Source: Clostridia bacterium | Lineage (GTDB): Bacteria; Bacillota; Clostridia; Christensenellales; Borkfalkiaceae | Assembly (NCBI GenBank): GCA_017558825.1 | Contig: JAFYTO010000011.1 | Coordinates: 62,001-126,000, forward strand | Direction of reading: 5' to 3' | DNA: 64,000 nucleotides | Part shown: piece by piece, positions 1-64,000 of the stretch | Layout: every line of letters begins with the position of its first letter | Numbering within the stretch: position 1 is the stretch's first letter | The notes under the pieces: model-generated | The model's database searches: none | What the model was told of the DNA's origin: nothing | Seen by the model: the letters and a program-made list of their open reading frames with translations, nothing else | Position numbers and translations under genes: made by a program

Positions 1-280
1 CGCGCTTATTTCTTATTTAGACCAAAATAAAAAAGCAAAAGTTATAATAACCACGGGATTTTGGCGTCACCCCGGCGACGATGCTTTGCGTGAATATGCA
101 CAAAAAAACTCATTTCCTTGCGTAGTTTTAAATGACCTTGGCGAATTAGACGAAATGAAAGCAATAGGCTTGTTTTCTCACGGCGGAGTTGCAAATCACC
201 CTGGCGATAAAGGTATGAAAGAAATGGCAAATAGAATTGCCGTTCCACTATTACAAATTGTTAAACAATTTAAAAAATAA
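1..280 (+). CDS. SGNH/GDSL-type hydrolase, C-terminal part (5' end outside window)
   Basis: The reading frame is open from the left edge (frame of base 2) to a TAA at 278-280. It encodes about 92 residues that look like the last third of an SGNH/GDSL esterase: a hydrophobic strand (KVIITTGFW), a helix, then the block SHGGVANHPGDKGM followed by an amphipathic C-terminal helix. In this superfamily that block carries the catalytic D-x-x-H pair. The His is present (ANHP), but the position three residues before it is Val rather than Asp, so the acid may come from elsewhere or be lost. A second remnant of the same fold follows directly downstream. The ATG at 86 is internal to the domain and is not taken as the start. 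The substrate cannot be told from this fragment. Confidence 0.7.
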   Translation, partial: ALISYLDQNKKAKVIITTGFWRHPGDDALREYAQKNSFPCVVLNDLGELDEMKAIGLFSHGGVANHPGDKGMKEMANRIAVPLLQIVKQFKK

Positions 281-295
281 GTTAAAAGCGCTTAG

Positions 296-403
296 GAAAA
301 CGCCGACTTTTGCTTTTACGTTAAAGCGGACGGCTTACATCCTAATGATGACGGACATAAGGCAATAGCACAAAAAATACATAAATTCTTACAAAATTTA
401 TAA
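296..403 (+). pseudogene. remnant of a second SGNH hydrolase (C-terminal tail only)
   Basis: Between the first SGNH gene and the terminator, frame 2 encodes about 35 residues ending in a clear SGNH C-terminal block, ADGLHPNDDGHKAIAQKI, then a TAA at 401-403. This one has the canonical D-x-x-H catalytic pair (DGLH). An in-frame TAG at 293-295 blocks it upstream and there is no start codon, so it is a decayed or deletion-derived scrap. Together with the preceding gene it suggests an ancestral tandem pair of hydrolases that lost the intervening DNA. Confidence 0.6.
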
Positions 404-410
404 TAAAAAA

Positions 411-430
411 GCCACCGCAAAAGCGGTGGC
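411..430. terminator. bidirectional intrinsic terminator
   Basis: A perfect 8-bp stem GCCACCGC/GCGGTGGC with an AAAA loop is preceded by an A-run and followed by TTTAATTTT. It can therefore serve the SGNH genes on the plus strand and the converging minus-strand gene that ends at 442. Confidence 0.85.
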
Positions 431-441
431 TTTAATTTTAT

Positions 442-1026
442 TTATTTGTGCAATTCATAGTGAATATAGTTAAGGTCAGAAACAAGGCTAGAGCCAATCT
501 TATCGTAAATACGTTTGAAATCATAAAGAACTGCTTTAGCTTGTTTTAAGTTCTTAACTGTACGGCTAATATAGACGTCAACACAGTTTTTATAAAAATT
601 AAAGCGAACTTGTGGGTAAGTTTGTTTTAAGTGCGTTTGCGTTTTAACATAGTCTTTCATAGGTAAGTTTTCAAAAACAACTTTTGCAGTGGTGTTATAA
701 ACGTAAGGGCCTAAAGCTTCGCGTTCTTTGCCAAAAATTTTTGTTTTATAATAGTATCTATCTCTACTAAAAGTTGCTTCAGCACTAAAAGTGTTTTTAT
801 AAGCCGTTGCAAAAAGGTGCGTTACGGTATAAGTTGCATACCAATTTTCGCCAGAAACACGGCGGTCAATACCGCTTTTTCTATAAGAGCGCGGTGCTTT
901 TGCTAAGTTAAAGCCTGGCAAAACTTGTTTAAACATTGGAATTGCTTTTTTTGGTTTAATGCCAAAAAGACGGCATTTTAAATTTGTGATTTTCATCTTT
1001 AAAAGTTCTTTTATAGATTTGAACAT
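442..1026 (-). CDS. unknown basic protein, 194 aa
   Basis: I do not recognise this family. The product is hydrophilic, rich in Lys, Tyr and Phe, with no signal peptide and no membrane segment. The N-terminal ~25 residues form a basic helix followed by KPKKAIPMFKQVLPGF. The C-terminal half alternates short strands with a helix (TQTHLKQTYPQVRFNFYKN, then a DVYISRTV strand and a final helix), which would fit a small alpha/beta fold. The start is supported by AGGAG (CTCCT at 1035-1039 on the plus strand) and by its own promoter. It is monocistronic, between two minus-strand/plus-strand terminators and the oxidoreductase gene upstream. It is likely a real gene, given its clean signals; its role is unknown. 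Confidence 0.7.
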   Translation of the reverse strand: MFKSIKELLKMKITNLKCRLFGIKPKKAIPMFKQVLPGFNLAKAPRSYRKSGIDRRVSGENWYATYTVTHLFATAYKNTFSAEATFSRDRYYYKTKIFGKEREALGPYVYNTTAKVVFENLPMKDYVKTQTHLKQTYPQVRFNFYKNCVDVYISRTVKNLKQAKAVLYDFKRIYDKIGSSLVSDLNYIHYELHK

Positions 1027-1062
1027 AATAAAAACTCCTATTTTTTGTTTGATAATAAATAG

Positions 1063-1091
1063 ATTATAGCATAATTATAGTTCAATATCAA
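1063..1091 (-). promoter_or_regulatory. sigma-A-type promoter of the 194-aa gene
   Basis: On the minus strand TTGATA (1086-1091) and TATAAT (1063-1068) are separated by 17 bp. An AGGAG ribosome binding site follows at 1035-1039, about 9 nt before the start codon. Confidence 0.65.
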
Positions 1092-1104
1092 TATTTTTGT
1101 AAAA

Positions 1105-2595
1105 TTATTTTGCAAGCGCCTGTCTAAGCGGTTTTTTAATGTTTACGCTGTTTAACTTTTGATATTTTTTAGCTGATTTATACGCAAGCACGCCTTGTTC
1201 TAAAGCTATAGGCAAACCGCCAGGAGCGTTGTTCCATTGCGATGCCGTTATTGCGTTTTTTAGCCCTTTTATTTTTTGGCTAGTTTTATGTGGAAGCTGT
1301 CCTTTTTTTAAAACGTTAGACATATACGCCCCTCCGCTATGCCCTGTGTAGCGGTTATAGGAAGCGGGAGTCCAGCAGTCTAGCAAAGATATTTTGCCTT
1401 GTAATGTAGGAAAGTTTTGTTCAATTGTTTTTATGCAAATTTTTGCAATAGCGCGTTTGCGTTTTATATATTTTTGAATATTAGTTTTGCGTAGCTTAAC
1501 CCACTTTAGCGAACTTTCTTGCGAGCAAATAAACATAGTTTCTATTAAAATTTTGCCGTTTTTTACCGTATTTTTTATATAAGGAAAGTTTTTAACCGTA
1601 AGCGTTTTTCCAATAAATTTAGAGTATGGCGATTTTACTAAAAGCAACGTTTCATCGCAAAAGGGAAGAGATGAACCGTCTATTAAAAGCGCTGTGTGAA
1701 AACTTGAAAAAGTGGTGCCTTTGCTATAAGCGTTAGGAGTGTTTAAATTTAATATTTTTGAGTAAGTAGTGAGTGTGTCAGTACAAAAAATTGCGTAGTC
1801 TAAATTAACGTTTTGTTTGTTTTTAATCATAATGCTTTCTACCTTGCCATTTACTATTTTTGCGCCTGTTACCGCGCTATTAGTGTATATTTTACCGCCT
1901 AAACCCTCAAATTTACGGCGCATATTGTTAGCCATTTCTATAGAACCTCCCTCAGGAATTCCACCGTTTCCACTTGCAAAAATTGCGTAAGAAACAATTA
2001 AAGCAAGGCTAGCAAATTCGCCTTGAATATATCCGCCCATAACTATTTTTAAAAGAGGGTGTTTAAACTTATTTGCTAAATTTTCCGCGCTTAAATTAAG
2101 ATAGCGTGAAAGGTTTAAAAGCGAAAGAAGTTTAGTAAAAAATGGAGTTGACTTATCGTTATTTGCGCCAGCCATATTTAAGAGGTTTATAACGCTATTA
2201 ACGGCAGATATAAAATAATTAATTTCACGCTCGTCTTCACGGCTTATTAAAAGCATTTCAGCTCGTGTTTTTTCAACGTTTTTATATAGGCTTAAAGTTT
2301 GCTCGTTATACTTAGCGGTAAAAAATGCTTCTGCGTAATACACCGCAACTTTGTCAAGCGCGCCAACGTTTTTCCATACTTTATAATGCGGAGATTTAGG
2401 GTTTGTGCCGGTTAGCCAATGTATGCAGTTGTCTATTTCATAACCTTGCCTATGCCAGCCTGTCAAATTTCCGCCAACAACACCGCACTTTTCGTAAAGC
2501 TCAACGTCAAAGCCGTTTTGAAGTAAATATATGCCGGCTGTAAGCCCACTAACGCCACCGCCAATTATGCCTATTTTAAAACAATTTTTTTCCAT
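1105..2595 (-). CDS. phytoene-desaturase-like FAD-dependent oxidoreductase (CrtI/COG1233 type)
   Basis: The 496-residue product begins with a Rossmann FAD-binding motif (GIIGGGVSGLTAG, residues ~9-21) followed by the acidic end of beta-2 (VELYEK) and the VGGNLTGW segment typical of the CrtI/amine-oxidase-like family. The C-terminus has the second conserved FAD contact seen in these enzymes (NNAPGGLPIALEQGVLAYKS). Length matches the family (480-520 aa). Such proteins desaturate or isomerise polyene or other lipid-like substrates. No carotenoid or prenyl-transferase genes lie nearby, so the true substrate is open; a lipid or NAD(P)H-linked saturase function is also possible. It is transcribed away from the HNH gene with only ~78 bp between start codons. 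No convincing promoter was found for it. Confidence 0.75.
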   Translation of the reverse strand: MEKNCFKIGIIGGGVSGLTAGIYLLQNGFDVELYEKCGVVGGNLTGWHRQGYEIDNCIHWLTGTNPKSPHYKVWKNVGALDKVAVYYAEAFFTAKYNEQTLSLYKNVEKTRAEMLLISREDEREINYFISAVNSVINLLNMAGANNDKSTPFFTKLLSLLNLSRYLNLSAENLANKFKHPLLKIVMGGYIQGEFASLALIVSYAIFASGNGGIPEGGSIEMANNMRRKFEGLGGKIYTNSAVTGAKIVNGKVESIMIKNKQNVNLDYAIFCTDTLTTYSKILNLNTPNAYSKGTTFSSFHTALLIDGSSLPFCDETLLLVKSPYSKFIGKTLTVKNFPYIKNTVKNGKILIETMFICSQESSLKWVKLRKTNIQKYIKRKRAIAKICIKTIEQNFPTLQGKISLLDCWTPASYNRYTGHSGGAYMSNVLKKGQLPHKTSQKIKGLKNAITASQWNNAPGGLPIALEQGVLAYKSAKKYQKLNSVNIKKPLRQALAK

Positions 2596-2637
2596 ATAAA
2601 AATTATTGACTATTACAAAAAAAATAAAACGCCAAAT

Positions 2638-2667
2638 TTTGCATTTTTTTGTAAATTGGTGTATAAT
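2638..2667 (+). promoter_or_regulatory. promoter placed to give a leaderless mRNA
   Basis: TTTGCA (2638-2643), an 18-bp spacer and a perfect TATAAT (2662-2667) lie immediately upstream of the HNH gene. The ATG is at 2674, only 6 bases after the -10 box, so transcription should begin at or next to the start codon. No ribosome binding site fits in that space. Confidence 0.55.
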
Positions 2668-2673
2668 AAAACT

Positions 2674-3117
2674 ATGAATAAATTAAAGTTAGACTTTGAA
2701 ATATTGCCGTCTGGCGCGTTTAACAATAATTTGCGCACGGTATTATCTAAAAAAGCGTGGGATTTTATTAGAAAAGATGCATATGCTCGCTTCAGCAATA
2801 AATGCTCAATTTGCGGTGCAAACCCCAAGCGTTTAGAAGCGCACGAAGTTTGGAATTTTGACCTTGAAACTAAAACCCAAACGCTAAATGACGTTATTAG
2901 CGTTTGCCATCTTTGTCACAGCGTAATTCATATTTCACGCACGCAACTTATAGGCGAAGAAGACAAGGCGATTATTCACTTTAAAAAAGTAAACGGCGTT
3001 GATTTTACCGCTTACACCGCCGCTCTTAAAAATGCCAACCTAAAGAATATTGAGCTAGACAGGGTTGATAGCTGGATATTAAATTTAGATTGGCTTAAAC
3101 GCTATATAAACGATTAA
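2674..3117 (+). CDS. HNH-type zinc-finger protein (putative nuclease), 147 aa
   Basis: The product has the layout of HNH/McrA-like treble-clef proteins: CSICG, then LEAHEVW, then CHLCHSVIH. The two CxxC pairs would bind the structural zinc, and the HE.W and C-terminal His supply the nuclease-type His residues. N-terminal (~45 aa) and C-terminal (~50 aa) helical parts are not recognised. The family cuts or nicks DNA in restriction, homing and repair settings, but stand-alone genomic copies are often uncharacterised. I chose the ATG at 2674 rather than the upstream ATG at 2656, because that one precedes and overlaps the promoter -10. A terminator follows directly, so it is a single-gene unit. 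Confidence 0.7.
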   Translation: MNKLKLDFEILPSGAFNNNLRTVLSKKAWDFIRKDAYARFSNKCSICGANPKRLEAHEVWNFDLETKTQTLNDVISVCHLCHSVIHISRTQLIGEEDKAIIHFKKVNGVDFTAYTAALKNANLKNIELDRVDSWILNLDWLKRYIND

Positions 3118-3120
3118 ACT

Positions 3121-3146
3121 TTCCGCTTTTAACAAGCGGAATTTTT
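3121..3146 (+). terminator. intrinsic terminator of the HNH gene
   Basis: An 8-bp stem TTCCGCTT/AAGCGGAA (3121-3128 and 3134-3141) is followed by TTTTTAATTTT. It starts 4 nt after the stop codon. Confidence 0.8.
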
Positions 3147-3196
3147 AATTTTGTAAAATATTTTGTATAATTTGTAATTAAAATTATATAATTATA

Positions 3197-3225
3197 TTGA
3201 CAAATTTAAAAATGAATATTACAAT
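3197..3225 (+). promoter_or_regulatory. sigma-A promoter of the RHH-clpB operon
   Basis: A perfect TTGACA (3197-3202), a 17-bp spacer and TACAAT (3220-3225). AAAGGAG precedes the ATG at 3251. No CIRCE element or CtsR-type heptad repeat is visible here. Confidence 0.75.
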
Positions 3226-3250
3226 ATATATAGAATAAAGGAGTAAAGAA

Positions 3251-3889
3251 ATGTCTAAATCATTATACAGTTTACTTTTGAACGATGAAGTAGTACAAAA
3301 AATAGATAAAATGGCAAGAATAAACGGTATGAGCCGTTCTAATATGATAGAAAAAGTGCTTGCAGATGCGGTTGGTTATGAAACACCGCAAATGCGTGCC
3401 GGCAATATTTTTGAAGAGATTGAAAAATTGCTTGCAACAAGTAACAGTATGCGTTATTTAGCAAACCAATCGCAATATATGGCGTCAATAATAAGTGCGC
3501 TTGATTATAGGTATAACCCTGCAATTAAGTATAGCGTTGAACTTTTTCCGTCATCAAAGCATTTAGGTCAATTAAAAGTTACGTTAAGAACGCAAAATAC
3601 AATTTTAATAGATTTGTTAAGCGACTTTTTTAATATTTATGCATATTTAGAAAAAACGCACTATAATAGCGGAGCAATTCACCTTTACGAAAGCAATAGG
3701 TTTACAAGGCTTTTTGATTTTCCTAAAACGGCAATTACAACTAAACAACTTGCTGAAAAGTTAACTGTTTACGTGAAGCATTTTGATGAACTTTTAAACC
3801 TTTATTTTAATAATTTAGACAATAAAAACTTATTGCCATTAATAGAGCAAAAGTTTATTTTGTTAAAGCAAAACGAAATTGTAATTTAA
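3251..3889 (+). CDS. ribbon-helix-helix (CopG/Arc-type) regulator, 212 aa
   Basis: Residues 3-45 fit a ribbon-helix-helix DNA-binding unit: a short strand (LYSLLLNDEVV), helix A (VQKIDKMARINGM), then S-RSNMIEKVLADAVG as helix B. The remaining ~165 residues form a mostly helical domain with hydrophobic stretches (LIDLLSDFFNIYAYLE) that may bind a ligand or a partner; I do not recognise it. It lies 34 nt upstream of clpB and shares the promoter at 3197, so an autoregulated two-gene unit in which this protein controls ClpB production is the natural reading. RHH proteins usually bind as dimers of dimers to short palindromic or direct repeats. The regulatory link is inference; the operon layout is seen. 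Confidence 0.75.
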   Translation: MSKSLYSLLLNDEVVQKIDKMARINGMSRSNMIEKVLADAVGYETPQMRAGNIFEEIEKLLATSNSMRYLANQSQYMASIISALDYRYNPAIKYSVELFPSSKHLGQLKVTLRTQNTILIDLLSDFFNIYAYLEKTHYNSGAIHLYESNRFTRLFDFPKTAITTKQLAEKLTVYVKHFDELLNLYFNNLDNKNLLPLIEQKFILLKQNEIVI

Positions 3890-3923
3890 GAATTGGCTTT
3901 ATTACCAAAAAAGGAGTGAGAAT

Positions 3924-6512
3924 ATGAATAGTCAAAAACTAACACAAAAATCAATAGAAGCAATAAACGGCGCTAGTTCTATTTCACGCTCTAACCAAAA
4001 CGGGCAAATTAACAGCTTGCATTTGTTAAGCGCACTTTTAAATGATGACGCAGGCGTTATTGTTAGCGTGTTAAAAAACGCGGGTATAGACTATAAAAGC
4101 GTGCAAAAGAAGGCTGATAGCGCTATAAAAGCAATGCCAACCGTTAAAGGTAGTACGGGCGAATATTTATCAAGCGACCTTTCTTCTTGTTTAGAAACCG
4201 CCGAAAAAAAGGCTAGCGAAATGAAAGACGAATTCGTTTCCGTTGAGCATCTTTTTTATGGCTTAATTGAAAACGGCAACGCAGAAACACAAAAGATATT
4301 TAAGGAATTTAATATTGACAAGCAAACTTTTTTAAAGGCGCTTATGGCAGTGCGCGGAAATACGCGCGTTACAAGCGATAATCCTGAGTCAACTTATGAC
4401 GTGTTAAACAAATACGGCCAAGATTTAGTTGAAAGGGCGCGCGCACAAAAAATAGATCCTGTTATTGGGCGTGATGAAGAAATTCGTAGTGTCATACGTA
4501 TACTTTCACGCAAGACAAAAAACAACCCCGTTTTAATTGGCGAGGCTGGCGTTGGCAAAACTGCTATTGCCGAAGGCTTGGCTATTAGAATAATGAAAGG
4601 TGACGTTCCAGAGCAGTTAAAAGAGCGCAAACTATTTTCACTTGATATAGGCGCGTTAATTGCGGGCGCAAAATATCGTGGCGAGTTTGAAGAAAGGCTT
4701 AAGGCGGTGCTTGCTGAAGTTAAAAAGAGCGAGGGCAAAATAATACTCTTTATTGACGAACTTCACACCATTGTAGGTGCGGGAAAAACGGACGGCGCTA
4801 TGGATGCGGGCAATTTACTTAAACCTATGCTTGCGCGTGGCGAGCTTCACTGTATAGGCGCAACCACGCTTGATGAATATAGAAAATATATTGAAAAAGA
4901 TCCTGCATTAGAGAGGCGCTTTCAACCTGTACTAGTAAGCGAGCCAACAGTTTTAGATACTATATCAATACTTCGTGGTTTAAAGGAAAGATACGAAGTC
5001 TATCACGGTGTAAAAATTCAAGACAATGCGCTAGTTAGTGCAGCAACGCTTTCTAATAGATATATTTCGGACAGATTTTTGCCAGACAAGGCCATTGACC
5101 TTGTTGACGAGGCGTGCGCTAATATTAAAACTGAAATGAACTCTATGCCAAGTGAAATGGATGAGGTGGCGCGTAAAATTATTCAACTTGAAATTGAGGA
5201 AACGGCGCTTAAAAAGGAAAGTGATGAACTTTCAAAAACAAGGCTTAAAAAACTTACAGATGAATTAAATGACTTACGTGCAAATTACGCCAATATGAAG
5301 TCTGTTTGGGAAAGCGAAAAGAAAGGCATTAACGCAGTTCAAGATTTGAGAAAGGAAATAGAAGAAGTAAACAATCAAATTGAAAAGGCTGAGCGTGAAT
5401 ACGACCTTAATAAAGCAAGCGAGCTTAAATACGGCAAACTTCCTTCACTTAAAAAGCAGCTTGAAGAAGCCGAAAAAAACAGTGATGCTACGGAAAAAAC
5501 AACGCTTCTTCGCGACAAGGTTACCGCAGATGAAATTGAAAAAATTGTGTCTAGGTGGACGGGTATTCCCGTTTCTAAATTAAAGGCGAGTGAAAGGGAA
5601 AAGCTTATTAATTTAGAAAACGTTTTACACGAGCGTGTAGTTGGGCAAAACGAAGCTGTTTCAAAGGTTGCGGACGCAATACTCCGCTCCCGTGCGGGAA
5701 TTCAAGATCCAAACAGGCCTATTGGCTCGTTTTTATTCCTTGGACCTACTGGCGTAGGCAAAACGGAACTTGCAAAAACGCTTGCATCTACCTTGTTTGA
5801 TGATGAAAAGAATTTAATTAGAATTGATATGACGGAGTATATGGAAAAGTTTAGCGTATCGCGCCTAATAGGTGCTCCTCCAGGCTACGTTGGGTTTGAA
5901 GACGGCGGTCAACTTACTGAGGCGGTTAGAAGAAAACCTTATTCCGTAGTGCTTTTTGATGAGGTTGAAAAAGCGCACCCTGATGTGTTTAACGTTTTAC
6001 TCCAAGTGCTTGATGACGGTAGAATTACTGATAGCCAAGGGCGCACGGTTGACTTTAAAAATACGGTTATCATATTAACTTCTAACATAGGCTCTCCGTA
6101 TATTTTAGACGGTATTAGTGAAGACGGCGAAATAACAAAAGACGCAAGAGAGCAAGTAGAAAGCCTTTTAAAACAAAGTTTTAGACCTGAATTTTTAAAT
6201 AGACTTGATGAAATAGTATTTTATAAGCCGCTTACTAAAGGTGAAGTTTCTAAAATTGTAAACCTTTTAATAGAGTCGCTTAAAAAACGTTTAAAGGAAA
6301 AGGAACTTTATTTAGAAATTACTAAACCTGCCATTGACTTTATTATTGAAAACGGTTATGACGTAACGTACGGCGCGCGCCCACTTAAAAGGTTTATACA
6401 AAGCAAAGTGGAAACAATGGTGGCTAAGTGTATTTTAAAAAGTGAGCTAAAACCAAATGACGTATTAGTTGTAGATGAATTAAACGGCGAACTTAGCATT
6501 TTTGTAAAGTAA
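3924..6512 (+). CDS. clpB: ClpB/Hsp104-type disaggregase ATPase
   Basis: The 862-residue product has the full ClpB order: N-terminal Clp repeat domain (1-145), AAA-1 with Walker A GEAGVGKT (from residue 206) and Walker B LFIDELHT, the long middle coiled coil (~405-525), and AAA-2 with Walker A GPTGVGKT (from residue 607), the pore loop GYVGFEDGG, and a D2-small domain ending GARPLKRFIQ. The intact middle domain and the lack of an IGF loop mark it as ClpB rather than ClpA or ClpC. It extracts polypeptides from aggregates together with the DnaK system. An AAAGGAG site sits correctly before the ATG. It is second in the unit with the RHH regulator. Length is normal for the family. Confidence 0.97.
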   Translation: MNSQKLTQKSIEAINGASSISRSNQNGQINSLHLLSALLNDDAGVIVSVLKNAGIDYKSVQKKADSAIKAMPTVKGSTGEYLSSDLSSCLETAEKKASEMKDEFVSVEHLFYGLIENGNAETQKIFKEFNIDKQTFLKALMAVRGNTRVTSDNPESTYDVLNKYGQDLVERARAQKIDPVIGRDEEIRSVIRILSRKTKNNPVLIGEAGVGKTAIAEGLAIRIMKGDVPEQLKERKLFSLDIGALIAGAKYRGEFEERLKAVLAEVKKSEGKIILFIDELHTIVGAGKTDGAMDAGNLLKPMLARGELHCIGATTLDEYRKYIEKDPALERRFQPVLVSEPTVLDTISILRGLKERYEVYHGVKIQDNALVSAATLSNRYISDRFLPDKAIDLVDEACANIKTEMNSMPSEMDEVARKIIQLEIEETALKKESDELSKTRLKKLTDELNDLRANYANMKSVWESEKKGINAVQDLRKEIEEVNNQIEKAEREYDLNKASELKYGKLPSLKKQLEEAEKNSDATEKTTLLRDKVTADEIEKIVSRWTGIPVSKLKASEREKLINLENVLHERVVGQNEAVSKVADAILRSRAGIQDPNRPIGSFLFLGPTGVGKTELAKTLASTLFDDEKNLIRIDMTEYMEKFSVSRLIGAPPGYVGFEDGGQLTEAVRRKPYSVVLFDEVEKAHPDVFNVLLQVLDDGRITDSQGRTVDFKNTVIILTSNIGSPYILDGISEDGEITKDAREQVESLLKQSFRPEFLNRLDEIVFYKPLTKGEVSKIVNLLIESLKKRLKEKELYLEITKPAIDFIIENGYDVTYGARPLKRFIQSKVETMVAKCILKSELKPNDVLVVDELNGELSIFVK

Positions 6513-6536
6513 ATTAATATTTTTACAAACAAAAAA

Positions 6537-6562
6537 ATCCACGGATTTACCGTGGATTTTTT
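6537..6562. terminator. bidirectional terminator between clpB and nfnB
   Basis: An 8-bp stem ATCCACGG/CCGTGGAT (6537-6544, 6550-6557) with an ATTTA loop, flanked by an A-run on the left and a T-run on the right. It separates two converging genes. Confidence 0.85.
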
Positions 6563-6572
6563 CTATATATAA

Positions 6573-7976
6573 TTATTTATTTAAATATTCATCAATTGCT
6601 TTAGCGGCAGTTTTGCCTGCGCCCATTGCCGAAATTACGGTAGATGCACCAGTAACGGCATCGCCACCAGCGTAAACGCCGTCAAGAGAAGTTTTGCCTT
6701 CTTCCGTAACAATAATACCACCGCGCTTGTTTACTTCTAAACCGCTTGTTGTATCTTTAATAAGTGGGTTAGGGCTTGTGCCAATTGACATAATAACAAC
6801 GTCAACCGGAATTTCAAACTCGCTGTTTTCAACGGCGATAGGTCTTCTTCTACCTTCGCTATCAGGTTCGCCAAGTTCCATTTTAATACAAATAATACTT
6901 TTAACAAAACCGTTCATTGGGTCGCGTGGGTCTTCTTTGTTAAGGTGAGCAGTAATTTCAACAGGGTTTGTTAAAACGTTAAATTCAATACCTTCTTCAA
7001 TAGCGTTTTCAATTTCTTCGTGCCTTGCAGGAAGTTCGTTCATAGAACGCCTATAAATAACTTTAACGTTATCTGCGCCAAGCCTTAATGCAGTACGTGC
7101 CGCGTCCATAGCAACGTTGCCACCGCCAACAACGGCAACAGTTTTACCTTTCATAATAGGGGTTGCGCTATTTTTATAAGCTTTCATTAAGTTGCTACGC
7201 GTTAAAAATTCATTAGCGGAATATACGCCTTTATACGCTTCGCCAGGAATATTCATAAAGTTAGGAAGGCCCGCGCCAGAACCAATAAATATAGCCTTAT
7301 AGCCCATATCAAAAAGGTCTTCTACGTTTAAAGTTTTACCAATAACAACGTTGCACTCAAACTTAACGCCGTAACTTTCAAGTTTTTTAACTTCGCTTTT
7401 AACAATCGCTTTTGGAAGCCTAAATTCAGGAATACCGTAAACTAAAACGCCACCTTCGGTATGTAACGCTTCAAAAACAGTAACGTCATAGCCAAGTTTA
7501 CTTAAATCACCCGCGCAAGTAAGGCCTGCTGGGCCAGAGCCTACAACCGCAACCTTAATTCCGTTTTTTTCTTTAAGTTCAACGCTCATTTCCGTAGCAT
7601 TGTCTGCAACGAATCTTTCAAGCCTACCTATGCCAACTGCTTCGCCCTTAATAGCGCGAACGCACTTTGCTTCGCATTGGCTTTCTTGTGGGCAAACTCT
7701 ACCGCAAATTGAAGGAAGGTTTGAAGTTTTTGCAATAACGCTATAAGCGCCGTTAATATTATCGTTTTTAATTTCCTTAATAAAACCAGGAATATCAATT
7801 TTAACAGGACAGCCGTTTACGCAAGCAGGGTTTTTACATTCTAAACACCTATTTGCCTCTTCTTTTGCCATTTCGTAAGTGTAGCCAAGTGCAACTTCTT
7901 CAAAGTTTTTACCGCGTGCGATAGGGTCTTGCATTGGCATATCTACTTTGTTTAAACTCATATTAAATTTAGCCAT
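6573..7976 (-). CDS. nfnB: NfnB, large subunit of NADH-dependent ferredoxin:NADP+ oxidoreductase
   Basis: The 467-residue protein resembles the small subunit of glutamate synthase, but its gene is paired with nfnA and lacks a gltB neighbour, so it is called NfnB. Near the N-terminus are two sets of cysteines for [4Fe-4S] clusters: CLECKNPACVNGCP (C-x2-C-x4-C-x3-C) and CGRVCPQESQCEAKC. Two Rossmann motifs follow, VAVVGSGPAGL for FAD and VAVVGGGNVAMDAART for NAD(P)H, and the C-terminal GVYAGGDAVTGA motif closes the flavin site. Together with NfnA it couples ferredoxin oxidation and NADH oxidation to reduction of two NADP+ by flavin-based bifurcation in the cytoplasm. Its start overlaps the nfnA stop by 8 nt, implying translational coupling. 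Confidence 0.9.
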   Translation of the reverse strand: MAKFNMSLNKVDMPMQDPIARGKNFEEVALGYTYEMAKEEANRCLECKNPACVNGCPVKIDIPGFIKEIKNDNINGAYSVIAKTSNLPSICGRVCPQESQCEAKCVRAIKGEAVGIGRLERFVADNATEMSVELKEKNGIKVAVVGSGPAGLTCAGDLSKLGYDVTVFEALHTEGGVLVYGIPEFRLPKAIVKSEVKKLESYGVKFECNVVIGKTLNVEDLFDMGYKAIFIGSGAGLPNFMNIPGEAYKGVYSANEFLTRSNLMKAYKNSATPIMKGKTVAVVGGGNVAMDAARTALRLGADNVKVIYRRSMNELPARHEEIENAIEEGIEFNVLTNPVEITAHLNKEDPRDPMNGFVKSIICIKMELGEPDSEGRRRPIAVENSEFEIPVDVVIMSIGTSPNPLIKDTTSGLEVNKRGGIIVTEEGKTSLDGVYAGGDAVTGASTVISAMGAGKTAAKAIDEYLNK

Positions 7977-8832
7977 TAAAGTTTTCCCCCATCTTTTTTA
8001 AATTACAAGATTCTTCATATGCTTGCCGTTCAAAGTTTTTGTACGTTGCGCCTCTAACCATTGCCTCGTCAAAGTCAACTTCGTAAGCGTTAAAGTCAGG
8101 CCCGTCAACACACGCAAATTTTGTAATGCGCTTGCCGTCTCTAATTAAAGTTAAACGGCAACCACCGCACATACCCGTTCCGTCTATCATAATTGGGTTC
8201 ATAGAAACGTCACAAGGAATACCCGTAGGTTTTGTAGCCATTGTAACAAACTTCATCATAACGAGCGGTCCAATAGAAATAACCTTGTCAAACTTTTTGC
8301 CTTCGTTAAACATATTAGTAAGCGGAACGCAAACGTTGCCTTTTTCGCCGTAAGAACCATCGTCAGTATAAACAAAGCATTTGTTTGAATATTTTTTAAA
8401 CTCGTCTTCTAAAATAACCAAGTCTTTTGTTCTAAAACCAATAATACTTGTTACGTTAGCACCGCTTTCGCTTAACTTTTTAACGATTGGGAATGCTATA
8501 GCACAGCCAACGCCACCGCCAACTATACAAACGTCTTTTAAACCGTCAAGCTCGGTTGCTTTACCAAGCGGACCAACAAAGTCGCGTATATATTCGCCCT
8601 CGTTTTTTTGGTTTAATGCAAACGTAGTTGCGCCTACAATTTGGAAAATAATTGTAATAGTTCCGCGCACTCTATCAAAGTCTGCAATAGTTAAAGGCAC
8701 GCGTTCGCCCTCATCGTCAACACGCAAAATAATGAATTGACCAGGCTCTGCCTTTTTAGCAACCAACGGAGCTTCTATTTCCATAAGCGTAACCGTACTG
8801 TTTAAACTTTGCTTCTTTAAAATTTTGTACAT
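7969..8832 (-). CDS. nfnA: NfnA, small subunit of NADH-dependent ferredoxin:NADP+ oxidoreductase
   Basis: The 287-residue product is a ferredoxin-NADP reductase-like flavoprotein: an FAD barrel with GQFIILRVDDEGERVPLT (residues ~31-48), an NAD-binding half with CIVGGGVGCAIAFP, and a C-terminal [2Fe-2S] segment GTGMCGGCRLTL followed by KFACVDGPDF. This is the layout of NfnA and of SudA/PyrK relatives. Adjacent nfnB distinguishes it from PyrK, which pairs with PyrD. It precedes nfnB and shares one transcript with it. The RBS reads GGAGAG on the minus strand (8842-8847). A Rex-type operator lies between the promoter and the start, consistent with control by the NADH/NAD+ ratio. Confidence 0.9.
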   Translation of the reverse strand: MYKILKKQSLNSTVTLMEIEAPLVAKKAEPGQFIILRVDDEGERVPLTIADFDRVRGTITIIFQIVGATTFALNQKNEGEYIRDFVGPLGKATELDGLKDVCIVGGGVGCAIAFPIVKKLSESGANVTSIIGFRTKDLVILEDEFKKYSNKCFVYTDDGSYGEKGNVCVPLTNMFNEGKKFDKVISIGPLVMMKFVTMATKPTGIPCDVSMNPIMIDGTGMCGGCRLTLIRDGKRITKFACVDGPDFNAYEVDFDEAMVRGATYKNFERQAYEESCNLKKMGENFNG

Positions 8833-8866
8833 AATCTTTTGCTCTCCAAAAAAAATGCTTTAAACA

Positions 8867-8884
8867 TTGTTTAAAATTTAACAA
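8867..8884. promoter_or_regulatory. candidate Rex operator of nfnAB
   Basis: TTGTTTAAAATTTAACAA matches the clostridial Rex consensus TTGTTAA-N4-TTAACAA at 13 of 14 defined positions. It sits inside a larger inverted repeat, ACATTGTT/AACAATGT (8864-8871, 8880-8887), just downstream of the nfnA -10 box. That places it over the predicted transcription start, where a repressor would block initiation. Confidence 0.65.
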
Positions 8885-8891
8885 TGTATAT

Positions 8892-8920
8892 ATTTTAACA
8901 CAAAAAATTCGTAATGCCAA
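8892..8920 (-). promoter_or_regulatory. promoter of nfnAB
   Basis: On the minus strand TTGGCA (8915-8920), a 17-bp spacer and TAAAAT (8892-8897). The predicted start point falls a few bases before or within the Rex-like palindrome. Confidence 0.65.
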
Positions 8921-8938
8921 CAAAAACGGCTATACAAC

Positions 8939-8967
8939 TTGACAAAATTTTAATATTATTGTAAAAT
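8939..8967 (+). promoter_or_regulatory. promoter of the degV-family gene
   Basis: TTGACA (8939-8944), a 17-bp spacer and TAAAAT (8962-8967). A strong AAGGAGG follows at 8980-8986, 6 nt before the ATG. It is back to back with the nfnAB promoter. Confidence 0.75.
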
Positions 8968-8992
8968 GGCTGTGTTTTAAAGGAGGAATTAC

Positions 8993-9847
8993 ATGAAAAT
9001 TGCCATTACTTCAGACAGCACTATTGACTTATCAAAAGAACTCTTACAAGAGTTTGATATTAAAATTTTACCACTTCAATTCATTTTAGGCGATAACGTT
9101 TATCGTGACGGCGACCTTACTAACGAACAAATTTTTGAATTCGTTAATAACGGTGGAGCGCTTCCTAAAACGAGTGCGGAAAATTCAGAAGGGTTTAAAG
9201 AGTTCTTTATTGAAATACTTAAAGAATATGATGCTATTATTCACTTTGACATTTCTTCTGACATTAGCAGTACCTACAACAATGCAAGAATCGCCTCACT
9301 TGAATTTGACGGTAAAGTAGAGGTTATTGACTCTAAGAACTTAACTACCGGCATTGCACTTTTAGCAATTTATGCGCGCAAACTTACAAAAACTGAAAGC
9401 GACATTAAACTTATTGCTGAAAAGGTAAAAGAAAGAATTCCTTACGTTCAAACAAGCTTTGTTGTTGAAAGGCTTGACTATTTACATAAAGGCGGCAGGT
9501 GCTCAAGCGTTGCATTGCTTGGTGCAAACATTTTAAAAATTAGACCTCAAATTGTTTTAAAAGACGGTAAAATGGGTAGCGGTAAAAAGTTTAGGGGTCC
9601 AATGCCAATGGTCGTTTCTAAATATTGCAGTGAAACGTTTGTAGAATTTAATAATCCAGACAAATCCGTTATTTTTATAACTTACAGTTCGGCTACACCG
9701 GAAATGATTAAAGCAGCGTATGACGTTGTTAATCAACAAGGCTTTAAAACTGTTTACGAAACAAAGGCTGGCGGTATAGTTTCTTCACACTGTGGCGAAA
9801 ATACACTTGGTATTATTTATATAAACGACGGTAAAACGGAAGAATAA
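8993..9847 (+). CDS. DegV-family fatty-acid-binding protein (FakB-like)
   Basis: The 284-residue protein starts with the DegV signature ITSDSTIDLSKEL, then LPLQFILGD and PKTSAENSEGF, which corresponds to the TS motif that holds the fatty-acid carboxylate. The mid-section HFDISSDISSTYNNAR and the C-terminal HCGENTLGIIYI are also typical. Members present activated or bound fatty acids to the FakA kinase for phospholipid synthesis from exogenous fatty acids. No fakA lies in this window. It is a single-gene unit, divergent from nfnAB, with a textbook promoter and ribosome binding site. Length is normal for the family. Confidence 0.9.
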   Translation: MKIAITSDSTIDLSKELLQEFDIKILPLQFILGDNVYRDGDLTNEQIFEFVNNGGALPKTSAENSEGFKEFFIEILKEYDAIIHFDISSDISSTYNNARIASLEFDGKVEVIDSKNLTTGIALLAIYARKLTKTESDIKLIAEKVKERIPYVQTSFVVERLDYLHKGGRCSSVALLGANILKIRPQIVLKDGKMGSGKKFRGPMPMVVSKYCSETFVEFNNPDKSVIFITYSSATPEMIKAAYDVVNQQGFKTVYETKAGGIVSSHCGENTLGIIYINDGKTEE

Positions 9848-9855
9848 AACAAAAG

Positions 9856-9880
9856 AGCACACTTGCTTAGCGAGTGTGCT
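9856..9880 (+). terminator. hairpin after degV, weak U-tract
   Basis: Stem AGCACACT/AGTGTGCT (9856-9863, 9873-9880) with a nested GC/GC pair in the loop. It is followed only by AATTTATTAA, so termination may be partial, and the next gene begins 13 nt later. Confidence 0.55.
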
Positions 9881-9893
9881 AATTTATTAAACT

Positions 9894-10727
9894 ATGAGCG
9901 CAATTAAAATTAAAAGTGAATTTTTTAACGCGAAAGACACGCTTGAGTGTGGGCAAGTTTTTAGGTATAGCGAAAGTGGCGGCGTTTACACCGTTTACAG
10001 TTTAAATAAGGTGGCAAAGATTTATACTAATAACGATTACACTTATATTGAAACTGACAATGCTGATTATTTTGCTTCGTATTTTGACTTAAAAACAGAC
10101 TATAACCTTATTTTTAACAAGATTTTAGGCGTTAACAACCCGTTTATAACAAACGTTGCACAGCTTGCAAAAGGTATAAGAATTCTTAAGCAAGACGTTA
10201 CTGAAACGGCGTTTTCATTTATAATATCACAAAACAATAATATTAAACGCATACAGTCCACTATTGAAAAGTTGTGCGCTAACCTTGGCGAAAAAACTGT
10301 TAAAAACGGCGTAGAGTTTTACGCCTTTCCGTCTGTTAAAAGTTTGGCAAGCGCAAGCCTTGAGTTTTACAAAAGCATAGGGCTTGGCTATAGGGCGGAG
10401 TATGTAAAAGGCTTTGCTGAAATGCTTAACGGTGGGTATAATTTAGAAGATTTACGCGCGCTTTCAACAGCTCAAATAACAAACGAGCTTTTAAAGGTTA
10501 AGGGCATAGGAAAAAAGGTGGCGGACTGTATTACGCTTTTTGGCTATTCTAAAACGGATAGTTTTCCAGTAGACACTTGGATAGAAAAAATATACATTCA
10601 AAATTTAAACGGCACGCAAAAAGATAGGGTTAAAATCTCAAACGAACTAACAAGCAAGTTTGGCACGTTATCTGGCTACGTACAGCAGTACGTATTCTAT
10701 TACAAGCGTAGCCTTGAAAATAAATAA
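9894..10727 (+). CDS. OGG1-type 8-oxoguanine DNA glycosylase/AP lyase
   Basis: The 277-residue protein has the OGG1 layout: an N-terminal TBP-like domain (FFNAKDTLECGQVFRY), a helical domain with FIISQNNNIKRIQ, then the helix-hairpin-helix VKGIGKKVADCITLFG and the FPVDTWIEK segment. The Schiff-base lysine is Lys208 and the catalytic Asp is Asp227; their 19-residue spacing equals that of human OGG1 Lys249/Asp268. It removes 8-oxoguanine paired with C and nicks the abasic strand. The ATG lies 13 nt after a hairpin and has no recognisable Shine-Dalgarno sequence; read-through from degV probably supplies the mRNA. The stop is 10 nt before the next start, so it leads into the COG0523 pair. Confidence 0.88.
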   Translation: MSAIKIKSEFFNAKDTLECGQVFRYSESGGVYTVYSLNKVAKIYTNNDYTYIETDNADYFASYFDLKTDYNLIFNKILGVNNPFITNVAQLAKGIRILKQDVTETAFSFIISQNNNIKRIQSTIEKLCANLGEKTVKNGVEFYAFPSVKSLASASLEFYKSIGLGYRAEYVKGFAEMLNGGYNLEDLRALSTAQITNELLKVKGIGKKVADCITLFGYSKTDSFPVDTWIEKIYIQNLNGTQKDRVKISNELTSKFGTLSGYVQQYVFYYKRSLENK

Positions 10728-10737
10728 GGAGTTAATT

Positions 10738-11883
10738 ATGATTAAAGTTGATATCGTATCGGGCTTTTTAGGCGCGGGCAAAACTACACTCATTACAAAA
10801 TTATTAAGCGGTTTAGACAAGAATGAAAAAATTGCAATTATTGAAAACGAATTTGGCGAAATAGGCATTGATGGCGCGTTTTTAAAGAATTCCGGCATAG
10901 AAATTAAGGAAATTAACTCAGGCTGTATATGTTGTTCGCTCGTTGGCAACTTTGCGGACTCTTTAAAGGAATTAGTAGAAAAATATTCGCCTAATAGAAT
11001 TATTATTGAACCGTCTGGCGTTGGCAAACTTTCTGACGTGGTAAAGGCTATAAACGGTGCGGGTATTGACGTTAAGGTTAACATTGTTTGCACCGTTGTT
11101 GACGGCGGCAAATGCAAAATGTATTATAAAAACTTTGGCGAATTTTACCTTGACCAAATTAAAGAAGCAAGCGTTATAGTAATTTCTAAAACGGAAAAAT
11201 TGAGCGAAGAAAAACTTATTGAAACTTGTGAGTTTATTAAAACTTACAACCCAACCGCAACGCTTATTACAACGCCAATTAGTCAGCTTGACGGCAAGTT
11301 GCTTGTTGAAAATTTAGAAGACGGAATTTCTTTAACGGAAATGCTTATTGCCGAACTTAAAAAGCATGAGCACGGCCACCACCATCACCACCACGATGAA
11401 GAGTGCCACTGTCACGAACACGAGCATTACCACGAAGAGTGTCATTGCCACGAACACGAGCATGAGCACGATGAAGAATGCCATTGCCACGAGCACGAGC
11501 ATGAACACGTAGAATGCCATTGCCATGACCATGAGCACGACCACGATGAAGAGTGCCACTGTCATGACCACGACCATGGCGAATGTTGTTGTGGGCATCA
11601 TCACCACCACGCGGAAGAAGTTTTTGAAAGCGTTGCAATAGAAACTCCTAAAGCGTATTCAAAAGATGAGTTGGTAGCAATTTTAAATAAACTTTGCACG
11701 GAAGAATTCGGCACTATTTTACGCGCAAAAGGCATGTTAAAATCAAGCGAAAGCGACCTATGGCACTATTTTGACCTTGTTGCAGGCGATTTTGAAGTGC
11801 GCACAGGCGCGCCTGACGTTATAGGCAAAGCATGCGTTATAGGCAGTAAAATTAACAAAGAAGAAATTAAAAAATTATTTTAA
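10738..11883 (+). CDS. COG0523 (CobW/Zng-type) GTPase metallochaperone with His/Cys-rich loop
   Basis: The 381-residue protein carries the G3E GTPase signatures of COG0523: Walker A GFLGAGKTT (from residue 9), IENEFGEIGID, the metal-binding GCICC (CxCC) motif and the base-recognition SKTEKL. Residues ~211-295 are an extraordinary metal-binding insert of five units of the form EECHCHEHEHEH, then ECCCG and a His run. The C-terminal CobW-C domain resumes with LRAKGMLKSSESDLWHYFD. Such proteins deliver zinc, cobalt or iron to client enzymes; the loop suggests zinc storage or buffering. AAGGAG lies just before the ATG at 10738; upstream in-frame starts overlap the glycosylase gene. No Zur box is seen. 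It is followed after 10 nt by a second COG0523-like gene. Confidence 0.9.
   Translation: MIKVDIVSGFLGAGKTTLITKLLSGLDKNEKIAIIENEFGEIGIDGAFLKNSGIEIKEINSGCICCSLVGNFADSLKELVEKYSPNRIIIEPSGVGKLSDVVKAINGAGIDVKVNIVCTVVDGGKCKMYYKNFGEFYLDQIKEASVIVISKTEKLSEEKLIETCEFIKTYNPTATLITTPISQLDGKLLVENLEDGISLTEMLIAELKKHEHGHHHHHHDEECHCHEHEHYHEECHCHEHEHEHDEECHCHEHEHEHVECHCHDHEHDHDEECHCHDHDHGECCCGHHHHHAEEVFESVAIETPKAYSKDELVAILNKLCTEEFGTILRAKGMLKSSESDLWHYFDLVAGDFEVRTGAPDVIGKACVIGSKINKEEIKKLF
11398..11580 (+). repeat. five tandem units encoding the His/Cys-rich metal loop
   Basis: Units begin at 11398, 11434, 11473, 11512 and 11548, with lengths 36, 39, 39, 36 and 33 nt, always whole codons. Each encodes (E)ECHCH followed by alternating acidic-His pairs. 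The near-identical DNA points to recent expansion by slippage or unequal recombination. Confidence 0.9.
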
Positions 11884-11893
11884 AAGGTAAATT

Positions 11894-12829
11894 ATGGGAA
11901 TACCTACGGTTATAATTAGAGGCATACTTGAAAGCGGTAAAACTACGTTTATTGAGCAGTCGTTATTAAACGGCGACTTTGGCGACCTTGGCAGAACTCT
12001 TATTCTTTTACAAGAAGAGGGCGAAGTTGAGTTTAGTGAAAGTGCTTTAAAAAAGTGTAAGGCAAGCGTTAAAGCAATGTCTAAAATAAGTGATTGGAAC
12101 GACAAGTATATAAATGACGTTATACGCGAGTATCGCCCTCAAGTAGTGTTTATTGAAGTAAACGAAATGTGGGACTTTAACTCAATGCCACTTCCTAAAT
12201 ATTTTGACGTTCAACAAGTAATGACCATTATTGACGGCTCAACTTTTAACGCGTATTTTAACAACATGCGCCAAAAGTTTGTTGATATGATTAAAACAAC
12301 GGAAATTGCAATTATAAATAGGTGCAAGCCAACGGAAGAAACTTCTAATATGAAGCGCAGTTTAAAAATTATAAATTCCGGCATGGCGGTTATTGCACTT
12401 TCGGAAGACGGGCAAGAACTTAAACTTGAAAGTGACTTGCCTTTCAGCCTTAAAAACGACCCTATAACCCTAAAATTAAGCGATTTTGGCGCGTTTTATA
12501 TTGATTCTTTTGAAAATAAAGATAGGTATGACGGCAAAATGATTGAGTTTGACTGTATGGCGGTTTTTGATAGAAAGTTACCGCCAAAAAGTTTTGTTGC
12601 GGGTAGGCTTGCAATGACTTGTTGTGTTGATGATATTCAACTTATAGGCCACCTTTGCGCATATGACGGCAACTTAAAATTAAAAAACAAAACGTGGATT
12701 CACTTAAAGGCAATTGCGCACTATATGAGTTTTAAAGGTTCTAATGGCGACCAACTTGTTTTTGAAGCGGTAGAAATTAGCGAAATTCCAACCCCTAGTG
12801 AAGACGAGATTTTAGTAACGTTGAATTAA
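11894..12829 (+). CDS. COG0523-like GTPase fused to a TIGR03943/YcgQ-type domain
   Basis: The 311-residue protein begins with a P-loop, IRGILESGKTTF (residues 8-19), in a P-loop NTPase domain that resembles COG0523 but lacks the CxCC motif of its neighbour. From about residue 215 the sequence changes to DRKLPPKSFVAGRLAMTCCVDDIQ, then GHLCAYDGNLKLKNKTWIHL, which matches the soluble C-terminal domain of the TIGR03943/YcgQ membrane proteins that usually pair with YcgR-type permeases next to COG0523 genes. Here the domain is fused to the GTPase and no permease gene is present. It is the last gene of the operon, ended by a hairpin. A role in handling a transition metal with the preceding protein is inferred. 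Confidence 0.7.
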   Translation: MGIPTVIIRGILESGKTTFIEQSLLNGDFGDLGRTLILLQEEGEVEFSESALKKCKASVKAMSKISDWNDKYINDVIREYRPQVVFIEVNEMWDFNSMPLPKYFDVQQVMTIIDGSTFNAYFNNMRQKFVDMIKTTEIAIINRCKPTEETSNMKRSLKIINSGMAVIALSEDGQELKLESDLPFSLKNDPITLKLSDFGAFYIDSFENKDRYDGKMIEFDCMAVFDRKLPPKSFVAGRLAMTCCVDDIQLIGHLCAYDGNLKLKNKTWIHLKAIAHYMSFKGSNGDQLVFEAVEISEIPTPSEDEILVTLN

Positions 12830-12884
12830 AAACTCTATCATAATAAGCGTTTGTTTTTAGCGGAAAAATACTTTAAAATAAAAG

Positions 12885-12904
12885 AGCCGTTTACGTGAAC
12901 GGCT
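12885..12904 (+). terminator. hairpin after the COG0523 pair
   Basis: A 7-bp stem AGCCGTT/AACGGCT (12885-12891, 12898-12904) followed by TTAAAT. The U-tract is short. It ends just before the tRNA. Confidence 0.6.
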
Positions 12905-12912
12905 TTAAATAT

Positions 12913-12988
12913 TGGGGCGTCGCCAAGCGGTAAGGCTACGGACTCTGACCCCGTCACTTCGTTGGTTCAAATCCAACCGCCCCAGCCA
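12913..12988 (+). tRNA. tRNA-Gln (anticodon CUG)
   Basis: All arms fold by eye: acceptor TGGGGCG/CGCCCCA, D stem GCC/GGC around AAGCGGTAA, anticodon loop CTCTGAC with anticodon CTG, T arm GTTGG-TTCAAAT-CCAAC, discriminator G and an encoded CCA (12986-12988). The last anticodon-stem pair is an A·C mismatch, which is unusual for tRNA-Gln. This isoacceptor reads CAG. It is the left boundary of the defence island. Confidence 0.93.
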
Positions 12989-12992
12989 CTTG

Positions 12993-13030
12993 TAACCTAA
13001 TCCGATTGAATTCGGATTAGGTTATTTTTT
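12993..13030 (+). terminator. strong terminator of the tRNA-Gln
   Basis: A perfect 13-bp stem (12993-13005 with 13012-13024) and a 6-nt loop, followed directly by a run of T's. Confidence 0.92.
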
Positions 13031-13031
13031 T

Positions 13032-13060
13032 AAAGTCCTTGTTAAAGGGCTTTTTCTTTT
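13032..13060 (+). terminator. second hairpin with T-rich tail downstream of tRNA
   Basis: Stem AAAGTCC/GGGCTTT (13032-13038, 13047-13053, one G·U pair) followed by TTCTTTTT. It may be a back-up terminator or the relic of one from a displaced neighbour. The remaining bases to 13160 contain no gene that I can support. Confidence 0.4.
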
Positions 13061-13163
13061 TACCTAAAAATAGGCCGACTTGTATCAAACAAGCACACGC
13101 CATGGAACCAAGTTGTGAGTTTTTGAAATAAACAGGCTTTTTGACATATTGATTTTTATATTG

Positions 13164-13233
13164 TTCCGAAAAGATTATAAAAATATTCCGATTGGCTATT
13201 GACATTGTTCCGAAAAACAAGTATAATATTCCG
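13164..13233 (+). promoter_or_regulatory. phased TTCCG operator array over the Fic-RM promoter
   Basis: TTCCG occurs at 13164, 13186, 13208 and 13229, all on the plus strand, with start-to-start spacings of 22, 22 and 21 bp, about two helical turns each. The first and third share GTTCCGAAAA; the second and fourth share ATATTCCG. The third lies inside the promoter spacer and the fourth just after the -10. This is what an autoregulatory operator read from one DNA face would look like. Confidence 0.6.
13199..13227 (+). promoter_or_regulatory. consensus sigma-A promoter of the Fic-RM-AbiH operon
   Basis: Perfect TTGACA (13199-13204), 17-bp spacer, perfect TATAAT (13222-13227). Such a strong promoter next to a restriction enzyme is expected to be repressed, which fits the operator array lying across it. 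AAGGAG precedes the ATG at 13250. Confidence 0.88.
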
Positions 13234-13249
13234 TATAAGGAGTTTTATT

Positions 13250-14143
13250 ATGGCAATGAATGTAAAACAAGCGTCTTCAAAGTGGAATATTTCTGATAGA
13301 CGTGTTAGAACGTTGTGTGTTAATGGTCAAATTGACGGGGCTTATCGTATCGGCAAGATTTGGTATATTCCTGACGGAGCAGAAAAGCCTAGAGATGGAA
13401 GGATTAAGGCTAAAGAAAGTCTAATTTCTTTGATAGAGAAAAAGAAAGTAGAACTTGATTCCTGCCGTCCTTTAACTGAGGGCGAAGTTCAAAGGCTCTA
13501 TGAAGATTTTATGATTGAATACACCTATAACTCTAATGCAATTGAAGGCAACACCCTAACTTTGCGTGAAACGGATATGGTTTTACGTGGGCTTACTATT
13601 GACCAAAAACCACTTAAAGACCACATGGAAGCAGTTGGACATAAAGACGCATTCTATTTTATGGTTGACCTTGTAAAGCAAAAAGCAGAACTAACCGAAT
13701 ACGTAATTAAGCAAATTCACTCACTCGTTCTTGCCGATAAGCCTATGGATAAAGGAACGTATAGAAGAGTTCCTGTTAGAATTTTAGGCGCATATCACGA
13801 GCCTTTAGAGCCTTATTTAATTGAGCAAAAAATGAACGAGCTTTTACTTGATTATAAAAGTGATGAAAGAAATATCGCTGAAAAACTTGCACTCTTTCAT
13901 ATTCAGTTTGAAGGAATACACCCTTTTATTGATGGTAATGGTAGAACAGGTAGGCTTTTAGTAAATTTAGAACTAATGAAAGCAGGATATCCGCCAATTG
14001 ATATTAAGTTTACCGATAGAAAAAGATATTACGACGCTTTTGACGCTTATTACGTTAAAAAAGATTTATCTGCAATGACTAAACTTTTTGCAGAATATAT
14101 CAACGCAAGACTAGATGAATATTTGAAGATTTTAAAGAATTAA
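13250..14143 (+). CDS. Fic-domain protein with N-terminal DNA-binding segment and internal inhibitory helix
   Basis: The 297-residue protein joins a small helix-turn-helix of excisionase type (residues ~1-45: VKQASSKWNISDRRVRTLCV then IGKIWYIP) to a Fic domain. The core motif HPFIDGNGRTGRLL starts at His224, with all catalytic and phosphate-binding residues present. SNAIEGN (residues 95-101, Glu99) is the inhibitory helix motif, and it lies N-terminal to the core, which makes this a class II self-inhibited Fic enzyme. The family usually AMPylates protein hydroxyls. Being first in an operon with a restriction-modification enzyme and AbiH, it may act as the transcriptional controller through its N-terminus, as a toxin released on infection, or as both. 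It ends 11 nt before the next gene. Confidence 0.88.
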   Translation: MAMNVKQASSKWNISDRRVRTLCVNGQIDGAYRIGKIWYIPDGAEKPRDGRIKAKESLISLIEKKKVELDSCRPLTEGEVQRLYEDFMIEYTYNSNAIEGNTLTLRETDMVLRGLTIDQKPLKDHMEAVGHKDAFYFMVDLVKQKAELTEYVIKQIHSLVLADKPMDKGTYRRVPVRILGAYHEPLEPYLIEQKMNELLLDYKSDERNIAEKLALFHIQFEGIHPFIDGNGRTGRLLVNLELMKAGYPPIDIKFTDRKRYYDAFDAYYVKKDLSAMTKLFAEYINARLDEYLKILKN

Positions 14144-14154
14144 GGAAGAAAATT

Positions 14155-16935
14155 ATGACTGAAAAAGAAAGAAAACAAAAAGCAAAAGAATTTGCTGAAT
14201 ATTGGAAAGATAAAGGTTATGAAAAAGGCGAAAGTCAAAAGTTTTGGCTTTCCTTTCTCCGTGATATTTTAGGGGTTGAAAAATCCGAACAACTAATTGA
14301 GTTTGAAGAAACGGTTAAAGAAGAACATACAAAATTTATTGATGGTTGGATAGATTCAACAAAAGTATTGATTGAGCAAAAAAGTTCAAGCGTAAATTTA
14401 CGTATGCCTATAAAACAATCAGATGGCAGTTTGCTTACGCCATTTCAACAAGCCTTAAAGTATAACAATAGCAGACCATATAGCAAAAAAGCACGTTGGA
14501 TAATTACTTGCAACTTTCAAGAATTTTTAATTTATGATATGGAAAAACCTAATGGCGAACCTGAAAGTATTTTACTTAAGGATTTACCTAAAGAATGCTA
14601 TCGTTTGCAATTTATTGTAGAACAAAAAAGTGCATTGCTTCATAAAGAAGAACAAATTTCTATAAAAGCAGGCGAACTTGTAGGCGTTTTATATGAAGCA
14701 CTACTAAAACAATATAACGATAAAGATGAACAAGAATTAAAAAACCTTAACGAACTTTGTGTGCGCATAATTTTTTGTTTATACGCAGAAGATAGTGGTC
14801 TTTTTGGCGAAAGACTTGCTTTCCATAACTATTTGCAACAATTTTCAAGCAAAGACTTAAGGAATGCACTTACTAGACTTTTCAAAGTCCTTGATACGAA
14901 AATTGAAGAAAGGGAAAAATATTTGGATGAAGATTTAGCTAAATTCCCTTACGTTAATGGTGGTTTATTTTCTAACGAAAACTTAATAATCCCACAACTT
15001 ACTGATGAAATTCGCAATATTCTTTTAAGAGATGCAAGCGAAGATTTTGATTGGAGCGAAATTAGCCCAACAATTTTTGGCGCAGTATTTGAAAGCACGT
15101 TAAACCCTGAAACTCGTCGTAGTGGTGGCATGCATTATACGTCTATTGAAAATATCCATAAAGTTATAGACCCTCTTTTCTTAAATGATTTAAGTGAAGA
15201 ATTTGAAGAAATTAAAAATATAAAGGTAGATAAAACAAGAAATAATCGTTTAGAAGAATTTCAAACCAAGCTTGCAAACCTTAGTTTTTTAGACCCAGCA
15301 TGTGGTAGTGGCAACTTTTTGACCGAAACATATATTTCTTTAAGAAAATTAGAAAACGAAGTAATAAAATTAAAGCTTGGTCAAGGTGTTATGACCTTTT
15401 TAGATGACTTAATAAAAGTATCAATAGGTCAGTTTTATGGTATAGAAATTAACGACTTTGCTGTAACCGTTGCAAAAACAGCACTTTGGATTGCAGAAAG
15501 CCAAATGATGAAAGAAACGGAAGAAATCGTTAAAATGAATCTTGATTTCTTGCCGTTAAAATCTTATGCAAATATTATTGAAGGCAACGCTCTTCGTATT
15601 GATTGGGAAACAGTATGTCCTAAAGAAAAACTTTCTTACATAATGGGCAATCCACCGTTTATTGGATATTCACACCAAACGAAAGAACAAAAATGTGAGC
15701 TGTTAGAAGTTTTGAAAGTTGATGGAAAAACGATAAAAAATGCTGGCAAACTAGATTATGTTGTTGGATGGTATTACAAAGCTGTAGAATTTATAAAAGA
15801 AACAAAAATAGAATGTGCTTTTGTATCAACGAATTCAATTGCTCAAGGGGAACAACCGGAAGCAATATGGAAGCCATTATTAAAGGCAGTTGCCAAAAAT
15901 GATAAAAAAAGAACTTTATCTATAAACTTCGCTCATCAATCATTTAAATGGAAAAGTGAATCAACGGGACAGGCTGTTGTTCATTGTATAATAATTGGAT
16001 TTTCATTTGTTTCAAAAGAAAAAAGATTGTTATATAACGGCAATATAGTTAAAAAAGTAGATAATATTAATTTTTATTTATTACCAGCAGAAAATATCTT
16101 TATAGAAAAACGTTCCAAACCTCTTTGCTCGATTCCGGAAATGATGAACGGAAATAGACCTACAGATGATGGTGCATTAACTTTATCTAAAGAAGATTGT
16201 GAAAAACACTATTCAGTTTTGCCACAATATATTAAAAAATTTGTTGGTTCTAAGGAATATTTATACAATCAACAAAGGTTTTGTTTTTGGGTTAATAAAA
16301 ATAATCTGCTAGAAGTTAAAAATGATAAATTTGCTATGGAAAGATTCTCATTGTGTAGAGAATTCCGTCTAAAAAGCACAAAAGAAGGAACTCGAAAATG
16401 TGCAGATACTCCTTATCTTTTCCAAGAGATAAGACAACCAGATAATGAATATATTGTTTTGCCTGTTACTACTTCAGAACAACGAAAATACATACCTATT
16501 GGATATTTGAATAAAGACTCAATTTGCAGTAACGCACTTATGATAGTGCCAAATGCGAACATTTATCATTTTGGAATTCTTATTTCAAATGTCCATATGG
16601 CATGGATGCGTGCTTTTACAGGGCGATTGGAAATGAGATATCAGTATTCAGCATCAGTAATATACAACAATTTCCCTTGGTGTGAACCTACCGAAGAACA
16701 AAAATTAAAAATAAAGCAAACAGCACAAGCAATTTTAGATGCAAGAAAATTATATCAAAATTATTCTCTTTCGGAGTTGTATGGCAGTGAAATGTGGTTA
16801 TATCCTGAATTGTTAAAAGCCCACCAAGCAAACGACAAAGCAGTAATGGAAGCATACGGGTTTTCAATCAAAATGACCGAAAGCGAATGTGTTGCTGAGC
16901 TTATGAAAATGTATCAAAAATTAACAAGCAAATAA
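14155..16935 (+). CDS. MmeI-like single-chain restriction-modification enzyme (type IIG/IIL)
   Basis: The 926-residue protein has the MmeI domain order. The N-terminal nuclease shows WIDSTKVLIEQKS, with Asp67, Glu74 and Lys76 as a PD-(D/E)xK-type site. A helical linker follows (to ~residue 330), then an N6-adenine methyltransferase with SAM motif I DPACGSGNFL (from Asp380) and catalytic NPPF (from Asn499), then a target-recognition region (~620-850) and a C-terminal helical part. One polypeptide would both methylate one strand and cut at a distance, so no separate specificity subunit is needed and none is encoded here. It is the second gene of the island operon, 11 nt after the Fic gene and 15 nt before AbiH. 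Its length fits the family. Confidence 0.85.
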   Translation: MTEKERKQKAKEFAEYWKDKGYEKGESQKFWLSFLRDILGVEKSEQLIEFEETVKEEHTKFIDGWIDSTKVLIEQKSSSVNLRMPIKQSDGSLLTPFQQALKYNNSRPYSKKARWIITCNFQEFLIYDMEKPNGEPESILLKDLPKECYRLQFIVEQKSALLHKEEQISIKAGELVGVLYEALLKQYNDKDEQELKNLNELCVRIIFCLYAEDSGLFGERLAFHNYLQQFSSKDLRNALTRLFKVLDTKIEEREKYLDEDLAKFPYVNGGLFSNENLIIPQLTDEIRNILLRDASEDFDWSEISPTIFGAVFESTLNPETRRSGGMHYTSIENIHKVIDPLFLNDLSEEFEEIKNIKVDKTRNNRLEEFQTKLANLSFLDPACGSGNFLTETYISLRKLENEVIKLKLGQGVMTFLDDLIKVSIGQFYGIEINDFAVTVAKTALWIAESQMMKETEEIVKMNLDFLPLKSYANIIEGNALRIDWETVCPKEKLSYIMGNPPFIGYSHQTKEQKCELLEVLKVDGKTIKNAGKLDYVVGWYYKAVEFIKETKIECAFVSTNSIAQGEQPEAIWKPLLKAVAKNDKKRTLSINFAHQSFKWKSESTGQAVVHCIIIGFSFVSKEKRLLYNGNIVKKVDNINFYLLPAENIFIEKRSKPLCSIPEMMNGNRPTDDGALTLSKEDCEKHYSVLPQYIKKFVGSKEYLYNQQRFCFWVNKNNLLEVKNDKFAMERFSLCREFRLKSTKEGTRKCADTPYLFQEIRQPDNEYIVLPVTTSEQRKYIPIGYLNKDSICSNALMIVPNANIYHFGILISNVHMAWMRAFTGRLEMRYQYSASVIYNNFPWCEPTEEQKLKIKQTAQAILDARKLYQNYSLSELYGSEMWLYPELLKAHQANDKAVMEAYGFSIKMTESECVAELMKMYQKLTSK

Positions 16936-16950
16936 CAAAGGAGAAAACAA

Positions 16951-17997
16951 GTGAATATTGTTTATTTATTAGGAAATGGATTTGATATAAATATTGGAAT
17001 GGATACTCGATACTCGGATTTTTATAAATTCTACAACAATGTTTCTACAAGTAATGAAAAAATTAAGAAATTGAAAAATTCTATCAGAGAATATATGCGT
17101 AAAAAGGAGAACAATGAAGAAATAACTACCGAAGAAGTTAATTGGTCTGATTTAGAGCTTGCGTTAGGAAAATATTGTAAAGAATTTAATAATATAGAAG
17201 ATTTTGAAGAAGTCTATAATGACTTAGTTGATAATCTTGGCGAGTATATAGAAAGTGAAGAAAACTTATACGATTTTGCTTTACAAGATAAAACTAAGTT
17301 ACAACGAGACTTGTTAACTCCGCATCATTTTTTAACTGAAACAGATGGTGAATTTATTACTAATTATTTTAGAAGCATGAAAGAATATTGGTATGTAAGT
17401 ATTTGCACCTTCAATTACACACGAAGTGTAGAACGTCTTTTAGGTTATAACGAAGGGCAAATGAGCCTACTTTTAAATATGCATAATTATTCATCTTTTT
17501 TACAAGATATTCAACATGTTCATGGATATACAAACAGTAGAATGATATTAGGTGTAAATGATGAAAGTCAAGTCGACAATATGGAACTATTGAAGAATCG
17601 CTATTTTAAGCAAGATATTATTAAGAGTGAATGTAATAAAGCTCAAAAAACTTTACACGTGAAGAAATGCGAAAACATGATAAATAGAGCTCATATTATT
17701 TGTTTATATGGGCTTTCAATAGGTGATACGGATAATATTTGGTGGCAAAAAATAGCCGAAGCAATGGTGAGAAATGGTTCTAAACTGTTAATTTTTTATC
17801 ATTCAACCAAAATTACTTCTGCACGCAGGAGTCATAAAAGACAGCAAGTTGAAGATGAGGTTGTGGAGAATTTTTTATCCAAATCTAATTTAAGTGATGA
17901 AAAAAAGCAGAAAATTCGCCCAAATATTTTCGTTTCAATAAATTCGAATATCTTTAATTTCAAGTTGAAAAAACTTCCACAAGAAAAAGTGGGTTAA
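16951..17997 (+). CDS. AbiH-family abortive infection protein
   Basis: The 348-residue product starts with the AbiH signature YLLGNGFDINIGMDTRYSDF (residues 5-24). FNYT in the middle, VHG and LYGLSIGDTDNIWW near the C-terminus are the other conserved blocks of this family, which has a SIR2/Rossmann-like core thought to bind a nucleotide. AbiH aborts phage development in Lactococcus; the enzymatic step is not known to me. The start is GTG with an AAGGAG site 8 nt upstream. It is the third and last gene of the island operon. A long inverted repeat terminator lies ~150 nt downstream. Confidence 0.85.
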   Translation: MNIVYLLGNGFDINIGMDTRYSDFYKFYNNVSTSNEKIKKLKNSIREYMRKKENNEEITTEEVNWSDLELALGKYCKEFNNIEDFEEVYNDLVDNLGEYIESEENLYDFALQDKTKLQRDLLTPHHFLTETDGEFITNYFRSMKEYWYVSICTFNYTRSVERLLGYNEGQMSLLLNMHNYSSFLQDIQHVHGYTNSRMILGVNDESQVDNMELLKNRYFKQDIIKSECNKAQKTLHVKKCENMINRAHIICLYGLSIGDTDNIWWQKIAEAMVRNGSKLLIFYHSTKITSARRSHKRQQVEDEVVENFLSKSNLSDEKKQKIRPNIFVSINSNIFNFKLKKLPQEKVG

Positions 17998-18150
17998 AAC
18001 ATTAAACTTTTTAAATTTCTATACAGTCCCAACTCAAACTTGTTTAGCCATATCGGGAGGGTTGTAGAGTCCTAAAAAGTAAAATCTTTTGGGGTGGGCT
18101 AAATTGTTCTCCGAAAATATCTAGTTTTGCATACTACATGCTCAGCCAAT

Positions 18151-18183
18151 AAACCCAAAAGCAACTTGCTTTTGGGTTTTTAT
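18151..18183 (+). terminator. terminator of the defence island operon
   Basis: A near-continuous palindrome pairs AAACCCAAAAGCAA (18151-18164) with TTGCTTTTGGGTTT (18166-18179), followed by T's. The 150 nt between AbiH and this site hold no gene that I can support. Confidence 0.85.
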
Positions 18184-18231
18184 TTACACTAAAACTTTAA
18201 TTAAGTAGAGCAAAAATGTTCATAAGTGAAC

Positions 18232-18260
18232 TTGCAATTTTTTACGTGTTGAGTTATAAT
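18232..18260 (+). promoter_or_regulatory. promoter of the amidohydrolase-MBL operon
   Basis: TTGCAA (18232-18237), 17-bp spacer, TATAAT (18255-18260). AAGGAG at 18278-18283 decides the GTG start at 18292. Confidence 0.75.
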
Positions 18261-18291
18261 AATAACACTTGTTTTATAAGGAGTTTAGATT

Positions 18292-19473
18292 GTGAGCGTT
18301 AATTTTAATATTTCAACATTAAAAAGCCAAGCGGAGCAAATAAGCGAGCAAATTATTGGGTATAGAAGGTTATTTCACCAAATACCCGAACTTAAAATGG
18401 AAACGATTTTAACGGAGCAAAACATTGTTAAAATTTTAAAAGATTTAGGTGTAACGGAAGTTAAGCAAGGCGTTGGTGGGCACGGTGTTATTGCCATAAT
18501 TCGTGGCACGCAAGGCGGTAAAACAATAGGTGTTAGGGCAGACTGTGACGGCTTGCCTATTAAGGAAGAAACCGACCTTCCTTTTAAATCAACTAACGGC
18601 AATATGCACGCTTGTGGGCACGACGTTCATACCGCAACAGCCCTTGGCGCAATTCAACTTATAATGCAAAATAAAGAGCATTTAAAATATGACGTAAAAT
18701 TCATTTTTCAACCTTATGAAGAAGGTGGTGGCGGTGCTAAACTTATGATAGAAGACGGGGCTATGCAAAACCCCGCCGTTGACGAAATTATTGCTATGCA
18801 CGTCCACGTTAAACCAAATGAAAATTATGCAGTGGGCGACGTGCTTGTATCAAGTGAGCCAACGTCCGCCGGCATATACTCATACGAAGCAACATTTGAA
18901 GGAAAGCAAGCGCACGTTTGCGAGTCTTTTACAGCAATTAACTCCGTTCACGCGGCTTGTACTGCAGTTGCGGAAATTGCAAAAATATCAAAATCAAACA
19001 AAGATATTGTTAACGCAATTACGCTTGCACACGGTGGCGTTAGGAATAATATTATTCCTAAAAGTTGCACCATTGCCGGTTCAATACGCGCGTTTGACGC
19101 TAAACTCCATAACGGTGCTATAGCAAAGTTTAACCAAATTGTAAACGAAAGCGCAAGCAAGTTTGGGTGCACGGTTAGCGTTAAAAAAACTACTGACCTT
19201 GTGCCTATGAACATTAACAAAACCGTGTATGAAAAGTTTAAAAATATAGTAAATAATATGTTCCCTGCGCGCGGTGCGGTGGAGCTTGTTGATAGAGATT
19301 TAATTGGCGAAGATTTTGCAACTTTTTCAAATTTAGCGCCTGCAACGCACTTCTTTTTACACGCAAAACCGCAAGGCGAATACTACCCATTACACAACGC
19401 AAAATTTGACGTTGACGAAAGCGTTTTACATAAGGCAAGTGCAGTTTTAGCCGCCTTTGCTTTATATAACTAA
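18292..19473 (+). CDS. M20-family amidohydrolase (N-acyl-amino-acid or hippurate hydrolase type)
   Basis: The 393-residue protein shows the M20D pattern: VRADCDGLPIKEETDLPF, then HACGHDVHTATALG, the acidic general base in FQPYEEGGGGAK, MHVH, and the dimerisation-domain block VHAACTAVAEIAKI. His and Asp of HACGHDVHT plus the EE pair bind two zinc ions. Relatives remove acyl groups from amino acids, or open indole-acetyl or peptidoglycan-derived amides. The start is GTG, supported by the AAGGAG site; the downstream sequence has no better Met nearby. It forms an operon with the MBL-fold gene, 11 nt apart. The natural substrate is not deducible. Confidence 0.9.
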   Translation: MSVNFNISTLKSQAEQISEQIIGYRRLFHQIPELKMETILTEQNIVKILKDLGVTEVKQGVGGHGVIAIIRGTQGGKTIGVRADCDGLPIKEETDLPFKSTNGNMHACGHDVHTATALGAIQLIMQNKEHLKYDVKFIFQPYEEGGGGAKLMIEDGAMQNPAVDEIIAMHVHVKPNENYAVGDVLVSSEPTSAGIYSYEATFEGKQAHVCESFTAINSVHAACTAVAEIAKISKSNKDIVNAITLAHGGVRNNIIPKSCTIAGSIRAFDAKLHNGAIAKFNQIVNESASKFGCTVSVKKTTDLVPMNINKTVYEKFKNIVNNMFPARGAVELVDRDLIGEDFATFSNLAPATHFFLHAKPQGEYYPLHNAKFDVDESVLHKASAVLAAFALYN

Positions 19474-19484
19474 AAGGTAAAATT

Positions 19485-20351
19485 ATGGATTTGGGAATAT
19501 ACTCTAAGCCGTATAATGAAGTAGAAAAAATCATTATAGAAAACTGCAAAAATTACCGTGAAAACCCCGGCATTTCATATCTAAAACCATTTAAAATTGT
19601 TGGCAATCTTTATTACGTTGGCGACAAAAAGGTGTGCGCTCATTTAATTGATACGGGCAGCGGTTTAATACTTTTTGACGCGGGTTACGAGCACACTACT
19701 TACTTGCTTGAAAACTCTATTGAAGAGGCAGGATTTAATTTAAAAGATATCAAATGGCTTATAATTTCTCACGGCCATTTTGACCATTTTGGTGCGTGCA
19801 ACAGGTTTCGCACGCTTTACGGCGTAAAAACTTTTATGAGTAAAAAAGATTGCCAAATGCTTAGAGAAAACGAAGCCTCGGGCTTACTTGATATGTATAA
19901 AAACCCAAACGCAACCTTGCCTATTATTGACTATGAGTTTGACGATGGCGAAATTTTAAAACTTGGCAATACTCAAATAAAATGCGTGCTTTCACCGGGG
20001 CATTCACAAGGCACAACGTCATTTTTCTTTGACGTTTTTGACGGGGCTAAAACATATAAAGTTGGCTATTTTGGCGGCGTTGGGTTTTTAACTTTATACA
20101 ACGATTTTTTAAAAAAATATAACCAGCCTTTAAGTTTGCGCAGTGATTTTTTAAACACGCTAAACAGCCTTAAAGGAATAAAGGTTGATATAACGCTTGG
20201 CAACCACCCCGTTCACAACCACACGCTTGAAAAGTTAGATAAAATGCTAAAAAATGCGGGCGACAACCCGTTTATAAACGCAAGTGAGTGGGATGAGAAT
20301 TTAGAGATTTTAAAAGAGCAATATTTAGAATTTATTAAAAACGATAAGTAA
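19485..20351 (+). CDS. MBL-fold metallohydrolase
   Basis: The 288-residue protein has the metallo-beta-lactamase motif HGHFDHFGA (residues ~95-103), the preceding strand LIDTGSGLILFDAGY, the third-ligand SPGHSQGTTSF (residues ~166-176) and a last ligand near GNHPVHNH. Both zinc sites look intact. The layout resembles subclass-B3-like or lactonase-like hydrolases but has no signal peptide, so it acts in the cytoplasm. It follows the M20 hydrolase by 11 nt, suggesting a shared catabolic or detoxifying substrate containing an amide and an ester or lactone. The specificity is unknown. Confidence 0.82.
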   Translation: MDLGIYSKPYNEVEKIIIENCKNYRENPGISYLKPFKIVGNLYYVGDKKVCAHLIDTGSGLILFDAGYEHTTYLLENSIEEAGFNLKDIKWLIISHGHFDHFGACNRFRTLYGVKTFMSKKDCQMLRENEASGLLDMYKNPNATLPIIDYEFDDGEILKLGNTQIKCVLSPGHSQGTTSFFFDVFDGAKTYKVGYFGGVGFLTLYNDFLKKYNQPLSLRSDFLNTLNSLKGIKVDITLGNHPVHNHTLEKLDKMLKNAGDNPFINASEWDENLEILKEQYLEFIKNDK

Positions 20352-20396
20352 AACCATTAAGCCACGCACTAAAAAATTGTGAAAAACTGTTTTGTA

Positions 20397-20425
20397 TTGA
20401 CAGTATAATTATGACGTGTTAAAAT
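20397..20425 (+). promoter_or_regulatory. promoter of the small membrane peptide gene
   Basis: TTGACA (20397-20402), 17-bp spacer, TAAAAT (20420-20425). ATGGAGG lies 8 nt before the ATG at 20453. Confidence 0.7.
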
Positions 20426-20452
20426 TTAAAAAAATAGATGGAGGACTTAAAA

Positions 20453-20563
20453 ATGATGGTTGCATGTTCTTCTGCCGTAAGTATTCTTCCTTTACTTATA
20501 GGCTTAACTGTAGTGGCTGTTACAAGATATACTGTTAAACTAATAAAAAACAAAAAAATGTAA
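20453..20563 (+). CDS. 36-residue single-pass membrane peptide
   Basis: This short gene has complete expression signals: a promoter, a strong ribosome binding site (GGAGG), an ATG, a TAA at 20561-20563 and a perfect terminator. The peptide is MMVACSSAVSI followed by a hydrophobic stretch (LPLLIGLTVVAV, about residues 9-24) and a basic tail TRYTVKLIKNKKM. It should insert as one transmembrane helix with a cytoplasmic C-terminus. Its size and charge pattern are those of type I toxin peptides or small regulatory membrane proteins. It lies immediately before the ten-gene operon but is transcriptionally separate. No antisense RNA gene was identified. Confidence 0.65.
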   Translation: MMVACSSAVSILPLLIGLTVVAVTRYTVKLIKNKKM

Positions 20564-20590
20564 AAAATAAAATAAGAAAATTTGGGCAAA

Positions 20591-20627
20591 TAATGCACTC
20601 ATCACAAGATGAGTGCATTATTTTATT
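20591..20627 (+). terminator. strong terminator after the small membrane peptide
   Basis: A perfect 13-bp stem (20591-20603 with 20608-20620) with an ACAA loop, followed by TTTTATTATA. It isolates the peptide gene from the operon downstream. Confidence 0.88.
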
Positions 20628-20715
20628 ATAAAAAATTTTTTTAATGCGTGAAAAAATTTATGAAAAATCTAATTATAAGCGTAAAAAAGGCTTAAAATAT
20701 AGCCAAAAGCAGCGT

Positions 20716-20737
20716 TTATATATAAATTTATATATAA
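20716..20737. promoter_or_regulatory. 22-bp perfect AT-only palindrome upstream of the ten-gene operon
   Basis: The 11-base arm TTATATATAAA is followed directly by its reverse complement with no spacer. It lies 25 bp upstream of the -35 box of the operon promoter, a usual place for an activator or an upstream repressor site. A chance AT-rich cruciform cannot be ruled out. Confidence 0.45.
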
Positions 20738-20762
20738 GTTTTCCCTATATTATTGCAAATAC

Positions 20763-20791
20763 TTGCATAATGGCACTTTTTTTGATATAAT
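20763..20791 (+). promoter_or_regulatory. promoter of the ten-gene ATPase/helicase operon
   Basis: TTGCAT (20763-20768), 17-bp spacer, perfect TATAAT (20786-20791). This gives a leader of ~55 nt to the ATG at 20854. It is the only convincing promoter I see before the terminator at 42343. Confidence 0.7.
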
Positions 20792-20853
20792 TTGACATAT
20801 TGAGCTTGTCTATACTTTTACATTACAACATTGCAATGCTCATAGAGGAAAAG

Positions 20854-22794
20854 ATGGAAAAAGTTTTAAACATAGCGCTAGACCTTGGCGGAGATACTAT
20901 AAAAATAGCATTTGCTTTTGATGATGATTTTTTAAAAACTACTTATGGCAAATTTTCGTGCAAAAGCAAACTTACTCAAATAGCTATTCCTGCAATAGGT
21001 TATTATAGCGAAGATGAAGACAAATGGTATTATGGTGACCAAATTGCAAAACAAAGCGATTCTTTTGTAACAGTAGTCAAAATAAAAAGTTTAATATCGC
21101 TACTTACAAAGCAAGAGAGTAGCATTTGGCAAAGAAATAAAAACTATTACTATAACGAGCATTATTTTCCAAAATTCTACTTTCCAGTAAGAAAGAGAAT
21201 GTTAGATGATTTTGGAAAGATGGTTGCCAGCGATATGACTTTTACTTGTGAGCGATATACTCCACAAGAAATATGCAAAGATTTTTTTAATTATATAAAA
21301 GACCTTGTTGACAAAAGATGCGCCGAATTAAATATGGCTCGTGGGACAGAATTTTCTTCTTATAGAATTTCCGTAATACACCCGTCTAGCGTGGGAGATG
21401 AATATTTACACGAACTCTCTTATTTAGTTCAAAAGTCTTTTGGCGTAAAGCCTTTTAAAATTATAAATTCAACAAAAGCCCTTTCTATTTATGCGTTCCA
21501 TAGAGGTGCTGTTAGAAATAACGAAAGTTTCTTAGTTTTTGATATGGGCGAAGAAGAAATTTCAGTTACTAGAACAGGATTTATAAATAATCAAATATTC
21601 GTTGATGGTGTAGAAGGGCATAACGAGCCTTTGCAATTAGGCGGTATAGACGTTGACCAGGCTATAGTTGAAAATATTTACAAGTCAATTGCTGATAGGG
21701 AAACAATAGGCTCTCCTTCTGCCGGAAAAAAAGGGCATATCTTTGAACGTGGCGTTTTTGGCAAACAATATTTGTTAATGAAGGACGTAAAAAAAGCCAA
21801 GGTGATTCTAGGCAAGCCTTTAAAGGAAGATAGTTTTTTTAGTAATGGTGTTCCAGTTACGCTTGGCTGGGAGTTGTTTATTCAAAAAAGATTTACTAGG
21901 GAAGACTTTAAAAATAGTATGGGTTACCCAACTAATTCAGGCGTTGCTGAAAAGATTTGTGACTATATTATAAAAGAGGTTACTAGACCTATAAATCATG
22001 ACGTAAAAAAGATATTTTTATCAGGTGGAATCGCGGAAACTTATTGCCTAGTTGAATATATTTGCGAACAACTTAAATATAGGGCTCCAGATGTTAAGGT
22101 TTGCACTTTTGACAACTGTGTTTATGAAGGCGACGATTTTACAATTCTTTCTCATGAAGACTCCGTTTTTGCCGCAGCGATAGGAGGCGCTATAGTTGCA
22201 CTTAAGAATATTGAGATTAAAACAATTCTTTCATTGTCTTATGCAACTTGGGCGATTATAGACAATATTAAATGCCTTTCAATTTTTGCAGAGCGTGGCG
22301 AAATAATTGACGGAGGAAGAAGATTTGTTAACAAGTATCACGTTGGACAGTATGGTGTTTTGGAAGGAGAAGAGTTGTTCTCAACTTATCTTTCAAAAGC
22401 CGATATAGCAAAGAACGTTGGTAAAGGGAAATGGAATTATACTGATAGCGGAGGCTTAATTATAGGCGAAGATAATACCGTAGAAAGAAGCAGGGCGCAT
22501 CGCGACTTTGATTTGAGAGTGGTTTCCGGCGGAAAAGACGGAAAAATAATTTTTAGGCACAATGGCAAGCAATGTAGAATTATAACGGATTATAAAATAG
22601 GTTTTGAAGAAGGTATTATGGTAGATTCAAAAGGCGTTGCCACTCCTATTTTGAGAAATATAACTCCCAAGGGGGTATTAGTGAGAATACTTTACTTAAA
22701 CGTTTCAGGTTACAGTAGTGAAAATGTGGTTGATGCATCTAGCATAGAGATTGTTCCAGTGGGGCTTAAGGGCTTTGTAACGGTTCAAGATTAA
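20854..22794 (+). CDS. HSP70/actin-fold ATPase with a divergent C-terminus (operon gene 1)
   Basis: The 646-residue protein has the three ATP-binding signatures of the HSP70/actin superfamily: phosphate-1 LDLGGDTIKIAF (residues ~8-19), phosphate-2 VFDMGEEEISVTR around Asp230, and the adenosine motif LSGGIAET (from ~389). A large insertion lies between phosphate-1 and phosphate-2. After ~residue 475 there is a beta-rich segment (YATWAIIDNIK, later GGKDGKIIFRHNGK) that takes the place of the DnaK substrate-binding domain but is not recognisably homologous. I chose ATG 20854 (after AGAGGAAAAG) over upstream starts that lack a ribosome binding site. It is the first gene of the operon. It may act as a chaperone-like or filament-forming switch for the other components; its partners are not known. 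Confidence 0.75.
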   Translation: MEKVLNIALDLGGDTIKIAFAFDDDFLKTTYGKFSCKSKLTQIAIPAIGYYSEDEDKWYYGDQIAKQSDSFVTVVKIKSLISLLTKQESSIWQRNKNYYYNEHYFPKFYFPVRKRMLDDFGKMVASDMTFTCERYTPQEICKDFFNYIKDLVDKRCAELNMARGTEFSSYRISVIHPSSVGDEYLHELSYLVQKSFGVKPFKIINSTKALSIYAFHRGAVRNNESFLVFDMGEEEISVTRTGFINNQIFVDGVEGHNEPLQLGGIDVDQAIVENIYKSIADRETIGSPSAGKKGHIFERGVFGKQYLLMKDVKKAKVILGKPLKEDSFFSNGVPVTLGWELFIQKRFTREDFKNSMGYPTNSGVAEKICDYIIKEVTRPINHDVKKIFLSGGIAETYCLVEYICEQLKYRAPDVKVCTFDNCVYEGDDFTILSHEDSVFAAAIGGAIVALKNIEIKTILSLSYATWAIIDNIKCLSIFAERGEIIDGGRRFVNKYHVGQYGVLEGEELFSTYLSKADIAKNVGKGKWNYTDSGGLIIGEDNTVERSRAHRDFDLRVVSGGKDGKIIFRHNGKQCRIITDYKIGFEEGIMVDSKGVATPILRNITPKGVLVRILYLNVSGYSSENVVDASSIEIVPVGLKGFVTVQD

Positions 22795-22814
22795 ACTTAT
22801 AGGAGAGACATATT

Positions 22815-25652
22815 ATGAAAAATTCTGAACTTAAAATTATGTTTGTGCACGGTGCTTTTGACAAAGAAATGGAAAGAGCAGGGTTGCACGACTGCAAAAA
22901 ATATACAAAACATATTGCTCAAATGAATAAATTGGCAGAAGTTCTTGATAGGTATGATGAGTTTGCCTCATTGACTTTATCTCCAGATGATTATGCACAA
23001 AAAAATGGTAATAAATATGGTATTCCTAAAAAAAGTTTTCATATGGGAGATGAAAGATTATTGCCTCATCAACTAAAGGCAACGCAAGCATTTTTAAAAG
23101 ACCTTCGTGGCTTTGGTTTACTAGCAGACGTTGTTGGTAGCGGTAAAACTTACGAGGCTTGCGCCGTTCTTAGTGAACTTGCGGCAAAAGGAAAAATTTC
23201 TTCTGTTCTTATAATTGTTCCGTCTCAAGTTTATAACACTTGGATTTTCGTGTTAGAAACTATGTTTGGAATGGGAGAAGGTAAACTTAAAACTTTAGGC
23301 AAAGAGTTTGATGACTCATTATTTGTTTGTGGAAGTGATGGCATAAGGCGTCCTACAGTTCCAATTATTGTAAAAACTGAAGACTTTGTTTATTGGAATG
23401 ATTACGACATAAAAAACGTTTTGTTCGATATGGTTGTTGTTGACGAGGCGCATAATCTTTGCGGAGAAACCGGAGTATCAGCAAAATCAATGATGCTTCT
23501 TTCTTACATGATGAAAATTAAAAAAGAAGCAAAAAAGACTTATTGTATTTTACTTTCTGCAACTCCGCATTCAGGCAACTTAGATCAAATGTTCCGTTTA
23601 TGGTATTTTATTCGCTGTAAAGGTGGCTTGCCTTCTGATTTTGAAGAAAAAGACGATAAAGACAGAACAGAAGAATATAGAAATGAAAAAAAATATTATA
23701 GAGAACATATTTGCCGTGGAGCAACTACGGTTATGGACTTTATTAATAATGTAAAAGAAATAGAGGTTGTAGAAAATTTTGCAAACGAATATCAAAAATA
23801 TGCTACTACCTATAAAAAAGTAAGCATTGATGATTTTGATAATCTCTTAGACGGCGAGAAGAAAGATGCCATTGATTGTTTCTTAGAAGACAATGAAAAC
23901 ATTAAGGCAAAAATTATGAAAAACATAGCAAGCGCATATCATAATGGCGTATTGCGCTCTATCATGATTCGTCAGCCAAATGACAGAATAAGAAAAGGAA
24001 AGAAAATCGAGAATATTTTCTTTTTTCCGGCATCTAATACATCAAACGAAATTAAAGCTAAAGGTTTAAATGGAAAAGACATTGTTTTAAACGTTTCTAA
24101 CATGAACGGAGAAAACGCTATTAATACAGTAGACGCTTCCTACTCTATTGAAAATTACGTGGAAGAAAATCGTGGACATAGGTCTTATCACCTTGCTTAT
24201 GCAGATTTGTTTTTTGAAAGAGACGGTTTACTTCACTCTTTTGGTTTAAATGACGACTGCTTCCAAAAACGTAACGCAATGGCATATTATTGGAATCAAT
24301 TGAGAGGAAGTCATTTGACGGCAAATGCAAACTCTTCTAATGAAGTTTCAATTAAATTTTCTCCTGTCTATGAAAGTAACGTATTTGACAAGAAAGTTGA
24401 AAAATTAAAAGAAATTTTAACAAAACATGCAAATTCTAGAGTAATAGTATTTTTTGATTACGATGTAAAAAAGAGCGAGCGCTGTTACGAGCAAGTTTTA
24501 GAGTTATTAAAAGAAGATTCTAACTTTAAAGATAGAATTATTGTAGGCGACTCTTCAGATAAATCTGTAACTGAGAAGAAATTCAATGAAAAAGAAAATG
24601 CTATTTTAGTTGTTACAACTAGCGCATTTACAGAGGGCGCCAACTTACAAAAAAGTAATATAATTGTAAACTTCCAAATAACTCCTAACCCTCTAGGTAT
24701 GGAACAAAGTATAGGTCGTATTTTCCGTTTGGGTCAAGAAAATGACGTAATAGTTTATTCTTTAGCCGACATGTGTAAATTGGAAGGTTTTGTTCTTATG
24801 TATTTTACGCGTATAGGACTTATGACAAGCAACAGCGGCGATGCAGCAATTATAGCGGGCAGTAATAATGACAACATGGTTACTGTTAGATGTCCGGCAT
24901 GTGGCAAAGTTAAGTTGATGTCTAAAGAAGACTATGATACGTGCAAGAAAAATGATTTGGACGAGATATATTGTAACGACAATGAAAAATGTAGGCAAGA
25001 AAGTGAACGCGGCATGCTTATGCTTGAAATTAACGGTAATGAAATCAAGTGTGAGAATTGCGGAAACGTTATAAAACGCCAAAATTCAGATAATGGCGGG
25101 CAATATTTTTGCTTATCTGTAAATAGTACGGGAAGCGGTGTTATGTGCAACGAGGGCTCTAAAGGCGACAGATTGTTGTATTGCAGAAAAATATGTGCAA
25201 TATCACATTGCGAGCGTTTTATTTCAGGGCCAATGCAAGACAAGTGTGAAGCGCTTAACTACTATAAAGAAAATCCTATGGCTTCAGATGCAGATTTAGG
25301 AGAACTTTGCGATAATTGTAAGAGCGCGTCAAAATGCTATGCAAAATGCCGCATTAAAGATAAGCCGGAAGGCATTGAAGGTTGTAAAAACTGTGCGCAA
25401 GCAACTTGTTTTCCAAAACCTCACGTTATCGAATTTGATAACAAGTGGGAGGCTGAATGCCCTGTATGTGCGGCAAACGGCGTAAAGGGAATATTAAGAC
25501 CTATCGTTGCTAGAACGTTTGAAACATATATACGTTCTGCTTATGATTATCAACAAGATGGTGGCAGGTCTTTTTGCGATAATTTAATGAAAGAGGCAAA
25601 TAAAGTTGCTCAAATTCAAGCAATTTTAGCAAACGACAAGATAGAGGACTAG
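22815..25652 (+). CDS. SNF2-type DEAH helicase with Cys-rich zinc-binding tail (operon gene 2)
   Basis: The 945-residue protein contains a complete SF2 SNF2-like motor: LLPHQLKA (Q-like), Walker A ADVVGSGKT (Lys111), DEAH (210-213), motif III LLSATPHSGN, and a helicase-C half with TSAFTEGANLQ (motif V) and EQSIGRIFRLGQ (motif VI, ~630-641). From ~residue 690 to the end there are more than twenty Cys in pairs such as CPACGK, CENCG, CDNCKSASKC, CKNC and CPVC, which must form several zinc ribbons. SNF2 motors translocate on duplex DNA or remodel protein-DNA complexes; the ribbons would give nucleic-acid or protein specificity. RBS AGGAGA, 20 nt after gene 1 and 4 nt before gene 3. Confidence 0.85.
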   Translation: MKNSELKIMFVHGAFDKEMERAGLHDCKKYTKHIAQMNKLAEVLDRYDEFASLTLSPDDYAQKNGNKYGIPKKSFHMGDERLLPHQLKATQAFLKDLRGFGLLADVVGSGKTYEACAVLSELAAKGKISSVLIIVPSQVYNTWIFVLETMFGMGEGKLKTLGKEFDDSLFVCGSDGIRRPTVPIIVKTEDFVYWNDYDIKNVLFDMVVVDEAHNLCGETGVSAKSMMLLSYMMKIKKEAKKTYCILLSATPHSGNLDQMFRLWYFIRCKGGLPSDFEEKDDKDRTEEYRNEKKYYREHICRGATTVMDFINNVKEIEVVENFANEYQKYATTYKKVSIDDFDNLLDGEKKDAIDCFLEDNENIKAKIMKNIASAYHNGVLRSIMIRQPNDRIRKGKKIENIFFFPASNTSNEIKAKGLNGKDIVLNVSNMNGENAINTVDASYSIENYVEENRGHRSYHLAYADLFFERDGLLHSFGLNDDCFQKRNAMAYYWNQLRGSHLTANANSSNEVSIKFSPVYESNVFDKKVEKLKEILTKHANSRVIVFFDYDVKKSERCYEQVLELLKEDSNFKDRIIVGDSSDKSVTEKKFNEKENAILVVTTSAFTEGANLQKSNIIVNFQITPNPLGMEQSIGRIFRLGQENDVIVYSLADMCKLEGFVLMYFTRIGLMTSNSGDAAIIAGSNNDNMVTVRCPACGKVKLMSKEDYDTCKKNDLDEIYCNDNEKCRQESERGMLMLEINGNEIKCENCGNVIKRQNSDNGGQYFCLSVNSTGSGVMCNEGSKGDRLLYCRKICAISHCERFISGPMQDKCEALNYYKENPMASDADLGELCDNCKSASKCYAKCRIKDKPEGIEGCKNCAQATCFPKPHVIEFDNKWEAECPVCAANGVKGILRPIVARTFETYIRSAYDYQQDGGRSFCDNLMKEANKVAQIQAILANDKIED

Positions 25653-25656
25653 TCTA

Positions 25657-27294
25657 ATGGCGAAGAATAGAATTTTTGTAAATAAAGAATATGAAAAAGC
25701 TTTTAATAGTATTTGCGAACTTATTAAAGGCGATTGTTTTAGAGGCTTAGGCTGGAAAGTTAATGGTGATATTATAGATGATGGTATTTATGAATATCAA
25801 TTAACGTCTGTTTATAGTCAAGAAAGAGAAAAGGTTAAGCATGGTTTTTCTGATGACGGAGCAACGTGGTTTAAAGCGTTGCGCGGTCAAGAAGTAAACA
25901 ATAATGATGCCATATGGACTTCTTTTATAGAAACTGCTGGGGTTGAATATCATAAAAGATACTCAGTTGTGGAATATCAGCAAAAAAATAGAACAAGAGA
26001 TGAAAAAGAGAAAGAGTTTGAAAACAATAAAAAAACAATAGAACAGTTTACTGAACTCTTCTTTCCAGAATTTCATCAAAGAACAGAGCTTAAAGAAGTT
26101 AGTGGAGAAGGCATAAAGGAAGATATTTACGGCGTTTCAATGAGGATTGAACTTTCTGGTGGAACGGGTGCTTCTTTGCCGGTTCTTTGTAAAGTATATT
26201 TTTCAAAATCTGGCAGAACAGTTACGCCTATAACAAGCTTTGCAGCTCAAGAAATAGACTTAAATCTTTCAGAAATTATTCCAGAAGAATCTATTGAAGA
26301 AAGTGTACTGTCTGGAGAAAGTGCAATTGACACAACGTTAAACGCTGTTGACAGGCTTATAAATAATAGCGAATCTAATTTTGCTGATTATCTTTGCTAT
26401 AGTGACAAGTCAGACAAATTGGCTGTTAAAAATCTTTTAGCTCAATTATCTCACAACGAAATCAAGTTAGAGTGTCAAAGAGTTGACGTGTTATATATTA
26501 CTCATATTGCTACAACCACTTTCTTATATGATGTGTTCCATATGGGAAAACCCTTGTTTAGATTAAGCACAGGTTTAAATAAATCTTTAACGCTTTCATG
26601 CCTAAACTGTGGTGCTGAAGAAAAGTTGGTAGAGTCTAACGTTATTACTTATGAAAAAAATGGTGTAGAACAAGTTGCAATGTTATCACTTGGTTTGAAA
26701 AACTTTGGTCTCACTGAAGAACAAATAGAAGACATTAAAAACTTTAGTAAACTTAAAGAGCACTACCTACACGTTTCCTGCCCACTTGCTCACAGAGGGC
26801 AAGATTGTTCTACTGTTAAATGTAAGAGTCAACTTTTTGATGCTGATAACAGTAGTGGAGTTTTATATAAATGTAAAGATTGTCCTTATCCAGAAATAGT
26901 GTATACTTCTTTAACGGGAGAAAAGAAATATACACCGTTTATGATTTTTGCGAAGGACGCTATGACGTTGTTAGATGCAAAATCAGAGGAACTTAAGCCT
27001 GTAAAATGTAATAACTGTGGTAGATATTTTACTAGTAGGGCAATGAAAAATAAAAATTGCACAATTTGCAGTGAGGCAAATGTTAGCATGGGAACGGAAT
27101 CTCAAAAAGCCCTTTATAAAAAGTACAAAAACCTTTTACCAATAGGAGCAAGAGTATTAGTAAAAAATTCTACAAAATTCTGTTTAGAAGATGAAGAAGT
27201 TATAATTTTTGTTGTTGGCACAAAACAATATATGCTTAATAAATTAAACGTAAAAGAAAACGGCTACTTTGATAAGCCAACTAGAATAAGATAA
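25657..27294 (+). CDS. zinc-ribbon protein of unknown function (operon gene 3)
   Basis: I do not recognise the 545-residue product as a named family. The N-terminal ~290 residues form an acidic alpha/beta region; the segment TRDEKEKEFENNKKTIEQF is a likely coiled helix. The C-terminal half has several Cys clusters: SCLNCGAE (~314), a C-x8-C-x4-C group in the HVSCPLAHRGQDC block (~375), CKDCPYPE (~407) and CNNCGRYF plus CTIC (~451-472). A final beta-rich ~60 residues ends the chain. The style of these clusters matches the tail of gene 2, so the two may form one nucleic-acid-binding surface. There is only a 4-nt gap to gene 2. No signal peptide or membrane segment is present. Confidence 0.6.
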   Translation: MAKNRIFVNKEYEKAFNSICELIKGDCFRGLGWKVNGDIIDDGIYEYQLTSVYSQEREKVKHGFSDDGATWFKALRGQEVNNNDAIWTSFIETAGVEYHKRYSVVEYQQKNRTRDEKEKEFENNKKTIEQFTELFFPEFHQRTELKEVSGEGIKEDIYGVSMRIELSGGTGASLPVLCKVYFSKSGRTVTPITSFAAQEIDLNLSEIIPEESIEESVLSGESAIDTTLNAVDRLINNSESNFADYLCYSDKSDKLAVKNLLAQLSHNEIKLECQRVDVLYITHIATTTFLYDVFHMGKPLFRLSTGLNKSLTLSCLNCGAEEKLVESNVITYEKNGVEQVAMLSLGLKNFGLTEEQIEDIKNFSKLKEHYLHVSCPLAHRGQDCSTVKCKSQLFDADNSSGVLYKCKDCPYPEIVYTSLTGEKKYTPFMIFAKDAMTLLDAKSEELKPVKCNNCGRYFTSRAMKNKNCTICSEANVSMGTESQKALYKKYKNLLPIGARVLVKNSTKFCLEDEEVIIFVVGTKQYMLNKLNVKENGYFDKPTRIR

Positions 27295-27311
27295 GGAGGG
27301 AAGGTATACAA

Positions 27312-30300
27312 ATGAAAAGTTCAGTTTTTCAAAATAAGATAAAAAACAGTAAAATTCTTTTATACGTTACCTCTATATTGTTATTAGTAACAGACGTAAT
27401 TCTTGCCGTTGCACTTGGTATTGGCGGAGAGTTATTTAATAGTGGAATTTGTGTTTTTCTTACTGTTATATTTGACGCATTATTAATAGTGGCAATTTGT
27501 TTTTCTAATTTTAGAGTTAGTTATAGCAAGAAATTGCCTATCGCATACATAATAGCAACGCTTTTAATAGACGTTATAATTGCCCCTATTCTTTCTAAGT
27601 CAATTTTTACAATTGTTGCATTTTTATTGTTTGCACTTTTTAGAGTGGCGGCTATTATTGCTATTTTATTCGGGCTTTTAGGCAGTGTTGCACGTGCAAA
27701 ATATATTAAGTTCTTAACGTTTATATTTACAGTAGCATTTGCGGGATTTTCAGTTTTTTATGTTTTCAACGTTTTCCCAAACGGCTTTTATGGACAAGGA
27801 AAAGTTGGTATTAGAAACATTGCTTACGAATATAACGAAGAAGAAGACGGCTACGTTGCAAAACTTCTAAATGGAAATAGAGGCAACACAATTGTTATTG
27901 CAAATGAATTTAATGGTAAAAAGGTTGTAGGTATAGATGCAGGCATATTTAACAGTGATGAGGTTGAATTTGTCAATCTTGAGTGTGATGCCGGATTCTT
28001 TATTGAAAATCATACAATTCTTCAAAACATAAACAAAAAGCAAGTTATTACAATAGACTATACAAAAATAGATGAGGCAAGAAAGTCTATATATTTGAAT
28101 TCAAAGGGCAAAACAACATCATTAGCGCAAGCTTATGTTGCTTTTGCAAACCAGATTACGCCAAGCGGTCTTGAAAAAAATCAAGTTTATATAAATTTTG
28201 ACTACTCGTATGCTGATTTAGAATACGCTAAATTTGAAACGATAGATACATGGATTGGTGAAAAGGGTGAGGTATTTGACCTTGTAGCGCATGCTGGGCA
28301 TCTCCCTTACGTAAAAGAATATGATTTAGAAAATGAGACCTTCTTAAAAGAAAACTATGAGAACGGTGGCAAAGTTATAAACGCTCTTGTTTATAACAAT
28401 CAAGTAATTATAGGAAGCGAAGTAAATGAATCTATGCCAAACACTGTTATTTCATTTGAACATATACGAAAGGTAGTTGTTCAAGAAGATAACGATAGTG
28501 TTTACAATTTATTGACTAATGACGTTGCGTTTTCAAACGGCGGAAATGCCAGATATATTTTAGAAACGGATCCATTCAACATGTTAGGAGATATAACGCA
28601 AAGGGAGGGTTTTACAGTTTCATTTAAATATAAAACAACAGAAAATGGCCAAACAAAAACATTTAATGAGCTTAGTAAAATTCTTACTGGTGACGTGTTT
28701 ATAGTTCCTGAATGGAGTCTTGATTTGCCTAAGGTTTCGGCAATAGAGAAAAACCAAAATAATTTTGTATATGGCGATACTTTAACTCTTTCGGCATTAG
28801 CTCAACATGATGCTGGCGATAAGTTTGAGTATAGGTGGGTTAAAGATGGTAAAGATAGTGTAATTTCATACGAATCTAGCTATGAAAAGAATAACGTAAA
28901 ACCTTTAACAGATTCAGGCACGTATAAATTATTTGTAACTGCAACACCTTCTTGCACTTCGCTTACGGCAACAGCAACAGTATCAGTAGATGTTGCGGTA
29001 AATAAAAAGTTGTTAAATTTCACCTGGAGCAACACGGAAACTGCAGTTTATTCGGGCAATTACCAAACTATAACAGCTTCTTATAACGAAAATGACGTTA
29101 TTAATTCGGACACTATTGAGGGTTATATTGATACAAGCATTGATAGCAAAGGAGGGTTTACGTCTACTCATAAAGATGCGGGAACTTATAATTATGCAAT
29201 AACGTTAAAAGGTGATTGTAAAGATTTATACACGGTTAACGCAAACAATCAATTTTATACTTGGACAATTAAACCTTACGAAATTGAAGTTAATTGGGAC
29301 GAGGAAGAGTATACTTATAATAATGAAATTCAAATGCCTGATATTGAACCTATAAAAGGAATAGGGCTTGAAAAAGACACGTACTTAAGTTATAGCGTAA
29401 CCAAATATATTGGCGACTGTAAAAGTGCGATTAATCATACTGTAAAAATTATATTGGATAATTCAATTCAAGCAGGCAATTATAAAATAACGAATTATAC
29501 AAAAGATTACAAGATTAATAAAAAAGTAATTTCTTTAACTTGGTCAAGTAATTTATTTACTTACAACGCAAAGTCGCAAAAGCCTACTGCTACTGCAAAT
29601 GACGTATGCTTAAAGGATACGTGTTTGGTAAGCGTTTCAGGAGAAAAGGTTGCGGTTGGAAACTACGTTGCCGAAGCAACGTTGGTTAACACTAACTACA
29701 CTATAGAAGATGGTTATACAACTAAAGAGTTTACAATCGAGCCTAAAAAAGTTACGCTTATTTGGAATAAAAATTCATTTGTTTATTCATCAAGGCAGCA
29801 AGGTCCAACGGCAACCGCTGTTGGAACATGTAGTGGAGACGTTGTAGGTTTTGACTACAGCGGATATGAAAAAGATGTTGGAATGTATACTGCATATGCT
29901 ACAATTAAAAACTTGAACTATGAAATTTCCGGTTCAAATTATTACGATTATAGTATTGAGCAAAAAGAAGTAACGTTGAGATGGGCAAAAACCACAACTA
30001 CTTATAGTGGAGAAGAACAAAAACCTACGGCAACCGTTAACAGCGTATATGCTGGAGACAACTGTTTTGCCATTATAGAATTAGATGGTTTAGGTATAAA
30101 CGCTGGCACGTATAATGCAACTGCAACGTTGAATAACAGTAACTACAAGTTGGCATCTACTTCTAGCTCCACGTCTTTCAATATTACAAAAAAATCGCTT
30201 ACTATAACTGCAAATTCTCACGCGATTACTTATGGTGATACCCCTTCAAATGCGGGTATAACATATTCAAAAGATTTTGTGAATGGCGAAGACTATACAG

Positions 30301-31178
30301 TTTTAGACGGTTCTTTAAATTATAGTTACAGTTATTCAAAAAACGACCCGGTAGGAAATTACACTATTAGGATTTCTGGACTTGAAGCAGACAATTATGC
30401 TATAACTTATAAGCAAGGTCTTTTAACTGTAAAAGAAAAAGAAATATCTGTTAATATCGATGATAAAACCAGCATATACGGAGCTAATATAGAACAACTC
30501 ACGTCAAGCATTGTTGAAGGAGCTCTCGTTGCGAGCGATTCCGAACCTTATAAATTAACAACTGTTGCAAAATCTACGTCTAACGTTGGCAACTATGCAA
30601 TTAGAGGAACAATTACAAATGCAAACTATAAAGTTAATTTTATAGAAGGCACTTATAAAATAACCAAGGCAACACTTACTGTACAAGCTACTAGCAAAAC
30701 AGAAGTAACATATGGTTTTACAGGTACTATACCTTATAACTTTAGCGCATCAACAAATAACGGAAAGACAGCTACGGTTACTGGATATAGTAGTGTTAAT
30801 TCTAAAACAAATGTTGGCGAGTATAGTTATGACGTTAATTACGATACAATAAATTACAACATGGTAAAGGTAAACGTAAATAACTTTAAGGTAGTAGTTA
30901 ATCCAAAAGCAGTAACACTTTCTTGGAATCCTTTATCTTCTTACACTTTAACAAATTACACCCAATTAAAGCCGTTAGTTGCAGGTGCACTTATAAGTGA
31001 TTTAAATTTAACTTACACTTATAATGCTGTAAGTGGGCAAGGTGGAATGGTTGAAAATAATGCTCCTTTAAGAAATGGTAAATATATTGTAATTGTGAGT
31101 TTAAATAATGCAAACTACTTATTACAAGGCTCTTTGTCGACAGAGTTTACAATAAACACACCAGTAGTAACTGAATAA
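27312..31178 (+). CDS. membrane-anchored protein with nine MBG-like repeats (operon gene 4)
   Basis: The 1288-residue protein starts with five hydrophobic helices within the first ~155 residues (for example ILLYVTSILLLVTDVILAVA and FLTFIFTVAFAGFSVFYVF). A Lys-rich N-terminus inside and an odd number of helices puts the rest outside. Residues ~160-480 are an unassigned domain, ~485-555 an Ig-like domain, and ~563-1280 about nine ~80-residue repeats of MBG/YDG type. Repeat starts include KKVISLTW, KKVTLIW and KEVTLRW with a following QKPTAT, and later YGDTPSN and IYGANIE forms. Such repeats build stiff surface stalks. No LPxTG sorting motif ends it. RBS AGGAGG. It is the only clear membrane protein of the operon and may be its sensor or envelope anchor. 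Confidence 0.75.
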   Translation: MKSSVFQNKIKNSKILLYVTSILLLVTDVILAVALGIGGELFNSGICVFLTVIFDALLIVAICFSNFRVSYSKKLPIAYIIATLLIDVIIAPILSKSIFTIVAFLLFALFRVAAIIAILFGLLGSVARAKYIKFLTFIFTVAFAGFSVFYVFNVFPNGFYGQGKVGIRNIAYEYNEEEDGYVAKLLNGNRGNTIVIANEFNGKKVVGIDAGIFNSDEVEFVNLECDAGFFIENHTILQNINKKQVITIDYTKIDEARKSIYLNSKGKTTSLAQAYVAFANQITPSGLEKNQVYINFDYSYADLEYAKFETIDTWIGEKGEVFDLVAHAGHLPYVKEYDLENETFLKENYENGGKVINALVYNNQVIIGSEVNESMPNTVISFEHIRKVVVQEDNDSVYNLLTNDVAFSNGGNARYILETDPFNMLGDITQREGFTVSFKYKTTENGQTKTFNELSKILTGDVFIVPEWSLDLPKVSAIEKNQNNFVYGDTLTLSALAQHDAGDKFEYRWVKDGKDSVISYESSYEKNNVKPLTDSGTYKLFVTATPSCTSLTATATVSVDVAVNKKLLNFTWSNTETAVYSGNYQTITASYNENDVINSDTIEGYIDTSIDSKGGFTSTHKDAGTYNYAITLKGDCKDLYTVNANNQFYTWTIKPYEIEVNWDEEEYTYNNEIQMPDIEPIKGIGLEKDTYLSYSVTKYIGDCKSAINHTVKIILDNSIQAGNYKITNYTKDYKINKKVISLTWSSNLFTYNAKSQKPTATANDVCLKDTCLVSVSGEKVAVGNYVAEATLVNTNYTIEDGYTTKEFTIEPKKVTLIWNKNSFVYSSRQQGPTATAVGTCSGDVVGFDYSGYEKDVGMYTAYATIKNLNYEISGSNYYDYSIEQKEVTLRWAKTTTTYSGEEQKPTATVNSVYAGDNCFAIIELDGLGINAGTYNATATLNNSNYKLASTSSSTSFNITKKSLTITANSHAITYGDTPSNAGITYSKDFVNGEDYTVLDGSLNYSYSYSKNDPVGNYTIRISGLEADNYAITYKQGLLTVKEKEISVNIDDKTSIYGANIEQLTSSIVEGALVASDSEPYKLTTVAKSTSNVGNYAIRGTITNANYKVNFIEGTYKITKATLTVQATSKTEVTYGFTGTIPYNFSASTNNGKTATVTGYSSVNSKTNVGEYSYDVNYDTINYNMVKVNVNNFKVVVNPKAVTLSWNPLSSYTLTNYTQLKPLVAGALISDLNLTYTYNAVSGQGGMVENNAPLRNGKYIVIVSLNNANYLLQGSLSTEFTINTPVVTE

Positions 31179-31202
31179 ACGGTTATAAAAAAGGAAATTG
31201 TT

Positions 31203-32363
31203 ATGAAATGCACTCAAATTAACTGTGGCAAAAAATTTGAAAAATCATTAATATTATATAACGGAGCTTTAGTTTGCCCTCATTGTAAAAAAGAACTAAC
31301 AGTAGTTTCAGATTTTAAAATTACTGAGAGAAATCAAGAAATATATAATTTGTCCGAGTTATATTTGCATAGATATCTTTCCCCAAAATCTCAAGATGAA
31401 ACAAGGGGAGCCGTTATTAAATTAAGGGCTAATGAAATGATAGGATTGGCAATAGATAACTGTAACACTGCCGCAAAAGAAGGCAATCCGTATGCCGTTT
31501 ATAGAATGGGATATTATAACGAGTATTTTTTAGAGTCGCAACGTGGCGAAACGGACAGAATTCGCGTAGCGTTCAACTATTATTCATCACTTTGTTATAG
31601 TGAGGCAAAGAAAGTTAAAGTAGAGCAAGGGGCTTCGGCAATGAGCGAAGAAGAGTTCGAAAGGCTCAAGCGCCAAGCCGCAATCGCTTTATTAACTCTT
31701 TATGACCGTTATCCTCAGGCATTAAAAGGCTCTACGAGATATGATTATGAAAAAAACAAGCAACGTATAACAAGCATTTACGGAGATTTGCCGGTCGAAG
31801 TAAATTTAGCAAAAAAACGTGCTAGCGGACATACTCAAAACGTGTTTAGAATTTTATTATCGTGTTTAAATAGAAATAGAGCACCACTTTGGGGTTTGTT
31901 TTTGCTTACGGGTTCAGAGTTAAAAAGTTTATTTTTAATGAAAAAAGACCAAAGGGAAAAGAAGCCAGAGCTTTATAAATTAATATCAAAAGGAGTACAT
32001 CTTAGATATTTGCCGTGTGACTCTGAGGGTGTTATAGCAAAAGATTTGGAAGATAGATATTTTATAAATTTTCCAAACAATGAAGAAAGAGTTAAAGAAA
32101 TGCTACAAGATATAAAAGACGATGAAAATTTGTATCTTTACTTATTTAATACAAAGGGCGGACACGAATATTTGTCGGCATCACAAATTAAAAAAATTGG
32201 CATTAAACTGGCAAGTAACTCGTACGAGTCAGTATGTTCTTTAATAGACTATTCTGCACAGGAATATTTATTTTTTGATGATGATATTTTTGTTTATAAA
32301 AGAGGCATTAAAATAGAAAAATGCGTAGACGTTTTAATTGAAAAAATTTCGGGAGATGAATAA
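31203..32363 (+). CDS. N-terminal zinc-ribbon protein with helical repeats (operon gene 5)
   Basis: The 386-residue product opens with a zinc ribbon (Cys3, Cys8, Cys25 and Cys28; VCPHCKKEL). Next is a helical stretch (residues ~50-140) with AAKEGNPYAVYRMGYYNEYF, which resembles a Sel1/TPR-like repeat. The second half is alpha/beta with conserved-looking FINFPNNEERVKEML and YLFFDDDIFVYKRG blocks. I cannot assign a family. A scaffold role between the zinc-binding and coiled-coil partners is a reasonable guess. It starts 24 nt after gene 4 with AAGGAAA as ribosome binding site and ends 1 nt before gene 6, so the two are translationally coupled. Confidence 0.6.
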   Translation: MKCTQINCGKKFEKSLILYNGALVCPHCKKELTVVSDFKITERNQEIYNLSELYLHRYLSPKSQDETRGAVIKLRANEMIGLAIDNCNTAAKEGNPYAVYRMGYYNEYFLESQRGETDRIRVAFNYYSSLCYSEAKKVKVEQGASAMSEEEFERLKRQAAIALLTLYDRYPQALKGSTRYDYEKNKQRITSIYGDLPVEVNLAKKRASGHTQNVFRILLSCLNRNRAPLWGLFLLTGSELKSLFLMKKDQREKKPELYKLISKGVHLRYLPCDSEGVIAKDLEDRYFINFPNNEERVKEMLQDIKDDENLYLYLFNTKGGHEYLSASQIKKIGIKLASNSYESVCSLIDYSAQEYLFFDDDIFVYKRGIKIEKCVDVLIEKISGDE

Positions 32364-32364
32364 G

Positions 32365-33864
32365 ATGGATATAAAAAATATTGTAAATTGTTTTGAAGCA
32401 AACGGAATTGTTTATCCACGTGAGTTTATTACTATTGAAAAGGACGGTTGTGACAAGGTTTTTGAAGACGTATATAAGAAAACCCTTAAAAGAATAGATG
32501 CTCTAGTTAGATTTGGAAGCAATAATGGTTTTAATGCCGACCTTAAAACAGGAATAGCAAAATTGGTTAAAATAATGTGCACTATTAGCAAAGAAAAACG
32601 TGTTAAGTTGCACGATAAGTTTTTAGCAGAATCAAATAAAATCTATAGCGAAATGGGGAATAGTATGAAAGAAGTAAATGTCCAATTTGATATGGTAGGA
32701 AAAGTAAACACCTATATTGAAAAATACAAGCTAGGCATGGAAGTGCTTTTAGATATGGATGTGGCCTCAGACCGTAAGACGGTATTACATAAAGGCATAG
32801 AAAAATGCAAGCAAATGCAAAGTATATTAGCTGATGTTATGAATAATTCTACGGCATCAGCCTTAGAGCAAGCAAAAGAAATTATTAAAGAATTGCAAGC
32901 ATGGGCAGATATCGTTGCTAACAAGATGCATGATGATGCAGATTTAATTCATTTAGACAAAGCTATTGCAATTTCAAAACAATGGAAAAACAATAGAGAA
33001 GTTGTAAAAGCAGGAATGTTTGGAAAAACCAATAAGGTTGCAGACATTAAGGAACTCGAATTTTTAGAAGACAATCTTTCTATGATTGGCAAAAGTAGAG
33101 ATGCTACTAGAGAAATTGGCATCTTTATGCAAAATCTTAAAGAATACAAAGAACAAGTTGTAGGCAATGGTCCAGAAAAAATAAAAGAAGAAATAGAGCT
33201 TAAAAAAGAAGAAAGCTCTAAACTTAAAGCAAAAAAAGATGATTTAGTTGTACAGTTCCAAAACGGCGAAATTTCGAAAATGGATTTATATGAAGAATGT
33301 ATGGATATAGATAATGAAATGGCGGACGTTAAGGAAGATATTGAAGACCTTCAATATAAATATAACAATGATAAAGAGGCCTATAGGCTTACAAAAAAAG
33401 TTCTTGACAATTTAAATTCTATTAACAGTCAAGTTTTAGAATACAAAGCAGACCCTATATATTTTGGTTTATTGGCTGATGAGCTTGATTTTAGCAAGTT
33501 AACTAGAGTGATGCGCGGGGCTGGAAATACGGAAGACGTAGACTATATTTTTGACGTTCAAAGTATTTTGGATAGAGTTAAAGATAGAAGGCGTAAAATT
33601 GAAAGAGAAATGACAGACGCTATTAGAAAGAGACACGAGGCTAGAAATGCTGAGCGCAGACAAGAAAGGCAAGCTCGCTTATCAGCGCAAATGAATGGTC
33701 GTGAAAACGAAAGAAGCGAAACTGAAGCAATGGCAGAAGATTACATAAATCAACTTCTTGGACAGACAAAAGCTACTGAAAACACTGAAAATGATAGTGT
33801 TAAAAAGAAGGAAGATATAGCAGAAGAGAATACAAGAATCGCATTAGGCGATGATGAATTATAA
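32365..33864 (+). CDS. coiled-coil protein (operon gene 6)
   Basis: The ~499-residue product is almost wholly alpha-helical. Strong coiled-coil character is seen at ~270-350 (EEIELKKEESSKLKAKKDDL and following) and ~415-455, a very basic helix (RKIEREMTDAIRKRHEARNA) followed by an acidic, low-complexity tail ending in GDDEL. There are no Cys clusters, no membrane segment and no enzyme motif. The basic-helix-plus-acidic-tail pattern recalls PspA/ESCRT-III-like proteins in general shape only; I do not claim homology. ATG 32365 is preferred, 9 nt after GGGAG; an ATG at 32356 in the same frame is too close to that site. It overlaps the end of gene 5 closely and is 8 nt from gene 7. Confidence 0.6.
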   Translation: MDIKNIVNCFEANGIVYPREFITIEKDGCDKVFEDVYKKTLKRIDALVRFGSNNGFNADLKTGIAKLVKIMCTISKEKRVKLHDKFLAESNKIYSEMGNSMKEVNVQFDMVGKVNTYIEKYKLGMEVLLDMDVASDRKTVLHKGIEKCKQMQSILADVMNNSTASALEQAKEIIKELQAWADIVANKMHDDADLIHLDKAIAISKQWKNNREVVKAGMFGKTNKVADIKELEFLEDNLSMIGKSRDATREIGIFMQNLKEYKEQVVGNGPEKIKEEIELKKEESSKLKAKKDDLVVQFQNGEISKMDLYEECMDIDNEMADVKEDIEDLQYKYNNDKEAYRLTKKVLDNLNSINSQVLEYKADPIYFGLLADELDFSKLTRVMRGAGNTEDVDYIFDVQSILDRVKDRRRKIEREMTDAIRKRHEARNAERRQERQARLSAQMNGRENERSETEAMAEDYINQLLGQTKATENTENDSVKKKEDIAEENTRIALGDDEL

Positions 33865-33872
33865 TAGTAAAA

Positions 33873-35828
33873 ATGATTATTCCTGAGGCAATAGACTACG
33901 TTAATACTTTATATTATAAAAGCATAGATGTTCAAACTCTTAGTGAAGGGGTTGAAATTTTGCAAGACATATTAACAAATAAGCAACCACGTGCAAATTT
34001 TAAAAAAAATGCGGAAGCTCTTTTATATCGTCTTACAGCTAAAATCCTTGCCTTAAAATATTTTGATGAAGGGTATTTAGAGGAAGATTATATTATACTT
34101 AAACAGCAAATTGCCGAATTTATTGTTAAGGTTGAGCAAGAAGGGTATTTAAAAACAGTTACGTTATTAAAAAATCTTTTAGAAGTTGCTGAAAGTGTAC
34201 ATTCGGTAATGGATGGCTTAGATGCTGAAATTTGTCGCATGCAAGATGAAAATGGAAACCCTACAACCTCCGACCAAATAGAGATTGAAAAATTTGCAAT
34301 TTATTTTAGAAGCAAAGCAGAAGCATTGTCTAACGTAAAAGACACGGCAACGCTTTTTGGCGAAAACGTGGCCATGAAAGATATTAAGGCCTGTGCCATA
34401 AAAGACGTTTTAGACGTTGCTATATGGGCTGAAAATATATTAAAAGCTTCTACTTCAATGGAAAAAGAGAAATTCTTTAACGAGAATTTGCAGTTGCTTG
34501 AAGAACAAGATGGGCTTAAAATTTTTAAATATTATCCTCCTATTTTAGAAAAGGAGAAAAATGCATCTAAAGTAACGGTTATTATGTCTCCGTTTATAGA
34601 TGAAGTTATTTTGTATGCTCGTGCTTATGAAAAAGAAAGGGGTATTAGTTTTTCAATAATTAACGCTTCTGCATTTATAGGTAAAGCAGATAGTTTTATT
34701 AAGGAAGTATTTGATAGCTTAGGCGAAAAAAATTCGAATATTATAATCACTGGAATTCACTTTTACAATTATCAAAACAAAAGTGCGTTAGTAGAAAACG
34801 TTTTATATTATTCAAAACAGTTTGGCGAAGTGTTTTTAATTGATGAATACGGCGATAGAAGTATTTACGATTTTGCGTACGATATAATAAAACAAAAAGA
34901 AGATTTATCTTATAGTGATATTTCATATAGATATTTAACTATGCCAAACTACAATTTTGTTGTTTCCGAAATGGAAGAGATTGGCATGATAAACGCTTCC
35001 GAATATGCTTATATAAAAAATAAAATGGCGTTTATGGGTTACGTTGGGCTCAACGTTGCGTATTCTTTATTTATGCAAGAAAGGCAATGGAAAGATGATG
35101 TTATAGATATTTCTAGGCGCCACGAGGCTGAATGTCAAACATATCTAAGAAGAATACCATCACAACAACAATTTATTGACGTAGGTTGGAAGCATTTAGA
35201 GCTTAGTTATAACGCTCGCTCAAGAAAAGAGAATTTTGATTACGATTCTATAAAAGACGTTAATATTAACAATATTAAAAAAATACTATCTTCTTCAAGC
35301 ACTCTTTTTGCAAAATGTGGACTTATAGTAAAATATTGCGTTTTGGCCGGAGATGACGTTTCTTCTTGGGAAAGAGTTGAAAAGGGAGTAAAAGAGGGGC
35401 GAATTAATAATGCAACGAAGTTAGTAGCGCATCTTTTAGATTGCGAAAATGAGCCTGAAGTAAAAATAATTTCATTGGACGAGTGGGAATCAAAAGGCGC
35501 AGGAGCTCTTTGTTGCGATGGCGGAAAACGCATATTATACAGGGAAGATTGTTGTAATGACGTTGCTTGGTTAATGGATGCCATTTGCCACGAATGTTAT
35601 CACTCGTTTCAACACACTTTACAACATAGAGGCTGGCAAAAATGGCATTGGATGGAGCTTGGCGTAACAGAATATCGCGTTCCTGAATGGGACTATAATT
35701 TTGGTAAATACAAATCAGCAGGGTCGCAAGCGTACGCTATACAAGTTGTAGAAAGCGATGCTAGAACATTTGCAAACGACTGTCTTATGCAAGGAGAAGA
35801 GAGTTGGCAAACTGTTGATTGGGAGTAG
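33873..35828 (+). CDS. HExxH zincin-like protein (operon gene 7)
   Basis: In the 651-residue product the C-terminal ~100 residues look like a zinc metallopeptidase: ICHECYHSFQHTL, with His573, Glu574 and His577 as HExxH, then VVESDARTFAND, where Glu627 would be the third ligand. This ESDAR-like glutamate ~50 residues downstream resembles the E..A..FA pattern of ImmA/IrrE-like zincins. The preceding ~530 residues are unassigned: a helical N-terminus and an alpha/beta middle region with VTVIMSPFIDEVILYARAYE and NIIITGIHFYNY. If active, it could cleave a repressor or a phage or host protein to trigger the system. The stop lies 2 nt before the preferred start of gene 8. Confidence 0.65.
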   Translation: MIIPEAIDYVNTLYYKSIDVQTLSEGVEILQDILTNKQPRANFKKNAEALLYRLTAKILALKYFDEGYLEEDYIILKQQIAEFIVKVEQEGYLKTVTLLKNLLEVAESVHSVMDGLDAEICRMQDENGNPTTSDQIEIEKFAIYFRSKAEALSNVKDTATLFGENVAMKDIKACAIKDVLDVAIWAENILKASTSMEKEKFFNENLQLLEEQDGLKIFKYYPPILEKEKNASKVTVIMSPFIDEVILYARAYEKERGISFSIINASAFIGKADSFIKEVFDSLGEKNSNIIITGIHFYNYQNKSALVENVLYYSKQFGEVFLIDEYGDRSIYDFAYDIIKQKEDLSYSDISYRYLTMPNYNFVVSEMEEIGMINASEYAYIKNKMAFMGYVGLNVAYSLFMQERQWKDDVIDISRRHEAECQTYLRRIPSQQQFIDVGWKHLELSYNARSRKENFDYDSIKDVNINNIKKILSSSSTLFAKCGLIVKYCVLAGDDVSSWERVEKGVKEGRINNATKLVAHLLDCENEPEVKIISLDEWESKGAGALCCDGGKRILYREDCCNDVAWLMDAICHECYHSFQHTLQHRGWQKWHWMELGVTEYRVPEWDYNFGKYKSAGSQAYAIQVVESDARTFANDCLMQGEESWQTVDWE

Positions 35829-35830
35829 GC

Positions 35831-38800
35831 ATGAATAAAATTAGTGAAAATATAGAGGCGTTTACAATAGACCTTTTACATATAAACGATATTTCAAGCA
35901 ATAAACTGATTGATTTATATGCTGGAGATTTAAGTAAAACCTTTTTTATTTCTCACCCAACAAGAGATAATTTAAGTAAATACGTTTTAGAAATTATTTC
36001 TGCCAGAATAGGAAAAGTGGGAAATACCGTATTATTGCAAAGTGCAATTGCAAATAAAAGTGAGCAAATTTTAGGTAAAGATATAAATGATTTAGCTTGG
36101 CAAGATGCTAAAGGCAATACTGATGCCGTTGCACTTCATAAATACATTGAAAACGTATATAAAGAGTTAGACCTTAGGGGAAACAATCCATTATTTTTTA
36201 GCGTGGGCGCAATAACGTGGAAAGTTGCTAGCAAAGAATATTCCATTAAAGAAGTTACATCTCCACTTTTACTTTTTCCTATAAAATTTATTCGCTCCAC
36301 AAGCAAAACAACTCCAATTTATATAGAATTTGTTTGTGATGACATCTATATAAATCCTTGTTTTTTGGCGGTCTTGCGACAAATGGCAGGAGATAAAATT
36401 GTTGAAGATTTTCCACATCCCAACCAAAGCGTGTGCGACGTAGATTGCCCTATTAACATTGATTATTTAGGCAATGGCGAAGCATATTTTGCAAAGGTGG
36501 AGGAGTACGTTAGTTCGCAATGTAGATCAGATATTAGTAGTGATACTACGTTTAAATTTGATAAAAATATTGTTGCAATATCTCAATATAATCACGATGA
36601 ATTGTGTATGTATTATGATATAAAGCGCAATAAAGAAAAGATATATTCTCACCCTCTTATAAATAGAATTTTTAGCAAGGGTGAGCCTTACCAAGAAGTT
36701 GATTATTCAAAAACAATACCTCAGTTTATAATGCCTAGAGATAGCGTTCAAGAACGTATTGTTAAAAGGGTTGTTGCAGGGCAGTCTTTAATAGTTAAAG
36801 GCCCTCCAGGAACGGGTAAAACGGTTACTATTACTAACTTAATAGCTTCCTTATTAGCGCAAAATAAAAAAATTCTTTTGTCATCTCAAAAGTCTGCGGC
36901 TATGTTTGAAGTGTATGCTAAATTGCCACCGTCTATTCGCAAGTTTGTAATGCTTTTAGATAGTGAAACAGAGGCTCAAGCTTCAAAACTTAACGTTGTT
37001 GATGTAAAAAAAGAATTCAATCAACTTTTAAGCGATAGAAAAAATCACACTTTTTCGGCTGACAAATACGATGATTATGAATGTGGCAATAGGGAAATTG
37101 CTTCTACTATTGCAACTATAAAAAACTACCGAGAACTTATGTTTGACAACAAAGATGTTGTGGGCAGGAGTTATTATTCGGCGTTAGACACTATATGTAA
37201 ATATGATATAGACCCAATCTTGTTTATGAATTCTAATGATGCCTGCAATATGACGTCTAAAGAATTTTCATATTATGCAAATTTGGTAAACGAGGCTGGC
37301 GAATGGCTTGATAAGGCAGCTTTAGACCACGAACTTATAAAAAGTCCTTGGTATCCAATAAACGGCAGTTTAGACGGCGTAGAAATTGAGAAGGTTGTTG
37401 AATATAACGGCAAGCTTTCTAATGCTATAAGTGAACTTGTTGCCGAATGTGAAGGCGTTGAAGGCTTACAGAGTAAATGGTATAAAAATATCTCAATTTC
37501 AGTTCTTGATTGCGTTTTAGAACAGCCTTTAGATGAAGGGCTTCTTAAAACCGTTTCAAACATTGATAATGTAGAGTTGTTAAAATCGGTATGCACAGTA
37601 TATGAAGAATATTTAGCAACGCAAAGTGCTTCAACAGAAATTTCAAATCCGCCAGCTGAAGCTATTGAAAAATATGCTAAAGAGTTAGGGTTATGTAGAA
37701 TTGATGGAGATTTAAAAAAGTCGCAATTCCTAACATTCTACGATAATTCAAACGTAATAGAATTGCTATCAGGGAAAAGTCAATTAGAAGCAATTACTAG
37801 CGCCATTAATTTTGTTGAAGATATAGAGGTTAAGAAGAAGGAATGTTTAGATGAATTCTATTCAATTTTTAGCCCCGATATTTCTAAAGAAAATTTATCA
37901 CTTATAGAATGCTCTTTTAAAATATTTAACGCTTACGCTAAAAAAGAGGATTGTATCAAACCAAAGCTTTTAGATTTTAAAACAAAAAAAGCTTATGCGA
38001 TATTAAATAAGTTGGGTTATGGCGAAGAGATTTCATTTAAAGATGTTGTAAAAGGCGTTTGCTTATTTAACAACGTAATAAATTTAGATAAAAATTTAGA
38101 TGGTCTTAAAGCCAAATTATCTTCTCAATTTAAAATAAAATTAAACGCTCAGCAAATTGAAGCGTTATTCAAGTTTGTAGATAGTTGTAAGAAATCCGAA
38201 TTAGATATAGCTAATTGCGTTAAAGATTTTATTGACTGTAAAGATACGATTTTTAATGCAATTAAAGAGTGTAATAGCGATGTTGATTTTACTATTAAAG
38301 ACTTACTTAAAACGTATTTAAAAACAGGAGCGTTTGAAAATCTTGCAGCCGAAACACAACGTTTTGCAGACGCCAATAATATTTTAATAGAAGGCAATAG
38401 CGTTGAAAGTTTTGCAAAAGCCGTATATGGAACAAGCAAAATTTTTGAAAGTTCAGCAGTAGGAAACACTATAGAAGAAGTGCTAAGAAACGGCGGTATA
38501 ATCTATAATGCCAAAAACAAATTAAAGCCTTTACTATTTAAAATAAAAGCATTATTATTGGAATTTGAAAAAAATTGTTTTGCATCATTCTATACTGTCA
38601 AAAACGAAAAATGCTTACTTAAAGAACTAGAACTAATAGTTAAAGAAGGGCAAGATAGAAGTGTGTGCAATGCACTTTGTCAATATTTTAAAGTAGTTAA
38701 ATGTTCACATGAAGCGTGTTCATTAGAACGTTTCTTTAGGCCTTTTGAAACAGGATTAAGGGAAAAAGGCAAATATAGCTATAAAAGTATTTTTGAATTT

Positions 38801-40423
38801 TCAGTCAATTGGCTTGCTGTTGAAAACAAGAAAAACTCTATGGGCGAACTTAGAAACGGCTTAAGAGATAAAATTTCTTACGAGTTAAACGATTGGAAAA
38901 ACGCAATTTCTCAAATTGATAAGGCAACACTTTCTATAATAGAAGATCAATGCATGGCAAAAATTAATTATAATGACCAAGACTTCAATTTTCTTAAAGC
39001 AGAAAAGCAGGGCGGTCAAAGTCTAAGAAGATTTTTTAAGGAAAATGCCAAAGCTATTCTTAAACTTAAAAAATGCTTTATTTTGTCCCCTTCAACTGCA
39101 AGTGTATTTTTTACAAAAGAAGAATTTAATGATTTTGATATCGTTATTGTTGACGAGGCCAGTCAATTAGAACCAACCTCTATTTTGCCTGTACTTTTTA
39201 GGGCCAAACAAGTTGTACTAATTGGAGACGAGTGGCAAATGCCACCAATTAAACACTTTGCTAATCGTGTAGAAAAGCGTATTGTAGATAGTGAGGGAGA
39301 GGTTAAAATACTTAGCCCAAACACTTCGGTGCTTGGTTTGGCACTTGATAATTGTGCTTTTCCTGTAGAGCAGTTCATTTGTCATTACAGAAGTAAGGCG
39401 GAATCATTAATTGCCTTTTCTCAGGAAAAATTTTATCCAAATATGAGAACTTTTCCTGCTAGAGTTCCTAAAGCGGAAGGGTTAGGGTTTAAAGATATTT
39501 ACGTGCCTGACGGATGTTGCGATGGCGGTGTTAACGAAAAAGAAGCTATAGCGGTTGTGAAACAGCTTAAGCTACATTTTGACACTTATTATGATGAAAG
39601 CACCAAATCTTTAAATGGAAGTTCCGTTGGCGTAGTTGCTTTTGGCAAAGAGCAAAAAGACTATATTGAAAGTTTGGTTGCAAAAGATACAGACCTTGCT
39701 TCAAAAATTCAAAAGGCAATTGAAAATTTTGGAGATTTGCCAGAGAAATTAATCTTTTTTAAAACAATTGAAAGTGTTCAAGGTCAAGAGGTTGAGCATC
39801 TTATACTTTCTCTTACTTATGGAAAAAACAAAGAAGGCAAAGTTGTGCAATCGTTTGGCGAGTTAAATAGAGGTTTTAATGAAGACAAGTTAGGGCAATG
39901 TATATTTAACGTTGCCGTTACAAGAGCAAAAAGCTCTATAGCAGTAATCCACTCTATTTTAGCTGAAGAAATTAAATTAGAATCGATTGATTTTATTGGA
40001 AAATACTTATCTATCGTTAACAAGTTTGGCAGTGATGACAATAGAGAACAATGGGTAGGGAAAAAGGTTGATGAAACAACTGGATTTATAAGACAAGTTG
40101 CTAACTTTATAATTGAAAGTGGTGTAGATGAAAAAAGAATAGTAATTGACTATGGCGTAAATCCAACGTCTATAAAAATACCAATAGTTATTCTTTCTGC
40201 AGATTTGACTGAAGCTGAACTTGGATTGTGGTGTGAAACGGAAGTCTTAGAAAATTCTAATTATTTTGATATTAACGTTAGATATGTTGACAGTTTAGTT
40301 GATAGAGGTTGGAATATTCACAAAATATTTATTCACGATTGGGTTGACAACAGCAAATCTGAAAAAGAAGCGCTAAAAAAAATATTAAAAAAATATGTAA
40401 ATATAGAAAACAGTGAGGTGTAA
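35831..40423 (+). CDS. DUF4011/UPF1-like superfamily 1 helicase, 1530 aa (operon gene 8)
   Basis: The N-terminal ~230 residues resemble DUF4011: NNPLFFSVGAITW and TSPLLLFPIKFIRS. An SF1 motor follows: Walker A KGPPGTGKTVTITN (Gly324 onward), DEASQ (1108-1112), LIGDEWQMPP (motif III), TIESVQGQEVEHLILSLTYG (motif V) and FNVAVTRAKSSI (motif VI). Between motifs I and II there are ~780 residues of mostly helical insert, far more than in UPF1 or DNA2. The C-terminus has DRGWNIHKIFIHDW, as found at the end of DUF3320-type helicases. Large helicases of this kind occur in several bacterial defence loci. Preferred ATG at 35831 follows GGGAG; a TTG at 35819 overlapping gene 7 is the alternative. Confidence 0.8.
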   Translation: MNKISENIEAFTIDLLHINDISSNKLIDLYAGDLSKTFFISHPTRDNLSKYVLEIISARIGKVGNTVLLQSAIANKSEQILGKDINDLAWQDAKGNTDAVALHKYIENVYKELDLRGNNPLFFSVGAITWKVASKEYSIKEVTSPLLLFPIKFIRSTSKTTPIYIEFVCDDIYINPCFLAVLRQMAGDKIVEDFPHPNQSVCDVDCPINIDYLGNGEAYFAKVEEYVSSQCRSDISSDTTFKFDKNIVAISQYNHDELCMYYDIKRNKEKIYSHPLINRIFSKGEPYQEVDYSKTIPQFIMPRDSVQERIVKRVVAGQSLIVKGPPGTGKTVTITNLIASLLAQNKKILLSSQKSAAMFEVYAKLPPSIRKFVMLLDSETEAQASKLNVVDVKKEFNQLLSDRKNHTFSADKYDDYECGNREIASTIATIKNYRELMFDNKDVVGRSYYSALDTICKYDIDPILFMNSNDACNMTSKEFSYYANLVNEAGEWLDKAALDHELIKSPWYPINGSLDGVEIEKVVEYNGKLSNAISELVAECEGVEGLQSKWYKNISISVLDCVLEQPLDEGLLKTVSNIDNVELLKSVCTVYEEYLATQSASTEISNPPAEAIEKYAKELGLCRIDGDLKKSQFLTFYDNSNVIELLSGKSQLEAITSAINFVEDIEVKKKECLDEFYSIFSPDISKENLSLIECSFKIFNAYAKKEDCIKPKLLDFKTKKAYAILNKLGYGEEISFKDVVKGVCLFNNVINLDKNLDGLKAKLSSQFKIKLNAQQIEALFKFVDSCKKSELDIANCVKDFIDCKDTIFNAIKECNSDVDFTIKDLLKTYLKTGAFENLAAETQRFADANNILIEGNSVESFAKAVYGTSKIFESSAVGNTIEEVLRNGGIIYNAKNKLKPLLFKIKALLLEFEKNCFASFYTVKNEKCLLKELELIVKEGQDRSVCNALCQYFKVVKCSHEACSLERFFRPFETGLREKGKYSYKSIFEFSVNWLAVENKKNSMGELRNGLRDKISYELNDWKNAISQIDKATLSIIEDQCMAKINYNDQDFNFLKAEKQGGQSLRRFFKENAKAILKLKKCFILSPSTASVFFTKEEFNDFDIVIVDEASQLEPTSILPVLFRAKQVVLIGDEWQMPPIKHFANRVEKRIVDSEGEVKILSPNTSVLGLALDNCAFPVEQFICHYRSKAESLIAFSQEKFYPNMRTFPARVPKAEGLGFKDIYVPDGCCDGGVNEKEAIAVVKQLKLHFDTYYDESTKSLNGSSVGVVAFGKEQKDYIESLVAKDTDLASKIQKAIENFGDLPEKLIFFKTIESVQGQEVEHLILSLTYGKNKEGKVVQSFGELNRGFNEDKLGQCIFNVAVTRAKSSIAVIHSILAEEIKLESIDFIGKYLSIVNKFGSDDNREQWVGKKVDETTGFIRQVANFIIESGVDEKRIVIDYGVNPTSIKIPIVILSADLTEAELGLWCETEVLENSNYFDINVRYVDSLVDRGWNIHKIFIHDWVDNSKSEKEALKKILKKYVNIENSEV

Positions 40424-40424
40424 T

Positions 40425-41123
40425 ATGGCTGATAAAGAAACTAGATTTAGGTCGGACAGTTTAAATTTATTAAACGAAGAAATTGTTGCAGAGCAACAAC
40501 AAAGGGAAAAAGAAAAAATAAGCAAAGCAAGAGAACAAAGTAAAATTGATTTTAGAATCAAGCAAGAACAGTTACTCAATCAGCTTATAGAACTTGAGCA
40601 AGAATATGGCGAAGACTATTATTTAGTGGAAATGCTTTCAACTTTCTATGAGGTTTCCGTTGAAATGGAAAACGTTATGAAGTCAATGGAATCTGTAAAC
40701 ATGGCAATGGAATGTATTACAGAAGCTTTAAGTTTTTTAGATTCCACTATTCAGTTTGACCAAAAATTAATGGAGCAATCTAACAGACAAAGCTATTCTT
40801 TTATTGCGCGTTTTAGATTAAGAATGCAAATGCGTAGAACAAGGAAGAATAATATTGGTAGAATGAAAGCCATGGTAGATGGCCTTATGTTTAAATATAG
40901 AATGATGGACGATATGGTTAAGTCATTAAAGAAATTTGCCCTTACTATGAGCAAGAGCTTTAAAAAGGTTGGCAAAAAGAAAAAGGGCGCCGCCAACGTT
41001 GGTCCAACAGAGGCTCAAAAAAGAATTGCGCAAAGAAAAGCAGAACTTGGAGTTGCCAATAATGCTACTATTACGGAATCTACGGGCACTGATTCTAGTG
41101 GCAATTATGATGACGTATTATAA
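40425..41123 (+). CDS. small coiled-coil protein, 232 aa (operon gene 9)
   Basis: The product is highly charged and helical. Residues ~20-55 (EEIVAEQQQREKEKISKARE) form a coiled coil; a Met-rich helix (~80-115, YEVSVEMENVMKSMESVNMA) and a strongly basic segment (RFRLRMQMRRTRKNN) follow; the C-terminus is a low-complexity, Ser/Thr/Asp tail. It has no enzyme motif. It starts at ATG 40425, 1 nt after the gene 8 stop, and sits directly before the Vps4-like ATPase, which makes it a candidate substrate or adaptor of that ATPase. I find no family name for it. Confidence 0.6.
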   Translation: MADKETRFRSDSLNLLNEEIVAEQQQREKEKISKAREQSKIDFRIKQEQLLNQLIELEQEYGEDYYLVEMLSTFYEVSVEMENVMKSMESVNMAMECITEALSFLDSTIQFDQKLMEQSNRQSYSFIARFRLRMQMRRTRKNNIGRMKAMVDGLMFKYRMMDDMVKSLKKFALTMSKSFKKVGKKKKGAANVGPTEAQKRIAQRKAELGVANNATITESTGTDSSGNYDDVL

Positions 41124-41144
41124 TTTTAATTGTGGAGAAAGCTT

Positions 41145-42332
41145 ATGAGCGGAATAGGAAAGAAAGGGTATGAAAAAACAACTTCAGACAATAAGAGTTT
41201 AGAACAGCTTAAAAAAGAGTTTGATGAGATAATGGCAAAAATACGTACTCTTATTGGGGCGCGTAAAGACAAAAATCAAATGACTCCTGAAGAAAAAAGA
41301 ACTTTAAGAACAGAGTATAATAATGCTGCCAAAATAGCCAAAAAAATATACGAGCGCGCAGAAAATGACGATGCGTTAGAAGAAAAATATAAAGATTTGC
41401 ATAAAAGGTGCTTAGACAAAGCAGAAAGTTATGGATCTATAATGAAAAGAGAAGCTCCAAAAACCACAATGGAAGATATAAAGGGGCAAGAAGACGTTAA
41501 GAACTTAATAAAGTCGTTTGCTTTTATGGCAGACAATCCAGATATTTTAAAATATTATAAAATTCAAGGTGGCTTAGGTCTTTTAATGTACGGAGCGCCT
41601 GGAACAGGTAAAACAATGTTTGCTGAAGCTATTGCTAATAAAATGCAACTTCCACTCTTTGTTGTTACACCAGCAGATATTTTTAAGTCATACGTAGGCG
41701 AATCTGAACAGGCAGTAAAACAACTTTTCCAAGATATTGAAAGTTGTGAAGAGGGCGCAATTCTTTTTGTAGATGAATGTGAATCTATTTTCAGTAAAAG
41801 AACAAACGATACAAAGGATTATAAAGCAGCGGTTACTACAGAATTATTGCAAAGAATGAATGGTTTTGGCGTTGACGGCTCTAAGCGTATTTTAATTGGC
41901 GCAACTAACCGCCCAGACCAAATAGATCCAGCATATTTAAGATATAAAAGATTTTCTCATATGGTGCATATTACTCCACCAGATGCTACGGCAAGGCGTT
42001 CTATTGTAGAAAGCAAATTGAACGGCATTCCTTTAGCAGATGACGTTACTATTGACGATATTATGTTTATGATGAGTAAAGCTCAATCTACTTACGTAGA
42101 CGATTATGGCAAAATGGCGGGAGGAGGCTCTTATTCTTCAGCAGATATATGCGGCATCATTGAAGAAGCATGTCGTCTTGCTCTTGAGAAATTAATGGAA
42201 AAAAATTCTACAACTCCAATTCCTGTAGGCAGAGAAATGTTTGAAAAGGCTATTGCAAAAAATCCGCCAAGTATCAGTAGAGAAGTGCTGGAAACGTATA
42301 ATAAATTTAGAGAATCTATAAACGACAAGTAA
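41145..42332 (+). CDS. Vps4/katanin-like classic AAA ATPase (operon gene 10)
   Basis: The 395-residue protein has ~110 residues of helices at its N-terminus (LEQLKKEFDEIMAKIRTL and onward) followed by one AAA domain: Walker A GAPGTGKT (150-157), pore-loop region DIFKSYVGESE, Walker B ILFVDECES (Asp210, Glu211) and the second region of homology ATNRPDQIDPAYLRYKRF with its arginine fingers. The AAA domain and the helical N-terminus together recall Vps4, spastin or katanin, whose MIT domains bind helical filament proteins; membership in the MIT family itself is not shown. It is the last gene before the operon terminator. Start ATG 41145 follows GTGGAG; a TTG at 41130 is unlikely. Confidence 0.85.
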   Translation: MSGIGKKGYEKTTSDNKSLEQLKKEFDEIMAKIRTLIGARKDKNQMTPEEKRTLRTEYNNAAKIAKKIYERAENDDALEEKYKDLHKRCLDKAESYGSIMKREAPKTTMEDIKGQEDVKNLIKSFAFMADNPDILKYYKIQGGLGLLMYGAPGTGKTMFAEAIANKMQLPLFVVTPADIFKSYVGESEQAVKQLFQDIESCEEGAILFVDECESIFSKRTNDTKDYKAAVTTELLQRMNGFGVDGSKRILIGATNRPDQIDPAYLRYKRFSHMVHITPPDATARRSIVESKLNGIPLADDVTIDDIMFMMSKAQSTYVDDYGKMAGGGSYSSADICGIIEEACRLALEKLMEKNSTTPIPVGREMFEKAIAKNPPSISREVLETYNKFRESINDK

Positions 42333-42342
42333 TAAAGAAATA

Positions 42343-42371
42343 AAAAGTCTGGTATTTAGCGCCAGACTTTT
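42343..42371. terminator. bidirectional terminator ending the ten-gene operon
   Basis: A 10-bp stem AAAAGTCTGG/CCAGACTTTT (42343-42352, 42362-42371) followed by TTTATATT; the left arm's A's serve the converging minus-strand channel gene. Confidence 0.88.
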
Positions 42372-42407
42372 TTATATTATTTTTTAAGTTAAAGAATAGG
42401 TTGCAAA

Positions 42408-44243
42408 TTAATATTTTATTAAAACCAATTCGTCTTCTTTATATAATTTTATTTCTTCAAATTTATCCATTTCATCACATAAGAATATAATATCCTTATC
42501 GCTTTTATGCTTAATTCCTATGCACATAGCCGTTTTGTTGGATGCAAAATAAAAAGATTGCACTAGTTCCGACTTGTTAGAAAAAGTAATAAACGATGAA
42601 TTGAATTCCAAAACATCTGACACTGTTACAATGTCTAAATCTATGCTATCGGTGCTGTTTTCTTCATTTGTAGATATTAAATCACGGTAGAACTTTTTAG
42701 AGCCAGGGTGAGTTAATAATTGAACCATAAACAAAGATATAATGCGGTTTGAAACTATAACAGACATTACGCCAAAGTTTTGTAATGAATTTAAGTTTGA
42801 AGGATTTGTTATTTCCGCAAAAATTTCAGTTCTATCATCAATGCAGCCGTTTAATTTAAATGAAAGTGCAGATAAGAAAATGTCTTCATCTTGATTTTTT
42901 ACACTTGCGTCATCAGATGAAAGAAACAATATTTTCTTTTTGCCTGTTGTATTCTTTATTTGTTCAGCTATTTTTTCTATATTTTGATTGTAAGAATATG
43001 AACAGCAAGTTATTTTTGTATTGTAAAGCTTATTGTATTGGTTTAACTCATCAATAACAAACTTGGAATTTCCTGACTGTGAAAATATGAAAACGGTAAA
43101 ATTTTCATTTTCTATTTTATTTTTATAACTTAAAGGCTTAACAAACGACTGTTGATTTTCTCTTTTGCCTAACGTTTGCTTATTGTCAGACAAAATGTAT
43201 AATTGGTCAACGCTTAACTTTCCATTATTGTCCATCTCTTCATCGTCATCGTAATTAATTATTGGAATACAGTCATTGTAAGTGTATAAAGCATCGTCTA
43301 TATTCATTGGAGCAATGCCGTAAAATTCGCAACCATCATAAGATAATAAATTATGGTATAGCATGCTAAAAGAAGAATTTATAATGGTTTTTCCTAAGAT
43401 ATGTCCCAAAACAGAATTGTGAGAAAATACTATTATTCTTTTGTTCAAATCCTTATTTATGGTGTCTAGCAACTGCTCTATCTTAATAACGGTATCATTA
43501 TTTTCAGCTTCTACAACAATGTTTGCTTTTTTAGCAATATTCATTATTGAGAATAATGATTTTAACGCGCTAATATCATTTGCAGACATAGCGTGGCTTT
43601 CATCATTTTCTATATTGGAAAGCAAAATACCTATGTATTTTGCTTTATCTAAAGATATATCGCTTAAATGCTTAGTAGAATTAGGATCGCCGTTTTTAAT
43701 AAAAAGCCTAATATTTTTCATCTTCTTTTGATTTTCTGTGAAAATATTTTGGATTGAATTTAAAACTGTATCTTTGTCTTCTTCTGTAAGTATAACTATG
43801 TTTTTAGAACCGTCTAAAAAAGATAAATCATACACTAAATGAGCGCCTATAGACGACCAATTTAAAAAAACGTAGTGATTTGCAAGATTGATTTTGCCTA
43901 AATTGTTAAGACGTTTATCTATTGTAGATTGAAGGATATCTGTAGTAAAACCAATTAAAGCGCCTGAAAATATAACCATTTGAATTACGGTTAAAAATAT
44001 TTTTATAATGAAGCACGCCAAATCTTCTTGTTGATTAACAAAGTCATAAATTCCATCTGCACTCATAGTATAAGTGAAAATGTATGCCAGCTCACTAAAA
44101 AAGTTATTTCCAGATATCAGCGATAAAATTGCTGTAAATATAAAAATTACAACAAGATTAATTGCCACTAAAGAAATGGCAATTGCCATTCTTGGATGTG
44201 AATACCATAACAACATTAATTTATTAGTTTTATCTTTTGTCAT
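42408..44243 (-). CDS. CASTOR/POLLUX-like ion channel with RCK-type domains
   Basis: The 611-residue product has two or three membrane helices in the first ~125 residues (MAIAISLVAINLVVIFIFTA and FIIKIFLTVIQMVIFSGALI) with a pore-like segment between them (LAYIFTYTMSADGIYDF) that lacks a TVGYG potassium filter. The cytosolic part has two RCK/TrkA-N-like halves. NHYVFLNWSSIGAHLVYDL, IVILTEEDKDTVLNSI and LFIKNGDPNSTKHLSDISL match the conserved CASTOR/POLLUX/SYM8 region. The ATG at 44243 is chosen because AGGAG lies 9 nt before it; an upstream ATG at 44267 has no site. The gene converges on the ten-gene operon. It may be its companion effector, or merely a neighbour. Confidence 0.8.
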   Translation of the reverse strand: MTKDKTNKLMLLWYSHPRMAIAISLVAINLVVIFIFTAILSLISGNNFFSELAYIFTYTMSADGIYDFVNQQEDLACFIIKIFLTVIQMVIFSGALIGFTTDILQSTIDKRLNNLGKINLANHYVFLNWSSIGAHLVYDLSFLDGSKNIVILTEEDKDTVLNSIQNIFTENQKKMKNIRLFIKNGDPNSTKHLSDISLDKAKYIGILLSNIENDESHAMSANDISALKSLFSIMNIAKKANIVVEAENNDTVIKIEQLLDTINKDLNKRIIVFSHNSVLGHILGKTIINSSFSMLYHNLLSYDGCEFYGIAPMNIDDALYTYNDCIPIINYDDDEEMDNNGKLSVDQLYILSDNKQTLGKRENQQSFVKPLSYKNKIENENFTVFIFSQSGNSKFVIDELNQYNKLYNTKITCCSYSYNQNIEKIAEQIKNTTGKKKILFLSSDDASVKNQDEDIFLSALSFKLNGCIDDRTEIFAEITNPSNLNSLQNFGVMSVIVSNRIISLFMVQLLTHPGSKKFYRDLISTNEENSTDSIDLDIVTVSDVLEFNSSFITFSNKSELVQSFYFASNKTAMCIGIKHKSDKDIIFLCDEMDKFEEIKLYKEDELVLIKY

Positions 44244-44330
44244 ATTAGTTGCTCCTAAGTGAAACATTGCCTATTAGTAATATAGAGCAAAATGTAATAA
44301 TGTAATGCTATTTCAATGTTAATTGTCGAT

Positions 44331-44360
44331 ATTATAGCATAAGTTATAAAAAAATACAAT
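44331..44360 (-). promoter_or_regulatory. promoter of the channel gene
   Basis: On the minus strand TTGTAT (44355-44360), 18-bp spacer, TATAAT (44331-44336). It leaves a leader of ~80 nt in which I see no regulatory fold. Confidence 0.5.
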
Positions 44361-44386
44361 ATTTAAAATTTAATTTAAACGTTTCA

Positions 44387-44420
44387 AAAAAGCAAAATTT
44401 TTTGCTTGCTTTTTTAATTT
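44387..44420. terminator. AT-rich hairpin between channel gene and sugar operon
   Basis: Stem AAAAAAGCAA/TTGCTTTTTT (44387-44396, 44406-44415) followed by AATTTTT. No plus-strand gene precedes it, so it may shield the operon downstream from antisense transcripts. Apart from this and the promoters the 311-nt gap (44244-44554) holds nothing more that I can support. Confidence 0.45.
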
Positions 44421-44425
44421 TTGCC

Positions 44426-44454
44426 TTGACTTTACCTTGCACATAATGTATCAT
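44426..44454 (+). promoter_or_regulatory. promoter of the aminotransferase/sugar operon
   Basis: TTGACT (44426-44431), 17-bp spacer, TATCAT (44449-44454). A perfect inverted repeat overlaps its downstream edge. The leader to the ATG at 44555 is ~94 nt. Confidence 0.65.
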
Positions 44455-44469
44455 ATAACATAGTTATAT
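44453..44469. promoter_or_regulatory. palindromic operator candidate of the sugar operon
   Basis: ATATAAC-ATA-GTTATAT is a perfect 7-bp inverted repeat with a 3-nt centre. It starts at the end of the -10 box and covers the predicted transcription start, as a repressor site would. The family of the regulator cannot be told; no regulator gene is adjacent. Confidence 0.55.
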
Positions 44470-44554
44470 AGTCACGCAAAAAAAGCAGGTAAACCCTAAA
44501 AAATTCTGCTTTAAAGTGTAAAAATTACGTAGATTTGCTTGTGGAGAGTATTTT

Positions 44555-45841
44555 ATGTTTGAGAAAGGTTTATTATTTGAAAACGATTTTCAAAAACAAT
44601 TAAAATCACAATTTTATAACGTTGATGCGGACCCTACATTTGGCGAGCGTATATTCTTTGAAAATTCCGGCGGTTCGTTAAGGCTTAAAGCTTGTGTTGA
44701 AAAGAAAGCGGAAATTGAAGCCTTTCCAGACTGTCCTGAGCGTATTCACGCACGTTCACTTTATTTAAAAGGTTTAGTAGAAACGGGAACAAAGGAAATT
44801 TTAGAAATTATATTCGGCGCAAAAAGCGGCGCTTTAATGACCGAACTTACCGCATCTCAAACAATGTTCCAGCTCGTTGGCATTATTATGGAAAACGTGC
44901 CTGGCAAAAACGCGGTAGTTTCTTCAATAGAGCACCCTTCCGCTTACGACGCTATTGAATATTATTGCAATAAAACGGGTAGAGAAATGCGCGTTGTGCC
45001 TGCAAACACAAAAACAGGCGGCATTGACGTTGACGAAGTTATTAAATTAGTTGATAAAGATACGGCGCTTTTAAGCATTATGTCTGCTTCTAACATATCC
45101 GGCAATATTATGGATATTAAGGAAATTGTTAGGCGCGCCCGTGAAATTAAGCCGGACTTATTTATTATTAGTGATATGGTGCAACACGCGCCGCACTGCG
45201 CAATGGACGTTGACGAACTTGGTTTAGACGGCGCTAACTTTGCTCCATACAAATTCTTTGGTTTACGCGGCTGTGGTTTTTGTTACGTTTCAGATAGAGT
45301 TGCAAAATTCCCACACCACAAATTGCTTGCAAAACCGCAAGAAGTTTTTGAACTTGGTACGTCTGCTCCCGCTAATTTTGCAGCCGTTATGGAAATTATA
45401 AATTACGTTTGCTCTATCGGCGAGCATTATATTGGCAAAAAGTCAAGAAAAGAAACTTACCGCGAAGGTATGAGAAGAATTCACCTTCAAGAAAGGGCGC
45501 TTTTATATAGACTACTTGAAGGCACTGACGAAGTTAAAGGTTTAAGGCACATAGACGGCGTAACCGTTTACGTTGATACGGAAGATATTACGCAAAAAGA
45601 CTTGATTATTGCTATGGGTATTGACGGTGTTGACTTTACTAAAACTGTTGCGGAATATCAAAAGCGTGGCGTAACCGTATATGAAAGAATTAATACAAGC
45701 ATTTACTCAAAGCGTATTGTTGAAGCGATTGGAATTGAGGGGGCAATAAGGGTTTCGCCACTTCATTGCCATGGCGTAGAAGATATTGACAAGTTCTTAA
45801 AAATTACCGCTCAAATGGTGGAAGATTTTAAAAACAACTAA
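44555..45841 (+). CDS. class V aminotransferase-fold PLP enzyme (cysteine-desulfurase-like)
   Basis: The 428-residue protein has the fold-type I, class V pattern: IFFENSGGSLRL near the N-terminus, the PLP-phosphate region TASQTMFQLVG, SSIEHPSAYDAIEYYC, the cofactor Asp in ISDMVQHAPHCAMDVDELG, and Lys233 in APYKFFGLRGCGF, which forms the Schiff base. No catalytic Cys loop of SufS/IscS type is obvious, so a transaminase, lyase or kynureninase-like reaction is more likely than sulfur transfer. It is the first gene of an operon with a ceramidase-like protein, YjbQ, sugar kinase, transporter and isomerase. A possible job is processing an amino-sugar or amino-acid conjugate. A GGAG site lies before the ATG. 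Confidence 0.8.
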   Translation: MFEKGLLFENDFQKQLKSQFYNVDADPTFGERIFFENSGGSLRLKACVEKKAEIEAFPDCPERIHARSLYLKGLVETGTKEILEIIFGAKSGALMTELTASQTMFQLVGIIMENVPGKNAVVSSIEHPSAYDAIEYYCNKTGREMRVVPANTKTGGIDVDEVIKLVDKDTALLSIMSASNISGNIMDIKEIVRRAREIKPDLFIISDMVQHAPHCAMDVDELGLDGANFAPYKFFGLRGCGFCYVSDRVAKFPHHKLLAKPQEVFELGTSAPANFAAVMEIINYVCSIGEHYIGKKSRKETYREGMRRIHLQERALLYRLLEGTDEVKGLRHIDGVTVYVDTEDITQKDLIIAMGIDGVDFTKTVAEYQKRGVTVYERINTSIYSKRIVEAIGIEGAIRVSPLHCHGVEDIDKFLKITAQMVEDFKNN

Positions 45842-45842
45842 A

Positions 45843-45855
45843 AAGGCAAAGCCTT
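45843..45855 (+). other. small intercistronic hairpin
   Basis: AAGGC-AAA-GCCTT lies right after the aminotransferase stop. It has no T-run, so it is more likely an mRNA stability or processing element than a terminator. Confidence 0.3.
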
Positions 45856-45885
45856 AAATTATAAATATGACAAGGAGAAACTAAA

Positions 45886-47406
45886 ATGTCAAAAGTAAAA
45901 ATCGGTTGGTGCGAAAAAGACATAACCCCAAGTGAGAAGATTAGCCTTGCAGGCCAATTCTTTGAAAGAATTTCAAACGAAGTTGAATCTCCGTTAACAG
46001 TAACTGCTTTTGCAGTTGAGAGCAATGACGAACAAATGGTTATAGTTAGTTGCGACCTTGGCGGTATTAGCGGAAGACTTAACGACTTAGTTAAAGAAAA
46101 AATTGCGGAAAGCAAAATTATTAATCCAGACAAAGTTCTTTTAAGTGCAATACATACGCATACTTCTTATACTTTGCCAGGTCAATCTATATTGGCTAAA
46201 AAAGTAGCCCAATTAACTAATGCTGACTCTACTTTAGGTGCTGTGAACTACCTTAAAAGCGTTCTTCCTGAAGATATGGAGTACAAGCCTTTAGTTAGCA
46301 ATGAAAAAGCGCAAGCCCCTGAAGTTTCGCTTAAATTCGTTGCAGGCAAAATTGTTGAAGCAGTTAAAGAAGCGTGGGAAAATAGACAAGAAGCATACTA
46401 TCAAAACGCGTTTGGTAGAGCGGCTGTTGGTATGAACCGTAGAGTTGTTTACGATGACGGCTCTGCAAAAATGTGGGGCGACGTAAACAAGGCGAACTTT
46501 GTTGAACTTGAAGGCGGTAACGACTCTGGTATAGAACTTATTTACACTTTTGATAAAAATAAAGAATTGACGGGCGTTGTTGCAAATATTGCTTGCCCAT
46601 CTCAAGTAGTTGAACACAGAAGTTTCATTTCTTCTGACTACTGGGGAAAAGTTAAAGAAAATTTAGAAAAGAAATTTGGTAGAAAAATTAACGTTTTAGG
46701 TTTATGCTCCGCCGCAGGCGACCAATGCCCAAGAGATATGATACGTTGGGTTAACCCTGAAACACATATTGACGACCCACATATTGAAAGAGACGTTTAT
46801 ATTGAAAGAATTGCAGACCCTTCAATGTTTGACGTTTCCGGTTTAAAACTCGTTGGTAAAAGAATTTCTAACGAAATTATTAACGTTTTTGAAGAATTAG
46901 ACGACAATTACAAAGACGAAGGCATTTTAATTCACGAAACGGTTAACTTATCTCTTCCACTTCGCCGTGTAACTATCAAAGAATATGAAGAATCTAAAAA
47001 CGCTATAGACTCGTTTATTGAAAAAAATCGTGGCAAAAAAGTTACTTTTGAAGATACTGCAAGGCTTTATATTCACTCTGGTAACGTTGACAGATACAAC
47101 GTTCAACAAAAAGTAAACACTGTTGAACCTGAAATTCACTTTATTCGTTTTGGCGATATTGCTATTGCAACTAACCCGTTTGAACTTTTCCTTGACTACG
47201 GCAACCAAATTAGGGCAAGAAGTTTAGCAAAACAAACTATTTTAATTCAACTTGCTTGCGGTCAAGGCGGATACTTACCAACCAAAAAAGCAGAACAAGG
47301 TAGCCACTATTCGGCATACGTCTCAAGCGGTTTCGTTGGTCACGAAGGTGGCGATATTCTTGTTAGAACTACGCTTGAACGCATCAATTCAATGTTTAAA
47401 AAATAA
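45886..47406 (+). CDS. neutral/alkaline ceramidase-like protein, N-terminal domain type
   Basis: The 506-residue protein resembles the catalytic N-terminal domain of neutral ceramidase (Ceramidase_alk-like): the opening VKIGWCEKDITPSEKISLAG, VSCDLGGIS, AIHTHTSYTLPG with zinc-binding His residues, CSAAGDQCPRDM in the middle, and LACGQGGYLPTKKAEQ toward the end. It has no signal peptide, so it would act inside the cell. In bacteria such proteins are mostly uncharacterised amidases and often lie in sugar catabolic operons. It would supply amide hydrolysis upstream of the kinase and isomerase. The RBS is AAGGAG. The ORF continues in step with the neighbours and has no disruption. Confidence 0.75.
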   Translation: MSKVKIGWCEKDITPSEKISLAGQFFERISNEVESPLTVTAFAVESNDEQMVIVSCDLGGISGRLNDLVKEKIAESKIINPDKVLLSAIHTHTSYTLPGQSILAKKVAQLTNADSTLGAVNYLKSVLPEDMEYKPLVSNEKAQAPEVSLKFVAGKIVEAVKEAWENRQEAYYQNAFGRAAVGMNRRVVYDDGSAKMWGDVNKANFVELEGGNDSGIELIYTFDKNKELTGVVANIACPSQVVEHRSFISSDYWGKVKENLEKKFGRKINVLGLCSAAGDQCPRDMIRWVNPETHIDDPHIERDVYIERIADPSMFDVSGLKLVGKRISNEIINVFEELDDNYKDEGILIHETVNLSLPLRRVTIKEYEESKNAIDSFIEKNRGKKVTFEDTARLYIHSGNVDRYNVQQKVNTVEPEIHFIRFGDIAIATNPFELFLDYGNQIRARSLAKQTILIQLACGQGGYLPTKKAEQGSHYSAYVSSGFVGHEGGDILVRTTLERINSMFKK

Positions 47407-47420
47407 GCGAACAATTCGCT
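47406..47420 (+). other. small intercistronic hairpin
   Basis: AGCGAA-CAA-TTCGCT overlaps the stop codon of the ceramidase-like gene. A weak A/T-rich tail follows. It may mark an mRNA 3' end or a processing site inside the operon. Confidence 0.3.
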
Positions 47421-47454
47421 AAAATAAAAATAAATTTTTTAGGAGAAAAAAATT

Positions 47455-48075
47455 ATGGAATTTAAAGTATTTCAAAAAGAAATTGAACTTCAATCAAGAG
47501 GCTGGAGACCAACTTTCCACGACGTTACTAGCGACATTTTAAAAATCGTTGCAGAATCAGGTGTTAAAAACGGCACTGTAACTATTGCATCACACCACAC
47601 TACTTGTTCAGTAATGGTTCAAGAATGCTCACACGATATTGATAAATACGATTTAGAATATTTACAACACGATTTAGTAAAAATTATGCAAAAACTTGTT
47701 CCAAATTATAGCGAAACTAACGAGTATATGCACCCAGGCCCAATCCATACTCAATTCGGCAGATATGTAAACGAACCAGGCGACTTTACTTCTTTAAATA
47801 CAGACGGTCACCTTCGTTCAGTATTCTTTGGCAGAAGCGAAACTATGACTATTAAAGACGGCGTATTAGACGGTGGCGAATTTGCTCACGTTTACTTTAT
47901 CGACTGGGACCAAGTTAGAGCTAGAAGACGTCAACTTAACGTAACAGTTATGGGTACGGCAGAAGCTATTAACGATAGAAAATATAATGATGGTAAAGTA
48001 GTTAACACGTTAAGAAAATATACTGAAGAAGAAAAAGCTTATGACGTTCACTACGACCTTCAATGGAAAAAATAA
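47455..48075 (+). CDS. YjbQ/UPF0047-family protein
   Basis: The 206-residue protein has the YjbQ core: VTIASHHTTCSVMVQE, LQHDLVKIM, SLNTDGHLRSVFFG, and the final IDWDQVRARRRQLNVTVMG. It is longer than typical YjbQ (~135-140 aa), with extra N- and C-terminal residues, as in a subgroup that occurs with ceramidase-like genes. The family shows weak thiamine-phosphate synthase activity, but its real role is unclear; the His and Glu cluster suggests a metal-binding enzyme. Its stop codon overlaps the start of the kinase gene (TAATG), so the two are coupled. RBS AGGAG. Confidence 0.85.
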   Translation: MEFKVFQKEIELQSRGWRPTFHDVTSDILKIVAESGVKNGTVTIASHHTTCSVMVQECSHDIDKYDLEYLQHDLVKIMQKLVPNYSETNEYMHPGPIHTQFGRYVNEPGDFTSLNTDGHLRSVFFGRSETMTIKDGVLDGGEFAHVYFIDWDQVRARRRQLNVTVMGTAEAINDRKYNDGKVVNTLRKYTEEEKAYDVHYDLQWKK

Positions 48076-49490
48076 TGAGTAAAAATTTACTCGGTATAGA
48101 TTTTGGTACAACGTCTTTAAAAGCCTGTCTTTTTAACGAAGACGGCGTTAGACTTGCTACCGAATCTGTACAATACGAACTTATTACAAAAGGTGAGTTT
48201 ATTGAATTTGACGCGGAAGAATTTTATAACGTTGTTGTAGGCGTTATTGAAAAAATTTCCGCCAAATTCAAAATAGATGCTCTTTCCGTTGATACTCAAG
48301 GCGAAACGCTTATAGTTGTTGATAAAAACGGCAAGCCTTTAATGAACGCGATTATTTGGCTTGACAATCGCGCTGAAAAACAAGCGCTTGAAATGGAAAG
48401 GCTTTTTGGCGTAGAAAAAATCTACACTTTAACAGGGCAGGCGGAAATACCTGCCGGATACCCTGCGCCTAAAATCAAGTGGCTTGAGCAAAATATGCCT
48501 GAAGTTTTTAATAAGGCTGATAAATTTTTGCTTTTAGAAGACTATATAGTATATCGTTTAACGGGTAAAGCGGTTGGCTCACGCTCACTTTACGCTTCTT
48601 CGCTTTTAATGGATATCCATACGGGCGAATATATTGATGAAATTTTAAATTACCTTAATATCACTAAAGCGCAACTCCCTATTTTACAAGAAAGTGGCGA
48701 AGTTGTTGGCGAATATAAAGGTATTAAAGTTTGCACAAGCGCACTTGACCAAATTGCTGGTATTACGGGTGCGGGCGTTATAGACCTAGGTATTATGAGT
48801 GAAACCACGGGCACTTCGCTTGCAGTTTGCGCTCTTACGGAAAAATTTCCACCATATTATGAAGGCTTAAAAGTTTCCACTTATTACGTTAAAAAAGGAG
48901 TTTACTGTCTTTTAATGTGGGCACCTACTGCGGGCGCAACTTTAGAGTGGTTTAAGCGAACTTTTTGTAACGGCGAAGATTATGCTAAGTTAAACGAATA
49001 CGCTGAAAGCGTGCCTTGTGGTTCGGAAGGTCTAATTTGCGTTCCACATCTTTGTGGTACGGTTATGCCGGAAAACTTGCCAAACGCAAAGGGAACTTTC
49101 TTTGGAATGGAATTAAAGCATAACAAAGGGCATTTTATTCGTTCTATAATGGAATCTATTGCCTACACTATTAAAGAATTCGTTGACTTTATGAACGTTG
49201 ACGTTAGTGAAATTCGTTCTATGGGTGGCGGAGCAAAAAGCAAACTTTGGTGCGAAATTAAAGCAAGCGTACTTTCTAAAAATATTGCAACGTTAAAGGA
49301 AAACGAAACAGCGTGCCTTGGCAGTGCAATTTTTGCGGGCGTTGGCATAAAGGTGTTTGAAAGCGTAAAGCAAGCGTCAGACAAAATTATATCAAAAAAT
49401 CTTTCATACTCACCTGTTTATGATGAATATGGAAAGTTATATTCAAAATATAAACAAAGTAAGGAAAGAATCCTTGATTTACACAAGTAA
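48075..49490 (+). CDS. FGGY-family carbohydrate kinase (xylulokinase-like)
   Basis: The 471-residue protein has the ATPase signatures of FGGY kinases: LGIDFGTTSLKACLFNEDG at the start, AIIWLDNRA, LLEDYIVYRLTGK, the catalytic Asp in ALDQIAGITGAG, SETTGTSLAVC, and MGGGAKSKLW for the adenosine site. Length fits xylulokinase or a related kinase for a ketose. I use ATG 48075, which overlaps the yjbQ stop by one base, rather than an ATG at 48063 inside that gene. It would phosphorylate the ketose made by the isomerase encoded two genes later. The specific sugar cannot be read from sequence by eye. Confidence 0.85.
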   Translation: MSKNLLGIDFGTTSLKACLFNEDGVRLATESVQYELITKGEFIEFDAEEFYNVVVGVIEKISAKFKIDALSVDTQGETLIVVDKNGKPLMNAIIWLDNRAEKQALEMERLFGVEKIYTLTGQAEIPAGYPAPKIKWLEQNMPEVFNKADKFLLLEDYIVYRLTGKAVGSRSLYASSLLMDIHTGEYIDEILNYLNITKAQLPILQESGEVVGEYKGIKVCTSALDQIAGITGAGVIDLGIMSETTGTSLAVCALTEKFPPYYEGLKVSTYYVKKGVYCLLMWAPTAGATLEWFKRTFCNGEDYAKLNEYAESVPCGSEGLICVPHLCGTVMPENLPNAKGTFFGMELKHNKGHFIRSIMESIAYTIKEFVDFMNVDVSEIRSMGGGAKSKLWCEIKASVLSKNIATLKENETACLGSAIFAGVGIKVFESVKQASDKIISKNLSYSPVYDEYGKLYSKYKQSKERILDLHK

Positions 49491-49501
49491 GTAGGGGCAG
49501 T

Positions 49502-50782
49502 ATGAAAACGGTAAAAACTAAACTTGAAGTAAAGCAAAATCAATTAGTAGCAGTATGCCTTTTTATGTATTTTGCAATGATGGCGGCAAAGCAAATTTTT
49601 ACAGCTGAAGTTGTTGAAATTATTGACGTATTTGAAACGACCGCCTCAAAAGTTAGCCTTGCAAACTTGCTGTATTATTTGACTTATGCAATAATGCAAG
49701 TAGCACTAATTTTCTTTATTGATAAAATTAGGTTAAAAACATATTTGGCAATAACAGCGGGTCTTTCTTCAATTTTTACCGTGCTCATAGGCATAATAGG
49801 AACGCTTGGCGTTTCTATTATCTACCTATTTGTAATATTTGCATTAAACGGAATACTTCAAGCTGGTATTTACGGTTGCTCTGTAAAATTATTTAACAAA
49901 TACTTAACAAAAGAGCAATATTTTAATGCAATTAAACTTATACAACTTGGGCAAAGCGTTGCTATGATATTATCATACACAATATCTGCCTATTTTGTAT
50001 CAATTTCTAAATGGGAAATGCCATTTATCATAGTAGGTTTAGTATTTTTACTTTCGGTAATAGTGTTTTATATTTCGGTATCTTCAATTACAAGATATAT
50101 TAGAGATAATAGACCTGTTGGCGAATATGGCACCGTGCAAGTAGAAGAAGATAAAGGTGCAGCGCCAAACGCTCAGGTTAAAAAACTTTTATTTACTTTT
50201 CTTATAATTATTTGCGTTATGAGCGTATTTAATTATTGCGCGTATTACGGATTAAACGGTTGGATTTCTAAACTGTTATATGACGAGTATAACGTAGATA
50301 AAGCATACTCTATACTTATATCGGTGGGAATAAATATTCTTATTTCAATATTTACAGTAGTTGGCATAAACGTGGCGTTAAAATTAAAAAACTGCTTACA
50401 TTTAACGGTTTTTTCTTCGTGCGTAAGCGTAGTTTTTGCTCTTGCATTATCTTTCTTTTTTAGGGCAAGCGCGGTATTAACAATGCTATTATGCTTACTA
50501 TATATGATTATGAATAAAGTTGGTGCGTCGGCTTTTTCAAGCATTACCGCTTATAAACTGCGCGCCATTATTGAGCCTGGCAAATATTCGTTTTTAAGTA
50601 ACGCGTTTGCTTCGCTCGGCGCTTGTATAGGCCCAACTATATTAAGCGTTATATTTGAGGCTTTTAATTGGGAAAGTTCGTTTTTAACTTTAGCAATTAT
50701 CGCCTTTATTGTGGCAATATTAACGGCTATGCTTATAGCAACCGAAAATAAACTTACCCTTACTCATAAAAAAGGGGAATAG
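49502..50782 (+). CDS. MFS transporter (sugar or conjugate uptake)
   Basis: The 426-residue protein has 11-12 hydrophobic segments spread over its length (e.g. LVAVCLFMYFAMMAAKQIF, IYLFVIFALNGILQAGIYG and AIIAFIVAILTAMLIATE) and a charged central loop (~200-225), the usual major facilitator architecture; it is reminiscent of the GlpT/UhpT organophosphate group by the YYGLNGW block. It sits between the kinase and the isomerase, so its cargo is probably the sugar or sugar conjugate degraded by the operon. It lies in the cytoplasmic membrane. It starts 11 nt after the kinase stop and ends 16 nt before the isomerase. Confidence 0.8.
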   Translation: MKTVKTKLEVKQNQLVAVCLFMYFAMMAAKQIFTAEVVEIIDVFETTASKVSLANLLYYLTYAIMQVALIFFIDKIRLKTYLAITAGLSSIFTVLIGIIGTLGVSIIYLFVIFALNGILQAGIYGCSVKLFNKYLTKEQYFNAIKLIQLGQSVAMILSYTISAYFVSISKWEMPFIIVGLVFLLSVIVFYISVSSITRYIRDNRPVGEYGTVQVEEDKGAAPNAQVKKLLFTFLIIICVMSVFNYCAYYGLNGWISKLLYDEYNVDKAYSILISVGINILISIFTVVGINVALKLKNCLHLTVFSSCVSVVFALALSFFFRASAVLTMLLCLLYMIMNKVGASAFSSITAYKLRAIIEPGKYSFLSNAFASLGACIGPTILSVIFEAFNWESSFLTLAIIAFIVAILTAMLIATENKLTLTHKKGE

Positions 50783-50798
50783 AAATTAGGAGAAAATT

Positions 50799-52142
50799 AT
50801 GAAAATTGCATTTGCGGGTTTTGGCGAAGTAAATACGCCAATAGATATCATTATTAACAAATGTACCGTGGCTTGCGAAAGCCTTAAAAAAGAAGACGTG
50901 GAAGTATATCCTTGCTTTCCTATTCGAGACGACTATGAAGAAGTAGACGTTAACAAGGCTATTGCATATTTCGAAGGCAAAAGTTTTGATGCTTTAGTTT
51001 TATGCGTTGCTGGCTGGATACCAACTCACGCCGTAATTAAGGTTGCGGAAAAATTCCGTCATATCCCAATGGTTTTATGGGGTCTTTGCGGTTGGATGGA
51101 AGACGGCAGATTAGTTACCACTGCTGACCAAGCAGGCACTTCCGCTTTAAGAAAAACTATGAAAGATTTAGGCTACACCTTTAAATACGTTTACGATATT
51201 ATTGGTAAACCTTCAAGGGTAGATGACGTTTTATCTTTTGTTAAGGCAAGCGCAGTTTATAACGCAATGAGAAGCCAAAAAATAGGTCAAATGGGTTACC
51301 GTGATATGCACCTTTACGGCACTATGTTTGACGGCTGTTCTTTAAAGCGTGATATTGGTGCGGAAATTGAATGCTTTGAAATGTTAGAAGTTGTTCAGCG
51401 TGCTGAAAAGGTTAGCGAAGATGCAATTAACGAAGTTATAAATACAACGGTTAAAAGTTGGAACTTCCTTAAAGAAGGCGATATAAACGTTATTAAAAAA
51501 GGCGTTTCATACTACCTTGCTTTAAAGCAAATAATTGATGAAAGAAAATACGTTGCAGTTTCACTTAAAGACGTTGACGGTATGAAGAAATTGCTCGGAT
51601 TCCCTCCTGCAATGATATTTATGCTTCTTGCGGACAGAGAAGGCATTTGCACTATTCCTGAAAACGACTGTCTTGGCAACGTAACTCAAGCAATTATTAA
51701 AGGTTTAACTGGTCAAATTGGCGCATACTTAGAGTTCTATGAATTCTTTGATGAAGGCGTTTTGGCTGGCGTTCCCGACTATGTTCCAAAGGAAATTGTT
51801 GACGGTCAAGTTACGGTAATTCCAGCGGCGTTTGGCGAACTTTCACAAGGTATTTTAAACGTTTCAAAAGTTAAAACGGGCGTAGTTACAATGTGTAGAT
51901 TAACTACGGAAAATGGCAAATACGTTATGCATATGGTAGTTGGCAACGGCACTACTCCTCCAAAGTGGGAAGAAGCCGGCTGGACGCAACCTGCCCCACA
52001 ATTACCTGCACTTAAAGTGTTACTTGACGACACTGTTGACTTTACTGAAAAGGTTATGGGACAACACTACATTATCTCTTACGGAGACAATTCTAAACTT
52101 ATTAAAGAATTCTGTAAGATTGCTGGCATAGAAGTAATTTAA
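50799..52142 (+). CDS. L-fucose/L-arabinose isomerase-like protein
   Basis: The 447-residue protein resembles the L-fucose isomerase superfamily: an alpha/beta N-domain (KIAFAGFGEVNTPIDI and FDALVLCVAGWIPTHAV), the middle LWGLCGWMEDGRLVTTADQAG and the C-domain QIGAYLEFYEFFDEG and GVVTMCRLTTENGKYVMHMV. Such enzymes use Mn2+ to interconvert aldose and ketose through an enediol. Together with the FGGY kinase this gives the first two steps of a sugar catabolic route; no aldolase or epimerase that would finish the route lies in the operon. Last gene before a terminator. An AGGAG site precedes the ATG. Confidence 0.75.
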   Translation: MKIAFAGFGEVNTPIDIIINKCTVACESLKKEDVEVYPCFPIRDDYEEVDVNKAIAYFEGKSFDALVLCVAGWIPTHAVIKVAEKFRHIPMVLWGLCGWMEDGRLVTTADQAGTSALRKTMKDLGYTFKYVYDIIGKPSRVDDVLSFVKASAVYNAMRSQKIGQMGYRDMHLYGTMFDGCSLKRDIGAEIECFEMLEVVQRAEKVSEDAINEVINTTVKSWNFLKEGDINVIKKGVSYYLALKQIIDERKYVAVSLKDVDGMKKLLGFPPAMIFMLLADREGICTIPENDCLGNVTQAIIKGLTGQIGAYLEFYEFFDEGVLAGVPDYVPKEIVDGQVTVIPAAFGELSQGILNVSKVKTGVVTMCRLTTENGKYVMHMVVGNGTTPPKWEEAGWTQPAPQLPALKVLLDDTVDFTEKVMGQHYIISYGDNSKLIKEFCKIAGIEVI

Positions 52143-52146
52143 TTTT

Positions 52147-52172
52147 AAAAGGCAGGAACTCCTGCCTTTTTA
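52147..52172 (+). terminator. terminator of the sugar operon
   Basis: A 10-bp stem AAAAGGCAGG/CCTGCCTTTT (52147-52156, 52161-52170) with an AACT loop and a T-run. The next gene starts 11 nt later without a visible promoter, so some read-through is likely. Confidence 0.85.
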
Positions 52173-52182
52173 GGTAATAAAA

Positions 52183-53211
52183 ATGAACAAAAAAGTTTTT
52201 GGTTATATAGACGGGGTGCCTATTTATTCTTTTGAAATATCTAACGGTGTTATAAAGGCAAACGTTATTACTTACGGCGCAACCTTACAGTCTCTTTTAG
52301 TGCCAAATAAAAACGGTAAACTTTTAGACGTTGTTTTGGGCTATAACACGTTAGAGCAGTATTTAGAGCGTTCTTACTATGCTGGCGCAATAGTTGGTAG
52401 AGTTGCAAATAGAACGGCTAATGCAAAGTTTATGCTTAACGGCAAAGAGTATAATATTTCTAAAAATAATGGCGAGCATTCGCTCCACGGTGGTTTTAGC
52501 GGTTTTGATAAAAAAGTTTGGAACGTTGTTTCTTACGGCGACAGCTACGTTACGCTTAAGTATATTAGCGTTGACGGAGAAGAGGGCTACCCTTCAACTG
52601 TTAAGTTAGAAGTTACTTATACTGTTACAAACGAAAACGAACTTTCAATAGAGTATAATGCCATTAGCGATGGAGATACTATTTTAGGCTTAACCAACCA
52701 CGCTTACTTTAATATAAACGGCGAAGATGGCGAGCCTGTTTTTGACACGCTTTTATCAATAGATGGCGATAGCGTTGTTTTAGTAAACGAACAAAGGGTG
52801 GCGGACGGTATGCTTTTAAACGTTGACGGAACTATTTTTGATTTTAAAAATATTCGCCCGATAGGCAATTATTTAACTTCTACTAATGAATATTTAGTTA
52901 AGTTTAAAGGCTACGATATATGTTATGCGTTAAACGGACAAGGATATAGAAACGTTTCAAAAGCGCAATCCAATATAAGCGGTATTATAATGGAAACGCT
53001 TACCGATGCCGAGGGCGTGCAATTGTACGTTGCTAATTTGTTTAACGGCAAAACCGGAAAAAACTGCGTTTATAAAGACGGCGCTTGTTTTTGTTTAGAA
53101 ACGGGCAGATATCCAAACGCAATTAATTGTAAAAATTTTCCATCGCCAATAATTAAAAAAGGCGAGCCGTTTAAAAGTAAAACGTCTTACAAATTTTCTA
53201 TAACAAAATAA
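52183..53211 (+). CDS. galM: aldose 1-epimerase (galactose mutarotase)
   Basis: The 342-residue protein matches aldose epimerases: the start FSNGVIKANVITYGATLQS-type strand region, GAIVGRVANRTANAKF with the substrate-binding Arg, the NNGEHSLHGG motif with its catalytic His, TNHAYFN with the second His, and the acidic base near LETGRYPNAIN. It interconverts alpha and beta anomers of hexoses in the cytoplasm. It begins right after the sugar-operon terminator and is followed by metF after 13 nt, so it is transcriptionally closer to the methionine genes, which may be accidental. Only a weak AGGT ribosome binding site precedes it. Confidence 0.9.
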   Translation: MNKKVFGYIDGVPIYSFEISNGVIKANVITYGATLQSLLVPNKNGKLLDVVLGYNTLEQYLERSYYAGAIVGRVANRTANAKFMLNGKEYNISKNNGEHSLHGGFSGFDKKVWNVVSYGDSYVTLKYISVDGEEGYPSTVKLEVTYTVTNENELSIEYNAISDGDTILGLTNHAYFNINGEDGEPVFDTLLSIDGDSVVLVNEQRVADGMLLNVDGTIFDFKNIRPIGNYLTSTNEYLVKFKGYDICYALNGQGYRNVSKAQSNISGIIMETLTDAEGVQLYVANLFNGKTGKNCVYKDGACFCLETGRYPNAINCKNFPSPIIKKGEPFKSKTSYKFSITK

Positions 53212-53224
53212 AAAAAGGTAGTCT

Positions 53225-54100
53225 ATGAAAATTATTGATTTGTTAACTAAAGAAAAATTTACGCTTTCCTTTGAGGTGTTTCCACCAAAAACGGAGGGAA
53301 ATTTTGAAAGTGTTAAGCGCGCTACGGAAGAAATAGCAAAACTTTCCCCAGCATTTATGAGTGTTACTTACGGTGCTGGTGGCGGAACTAGTAAATATAC
53401 TTTAGATATAGCCAAAAATATATTAAAAGAATACGGCGTGCCTACTCTTGCACACCTTACTTGCGTTTCTTCAACAAGGCAAACCGTAAAAGAAAAAATT
53501 TTAGAAATAAAAAATTCCGGCATTAAAAACGTTATGGCGCTTCGTGGAGATATTCCAAAAGAACTTGAAAATGCCGATAGAAGCAATTGGGATTATAAGC
53601 ACGCCATAGATTTAGTTAAAGAGCTTAAAGAAACTGCGCCTGACCTTTGTATTGGCGGAGCGTGCTATCCTGAAATTCACCCGGAAAGCGCTAATCAAAA
53701 CGATGATATTAAATACTTAAAAGAAAAAGTTGATGCTGGTTGTGATTTTTTAACTACGCAAATGTTTTTTGACAATAATTTGCTTTATAATTACCTTTAT
53801 AAAATTCGTGAAGCAGGCATTACAGTGCCGGTTATGCCGGGCATAATGCCTATAACTAACGCAAAACAAGTTGCAAGAGCAATAAACCTTTCAGGCTCGT
53901 TTATGCCACAGCGTTTTAAAGCGCTTGTAGATAAGTTTGGCGAAAGTCCAAGCGCTATGAAACAAGCTGGCATTATTTACGCAACTGACCAAATCATAGA
54001 CCTTTTTGCAAACGGAATTAAAAACGTTCACGTTTATTCTATGAATAATCCAGACGTTGCTGAAAAGATATTAAGCAATCTTTCAAGCATTTTAAATTAA
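53225..54100 (+). CDS. metF: 5,10-methylenetetrahydrofolate reductase
   Basis: The 291-residue TIM-barrel flavoprotein starts with LSFEVFPPKTEGNFES and has SVTYGAGGGTSKYTLDIA, HLTCVSSTR, VMALRGDIPK, CYPEIHPES and FFDNNLLYNYL, all family signatures; Glu in EVFPPK and Asp in RGD are the substrate residues. It makes 5-methyl-THF, the methyl donor for the MetH encoded two genes on. The stop lies one base before the next ATG, so it is tightly coupled to the reactivation protein. Length agrees with bacterial MetF. No S-box or T-box leader is present in front of it. Confidence 0.95.
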   Translation: MKIIDLLTKEKFTLSFEVFPPKTEGNFESVKRATEEIAKLSPAFMSVTYGAGGGTSKYTLDIAKNILKEYGVPTLAHLTCVSSTRQTVKEKILEIKNSGIKNVMALRGDIPKELENADRSNWDYKHAIDLVKELKETAPDLCIGGACYPEIHPESANQNDDIKYLKEKVDAGCDFLTTQMFFDNNLLYNYLYKIREAGITVPVMPGIMPITNAKQVARAINLSGSFMPQRFKALVDKFGESPSAMKQAGIIYATDQIIDLFANGIKNVHVYSMNNPDVAEKILSNLSSILN

Positions 54101-54101
54101 T

Positions 54102-54698
54102 ATGTATACAATATTACAAAAAAGTTACTCTGCGCCAAAAGTTAACGTTAAAGAAATTTTGCGTTATGCTGGCGTTAAAGAGGGCGATGGTGGTATTAGC
54201 GAACTATTAAAAGAGTGTTTAATCGAAGTTGAAAACGAACTTGTTTATAGGGTTTGCTATGCCGAATTTAACTGTAAAATATATGGCGAAATAATTGACT
54301 TGGAGTTTGTAAAAATTAACTCCAAAAATTTATCTAGCAATTTAAAAAATGCTAATAAATGTATAGTGTTTTGTGCTACAATTGGCGCAAAAATTGATAG
54401 GCTTATTGCTAAATACAGTGTAATTTCGCCGTTAAAAGCTTTACTTTTTCAAGCTATAGGCGCAGAAAGAATAGAAAGCTTATGCAATCTTTTTAACAAT
54501 GAAATAAAACAAAGCTATAATGCAGTAAAACCGCGTTTTTCGCCAGGATACGGCGATTTAAGAGTGGAACTTCAACGTGAAATAATTGAAGTGTTGGGTG
54601 CAAACAAAAGAATTGGCGTAACGCTTAACGAAAGCCTTCTTATGAGCCCATCAAAATCTGTTACTGCATTTATTGGTGCAAATAGTAGCGAAAAATAA
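54102..54698 (+). CDS. stand-alone MetH reactivation-domain protein
   Basis: The 198-residue protein equals the C-terminal activation domain of cobalamin methionine synthase as a separate chain: the SAM-binding block RFSPGYGDLRVELQREI and MSPSKSVTAFIGANS are conserved, and the N-terminal half is helical (SELLKECLIEVENELV). It would re-methylate oxidised cob(II)alamin using SAM and a reductant. The adjacent metH encodes a protein that lacks precisely this domain. It lies 1 nt after metF and 24 nt before metH, so the three form a functional set. Confidence 0.88.
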   Translation: MYTILQKSYSAPKVNVKEILRYAGVKEGDGGISELLKECLIEVENELVYRVCYAEFNCKIYGEIIDLEFVKINSKNLSSNLKNANKCIVFCATIGAKIDRLIAKYSVISPLKALLFQAIGAERIESLCNLFNNEIKQSYNAVKPRFSPGYGDLRVELQREIIEVLGANKRIGVTLNESLLMSPSKSVTAFIGANSSEK

Positions 54699-54722
54699 CT
54701 GCTATTCAATTTAGGAAAATCT

Positions 54723-57149
54723 ATGTTTATTAAAGACTATTTAAAAAACAACTTAATATTTTTAGATGGTGGCATGGGTACAATGCTTCAAAAAAACGGC
54801 TTAAAAGCAGGCGAGCTTCCAGAGCGTTTTAACGTGAGCAATCCTGAAATTGTTACAAGTATTCACAAGGCTTATTTTGATGCTGGTAGCAACGTGATTT
54901 CAACTAATACTTTTGGAGCAAACGTTTTAAAATATAACGAGAAAGAGCTTGAAAACATTATTAAGAGTGCCGTTCAAAACGTTAAAACAGCAAGAGAACA
55001 AAGTAAAGGCTCTCAACCAAAATGGATTGCGTTAGACGTTGGTCCAACAGGAAGAATGCTTGCTCCTTATGGTGACCTTAGTTTTGAAGACGCTGTTAAC
55101 GTATTTAAAAAGACTGTAGAGTTTGGCGTTAAATACGGCGTTGACCTAATTTTAATTGAAACAATGACGGATAGCTATGAAACTAAGGCCGCAGTTATAG
55201 CCTCAAAAGAGTGTTGCAACTTGCCAATTTTCGTATCTAATGCATTTGGCGAGGACGGCTGTTTAATGACTGGAGCAAACGCTTTTTCATTAGTTACTAT
55301 GCTTGAAGGTTTGGGAGTTGACGCTATTGGTGCAAATTGTTCTTTTGGGCCAAAACAACTTATGCCTATCATAGATGAATATTTAAAACACTCTTCCACC
55401 CCAATACTCGTAGAGCCAAACGCAGGGCTTCCAAGGGTGGTTGACGGGAAAACGGTTTATGACGTAACCACTAAAGAATTTGCTTATGACGTGTGCACGT
55501 TAATTAACAAAGGCGTTAGAATTGTTGGAGGTTGTTGCGGAACTACTCCAGAGCATATTAGAGAACTTGTAAATAGCGCAAAGGGGCTCAAGGTTGCGCC
55601 TATAGAAAAAAAGAACGTTACGGCAATTTCTTCATATACTCATGCCGTAGAGTTTAATATAGAGCCTATACTTATTGGCGAAAGAATTAACCCTACCGGC
55701 AAAAAGAAACTTAAAGAAGCGCTAAAAAACGGGGATATAGACTACGTTTTAAAAGAAGCTGTAACACAGCAAGAAAAAGGCGTGCACGTTTTAGACGTGA
55801 ACGTGGGATTGCCTGAAATTAATGAGGTTCAAGTTTTAACAGACGTTGTTAAACAAGTTCAATCAATTGTTGACCTACCACTTCAAATAGATACGTCAAA
55901 CGTTTCAGCAATGGAAAGTGCGCTTCGTATTTATAATGGTAAGCCAATGATTAATTCCGTAAACGGCAAAGAAGAAAGTATGCAAGCGGTATTTCCATTA
56001 GTAAAAAAATACGGTGGATTAGTAGTATGCTTAACTCTTGATGAAAACGGCATACCTCAAACAGCTGAAGGACGTTTGGAAATTGCTAAAAGAATTTTGG
56101 CAAAGGCAAAAGAATATGGGCTTGACAAAAAAGACCTTATTTTTGACCCTCTTGCATTAACAATTAGCGCAGATAAAAACTCTGGTATAGAAACGATTAA
56201 GGCTGTAAAACTTATAACGGAAGAGCTTGGAGCAAAAACCTCGCTTGGTGTTTCTAACGTTTCGTTCGGGCTTCCTAATAGAGACGCAATTAACGGCGCT
56301 TTCTTTACAATGGCGCTTAATAGTGGATTATCTTGCGCTATAATGAACCCTAACTCTATGGAAATGATGAAAGCATACCATGCTTTTAAAGCACTTAACG
56401 GGCTTGATGAAAATTTTTTAGATTATATAAAATTTACTAGTGAATTGCCTCAAACAGTTATAGGTGGCGAGGTTCAAGTACAAGAAGCAAAAAGCGTTCA
56501 AGAAGCAAAAACTCAACTACAAAATGCCATTATAAAAGGGCTTAAAGAGCGCACGGCTGTTATAACTCAAGAACTTTTAAAAACACAAGAGCCTTTAGAT
56601 ATTATTGAAAATGAAATTATACCTGCTCTAAATATTGTGGGCAAAGGGTTTGAAAATAAAACGGTATATCTTCCTCAACTTTTAATGAGTGCGGAAGCGT
56701 CAAAAGTAGCGTTTGACGGCATAAAAGAAAAAATGAAAAATAGTGGCGTTTCAAGCAAATGCCCTATAGTGATAGCAACGGTAAAAGGCGACATTCACGA
56801 TATAGGTAAAAACATAGTAAAACTTTTACTTGAAAATTATGGTTTTTTAGTTTATGACCTTGGTAAAGACGTTGCTCCTGAAAAAATTGCAGAAAAGGTT
56901 TTAGCTCTAAATGCGCCTATAGTTTGTCTTTCTGCGCTTATGACAACTACCGTTCCGTCAATGGAGCAAACCATAAAACTCGTGCGCCAAAAAGCTCCGT
57001 GGTGTAAAGTGCTAGTAGGTGGAGCGGTGCTTAATAAAGACTATGCAAATCAAATAGGTGCCGACTATTATGCAAAAGATGCTATGGAAGCCGTAAGGTG
57101 CGCCGAAGAAATACAAGAAAATATAGTAAAAAATAATGAAGAAAAATAG
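54723..57149 (+). CDS. metH: cobalamin-dependent methionine synthase lacking the activation domain
   Basis: The 808-residue protein has three of the four MetH modules. The homocysteine module starts LDGGMGTMLQ and carries the zinc-binding Cys residues in GANCSFGP and GGCCGTTPEH; the folate module has GERINPTGKKKLKEAL and DTSNVSAMES; the B12 module has DIHDIGKNIVKLLLENYG, with the lower-ligand His, and LSALMTTTVPSM. It transfers a methyl group from methyl-THF to homocysteine. The ~350-residue activation module found in Escherichia coli is absent, and a separate 198-residue protein supplies it. The chain ends cleanly after the B12 module, so this is architecture rather than truncation. Confidence 0.95.
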   Translation: MFIKDYLKNNLIFLDGGMGTMLQKNGLKAGELPERFNVSNPEIVTSIHKAYFDAGSNVISTNTFGANVLKYNEKELENIIKSAVQNVKTAREQSKGSQPKWIALDVGPTGRMLAPYGDLSFEDAVNVFKKTVEFGVKYGVDLILIETMTDSYETKAAVIASKECCNLPIFVSNAFGEDGCLMTGANAFSLVTMLEGLGVDAIGANCSFGPKQLMPIIDEYLKHSSTPILVEPNAGLPRVVDGKTVYDVTTKEFAYDVCTLINKGVRIVGGCCGTTPEHIRELVNSAKGLKVAPIEKKNVTAISSYTHAVEFNIEPILIGERINPTGKKKLKEALKNGDIDYVLKEAVTQQEKGVHVLDVNVGLPEINEVQVLTDVVKQVQSIVDLPLQIDTSNVSAMESALRIYNGKPMINSVNGKEESMQAVFPLVKKYGGLVVCLTLDENGIPQTAEGRLEIAKRILAKAKEYGLDKKDLIFDPLALTISADKNSGIETIKAVKLITEELGAKTSLGVSNVSFGLPNRDAINGAFFTMALNSGLSCAIMNPNSMEMMKAYHAFKALNGLDENFLDYIKFTSELPQTVIGGEVQVQEAKSVQEAKTQLQNAIIKGLKERTAVITQELLKTQEPLDIIENEIIPALNIVGKGFENKTVYLPQLLMSAEASKVAFDGIKEKMKNSGVSSKCPIVIATVKGDIHDIGKNIVKLLLENYGFLVYDLGKDVAPEKIAEKVLALNAPIVCLSALMTTTVPSMEQTIKLVRQKAPWCKVLVGGAVLNKDYANQIGADYYAKDAMEAVRCAEEIQENIVKNNEEK

Positions 57150-57158
57150 GGAGAAATT

Positions 57159-58472
57159 ATGCAAAAACCCTCTAAAAATTTTATGAGCTCATTGACCAGT
57201 TTTTTTAAAGTAGTAGCAAAAGCAATTTTTAAAGTTCCTTTTATATTAAGAATTGTAATAGGTCTTGTAATAGGCGTTGCGTTAGCATTGTTAGCGCCTA
57301 AAGCAACGTTTATTGCCGTATTTGGCAAGGTGTTTACAACAGCGTTAAAAGCAATAGCGCCAGTTTTAGTATTTGTGTTAATTGCAAACGCCCTTTCTTC
57401 CGCAGGCGGAAATTTAGGCTCAAGGTTTGTAAAGGTTATAGCATTATATTTATCAACCACTTTTCTTGCATCTATTTTAGCCGTTATTGGAAGTTTTATT
57501 TTTAAACTAGAAATTCCACTTGCAGATAAGCCTGCTGGATACACCCCTCCAACGGGCTTGGCAGAAGTATTTTCAACTCTTCTTTCTAACTTAGTTGAAA
57601 ACCCTGTGTCCGCACTTATAAACGGCAATTACGTTGGTATTTTAACTTGGGCTATTATGCTTGGCTTAGCATTAAAGATAGTTGGCGGTGAAAAAACCAA
57701 GGAGTTTATCGGCGACCTTGCAAAAGCCGTTAGTAAAATAGTTGGTTGGATAATTCAACTTGCTCCTATAGGCGTTATGGGCTTAGTTTATAGTTCGGTT
57801 AGCGAACTTGGTATGAATATATTTATTGATTACGGCGCGCTTTTATTATTGCTTGTTGGTTGTATGCTTACGCTTTCACTCGTAATAAATCCTATTATTA
57901 TGTCGGTTTGTTTAAAACGTAACGCTTATCCGCTTGTTTTTAGATGTTTAAAGGAAAGTGGTTTACAAGCTTTCTTTACAAGAAGTTCTGCTGCAAACAT
58001 TCCAGTAAATATGAAGCTTTGTAAAGACCTAGGTTTAGATGATGAATATTATTCCGTTGCTATTCCGCTTGGCGCAACTATTAATATGGACGGTGCTGCC
58101 ATAACTATTACCATTATGAGTTTGGCGGCGGCTTTTAGTATGGGTATTGAAGTAAACTTCTTTGTTGCAATACTTCTTTGTTTTATTGCTACTTTAGGCG
58201 CGTGTGGAGCATCTGGCGTTCCAGGCGGTTCGCTTTTACTTATTCCTATGGCGTGTTCGCTTTTAGGAGTTGATGCAAGCATTGCAATGCAAGTTGTTGG
58301 CGTTGGCTTTATTATTGGCGTTATTCAAGACTCTGTTGAAACTGCGCTTAACTCTTCTGGGGACGTTATGTTTACTGCAACTGCTGAATTTATGGAGTGG
58401 AAGAAGCAAGGTAAACCTATTTTCTTTACTGAAAAGGAAAAGCTTAATTATAAAAAGGAAGAGTGTAATTAA
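57159..58472 (+). CDS. sstT: serine/threonine:Na+ symporter
   Basis: The 437-residue polytopic protein belongs to the dicarboxylate/amino acid:cation symporter family; LLAPKATFIAVFGKVFTTAL, the SANIPVNMKLCKDLGLDDEY block, the NMDGAAITIT motif and GASGVPGGSLLLIPMACSL (hairpin HP2) are diagnostic, and their form fits SstT rather than the glutamate carriers. It takes up L-serine and L-threonine with sodium. RBS AGGGAG. It lies 10 nt after metH; serine feeds the folate C1 pool used by MetF and MetH, so the grouping is sensible. Confidence 0.9.
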   Translation: MQKPSKNFMSSLTSFFKVVAKAIFKVPFILRIVIGLVIGVALALLAPKATFIAVFGKVFTTALKAIAPVLVFVLIANALSSAGGNLGSRFVKVIALYLSTTFLASILAVIGSFIFKLEIPLADKPAGYTPPTGLAEVFSTLLSNLVENPVSALINGNYVGILTWAIMLGLALKIVGGEKTKEFIGDLAKAVSKIVGWIIQLAPIGVMGLVYSSVSELGMNIFIDYGALLLLLVGCMLTLSLVINPIIMSVCLKRNAYPLVFRCLKESGLQAFFTRSSAANIPVNMKLCKDLGLDDEYYSVAIPLGATINMDGAAITITIMSLAAAFSMGIEVNFFVAILLCFIATLGACGASGVPGGSLLLIPMACSLLGVDASIAMQVVGVGFIIGVIQDSVETALNSSGDVMFTATAEFMEWKKQGKPIFFTEKEKLNYKKEECN

Positions 58473-58487
58473 AGCTAAGGAGAGCTT

Positions 58488-59309
58488 ATGGGCAAATTTG
58501 ACGGTATTTTAATTTGTACCGACCTTGACGGAACTTTATATAGAAATGACGGCTCAATCTCTAATGAAAATAAGCAAGCAATAGAACGTTTTAAAAATGA
58601 GGGCGGTTTATTTACTATAATTACGGGTCGCGTGCCACACTATGCAAAAGAAGCGTATAACGCGGTGAAGCCAAACGTTCCTTTTGGTTGTACTAACGGC
58701 GCAGGCGTTTACGATGGGGAAAAGGAAGAATACGTTTTTACGCTTGATATACACGAAAGCATTATGGACCTTGTTGATTACGTTGAAAAAACTTTTCCAA
58801 ACGTTGGAATAATTGTTTCAACTCTTTATAAAACGTATTTTTCAAGGGCAAATGACGTTGTTAAAAAATTTATAAAAAGGACAAAGCTCCCGTATTATCC
58901 ACTTCACCATCGTGATGTAAAAGGACCGATAGCAAAAGTTTTATTAGGTACGGATAATAGTGAAGAAATGGCGACAGTGCAAAAAGCGGTAATCAATCAC
59001 CCGCTTGCGTCTAACTTTACTTTTCTTCACTCTGAAAAAGTGCTTTTTGACATTTTGCCAAAGGGTACGCATAAGGGCGTAGCAATTGAAAAACTAATAG
59101 AATATCTTAAAGTTGATAAAAACAAAACCATTGCCGTAGGCGATTATTATAATGATTTGGGAATGTTTAAAGTTGCGCGCTATGGAATAGCCGTAAAAAA
59201 CGCGTGTAAAGATGCGCTTGACGCAGCGGACATTGTAACTGTTTCTAACGAAGAGCACGCTTTGGCAAAAATCATTAGTGATATAGAAAACGGCAAAATT
59301 AAAATTTAA
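58488..59309 (+). CDS. Cof-type HAD hydrolase
   Basis: The 273-residue protein shows the HAD motifs of the Cof subfamily: CTDLDGTLY with nucleophile and acid Asp, FTIITGR as motif II, and AVGDYYNDLGMFKVA as motif IV, plus a C2B cap between them. Such enzymes dephosphorylate sugar phosphates, PLP or flavin precursors with low specificity. It sits 16 nt after sstT and 11 nt before the D-threonine-aldolase-like gene. The specific substrate cannot be assigned. RBS AAGGAGAG, length normal. Confidence 0.88.
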   Translation: MGKFDGILICTDLDGTLYRNDGSISNENKQAIERFKNEGGLFTIITGRVPHYAKEAYNAVKPNVPFGCTNGAGVYDGEKEEYVFTLDIHESIMDLVDYVEKTFPNVGIIVSTLYKTYFSRANDVVKKFIKRTKLPYYPLHHRDVKGPIAKVLLGTDNSEEMATVQKAVINHPLASNFTFLHSEKVLFDILPKGTHKGVAIEKLIEYLKVDKNKTIAVGDYYNDLGMFKVARYGIAVKNACKDALDAADIVTVSNEEHALAKIISDIENGKIKI

Positions 59310-59319
59310 AGGAAAAATT

Positions 59320-60381
59320 ATGGAAATTAAAAATATACAAACTCCAGCTCTTATAGTTGATGAAAACGTTTTTTTGCAAAACTCAATCAATATGTCTAAA
59401 ATTTTAAGCGGAAAAACGCTTAAACTTCGCCCACACTTTAAGTCGCATAAATGTGCGGAAATTGCGCGCTTCCAAGTAGAAAACGGCGCTATAGGCTTAA
59501 CTTGTGCTAAACTTAGCGAGGCTATTGACCTTGTTGATAGTGGCGTAGAAAACGTGCTAGTTGCCAACCAAATTGTGGAAAAATCTAAAATAGCAACACT
59601 TGCTCATCTTGCTAATTGCGCTAATCTTACAGTTTGTGTTGATGATATTCAAAACGTAAAAGATTTAGAAAATGCTTGCGGGCTTATGTCGTCAACGCTC
59701 AACGTGCTTATTGAATATGAAATCGGCATGGAGCGTTGCGGAGTTTCTTCTAAGGAAGAAGTGTTAAATTTGGCAAGGTTTATTAGCAGTTGTAAACATT
59801 TAAAGTTTAAGGGTGTTCAAGCGTACGCTGGGCATTTATCTCACGAAATTAGCGGAGAAGATAGGCTTTTAGAAACGAGCAAAAACACTGAAAAGCTTAA
59901 AGAGCTTATAGCGTATTTAAATGAAAACGGAATTGAGGTAGAAACACTTTCTGGCGGTAGTACGGGTACAAGCATTATAAAGGCGGAGCAAGGTTTGTAT
60001 ACTGAACTTCAAGCCGGCAGTTATTTGTTTATGGACGCTACTTATAAAGATTTAAACTTACCGTTTAAAAACTCGCTTTACATTGTTGCAACCGTAGTTA
60101 GTGTTACAAGTAATATAACGGTTGTTGACGCTGGCGTTAAATCTTGTGGAATAGACCAAGGCATGCCACTTGGAGTTGGCTTTACTTACGAAAAAATTGT
60201 TGCAAGTGAAGAGCATTTTCAACTTCATAACCCAAGCAAAAAGTTTAACGTGGGAGATAAGGTTTTACTTATACCTGCCCACTGCTGTTCAACGGTAAAT
60301 TTGTACGATAAAATTTACTTTGTAAAAGACGGCAAGATAACAAGGCGAGTACAAGTTTCCGCTCGCGGCTGTTCAAAATAA
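59320..60381 (+). CDS. D-threonine aldolase / D-serine dehydratase-like PLP enzyme (alanine-racemase fold III)
   Basis: The 353-residue protein has the fold-type III barrel: TPALIVDENVFLQN, the PLP-lysine segment LRPHFKSHKC, VLVANQIV, YEIGMERCGVS, GGSTGTS, and in the C-terminal beta-domain PAHCCSTVNLYD, where His and Cys form the metal site of the D-threonine aldolase/DSD1 family. It would cleave D-threonine to glycine and acetaldehyde or dehydrate D-serine. Its gene follows sstT and a HAD phosphatase, giving a small amino-acid utilisation group. A bidirectional terminator follows. Confidence 0.88.
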   Translation: MEIKNIQTPALIVDENVFLQNSINMSKILSGKTLKLRPHFKSHKCAEIARFQVENGAIGLTCAKLSEAIDLVDSGVENVLVANQIVEKSKIATLAHLANCANLTVCVDDIQNVKDLENACGLMSSTLNVLIEYEIGMERCGVSSKEEVLNLARFISSCKHLKFKGVQAYAGHLSHEISGEDRLLETSKNTEKLKELIAYLNENGIEVETLSGGSTGTSIIKAEQGLYTELQAGSYLFMDATYKDLNLPFKNSLYIVATVVSVTSNITVVDAGVKSCGIDQGMPLGVGFTYEKIVASEEHFQLHNPSKKFNVGDKVLLIPAHCCSTVNLYDKIYFVKDGKITRRVQVSARGCSK

Positions 60382-60390
60382 TAAATAAAA

Positions 60391-60417
60391 AGCATAGCAC
60401 TAGCTATGCTTTTTTAT
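60391..60417. terminator. bidirectional terminator between converging operons
   Basis: An 8-bp stem AGCATAGC/GCTATGCT (60391-60398, 60403-60410) with A's before and T's after. It serves both the D-threonine-aldolase-like gene and the minus-strand chromate transporter pair. Confidence 0.88.
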
Positions 60418-60429
60418 TTTTGTAAAAAA

Positions 60430-61029
60430 TTAAATAGAATATAAAATCAAGCCTAAAATTGCGGAAATTACAATTAGTAGAATTGGCGAAATTTTTACCT
60501 TTTTAACCCTGTTATATATAATTGAAACAGCAACTATTAAGCCAAAAATTATTAGTGCTTTATAGTCAAAGTTAACAGCTGCGGAAAGTGTTTTAGTGCC
60601 TAAAACGGCGCTTGCAATCATCGTTAAGCCCGTTCCTACAATAAGACCTGCAACAGTGGGTTTTATGCCGTATAAGAAGGCTTTTACGCCTTTAAAGCTA
60701 AGTAGGTTTTTGGCAATTGAAGCAATTATTAAAATAATAATAAAAGATGGCAAAACAACGCCAAGCGTTGCAAGTGTTGCGCCTAATAACGAGCCCCAAA
60801 TTCCGCCTTGTAAAGCGCCTTGAGTTGAGCCTATAAAGGTTGCCATGTTTATAGCAATAGGCCCTGGGGTAGATTCTGCAACGGCAATAAAGTTCATAAA
60901 TTCAGCATCGGTAAGCCAGCCGTTTAACAAAACCTCTTCTCTTACAAGAGAAATCATACCGTAGCCACCGCCAAAAGAAACGGAGCCAATTTTTAAAAAC
61001 GTTAAAAATAAAAGAAGATAAATGCTCAT
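60430..61029 (-). CDS. half-size chromate-family (CHR) transporter, second subunit
   Basis: The 199-residue protein is one CHR domain: FLKIGSVSFGGGYGMISLV near the N-terminus and AVAESTPGPIAINMATFIG are the family motifs, with about six hydrophobic segments. Half-size CHR proteins come in adjacent pairs that assemble as an antiparallel heterodimer and export chromate or a related anion. The ATG overlaps the stop of the first subunit (ATGA), the only TGA stop of a gene in the window, so production of the two is coupled. The physiological anion is unknown. Confidence 0.88.
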   Translation of the reverse strand: MSIYLLLFLTFLKIGSVSFGGGYGMISLVREEVLLNGWLTDAEFMNFIAVAESTPGPIAINMATFIGSTQGALQGGIWGSLLGATLATLGVVLPSFIIILIIASIAKNLLSFKGVKAFLYGIKPTVAGLIVGTGLTMIASAVLGTKTLSAAVNFDYKALIIFGLIVAVSIIYNRVKKVKISPILLIVISAILGLILYSI

Positions 61030-61610
61030 TGATTGCCTCCTCTTTTATTCTTAATTATAAGCGAAATTGCGTAAGCCGTTAAGCCTACCAAACCGCCAAT
61101 TAATACAAAAAAGATTGTTGAGAAGTTTACTGAAAATAGGGTAAACAATATTAATGCGGTAAATGAAGTGCATAAGAGCGCAATTTCAAGTGGACTCTTT
61201 ATCTTCTTTACCATTTTTAAGCCAGCGTTTAAAATTAAAAATCCAATGCAAGCTTGAATGCCTTTAAACGCATATTGAACAAGTGTAAATTTTAAAAAGG
61301 CGTCAAAAAACTGTGAAATTAAAAATATTATAATAAAAGATGGTAAAACAACGCCTAGAGTTGCAAAAATAGAGCCTAAAACCCCTGTTTTTTTGTAACC
61401 TAAAAAGGTTGCCATATTTATGGCAATAGGTCCTGGGGTAGATTCTGCTATAGAAAGAACGCTATAAAAGTCCTCATCTTTTATCCATTTCTTTTTTTCA
61501 ACTAGCTCGCTTTGTAAAATGGCTATCATAGCATAGCCGCCACCAAACGTAAAAAGACCTATTTTAAAAAAAGTTAAAAATAATTTAAATAAATCTTTTA
61601 ATTTTTTCAT
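61026..61610 (-). CDS. half-size chromate-family (CHR) transporter, first subunit
   Basis: The 194-residue protein carries the CHR motifs FFKIGLFTFGGGYAMIAILQ and SIAESTPGPIAINMATFLGY. About six hydrophobic segments and a basic C-terminal tail (IIKNKRGGNQ) are seen. Sequence identity to the second subunit is confined to the motifs, so the pair is an old duplication. It begins 4 nt after lgt and ends with TGA inside the ATGA overlap to the next gene. It is part of the lgt transcript, although no functional link is known. Confidence 0.88.
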   Translation of the reverse strand: MKKLKDLFKLFLTFFKIGLFTFGGGYAMIAILQSELVEKKKWIKDEDFYSVLSIAESTPGPIAINMATFLGYKKTGVLGSIFATLGVVLPSFIIIFLISQFFDAFLKFTLVQYAFKGIQACIGFLILNAGLKMVKKIKSPLEIALLCTSFTALILFTLFSVNFSTIFFVLIGGLVGLTAYAISLIIKNKRGGNQ

Positions 61611-61614
61611 AAGT

Positions 61615-62424
61615 TTAATTCTCGTTAGTTTCCGCTATTTCAGTTTCCGTAGCCAACTGAACGCTTTCTTGAGTGTTTCTTTTTTTAATAACGTTTTTGT
61701 ACATATAATGAATAACAAAGTAAAGCGCAATGCCTATAACTACCATTACAATAGACCAAGTTTGGCTTGGAGTAATGTTGCCAATAAATTTTCCTTTATT
61801 ATCATCGCGAAGGAACTCTATAAAGAATCTAAACACGCCGTATGAAATAAGGTAATGGCAAATTATATATTTATCGTTTTTCTTTAAGTATAAAATAGAA
61901 AAAATTATAAATAACGCAAACAAGAATGCAGCTTCATAAAGTTGAGTTGGGTGAACGGGGTTAGGTAGGTCTGGGAATTTAACGCCCAAAAAACTATCCG
62001 TTTCCTTACCGTGACAGCAACCGGCAAAAAAGCAACCAATTCTACCAAAAGCGTGAGCTATTAAAATACAGCAAGACGCAACTGGCGTAAGGTCAAAAAT
62101 GCTTTGCTTAAGTTTTTTGCGGAAAATCAAATAGCCCACAATAAACGAAATAACACCGCCAAGAAGACCGCCCAAGAACGAAAATCCTGTAGGAAAGTTG
62201 AAATGGCCTGTTGCCAAGTAAATGTAAAACGTATGCAAAAGTTGCGCAGTAAGAAAGCCTACGCCTATTGCAACTATGCCGTTATAAAAAGTAAAGTCAA
62301 CAAATTGTTCGTTAAACTTTTTAACTTTACAGTATGAAAATAACACTATAAAGCAGGCCAAAATGCCTACTGCAATAGAAATTCCATACAAATTAGCGCC
62401 AAAAAATATAGGGTCTGAATACAT
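61615..62424 (-). CDS. lgt: prolipoprotein diacylglyceryl transferase
   Basis: The 269-residue membrane protein has seven hydrophobic segments and the Lgt signatures FSFLGGLLGGVISFIVGYLI, AHAFGRIGCFFAGCCHG (with the essential Arg) and HPTQLYEAAFLF. It transfers diacylglycerol from phosphatidylglycerol to the lipobox cysteine of prelipoproteins at the membrane's outer face. A short, charged C-terminal tail (ESVQLATETEIAETNEN) follows the last helix. It is first in an operon with the CHR pair. Its promoter is directly upstream. AGAGAGG precedes the ATG. Confidence 0.95.
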   Translation of the reverse strand: MYSDPIFFGANLYGISIAVGILACFIVLFSYCKVKKFNEQFVDFTFYNGIVAIGVGFLTAQLLHTFYIYLATGHFNFPTGFSFLGGLLGGVISFIVGYLIFRKKLKQSIFDLTPVASCCILIAHAFGRIGCFFAGCCHGKETDSFLGVKFPDLPNPVHPTQLYEAAFLFALFIIFSILYLKKNDKYIICHYLISYGVFRFFIEFLRDDNKGKFIGNITPSQTWSIVMVVIGIALYFVIHYMYKNVIKKRNTQESVQLATETEIAETNEN

Positions 62425-62444
62425 AATAACCTCTCTTTAAAATT

Positions 62445-62473
62445 ATTATACTACAAAACGCGCGTAATGTAAA
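62445..62473 (-). promoter_or_regulatory. promoter of the lgt-CHR operon
   Basis: On the minus strand TTTACA (62468-62473), 17-bp spacer, TATAAT (62445-62450), 20 bp before the lgt start. Confidence 0.7.
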
Positions 62474-62485
62474 ATGAAATTTTAG

Positions 62486-63232
62486 TTAAAATATTGCGTC
62501 TGCAATTTTCTTTGATACTATTGCCAGTTCTTTAGTAAAAGGCTCGTTGCCACTAAAAGAAATAGGAGGCTTTTCATTGACCGTTTTTAGTTTATCGTCA
62601 ATAACTAGAGGTATAAACTTTAAATGCTTATTAGTGTTTTTAAAATATAGTTTTTCAACGCATAGAAAACCGCTATATATGTCGTGGTTACCGTTTTGAG
62701 TTTTGCAAGTGTAATCAACGTTAGGAAATATAAGTAAACTCCGTCCGCTTTTAAGCGCGTCTAACGATGCTTTTATTGTTTTAAACGCTTCGCAGTTGTT
62801 TCTATAAACGGGAATAATGTGCGCTTTTGAGCAGATAAGAGGAACAAATAAACTACCTAAAATGCTTGGGAAAAGTGCGTGAAATTTATTTTTTTTACAG
62901 CGTTTTGAAAAGGTGTAGTTATAAAAGTGTGAAAAGCAAGTTTTGCGATTTGTAAAAACGTTAAAAACGTAAGGCGAAAGGTCAAACGTTGCGCATTTGC
63001 CAATGGTTAAAGCGGCGTGCAAATTTAAATGTCGGCATAAATATATACACGGCTCGGTTGGTGTTTTTACGTTGAAAGTATATTTTGGCGTAAACGTTTT
63101 GTATAAGACTTTTAAGGTGTTAAAGAATTTTCCGTTAAACTTTAAATTTACTTGGTTTTCTATGCTTTTAAAATTTGTAAATGTGGTTGAGTTTTTCATA
63201 ATAAAATGCGTGTATAACGTTATTTTGTGCAT
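62486..63232 (-). CDS. lysophospholipid-acyltransferase-like protein with altered catalytic motif
   Basis: The 248-residue protein has the general layout of PlsC-like acyltransferases: CIYLCRHLNLHAALTIG takes the place of motif I, HIIPVYRNN resembles motif II with its substrate-binding Arg, LLIFPNVDYT takes the place of FPEGTRS, and FIPLVID resembles motif IV. The HX4D diad is not intact (His is followed by Ala rather than Asp at the expected place), so activity is doubtful. No Shine-Dalgarno site precedes either candidate ATG (63232 or the Met 11 residues later). It lies on the minus strand before lgt and may read into it. The A/T-rich, Cys- and Phe-rich composition is unlike its neighbours. 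Confidence 0.55.
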   Translation of the reverse strand: MHKITLYTHFIMKNSTTFTNFKSIENQVNLKFNGKFFNTLKVLYKTFTPKYTFNVKTPTEPCIYLCRHLNLHAALTIGKCATFDLSPYVFNVFTNRKTCFSHFYNYTFSKRCKKNKFHALFPSILGSLFVPLICSKAHIIPVYRNNCEAFKTIKASLDALKSGRSLLIFPNVDYTCKTQNGNHDIYSGFLCVEKLYFKNTNKHLKFIPLVIDDKLKTVNEKPPISFSGNEPFTKELAIVSKKIADAIF

Positions 63233-63289
63233 TTTTTAAAAAATTGACGTACTTTTTAAAAAAATATATTAAATTTTGTTTAAACTATG

Positions 63290-63317
63290 TTGTAATTTGC
63301 TATATTTATGATAAAAT
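63290..63317 (+). promoter_or_regulatory. weak promoter candidate of the response regulator
   Basis: TTGTAA (63290-63295), 16-bp spacer, TAAAAT (63312-63317), 30 bp before the ATG at 63348. GGGTG is the only ribosome binding site candidate. Confidence 0.4.
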
Positions 63318-63347
63318 TAAGTTACAAATAAAATTATTGGGTGAAAA

Positions 63348-64000
63348 ATGTTTAACGTTTTAATAGTTGAAGATGATTTCAATATTTGCAAATTGATGAA
63401 AATTAAGCTTACTCAAGAAGGCTACAACTGCCATTTGGCTTACAACGGCTTAGAGGGGCTAGAAAAACTTAGTGAAAATCATATAGATATAGTTATTTTA
63501 GACGCTATGATGCCTAAAATGGACGGGTTTGAAATGGTTAAGGAAATGCGTGACTTAAAATATACAACTCCCGTAATAATGGTAACTGCTAGAGGCGAAA
63601 TTGACGATAAGTCTAGGGGCTTTATGGTTGGCGTAGACGATTATATGGTAAAGCCAATTGATTTTAAGGAATTGTTTTTAAGAATGAAGGCTGTTTTGCG
63701 CCGAGCAAATATTGTTAGTGAGAAAAAAATTGTTGTTGGTCAAACGGTTTTAGACTATAACACCTTATCCGTTTCACGCGGGGAAGATAAAGAAACTTTT
63801 ACAAAAAAGGAGTTTCAAATACTATTTAAGCTTCTTTCTTATCCAGAGCAGTCTTTTTCTAAGAGTGCGCTATTTGAAGAGTTTTGGAATTTTGATAGCG
63901 ATACGGAAGAAGATGCCGTCAAAGTATATATAAATAAAATTAGGAATAAGATATCTCGTTTTGAAGAAATTGACGTTGAAACCGTAAGAGGCGTTGGTTA
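63348..64000 (+). CDS. OmpR/PhoB-family response regulator (3' end outside window)
   Basis: 217 residues are visible. The receiver has the acidic pocket VEDD, phospho-acceptor Asp52 in VILDAMMPKMDG, Thr79 in MVTARGE and Lys101 in YMVKP. The winged-helix effector runs from ~residue 130: LDYNTLSVSRGEDKETFTKK, then AVKVYINKIRNKI and ETVRGVG, whose Gly-x-Gly normally lies within five residues of the end. Thus the gene is nearly complete and is probably followed by a sensor kinase gene outside the window. The stimulus is unknown. Confidence 0.93.
   Translation, partial: MFNVLIVEDDFNICKLMKIKLTQEGYNCHLAYNGLEGLEKLSENHIDIVILDAMMPKMDGFEMVKEMRDLKYTTPVIMVTARGEIDDKSRGFMVGVDDYMVKPIDFKELFLRMKAVLRRANIVSEKKIVVGQTVLDYNTLSVSRGEDKETFTKKEFQILFKLLSYPEQSFSKSALFEEFWNFDSDTEEDAVKVYINKIRNKISRFEEIDVETVRGVG

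Follow-up and report, generated by a model that had tools for sequence, protein, structure and literature searches.

Between positions 20800 and 42332 of the window, i.e. the whole stretch of 64,000 nucleotides analyzed here, ten long open reading frames (g1 to g10) are all encoded on the plus strand (Table 1). The whole block comprises 21.5 kb, and the element including a promoter-like site and a terminator spans 20763-42372. With the best Shine-Dalgarno starts, the intergenic gaps from g1 to g10 are 20, 4, 17, 24, 1, 8, 2, 1, and 21 nt, which fits an earlier note describing ten co-directional genes with one promoter, one terminator, and gaps of 1-24 nt. The promoter-like site of the window was picked by eye and scores under the threshold of the promoter scan; in a genome from another family (G302), a perfect TTGACA-17-TATAAT is located immediately 5' of g1.

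Table 1. Features of the ten-gene block in the window; the starts of g1, g6, g8, g9, and g10 were chosen by best Shine-Dalgarno sequence.
Feature	Position	Strand	Basis
Promoter-like site, TTGCAT-17-TATAAT, extended -10 (TGA)	20763..20791	+	sequence
g1, HSP70/actin-fold ATPase, degenerate phosphate-2 loop	20854..22794	+	weak Pfam match, motifs
g2, RapA/DrmD/BrxH-type SNF2 translocase, Cys-rich zinc C-terminus	22815..25652	+	Pfam, PADLOC, NCBIfam, motifs
g3, zinc-knuckle protein, no known family	25657..27294	+	sequence, structure model
g4, N-terminal membrane region and extracellular MBG/Ig-like stalk	27312..31178	+	Pfam, TM prediction
g5, zinc ribbon and Sel1/TPR-like repeats, adaptor	31203..32363	+	sequence
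g6, long coiled-coil protein; ORF opens at 32338 (TTG)	32365..33864	+	sequence, Shine-Dalgarno start
g7, gluzincin-type peptidase, HExxH (573-577) and Glu627	33873..35828	+	motif alignment
g8, DUF4011/UPF1-type SF1 helicase, C-terminal MTES_1575 REase domain	35831..40423	+	Pfam, NCBIfam, alignment
g9, basic helical-hairpin protein, flexible linker	40425..41123	+	sequence, structure model
g10, classical AAA ATPase with Vps4_C helix, helical N-domain	41145..42332	+	Pfam, alignment
Intrinsic (Rho-independent) terminator, 12 pairs	42342..42372	+	sequence

The product of g1 is a predicted chaperone-like switch. Its phosphate-1, LGGxDxD, and SGG motifs are conserved, the HSP70 Pfam match is weak (14 bits vs. 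a cut-off of 20.6), and the phosphate-2 loop reads FDMGEEEIS where DLGGGT is expected, so that the GGT is lost and the complete HSP70 nucleotide-binding signature set is not present. For g2, SNF2 and Helicase_C exceed the Pfam cut-offs and the motor motifs are intact; its defense relatives are BrxH, DrmD, DpdE, and HmaA, and its quick tree with long branches is suggestive only. When the predicted model of g3 is compared with solved structures, four RapA entries rank at the top with weak Z-scores of 5.3-5.9 (next 3.9), the best fit being to RapA residues 710-967 in the C-terminal part (Z 5.9). Foldseek with the same model returned zero matches at E<=0.001, and RapA_C was undetected by sequence in both g2 and g3. 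Since a g3 profile did not match the one RapA sequence it was compared with, the idea of a RapA split over g2 and g3 is based solely on weak structural similarity.

The only protein of the ten with predicted transmembrane segments is g4. Its MBG repeats are above the Pfam cut-off, and its N-terminal membrane region consists of five transmembrane segments in most homologs. The length of the homologs varies from about 920 to 2226 amino acids, reflecting a variable stalk. Where computable, dN/dS was highest for g4 (0.25-0.40 in five of six pairs), and every gene including g4 remained below 0.41, i.e. under net purifying selection. A role of g4 as a membrane-anchored outer sensor is plausible.

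In g7, the HExxH motif is HECYH with a distal Glu, and this site is invariant in a 68-sequence alignment; no Pfam family was matched. A SprT-like assignment was dropped as too weak (3 of 15 members, E 0.02). The gene is duplicated in tandem in two cases (G041 and L078), and a function as a protease trigger is plausible. The helicase g8 has AAA_11/AAA_12 and DUF4011 above the Pfam cut-offs and intact motor motifs; its defense relatives are PDC-S37, Hhe, and ProA (E 1e-111 to 1e-53). In its C-terminal REase domain, the catalytic Asp of 'RID' is replaced by Pro1455, with Pro in every homolog that has this position filled, and the Glu of ECDG is also lost, as judged against the handful of reference sequences that aligned. 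In view of these losses, an active g8 nuclease was rejected as effector. A nucleic acid-cutting step is doubtful because this domain is the sole nuclease fold of the block.

The hairpin protein g9 carries a conserved C-terminal acidic motif, (I)DD(I/V), and has no sequence match to Snf7/PspA. Its model gives middling Z-scores with VIPP1 (5.1), Asgard ESCRT-IIIB (4.9), and CHMP2A-CHMP3 (4.4), whereas I-BAR reaches 6.7 and unrelated helical proteins match as well as ESCRT-III/VIPP1 or better; Foldseek with this model found nothing significant. In g10, a relative of IetA whose AAA domain exceeds its Pfam cut-off, the Walker A/B motifs and the Arg fingers are invariant or nearly so. Vps4_C (PF09336) is found in the window protein with 21.7 bits vs. 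a cut-off of 21.3 and in 6 of 14 homologs. The N-terminal region is conserved in length and pattern, and Pfam gives no MIT match for it.

Nine further genomes contain the complete syntenic ten-gene block (in one of these, a contig end truncates g1), and many additional copies are cut by contig ends. Together, they come from at least eight families within a single order, and extra copies occur in metagenome-assembled genomes (MAGs) labeled Bacilli; the copies with a named source are mostly from MAGs of animal gut or feces. In another family, all ten genes recur in unchanged order at 24-64% protein identity, and the order was seen in further families too, which argues for more than a chance association. 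Genome contigs contain 48 g7-bearing loci, which were retrieved with an alignment as query (a single g7 protein as query found nothing), and gene order is kept in nearly all of those reaching past g7. Distribution within the order is patchy: strong g3 matches occur in 31 of 396 genomes, and two genera are positive in 10 of 20 and 13 of 17 genomes, respectively. A sample of 397 other genomes from the phylum yielded zero relatives with g3 and g7 as queries, as did 2.9 million viral contigs with g7. With g2 as the only query, plasmids and phages yielded distant SNF2 proteins, none covering 80% of the query, so that no vehicle is visible.

The block is organized into a core (g1-g5), a module of g6, g9, and g10, and an optional g7+g8 cassette. 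In the genus with the block in 13 of 17 genomes, the five inspected copies are without g7 and g8, and core copies without adjacent g6, g9, and g10 occur in G038 and G244. These cases rule out an obligate indivisibility of the block. The view of the ten genes as one unit thus stands for the kept order and the joint travel of the genes and is not supported for these reduced copies, which seem to reflect a cassette-based architecture and not genes that are independent of each other. Five genomes of one genus have clean empty sites of 21 kb, and the same genus harbors a second, diverged block lineage at a different site. Between G405 and G302, g6-g9 share 43-61% identity but g1-g3, g5, and g10 share 73-85%; the more distant G824 retains 64-75% in g6-g9. 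In G405, whose copy belongs to the genus with the empty sites, g6-g9 have apparently been replaced as a cassette. As far as these sequence comparisons indicate, gut bacteria acquire and lose the block and exchange parts of it. For the copy in the window, no clean empty site was found; in the genus relatives that were fetched, the flanking sequence lacks synteny.

In the window, the block is flanked by a Fic/MmeI/AbiH defense neighborhood. The flanks of 14 other copies are mostly housekeeping, with few of 87 flanking proteins being defense-like (no matched background). The defense neighborhood emphasized previously therefore belongs to the window, the argument from a defense island does not generalize, and such a location is ruled out as a general rule. 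The prediction that the block travels together at variable chromosomal positions across Clostridia was supported by syntenic copies at different sites. Neither pattern named beforehand as speaking against it was found: the genes do not occur dispersed one by one, and no single core locus always contains the block.

No described system with this combination was found in PADLOC and the literature searched, in agreement with the initial impression that the full set matches no named system. CoCoNuT immune systems include an HSP70-like protein, a UPF1-like helicase, an inactivated PD-(D/E)xK domain, and a p97-like AAA protein (PMC11090510). The McrBC-related type III (PMC11090510) resembles the block in an HSP70-like protein with degenerate ATP site, a UPF1-like SF1 helicase, a coiled coil, inactivated PD-(D/E)xK, and zinc ribbons, and some of these systems have a p97-like SpoVK AAA protein. 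Of the parts defining CoCoNuTs, the block has the UPF1-like helicase (g8) and, weakly, the HSP70-like protein (g1); the McrB-like GTPase CnuB and the McrC-like CnuC are absent from the Pfam, PADLOC, and NCBIfam matches of the ten proteins. The block also differs in having no HEPN RNase and instead an SNF2 protein, a peptidase, and a membrane stalk. The RapA-type SNF2 protein g2 belongs to the same broad group as DrmD, ArmA, BrxH, and DpdE of DISARM, ARMADA, BREX, and Dpd (E 1e-20 to 1e-30) but is far under the NCBIfam cut-offs (DrmD 96 vs. 610 bits, DpdE 92 vs. 500). By Pfam, PADLOC, and NCBIfam, the block contains neither the DISARM/ARMADA partners (methyltransferase, YprA/DrmA-type helicase) or a PLD gene nor PglZ, BrxC, and PglX of BREX.

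The anti-phage DUF4011 helicases Hhe, ProA, and PDC-S37 are homologous to g8 across the helicase and the C-terminal REase region, but g8 is under the equivalog cut-offs (Hhe 268 vs. 2000 bits, ProA 364 vs. 1500), is part of a ten-gene operon, and has Pro for the catalytic Asp. For IetAS, g10 reaches 97.8 vs. 510 bits for IetA, and the protease of the block is a zincin and not the serine protease IetS. Likeness to ESCRT-III/Vps4 (Cdv) and PspA/Vipp1 lies in a Vps4_C-containing AAA protein adjoining a basic hairpin protein whose tail is flexible and whose C-terminal motif is conserved. With RapA, the block shares a homologous ATPase core in g2 and the weak resemblance of the g3 model to residues 710-967; its version would be encoded by two genes, zinc-rich, and membrane-associated. 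The GTPase/HSP70/tubulin and MoxR-vWA conflict systems (PMC7159879) are likewise large, NTP-driven, and multi-gene, with variable effectors and chaperone-like parts; their core MoxR-vWA pair, TRAFAC GTPase, and tubulin genes were not found in the block by Pfam.

We tentatively regard the block as encoding a single, new conflict system that is modular, tethered to the membrane, and driven by NTP. Phages or other mobile elements would be its most likely targets, and we give this reading somewhat less than an even chance. The sites of the motors g2, g8, and g10 and of the peptidase g7 are intact by sequence. In such a system, g4 would anchor the complex at the membrane with its variable stalk outside. 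Together, g2 and g3 would form a translocase of the RapA kind, and they may represent a RapA encoded in two parts; this translocase would act on nucleoprotein or transcription complexes of foreign origin. A threshold for recognition or assembly could be set by g1 (HSP70-like) and g5 (zinc/Sel1 protein). Polymerization or scaffolding would be the task of g6 and g9, which g10 might remodel via the tail of g9; g8 would unwind RNA or single-stranded DNA, and g7 would cleave a protein, either a target or an autoinhibitor. In the end, complexes of the invader, or a host factor, would be taken apart and proteolyzed, with no cleavage of DNA. If the block is immune, gut Clostridia would possess a strategy of remodeling and proteolysis, not nucleic acid cutting, with swappable effector cassettes. 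In a narrower and rather improbable version of nuclease-free defense, the split RapA, anchored by the variable surface stalk, would catch transcription or entry complexes of the invader at the membrane, and the ESCRT-III/Vps4-like g9/g10, the HSP70-like switch, and the zinc peptidase would dismantle them; in this case, bacteria would employ ESCRT-like machinery and RapA-type RNA polymerase recycling for immunity.

Conserved order, patchy spread, empty sites, the second copy, the cassette swap, the fastest-diverging stalk, the defense-related motors, and the kinds of parts that also occur in CoCoNuTs speak for a conflict system. The ten proteins are without an active nuclease or recognizable toxin domain, and this speaks against it, as do the housekeeping flanks at other copies, the lack of a visible vehicle, the net purifying selection, and the genus that mostly retains the block, with five inspected copies there lacking g7 and g8. 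Housekeeping flanks and retention in 13 of 17 genomes fit an accessory quality-control machine of envelope and transcription, which in certain gut lineages would respond to stress by removing transcription-translation-insertion complexes that have stalled at the membrane. We consider this possible but unlikely. Its parts would be the RapA-like SNF2 protein, the UPF1-like helicase, HSP70, the CDC48/Vps4-like AAA protein, and the peptidase. In its favor, the motors resemble eukaryotic RNA and protein quality-control parts, g2 is a RapA relative, and the g3 model fits RapA best among solved structures. The last match is weak and unseen by the sequence profile, and clean loss or gain at the species level, two diverged copies at different sites in one genus, cassette replacement, and a stalk whose variability exceeds that of every intracellular part argue against quality control.

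The membrane region and long MBG stalk of g4 are also compatible with a surface, appendage, or vesicle-forming system, in which ESCRT-III/Vps4-like g9/g10 would shed the adhesin-like stalk by remodeling the membrane and the motors would load DNA or RNA cargo. Despite Vps4_C on g10 and the hairpin of g9 with its C-terminal motif and middling VIPP1/ESCRT-III matches, this appears improbable: I-BAR and unrelated helical proteins match g9 equally or better, Foldseek gave nothing significant, the block is without a secretion gene, and the core occurs without adjacent g6, g9, and g10 in two genomes. Contact-dependent or inter-strain antagonism, with the outer stalk recognizing neighboring cells or the animal host, would suit the fast divergence of g4 and the largely gut- and feces-derived MAGs; it is very unlikely, as no toxin, immunity pair, or secretion channel was recognized and nine of the ten proteins have no transmembrane segment. 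If not immune, the block would be a 21-kb membrane machine of a new type with its order kept across at least eight families. The natural variants (core only, core with AAA module, full set, and cassette replacement) constitute a ready dissection series that can be tested by cloning.

The earlier note had placed a ten-gene operon at 20763-42371, and its coordinates and anatomy proved correct. Ten ORFs, all in the same direction, follow a promoter-like site and precede an intrinsic terminator, with gaps of 1-24 nt between genes when the best Shine-Dalgarno starts are taken.

Coordinates of the block, its neighbours, and features of compared loci (L, contig stretches; G, genomes; g1-g10, block genes)
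Location	Coordinates	Strand	Feature
Window	12913-17997		tRNA-Gln, then Fic protein, MmeI-type IIL restriction enzyme, AbiH: small defence island immediately upstream of the block
Window	20763-20791		Promoter-like site
Window	20800-42332		Ten ORFs
Window	42342-42372		Intrinsic terminator, 12-pair
Window	42408-44267	-	Protein of 619 aa, convergent with the block, unmatched in Pfam at E 0.001
Window	45886-47406	+	506-aa protein without Pfam match, adjoining class-V aminotransferase
L006/L007 (G041)	18429-22256 (joined)		Tandem g7 duplication, second copy more diverged
L078	9980-13816		Tandem g7 duplication, second copy more diverged
L168; L169	1540-6600; 1390-5700	L169: reverse complement	Inserts of G293 and G828 at the congeners' block site
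L081; L096; L070	7053-9108; 16275-17630; 7241-9927		Extra partial g10-, g9-, and g6-like copies, single loci

In family searches (Pfam, PADLOC, NCBIfam), g2 was assigned to the SNF2/RapA-type ATPases. Its motor motifs are invariant or nearly so in the alignment, it shares 26% identity with Salmonella RapA across the first RecA lobe, and many conserved Cys/His residues lie downstream of the motor. The HSP70-like g1 retains the phosphate-1 and LGGxDxD motifs and has lost the phosphate-2 GGT. The AAA ATPase g10, of the classical type, has complete catalytic residues and a Vps4_C match only slightly over the Pfam cut-off. For the DUF4011/UPF1-type helicase g8, the nearest defence models are PDC-S37, Hhe, and ProA, and it scores far under the NCBIfam cut-offs for the latter two. 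In the nuclease domain of g8, the catalytic Asp is replaced by Pro1455, which is 100% conserved in a 60-sequence alignment. Where true MTES_1575 domains read FRIDIAI...VECDG, g8 has (R/K)IP followed by (W/Y/L)CE or similar, a comparison resting on the reference domains that aligned, about half of the set (e.g. L173, L179, L183, L184, L188). From the lost Asp we infer that this domain would bind without cutting.

The peptidase g7 matches no Pfam family over threshold; its HExxH motif and a Glu 50 residues further on are invariant in a 68-sequence alignment. At its N-terminus g4 has a membrane region, resolved as five helices for most of its homologues; its MBG/Ig-like ectodomain is highly variable in length. 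g5 combines a zinc ribbon with Sel1-like repeats, and g6 is a coiled coil. g9, a basic protein, is a helical hairpin whose C-terminal acidic motif is conserved; its model (pLDDT 75) gave an ambiguous set of structural matches, to I-BAR (Z 6.7), VIPP1 (5.1), Asgard ESCRT-IIIB (4.9), and CHMP2A-CHMP3 (4.4). The model of the orphan zinc protein g3 (pLDDT 82) gave nothing significant with Foldseek. In a second structural alignment, its top four matches were all RapA residues 710-967, with rmsd of 4.1-7.7 and Z of 5.3-5.9 (next Z 3.9), scores too low to be relied on alone. Sequence profile comparison did not confirm this relation. A putative split RapA (g2 and g3) is kept as a lead because g2, a RapA relative, sits directly upstream of g3.

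A g7 search of relatives matched G002 and G041, the latter containing all ten genes in the order of the window with g7 tandemly duplicated. Among 396 genomes of the order, g7 matched 19 (17 strongly) and g3 36 (31 strongly); among 398 genomes sampled from the phylum, both queries matched only the window's own genome. HMM mapping yielded complete blocks in the window, G041, G363, G294, G159, G405, G299, G302, and G256, as well as a block in G338 whose contig begins inside g1; the remaining mapped blocks are interrupted by contig ends. In genome_contigs, g7 is present at 48 loci, including Candidatus Borkfalkia, Alloclostridium, Protoclostridium, Limadaptatus, and Christensenella MAGs, and the order is the same in nearly all that extend further. 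Among the 48 loci are also MAG contigs of 18-238 kb that carry Bacilli or Acholeplasmatales labels, hinting, with these labels taken at face value, that the block spread between classes. Ten-gene-like blocks are seen there at L082, L091, L094, and L095. Viral contigs contained no g7 relative, and in plasmids and phages the g2 query found only distant SNF2 proteins.

Alternative versions occur in genomes matched by g3 and not by g7. G130, G147, G187, G222, and G264 encode g1-g6, g9, and g10 without g7/g8, and G354 has a divergent set also missing g7/g8. In G038 and G244, the core g1-g5 is followed by unrelated genes (hrcA-grpE-dnaK and an ABC transporter, respectively, as read from sequence). 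Thus, judged at the locus, the block has three parts: g1-g5 form the core, g6, g9, and g10 a module, and g7 with g8 an optional cassette. Gene order is rearranged in G335 (L145), where a g6-like protein enlarged to 935 aa is followed by g9, g10, and then g1-g4, with unrelated genes interspersed. The extra partial copies suggest module duplication.

The genes flanking the block vary from family to family. In genus g117, 10 of 20 genomes contain it. In five block-free members, the genes flanking it in G302 and G405 are merely about 0.5-0.6 kb apart, with no trace of block genes and one small ORF between them, which also lies beside the block in G302. Two further block-free members, G293 and G828, have other genes at this position, spanning about 4-5 kb, so the site accepts different inserts; by eye, these include a glycosyltransferase and two-component system, and a sigma factor-like gene with other small genes. 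G829, of the same genus, has a block of 26-58% identity at another position. A quick g2 tree with long branches, suggestive only, needs 9 family-label changes versus a minimum of 6, and starred branches separate members of two families. We infer that the block moves horizontally, with no vehicle visible.

Between G302 and G405, at one common site, g1, g2, g3, g5, and g10 share 73-85% identity and g6-g9 43-61%. The more distant G824 (g3 73%, g5 68%) retains 64-75% in g6-g9, which points to g6-g9 having probably been replaced in G405; a formal alternative is that these genes diverged faster in that lineage. All block genes are maintained by purifying selection. Simple Nei-Gojobori estimates put dN/dS among close pairs highest for g4 wherever computable (four g117 pairs, 0.31-0.40; g88 pairs, 0.25 and 0.13), followed in g117 by g7 (0.14-0.19); other genes range from 0.01 to 0.15. 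Such estimates are not reliable once dS is above about 1, as for G130-G187.

Tentatively, and at somewhat less than even chances, the block may be a membrane-tethered remodelling/proteolysis defence system. A conflict system is favoured because the block is present or absent at clean sites, occurs as two lineages within a single genus, carries effector-like cassettes and a surface stalk that evolves fast, and has motors from families also found in defence systems. Caution is required because there is no active nuclease and because flanks are mostly housekeeping; the main rival, an envelope or transcription quality-control machine, is considered rather unlikely. The defence-island neighbourhood mentioned in the earlier note holds for the window, where the block lies 2.8 kb beyond the Fic-MmeI-AbiH island adjoining a tRNA-Gln gene. 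Elsewhere, Pfam assigned the flanks chiefly to housekeeping families, and PADLOC matches at E<=1e-15 among 87 flanking proteins were only scattered single members, some of them generic (E1-E2 cation ATPases). The argument therefore does not appear to generalise.

Within open-access text and PADLOC 2023, a scope in which a recent name for the block could be missed, the nearest known systems to this candidate defence system are the CoCoNuTs, which likewise have HSP70-like, UPF1-like, and coiled-coil proteins, an inactivated nuclease, and in some cases a p97-like part (PMC11090510). Family searches of the ten proteins did not find the CoCoNuT-defining McrB/McrC pair, and the block is without the defining features of DISARM, ARMADA, BREX, Hhe/ProA, and IetAS. 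Bacterial Vps4-like AAA proteins have been noted beside a TPR/6-TM membrane protein (PMC11237479), which the pairing of g10 with g4/g5 resembles.

Follow-up and report, generated by a model that had tools for sequence, protein, structure and literature searches.

The window analysed here is a stretch of 64,000 nucleotides (assembly GCA_017558825.1, contig JAFYTO010000011.1, positions 62,001-126,000, forward strand), to which all coordinates refer. The source organism is a gut bacterium. The window contains an operon of ten genes. Five of them form an invariant core, coding for an Hsp70-like ATPase, a SNF2 helicase, a zinc-cluster protein, a surface protein and a zinc-ribbon/Sel1-like protein. 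The downstream module is composed of coiled coils and an AAA+ ATPase, with a zincin and an SF1 helicase as optional members. It differs between loci and is sometimes missing: zincin and SF1 helicase are absent from six loci, and two loci consist of the core alone.

20839..22794, + strand: hsp70L, remote Hsp70/actin-like ATPase, core gene 1 (phosphate-1 motif; profile matches)
22815..25652, + strand: SNF2-family helicase with C-terminal cysteine clusters, core gene 2 (Pfam Helicase_C 5.7e-13, ResIII, SNF2-rel_dom)
25657..27294, + strand: orf545, cysteine-rich protein, core gene 3 (Cys columns)
27312..31178, + strand: surface stalk protein, 1288 aa, core gene 4
31203..32363, + strand: orf386, N-terminal zinc ribbon and Sel1-like region, core gene 5 (Cys; Sel1)
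32356..33864, + strand: cc508, coiled-coil protein of the variable module (weak PDB matches only, mostly coiled-coil)
33873..35828, + strand: mp651, C-terminal zincin-like metallopeptidase motif, optional (HExxH motif)
35831..40423, + strand: SF1 (DUF4011-type) helicase with MTES_1575-like C-terminus, optional (Pfam; Walker motifs)
40425..41123, + strand: cc236, long-helix protein with acidic C-terminal tail, mostly ...DDI... (alignment of 17; model pLDDT 70.5)
41130..42332, + strand: AAA+ ATPase of Cdc48/Vps4 type (AAA E 1e-33; Vps4_C)

The surface protein, for which the initial annotation claimed five N-terminal membrane helices, an Ig-like domain, about nine MBG repeats and some 1100 residues outside the cell, has the following layout:

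27312..27782, + strand: five-helix membrane bundle, residues 1-157, N-terminus inside (AlphaFold2 model; positive-inside count)
27783..27800, + strand: juxtamembrane motif G-x-x-G-Q-G, outer face (alignment of 25)
27804..28046, + strand: beta segment, residues 165-245, similar to the beginning of BspA-type LRR_5 proteins (profile A10 partial matches)
28047..28724, + strand: conserved membrane-proximal ectodomain, residues 246-471 (alignment of 25; confident model)
28725..29006, + strand: Ig/PKD-like domain, residues 472-565 (VIA-align; PKD in orthologues)
29007..31160, + strand: nine MBG-like repeats, residues 566-1283 (repeat model; MBG_2 by Pfam)

The five helices (residues 15-37, 45-64, 70-94, 98-126 and 130-157) are seen in an AlphaFold2 model with mean pLDDT 84.4, for which a 25-sequence alignment served as input; by a crude hydropathy rule, 42 of the 43 loci have five helices and the other, G731, has six. 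Across 25 orthologues, the fraction of lysine plus arginine is 0.234, 0.200 and 0.429 in the loops predicted inside versus 0.040, 0.065 and 0.094 in those predicted outside. This charge distribution supports an N-in, C-out topology, with about 1130 residues predicted outside, repeats included; cytoplasmic repeats were rejected on the same grounds. Anchoring by the N-terminal helices, as first proposed, agrees with the absence of LPxTG from all 43 rows (8 of them cut by a contig end) and of any hydrophobic segment beyond the bundle, such as a C-terminal helix, in the window protein. Sortase anchoring was thus discarded. The crude rule marks late hydrophobic segments in two other rows, G863 and G810.

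Residues G158, G161 and Q162 of the juxtamembrane motif are invariant in 25/25 surface proteins. For the beta segment that follows, profile A10 partly matches many ORFs at columns ~176-240; five were fetched, and all three of those scanned are LRR_5 proteins. None of the 25 surface proteins matches Pfam LRR_5 at E <= 0.01. The Ig fold of residues 472-565 is borne out by VIA-align (Z 12.5, rmsd 1.8 across 84 residues) and by an Ig-like chain matched by the surface-protein profile (E 5.7e-16), and PKD was found in 8 of 25 members; the window protein alone (P0001) finds no PDB match at E <= 0.01. Nine repeats, the number first suggested, are counted by a model that was derived from those of the window protein and then extended to orthologues; Pfam alone sees MBG_2 (E 5.4e-18 over two stretches) and a sub-threshold MBG_3. 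PF18676 (MBG) scores 65.8 bits against the Pfam cut-off of 25. At E <= 0.01 Pfam gives MBG families only for the window protein and no adhesive domain, though it may carry a binding domain of an undescribed kind. Across 34 complete genes the number of repeats ranges from 4 to 18; L081, whose frame is split into pieces of 840 and 200 aa, and eight genes truncated at contig ends are not among them. The first ~600 residues remain alignable throughout, and the initial annotation had raised just such variation beside a conserved membrane part. The stalk terminates in a repeat, and the conserved part of the protein adjoins the membrane, not the tip.

Linkage of the surface gene to the operon is strict. 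It directly follows orf545 in 43/43 distinct loci, with a gap of -41 to 28 nt, and is followed by orf386 in all 35 loci whose contig continues; no orthologous operon lacking it was found. The distinct loci add up as 12 + 21 + 10; of 22 named loci, nine are repeats of family genomes and three (L082, L084, L085) of order genomes. Two independent queries across 297 genomes of the order agree completely: the 22 genomes with orf545 are the same 22 that have a near-full-length match to the membrane part and ectodomain. Short orf545 scraps of 39 to 97 residues were excluded from operon counts, four in the order (E 2e-4 to 1e-3), two in the family (E 7e-4 and 9e-4) and one in the phylum (E 5.6e-4). 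Over the first 600 residues of the surface protein, pairwise distances are correlated with those of orf545 (r 0.876), hsp70L (0.868) and the SNF2 helicase (0.836), values reached by 0/999 Mantel permutations in a statistic that leaves shared ancestry uncorrected. One possible counter-example is G083, where a 2.9 kb contig carries the repeat part of a surface gene followed by orf386 and cc508, and neither orf545 nor SNF2 was found in the assembly of about 320 contigs. This is presumably an assembly gap.

The initial interpretation stands in part. Topology, anchoring, repeat variation and presence in every operon examined hold, and neither of the outcomes named beforehand as refuting it, an orthologous operon without the gene or repeats predicted in the cytoplasm, was seen; that the protein senses phage adsorption, or that a surface structure is built, is conjecture. 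The partners comprise two clear helicases and a supposed HSP70 that appears to be a remote homologue. The phosphate-1 motif D-(L/V)-G of hsp70L is present in 35/35 complete copies, and Hsp70 chains top its profile search (E 0.0015). The window copy has no Pfam match; among 17 members, two match Pfam HSP70 at E <= 0.01 (best E 0.0023), and one family member, G725, is 25% identical to DnaK (E 8.8e-11). In orf545, 13 cysteine columns are invariant among 11 aligned sequences, with no convincing Pfam family. Cysteines of orf386 are near-invariant in 16 sequences, two of which give weak Sel1 matches. Two core proteins, orf545 and, weak Sel1 aside, orf386, are without an assigned family, and hsp70L is assigned only remotely.

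In the variable module, HExxH with a downstream E-x-x-A is retained in 23/23 complete copies of mp651, the window copy of which belongs to no Pfam family. Walker motifs are present in 13/13 complete SF1 helicases. An active nuclease at their C-terminus was considered but is not claimed: PF18741 scores 23.4 bits, below its cut-off of 38.2, and the acidic pattern of such nucleases is not seen in the 13 copies. The REase-like domain seems, by its sequence, to lack catalytic residues. The solved chains closest to the AAA+ ATPase are Cdc48/VCP (VCP-like chain, E 1.4e-84), and its Vps4-type C-terminal extension passes marginally (Vps4_C, 21.7 bits versus a cut-off of 21.3). Because this Vps4-type ATPase adjoins cc236, whose tail is acidic, an ESCRT-III-like nature of cc236 was considered. 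Foldseek with the cc236 model (pLDDT 70.5) returned 10 matches, none at E <= 0.001 and the best, Vipp1, not significant (E 3.3); Snf7 is not among the best 25 of 49 Pfam families.

Distribution of the operon is patchy: 12 of 201 family genomes and 22 of 297 order genomes carry it, and among 398 genomes across the phylum it was found in its own genome only. In the window a tRNA-Gln gene is followed by genes for a type IIG restriction enzyme and AbiH, which lie 5' of the operon. At other loci the nearest neighbours, named by eye, are mostly chromosomal housekeeping genes (uvrB-uvrA, pgk, carB, dxs), with no integrase recognised among them. In genus g354 the downstream neighbours are the same again and again, a pattern easier to reconcile with vertical inheritance than with a mobile island. 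An empty insertion site could not be defined in the genus because the neighbours are scattered in the 8 other genus genomes. Carriage by viruses, phages or plasmids was rejected, orf545 having no relatives in plasmids or viral contigs and residues 1-546 of the surface protein no match in phages.

Since the surface protein is always encoded together with machines that handle DNA and protein, we tentatively propose, as the reading we favour though at somewhat less than even odds, that it forms the obligatory outward-facing part of a machine with five core proteins and a variable downstream module, which perhaps responds to invaders. The repeat stalk would carry the protein through the wall, where it may contact something outside. 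A change might be relayed through the membrane-proximal domain, the G-x-x-G-Q-G motif and the five-helix bundle to cytosolic ATPases, whose targets would then be nucleic acid and protein at the membrane. The most likely purpose, and the least certain step, would be a response to an invader sensed at the surface, such as a phage or a conjugating cell. This reading is favoured because of strict linkage, co-occurrence in 22 of 297 genomes, co-divergence, patchy presence, swapping of the downstream module, and a defence-like flavour given by the type IIG and AbiH genes and by the helicases. The SNF2 protein scores best against BrxHI and DrmD (PADLOC, best 25 of 51 families) and the SF1 helicase matches PDC-S37 (E 3e-111), matches which, judged by sequence, are at superfamily level. 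That level weakens the reading, as do the housekeeping neighbours, the lack of phage, plasmid or viral relatives, the vertical-looking neighbours in g354 and the seemingly inactive REase-like domain.

A role in envelope stress or proteostasis, which we hold rather unlikely, is kept in play by recurrent siting beside dnaK genes. The surface protein would report the state of wall or membrane, the Hsp70-like ATPase, AAA+ ATPase and zincin would remodel or degrade proteins at the membrane, and the helicases would tune gene expression. Genes hrcA/grpE/dnaK/dnaJ adjoin the operon in 4 loci (G612, G171, G173, L080) versus about 0.31 expected by chance (P about 0.0003, post hoc; 423,200 flank bases, 36 loci with >500 flank bases), and the housekeeping neighbours suit such a role as well. 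The association is, however, post hoc, the loci are not fully independent and the rest do not lie beside dnaK; it would also be unusual for a stress system to include two nucleic-acid helicases or to be so patchily distributed. In a stress role, too, the five linked core proteins would make up a new unit in gut Clostridia. Assembly or control of a surface structure or adhesin by the operon, for attachment to the host, food particles or bacteria of other kinds, is unlikely as well. Giant surface proteins of the family commonly carry MBG repeats and Ig domains (P0001 is matched somewhere in 64 of 201 genomes at E <= 0.001, mostly via repeats), and repeat number varies as in a stalk. Against this, each operon has one surface gene, with a five-helix N-terminal anchor and neither a recognised tip domain nor a sortase motif, and helicases are not known to help assemble adhesins. 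DNA transport, with the surface protein as outer channel part or docking site and the helicases handling incoming or outgoing DNA, is improbable: SNF2 and SF1 helicases do share an operon with a membrane protein, but no pseudopilin, ComEC or relaxase is among the Pfam matches of the ten genes, and the SF1 helicase is missing from the two loci reduced to the core. That the surface gene hitchhikes by chance in an ATPase operon is scarcely credible and was rejected in view of 43/43 loci, 22/22 co-occurrence and co-divergence, with nothing found in its favour.

We read the favoured machine with its outward-facing subunit as an undescribed multi-ATPase system of Christensenellales relatives, perhaps serving anti-invader defence. 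Defence systems described so far mostly target molecules that have entered the cell; helicases and chaperone-like ATPases with a strictly conserved partner facing outward would exemplify outside-to-inside signalling to nucleic-acid machines. More speculatively, and with clearly greater doubt, the operon may represent an undescribed class in which a membrane-spanning surface receptor, with an Ig domain and a stalk that differs in length, has direct control of an internal Hsp70-SNF2 helicase machine and of downstream modules that can be exchanged. Such a class would amount to innate-immunity-like recognition outside the cell, before or during invader entry.

No published description of the operon was found in the open-licence literature, with bioRxiv preprints outside its scope. 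Likeness to BREX, DISARM and Dpd lies in the SNF2-type helicase, closest to the BrxHI and DrmD models; PADLOC finds no further component of these systems among the ten proteins (for SNF2, among the best 25 of 51 families) and no match at E <= 0.01 for the surface protein, hsp70L, orf545, orf386, cc508, mp651 or cc236. Resemblance to BspA-type LRR_5 proteins is confined to the short membrane-proximal beta segment. Fibrillar adhesins, as presented in PMC8286594 and PMC9210967, share the long surface chain of stalk domains and an Ig domain; the window protein, in contrast, has no recognised adhesive domain or LPxTG, is anchored by several N-terminal helices and is tied to cytosolic ATPases. NTP-dependent conflict systems with HSP70 or GTPase components share chaperone-like ATPases, helicases, peptidases and modular operons, according to PMC7159879, whose main text does not contain the terms Vps4, ESCRT or MBG; the window operon has no MoxR-vWA or GTPase core by Pfam. 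CoCoNuT systems (extended type III-A) are described in PMC11090510 as predicted conflict systems with variable add-on cassettes. They bring together coiled coils and zinc ribbons with an Hsp70-like ATPase, a Cdc48-like AAA+ and nuclease folds that are inactivated. The window operon differs in having no McrB-type GTPase, McrC or vWA (Pfam, ten proteins, E <= 0.01), and in that an outward-facing membrane protein sits in its invariant core.

The open reading frame at window 27312-31178 is intact and codes for a surface protein of 1288 residues. It is separated by 17 bases from the preceding orf545, coding for a cysteine-rich protein, and by 24 bases from the following orf386, coding for a zinc-ribbon/Sel1-like protein. 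All three belong to a set of ten closely spaced or slightly overlapping genes (20839-42332) in the same orientation, and terminator-like sites are not in excess over shuffled sequence in window 20200-40199 (8 versus a mean of 11). Two further features were recorded in the window:

42408-44267, minus strand: membrane protein of 619 aa, by eye of TrkA-N/ion-channel type, with no Pfam match at 1e-5.
11386-11578: tandem repeat of a 75-base unit (2.6 copies) inside an ORF adjoining a CobW/DUF1980-type gene; by eye its translation is rich in His, Glu and Cys, possibly a metal-binding tail.

The surface protein is an assembly of known domains, and the architecture proposed in the initial annotation was recovered in full. 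The five N-terminal membrane helices are seen in an AlphaFold2 model of residues 1-638 (mean pLDDT 84.4), built from an alignment of 25 orthologues. Positive charge is present in the N-terminal tail and in loops 2 and 4, and scarce in loops 1 and 3 and in the segment following helix 5; this bias places about 1130 residues outside, in agreement with the outward location suggested earlier. The helices are followed by a conserved region, the expected Ig-like domain (Ig fold at residues 472-565, Z 12.5) and nine MBG-like repeats, which run to the C-terminus. Neither a sortase motif nor a C-terminal anchor was found, and the stalk carries no tip domain of recognised type. The conserved outer domain adjoins the membrane and the variable stalk points outward. 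A GxxGQG motif immediately after helix 5 is invariant.

Is this protein a regular component of the operon? Operons were sought via orf545, a different gene, to avoid making the surface gene a condition of being counted. In the family, orf545 was detected at E <= 0.001 in 14 of 201 genomes, 12 of them with strong matches, and in the same 12 it has the surface protein's N-terminal part next to it. In the order, 26 of 297 genomes pass (22 strong, 4 scraps), and a search with only the N-terminal region of the surface protein yields near-full-length matches in exactly the 22 strong ones; this second search passes 147 genomes, those beyond the 22 matching, as far as listed, over part of the region through LRR, Ig or repeat sequence. 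Several order genomes (for example L191-L195) also encode many unrelated giant surface proteins whose repeats are of MBG, BspA-type LRR or Listeria-Bacteroides type; the repeats alone are no marker of this system. The surface gene is present in 22/22 loci of named genomes and adjacent to orf545 in all 43 distinct pooled loci; orf386 comes next in every continuing contig (35/35). Operons lacking the surface gene, which would have spoken against the initial proposal, were thus absent from the 43 loci; a possible counter-example, G083 (with a 2.9 kb contig), is probably an assembly gap. In 35 loci, pairwise distances over the first 600 residues correlate with the distances of the three cytosolic core proteins (r 0.84-0.88), a level reached in 0 of 999 permutations by a statistic that ignores shared ancestry. 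Since the surface gene stays while genes downstream of orf386 vary, its product is part of the invariant core.

The stalk does vary: 34 complete genes encode 4 to 18 repeats (median 8.5) in proteins of 918 to 2226 residues. At locus L081 (2961-6150) the gene is broken, by frameshift or assembly error, into two frames (840 and 200 aa). The operon is modular 3' of orf386. Ten-gene forms contain coiled coils, a zincin, an SF1 helicase and an AAA+ protein; zincin and SF1 are missing in six loci (G838, G790, G758, G704, G720, G828), two loci (G612, G810) have the core only, and G173 has other small genes downstream of it. The zincin gene mp651 is doubled in tandem in G615 (L084) and G171, in otherwise similar operons. 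The system is patchy, with 12/201 family and 22/297 order genomes carrying it, and in a phylum-wide survey of 398 genomes the source genome was the sole carrier. Candidatus Borkfalkia is among the named carriers (Christensenellales per NCBI taxonomy).

Judged by sequence, the core ATPase hsp70L is probably a remote Hsp70 relative; its phosphate-1 motif is kept in 35/35 copies. The SNF2 protein resembles the BrxHI and DrmD models, on superfamily-level evidence. HExxH and a downstream glutamate are found in 23/23 copies of mp651, Walker motifs in 13/13 copies of the SF1 helicase. The MTES_1575-like tail of the latter (window 40112-40423) is below the Pfam cut-off and conserved in 13 copies; it looks catalytically incomplete, with nuclease residues seemingly lost. 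The AAA+ protein is of Cdc48/Vps4 type. The protein cc236 is helical throughout and has an acidic tail, and no significant resemblance to ESCRT-III was found for it. In the alignment of cc236 proteins (window 40425-41123 and relatives, A11) the C-terminus consists of a linker plus a short acidic motif, mostly DDI(SDIL) or DDIL, and the AAA+ gene follows immediately; with this motif the tail might dock onto the N-terminal region of the AAA+ protein. As for the surface protein, its stalk could span the wall, the repeats setting length and contact, and the GxxGQG motif and conserved helices would offer a natural route for passing a signal to the cytosolic ATPases or coupling to them mechanically.

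Defence is our first guess at the purpose of the system, because of the helicases, the modular downstream genes, the patchiness and the neighbourhood: in window 12913-17997, 5' of the operon, tRNA-Gln is followed by a type IIG restriction-modification gene resembling MmeI and by an abortive-infection gene of AbiH type. This neighbourhood is particular to this genome, however, and elsewhere the neighbours are mostly housekeeping genes, which counts against defence, as does the lack of any relative among the phages, plasmids and viral contigs searched. A role in envelope stress is a serious rival, since four loci adjoin a regular dnaK cluster (G612, L175/L176; G171, L060/L061; G173, L062; and L080), with the operon at most about 3 kb from hrcA/grpE/dnaK/dnaJ, upstream in some and downstream in others. 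This exceeds the roughly estimated chance expectation of about 0.31 such loci; the adjacency was noticed post hoc, after inspection of the loci.

A description of the operon was not found in the open-licence papers searched, and the five-gene core falls outside all of the systems tested. DUF4011 proteins flank a Pseudomonas aeruginosa defence hotspot as a conserved bordering gene, according to PMC10250203; this position does not make them defence genes. Nearest in composition are the CoCoNuTs (PMC11090510), but their McrB GTPase and McrC are absent from the ten operon proteins as searched with Pfam. Fibrillar adhesins share the stalk, whereas anchor and partners differ. We rate the core as fitting the broad kind of modular NTP-dependent conflict or stress systems, among which an outward-facing subunit is an unusual feature.

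Follow-up and report, generated by a model that had tools for sequence, protein, structure and literature searches.

The stretch at 40425-42332 of the window, by which we mean the whole 64,000 nucleotides of Clostridia bacterium DNA analysed, holds genes 9 and 10, the final two of ten genes that form one operon on the + strand (20854-42332). An earlier note, made from the sequence alone, had drawn attention to an AAA ATPase gene (gene 10) next to the helical genes 9 and 6; that arrangement stands, and all of these genes lie inside a larger ten-gene operon which had gone unnoticed. Intergenic gaps within the operon are at most about 25 bases. Start codons were refined by sequence, beyond the mechanical starts of the open reading frames: the ATG of gene 6 was set from the sequence and the L009 homologue, and the best start of gene 10 is ATG 41145, with GTGGAG upstream, TTG 41130 being its mechanical start only. 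The features are as follows.

20397-20425: promoter-like site ahead of gene 1
20854..22794, + strand: gene 1, ATPase-like protein of Hsp70/actin type (ASKHA), about 646 aa
22815..25652, + strand: gene 2, SNF2 helicase with zinc-type cysteines at the C-terminus, 945 aa
25657..27294, + strand: gene 3, 545 aa, many invariant Cys/His of zinc type, outside known families
27312..31178, + strand: gene 4, membrane protein with a large region that contains MBG repeats (MBG_2)
31203..32363, + strand: gene 5, 386 aa, N-terminal zinc ribbon with conserved zinc-type cysteines, plus a helical region; outside known families
32365..33864, + strand: gene 6, coiled-coil protein with a predicted disordered acidic tail
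33873..35828, + strand: gene 7, protein with an HExxH ... ESDAxxF zincin-like motif, absent from the short variant
35831..40423, + strand: gene 8, SF1 helicase carrying an MTES_1575 nuclease-like domain at its C-terminus; absent from the short variant
40425..41123, + strand: gene 9, from ATG 40425 to a stop codon at 41121-41123
41103..41120, + strand: C-terminal tag of gene 9, NYDDVL; [IVYLFN]xD[IV] at the end in 14/15 homologues
41145..42332, + strand: gene 10, classic AAA ATPase with a helical N-domain
41199..41429, + strand: three-helix N-domain of gene 10 (AlphaFold2)
41580..41972, + strand: AAA domain of gene 10 (PF00004, E 1e-33)
42180..42314, + strand: Vps4_C-like C-terminal helix of gene 10 (PF09336, 21.7 bits, cut-off 21.3)
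42342-42372, + strand: intrinsic-terminator-like hairpin closing the operon (1 found versus 0.1 expected)

The gene 3' of the operon has the opposite orientation. This convergent gene (42408-44267, - strand) encodes a protein with sub-threshold similarity to Castor/Pollux and RCK ion-channel proteins.

We compared the neighbourhoods of ten genomes and of contigs L009, L010, L016 and L022. The order is that of an Hsp70-like ATPase, SNF2 helicase, zinc protein, membrane protein and zinc/helical protein (genes 1-5), followed by a coiled coil, zincin-like protein, SF1 helicase-nuclease and genes 9 and 10. It was identical in the ten neighbourhoods and the four contigs, as far as the sequence extends, and is thus conserved in 14 related genomes or contigs, the ten relatives spanning several families. 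The most divergent copy is that of L010, a contig labelled as an uncultured Bacilli MAG. Among 297 genomes of the order, 13 had a relative of gene 9, the source genome counted, and gene 9 had no match in the listed members of the source genome's own family. A phylum-wide search with gene 9 (398 genomes) gave no copy of the operon outside the order, and neither did searches with gene 1 across the class (391 genomes) and the phylum (398), which matched only the source genome and G002, a member of the same order. The operon is therefore patchily distributed within one bacterial order, in gut bacteria. One extra match of the phylum-wide gene 9 alignment search, in G299, was rejected as a peptidase-like protein; a cyanobacterial match (L012) and other weak AAA matches proved to be AAA proteins other than gene 10, and the phage-record matches of gene 10 were FtsH-like or other AAA proteins. 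Scans of viral contigs returned distant AAA fragments or nothing, and gene 3 had no plasmid match. No description of the operon was found in literature searches, and genes 3, 5, 6, 7 and 9 have no Pfam, NCBIfam or PADLOC match. The operon is apparently undescribed in the libraries and literature searched, and adds several protein families without database match to a conserved, testable unit.

The operon occurs in a long variant with genes 7 and 8, found in several families, and a short variant lacking both, found in genomes of genus g76 (G115, G098, G156, G191 and G233). In G002 the locus keeps genes 1-5, genes 6-10 are gone and housekeeping genes come after gene 5; no gene 9 was found in that genome, and its AAA proteins are only distant. 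Since genes 6, 9 and 10 are absent together there, they behave as one submodule. Some copies carry peculiarities of their own. In G233 a duplicate gene 9 paralogue without the C-terminal tag lies between genes 9 and 10 (L046:18308-18874), in G005 the zincin-like gene 7 is present twice in tandem (L044:10552-14232), and in L010 an extra charged protein of 402 aa, with no PADLOC match, is encoded right behind gene 10 (L010:11146-12354). In G269 (L147, G269:C2:28273-29433) the translated search reported an in-frame TAA inside the gene 10 match; the open reading frame is 385 aa.

The genes ahead of the submodule combine ATPase, nucleic acid and membrane features. Gene 1, the conserved first gene of the operon, has HSP70 and BadF matches below the Pfam thresholds, and DxGxxxxK and SGG motifs were spotted by eye. 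Gene 2 contains the SNF2-rel_dom and Helicase_C domains; its nearest defence families, BrxH, DrmD and DpdE, match at about 92-105 bits, far under the cut-offs (500-950 bits in NCBIfam for DrmD and DpdE). In gene 7 the residues H573, E574, H577, E627, D629 and A630 are invariant in the alignment; PDB profile searches with genes 1 and 7 gave no convincing relatives. Gene 8 resembles the Hhe/ProA/PDC-S37 anti-phage proteins (364 bits to ProA over residues 117-1526, 371 bits to PDC-S37) and stays far below the NCBIfam cut-offs for Hhe/ProA (364 bits where 1500 are required, 268 where 2000 are). Neither helicase comes near the cut-off of any named defence family. Hydropathy shows several hydrophobic segments near the N-terminus of gene 4 (residues 13-149), and the gene was found in every copy whose sequence extends that far. 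Together with the MBG repeats, these properties would suit a cell-surface or envelope machine, with gene 4 displaying its large MBG-repeat product and the ATPases building, extruding or turning over a complex at the surface. We regard such a machine as quite improbable, however, since an SNF2 helicase, zinc proteins and, in some copies, an SF1 helicase-nuclease suggest a function on nucleic acids, and no secretion or sortase genes were recognised within the operon.

Conservation within the operon is highest for gene 10, with about 60% identity across families. Counted from ATG 41145, about 107 residues precede its AAA domain, in agreement with the roughly 110 given before, and the claim of intact Walker A, Walker B and arginine fingers is borne out by an alignment of 11 relatives, in which GAPGTGKT (Walker A), ILFVDE (Walker B), ATN (sensor-1) and the LR[YF]KRF arginines vary little or not at all. 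The N-domain carries invariant basic and hydrophobic residues. It had been expected to fold as a three-helix bundle, and AlphaFold2 indeed predicts three helices of 19, 24 and 20 residues (fused residues 259-277, 288-311 and 316-335; block pLDDT 64-90). The model is a chimera of genes 9 and 10 in which two in-frame TAA codons are read as Gly, and its tail, with pLDDT <50, is uninformative on docking. A PDB profile search with the N-domain gave no convincing relatives. In the genome search the Vps4_C match reached 23.1 bits; it passes in 2 of 299 genomes of the phylum, and the control genomes with matches were archaeal. The arginine-finger loop (LRYKRFSH) is two residues longer than that of CdvC (LRRFTKR) and has the Cdc48/FtsH spacing instead of the short RRF-x-[KR]R spacing of Vps4/CdvC. 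The portrayal of gene 10 as Vps4/katanin-like fits its Vps4_C helix and its three predicted helices, and does not fit the length of its arginine-finger loop. In the tree gene 10 forms its own long-branched clade (100/100), and the split of gene 10 plus CdvC against Cdc48 plus FtsH, at 89/79 with long branches, is not enough to claim a grouping with CdvC.

The two helical proteins, like the N-domain of gene 10, were modelled from shallow alignments (3-5 sequences). For gene 9, AlphaFold2 predicts three long helices and one short one, with a tail that is disordered (pLDDT mostly 50-78), which agrees with an all-helical protein with a flexible tail; the tail, described earlier as acidic, is rich in Gly, Ser, Ala and Thr, and acidic-hydrophobic only in its short tip. 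A PDB profile search with gene 9 gave no convincing relatives. Gene 6 is predicted to be all-helical, with one confident hairpin around 270-340 and a disordered acidic tail, much as the earlier note had described it.

The tip of gene 9 is a conserved tag with the consensus [IY]xD[IV]-hydrophobic: D-[IV] is invariant, mostly preceded by [IY]-[DS], and a hydrophobic or small residue follows. Against its occurrence in 14 of 15 homologues, shuffled gene 9 tails averaged 0.17 and never exceeded 4; it ended none of 194 other open reading frames drawn from the retrieved loci, and 1 of 72 other operon proteins. The exception is gene 9 of the most divergent contig, L010, which has no tag. The linker before the tag consists of 58-87% small or disorder-promoting residues. 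The same tag ends gene 6 in all five intact short-variant systems (QITDIV, QINDIV, QINDII and GIDDIIF), the one in G191 being scored by eye since more residues follow the tag than the pattern permitted. In the long variant gene 6 has the tag in 0 of 8 cases, with acidic tips such as LTDDDK instead. The short variant being one genus, the sharing of the tag with gene 6 may represent one evolutionary event.

What could receive the tag? Genes 7 and 8 are not the receptor, since the tag of gene 9 persists in variants without them. As G002 lacks genes 6, 9 and 10 jointly, gene 10 would be the simplest receptor. Judging from these sequence patterns, the N-domain of gene 10 most likely recognises the tag on gene 9 and sometimes on gene 6; the tag could instead bind one of genes 1-5. 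The earlier idea of tail docking gains from a conserved tag on gene 9 that is common to gene 6 in one variant; its MIM-type form does not hold, the tag being neither MIM1 nor MIM2, and the archaeal CdvB reference tails show [LF]P.[IV]P. A tag of six residues also lends itself to a ready test of docking.

A different partner for the tag belongs to another reading of the locus, an anti-phage system of several genes, with gene 10 as effector or signalling ATPase in the manner of IetA and with tags that bind another subunit, e.g., the SNF2 helicase. SSB tails bind helicases, and the acidic-hydrophobic tip on the disordered tail of gene 9 resembles that logic. Gene 10 matches the IetA models (113.6 bits, E 3e-33), and the helicases and neighbouring genes are defence-like. 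However, the IetA score does not exceed those to other classic AAA families (CDC48 155.6, CdvC 136.4, PAN 134.9 bits), no subtilisin partner was recognised in the operon, and G002 keeps its helicase though genes 6, 9 and 10 vanish together. We thus consider the IetA-like system unlikely.

G002 also contains a second, different single-domain AAA protein with its neighbour (contig C2, L148:1285-2436 and L148:2553-3653). The N-part of this AAA protein is helical and looks MIT-like, and its Vps4_C helix scores near the threshold. Beside it are encoded a zinc-ribbon trypsin-like protease and a predicted membrane protein, the latter with an acidic tail that has DDHFDIDDYFNSRGLKLKR at its end. The pair is possibly another bacterial tail-docked AAA pair.

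Genes 6 and 9 had also been likened to filament proteins of the ESCRT-III/PspA type. The references were PspA from bacteria and, from archaea, Snf7/CdvB and CdvC including its MIT domain; reversed and block-scrambled profiles served as controls in the profile comparisons (hhalign). Gene 9 scored within the controls against both PspA and Snf7/CdvB, and the N-domain of gene 10 did no better than the controls against the CdvC MIT profile. Gene 6 matched PspA (E 0.0019, score 32.5), yet reversed PspA scored nearly as high (26.5), so the similarity is that of a generic coiled coil. Family searches for Snf7, PspA and MIT at relaxed E-values gave no match. In Foldseek/VIA, no ESCRT-III was among the matches listed for gene 6 or for the gene 9-10 model; coiled coils and AAA domains dominate the lists, so its absence from them carries no weight. 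At profile level, ESCRT-III kinship of genes 6 and 9 thus appears unsupported, in comparisons whose positive control, Snf7 against PspA, was itself weak (E 0.0067). A true bacterial ESCRT, with genes 6 and 9 as diverged ESCRT-III/PspA filament proteins and gene 10 as their Vps4 acting at the membrane of gene 4, could appeal to the gene order, the three-helix N-domain, the long predicted helices, the Vps4_C match, the membrane protein in the operon, the position of gene 10 on the CdvC side of the tree and a source genome in which PspA has no match. Against this stand the control-level comparisons, the tag outside the MIM types, the Cdc48/FtsH-type spacing in the second region of homology, and helicases and a nuclease that are not ESCRT partners, and we hold such kinship to be very improbable. 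The ESCRT reading has partial support: at most it is correct about the logic of the arrangement, and not about kinship. The SNF2 and SF1 helicases, the nuclease domain and the zincin point to a DNA-centred, defence-like operon rather than to membrane scission.

A defence cluster lies upstream, 3-7 kb from the operon (window 13199-17997).

13199-14143: Fic
14155-16935: MmeI-type IIG restriction-modification (PADLOC, 1107 bits)
16951-17997: AbiH

The patchy distribution, the helicase/nuclease content and these neighbours suggest a defence role. Other copies whose flanks were read sit among housekeeping-type genes, with no evident defence islands; since no other copy was seen beside known defence genes, we hold the defence role at moderate confidence.

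Vps4, Cdc48 and related motors pull on tailed or unfolded substrates. Tag docking, threading, helicase control and a defence role are what we infer for this operon, on the following scheme. Gene 10 would be a ring-forming AAA motor of Vps4/Cdc48 type, whose helical N-domain would bind the C-terminal tag that gene 9 carries on its flexible tail and that gene 6 carries too in certain systems. By taking up and pulling the tail it would dismantle or reset the assembly of helical proteins, and the reset assembly might gate the DNA-acting helicases, gene 2 and, where present, gene 8. That genes 1-10 form such a membrane-anchored, multi-NTPase, defence-like system is our preferred reading, put forward tentatively and with a little less than even confidence. 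A bolder version is rather doubtful: a modular bacterial conflict system in which gene 10 reads one tag on two unrelated helical proteins, by an independently evolved ESCRT/Vps4-like scheme, and controls helicases at a membrane anchor.

Among known systems, gene 2 has the SNF2 core in common with DISARM DrmD, BREX BrxH and Dpd DpdE; it lies below all their cut-offs, and no DrmA/B/C, PglZ or DpdA was recognised in the operon, which does not place it in these systems. Gene 8 is like the helicase-nucleases of the DUF4011/Hhe/ProA/PDC-S37 group, but the operon here is larger and has gene 8 as an optional part. The resemblance to IetAS lies in the ATPase, at a score no higher than to other classic AAA proteins, whereas the ten-gene operon, with no IetS-like subtilisin recognised, sets the locus apart from IetAS. 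With Cdc48/p97, FtsH and PAN gene 10 shares the AAA core, the pore loop SYVG and an equal arginine-finger loop length; unlike them it has one AAA ring only, its own helical N-domain, a Vps4_C helix and a clade of its own. ESCRT-III/Vps4 systems (archaeal CdvB/CdvC, with bacterial PspA/Vipp1 as relatives of ESCRT-III) differ in the tail motif, in the arginine-finger spacing and in the helicase/nuclease operon found here; no homology of genes 6 and 9 to ESCRT-III, or of the N-domain to MIT, could be detected. They are nevertheless alike in the single AAA domain, the predicted three-helix N-domain, the Vps4_C helix, and the adjoining genes for helical partners whose flexible tails bear a short end motif. 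A Vps4-like docking logic would here probably be the product of convergence; if this is true, the tail-tag and AAA-motor scheme of ESCRT/Vps4 has more than one origin and can power processes other than membrane scission.
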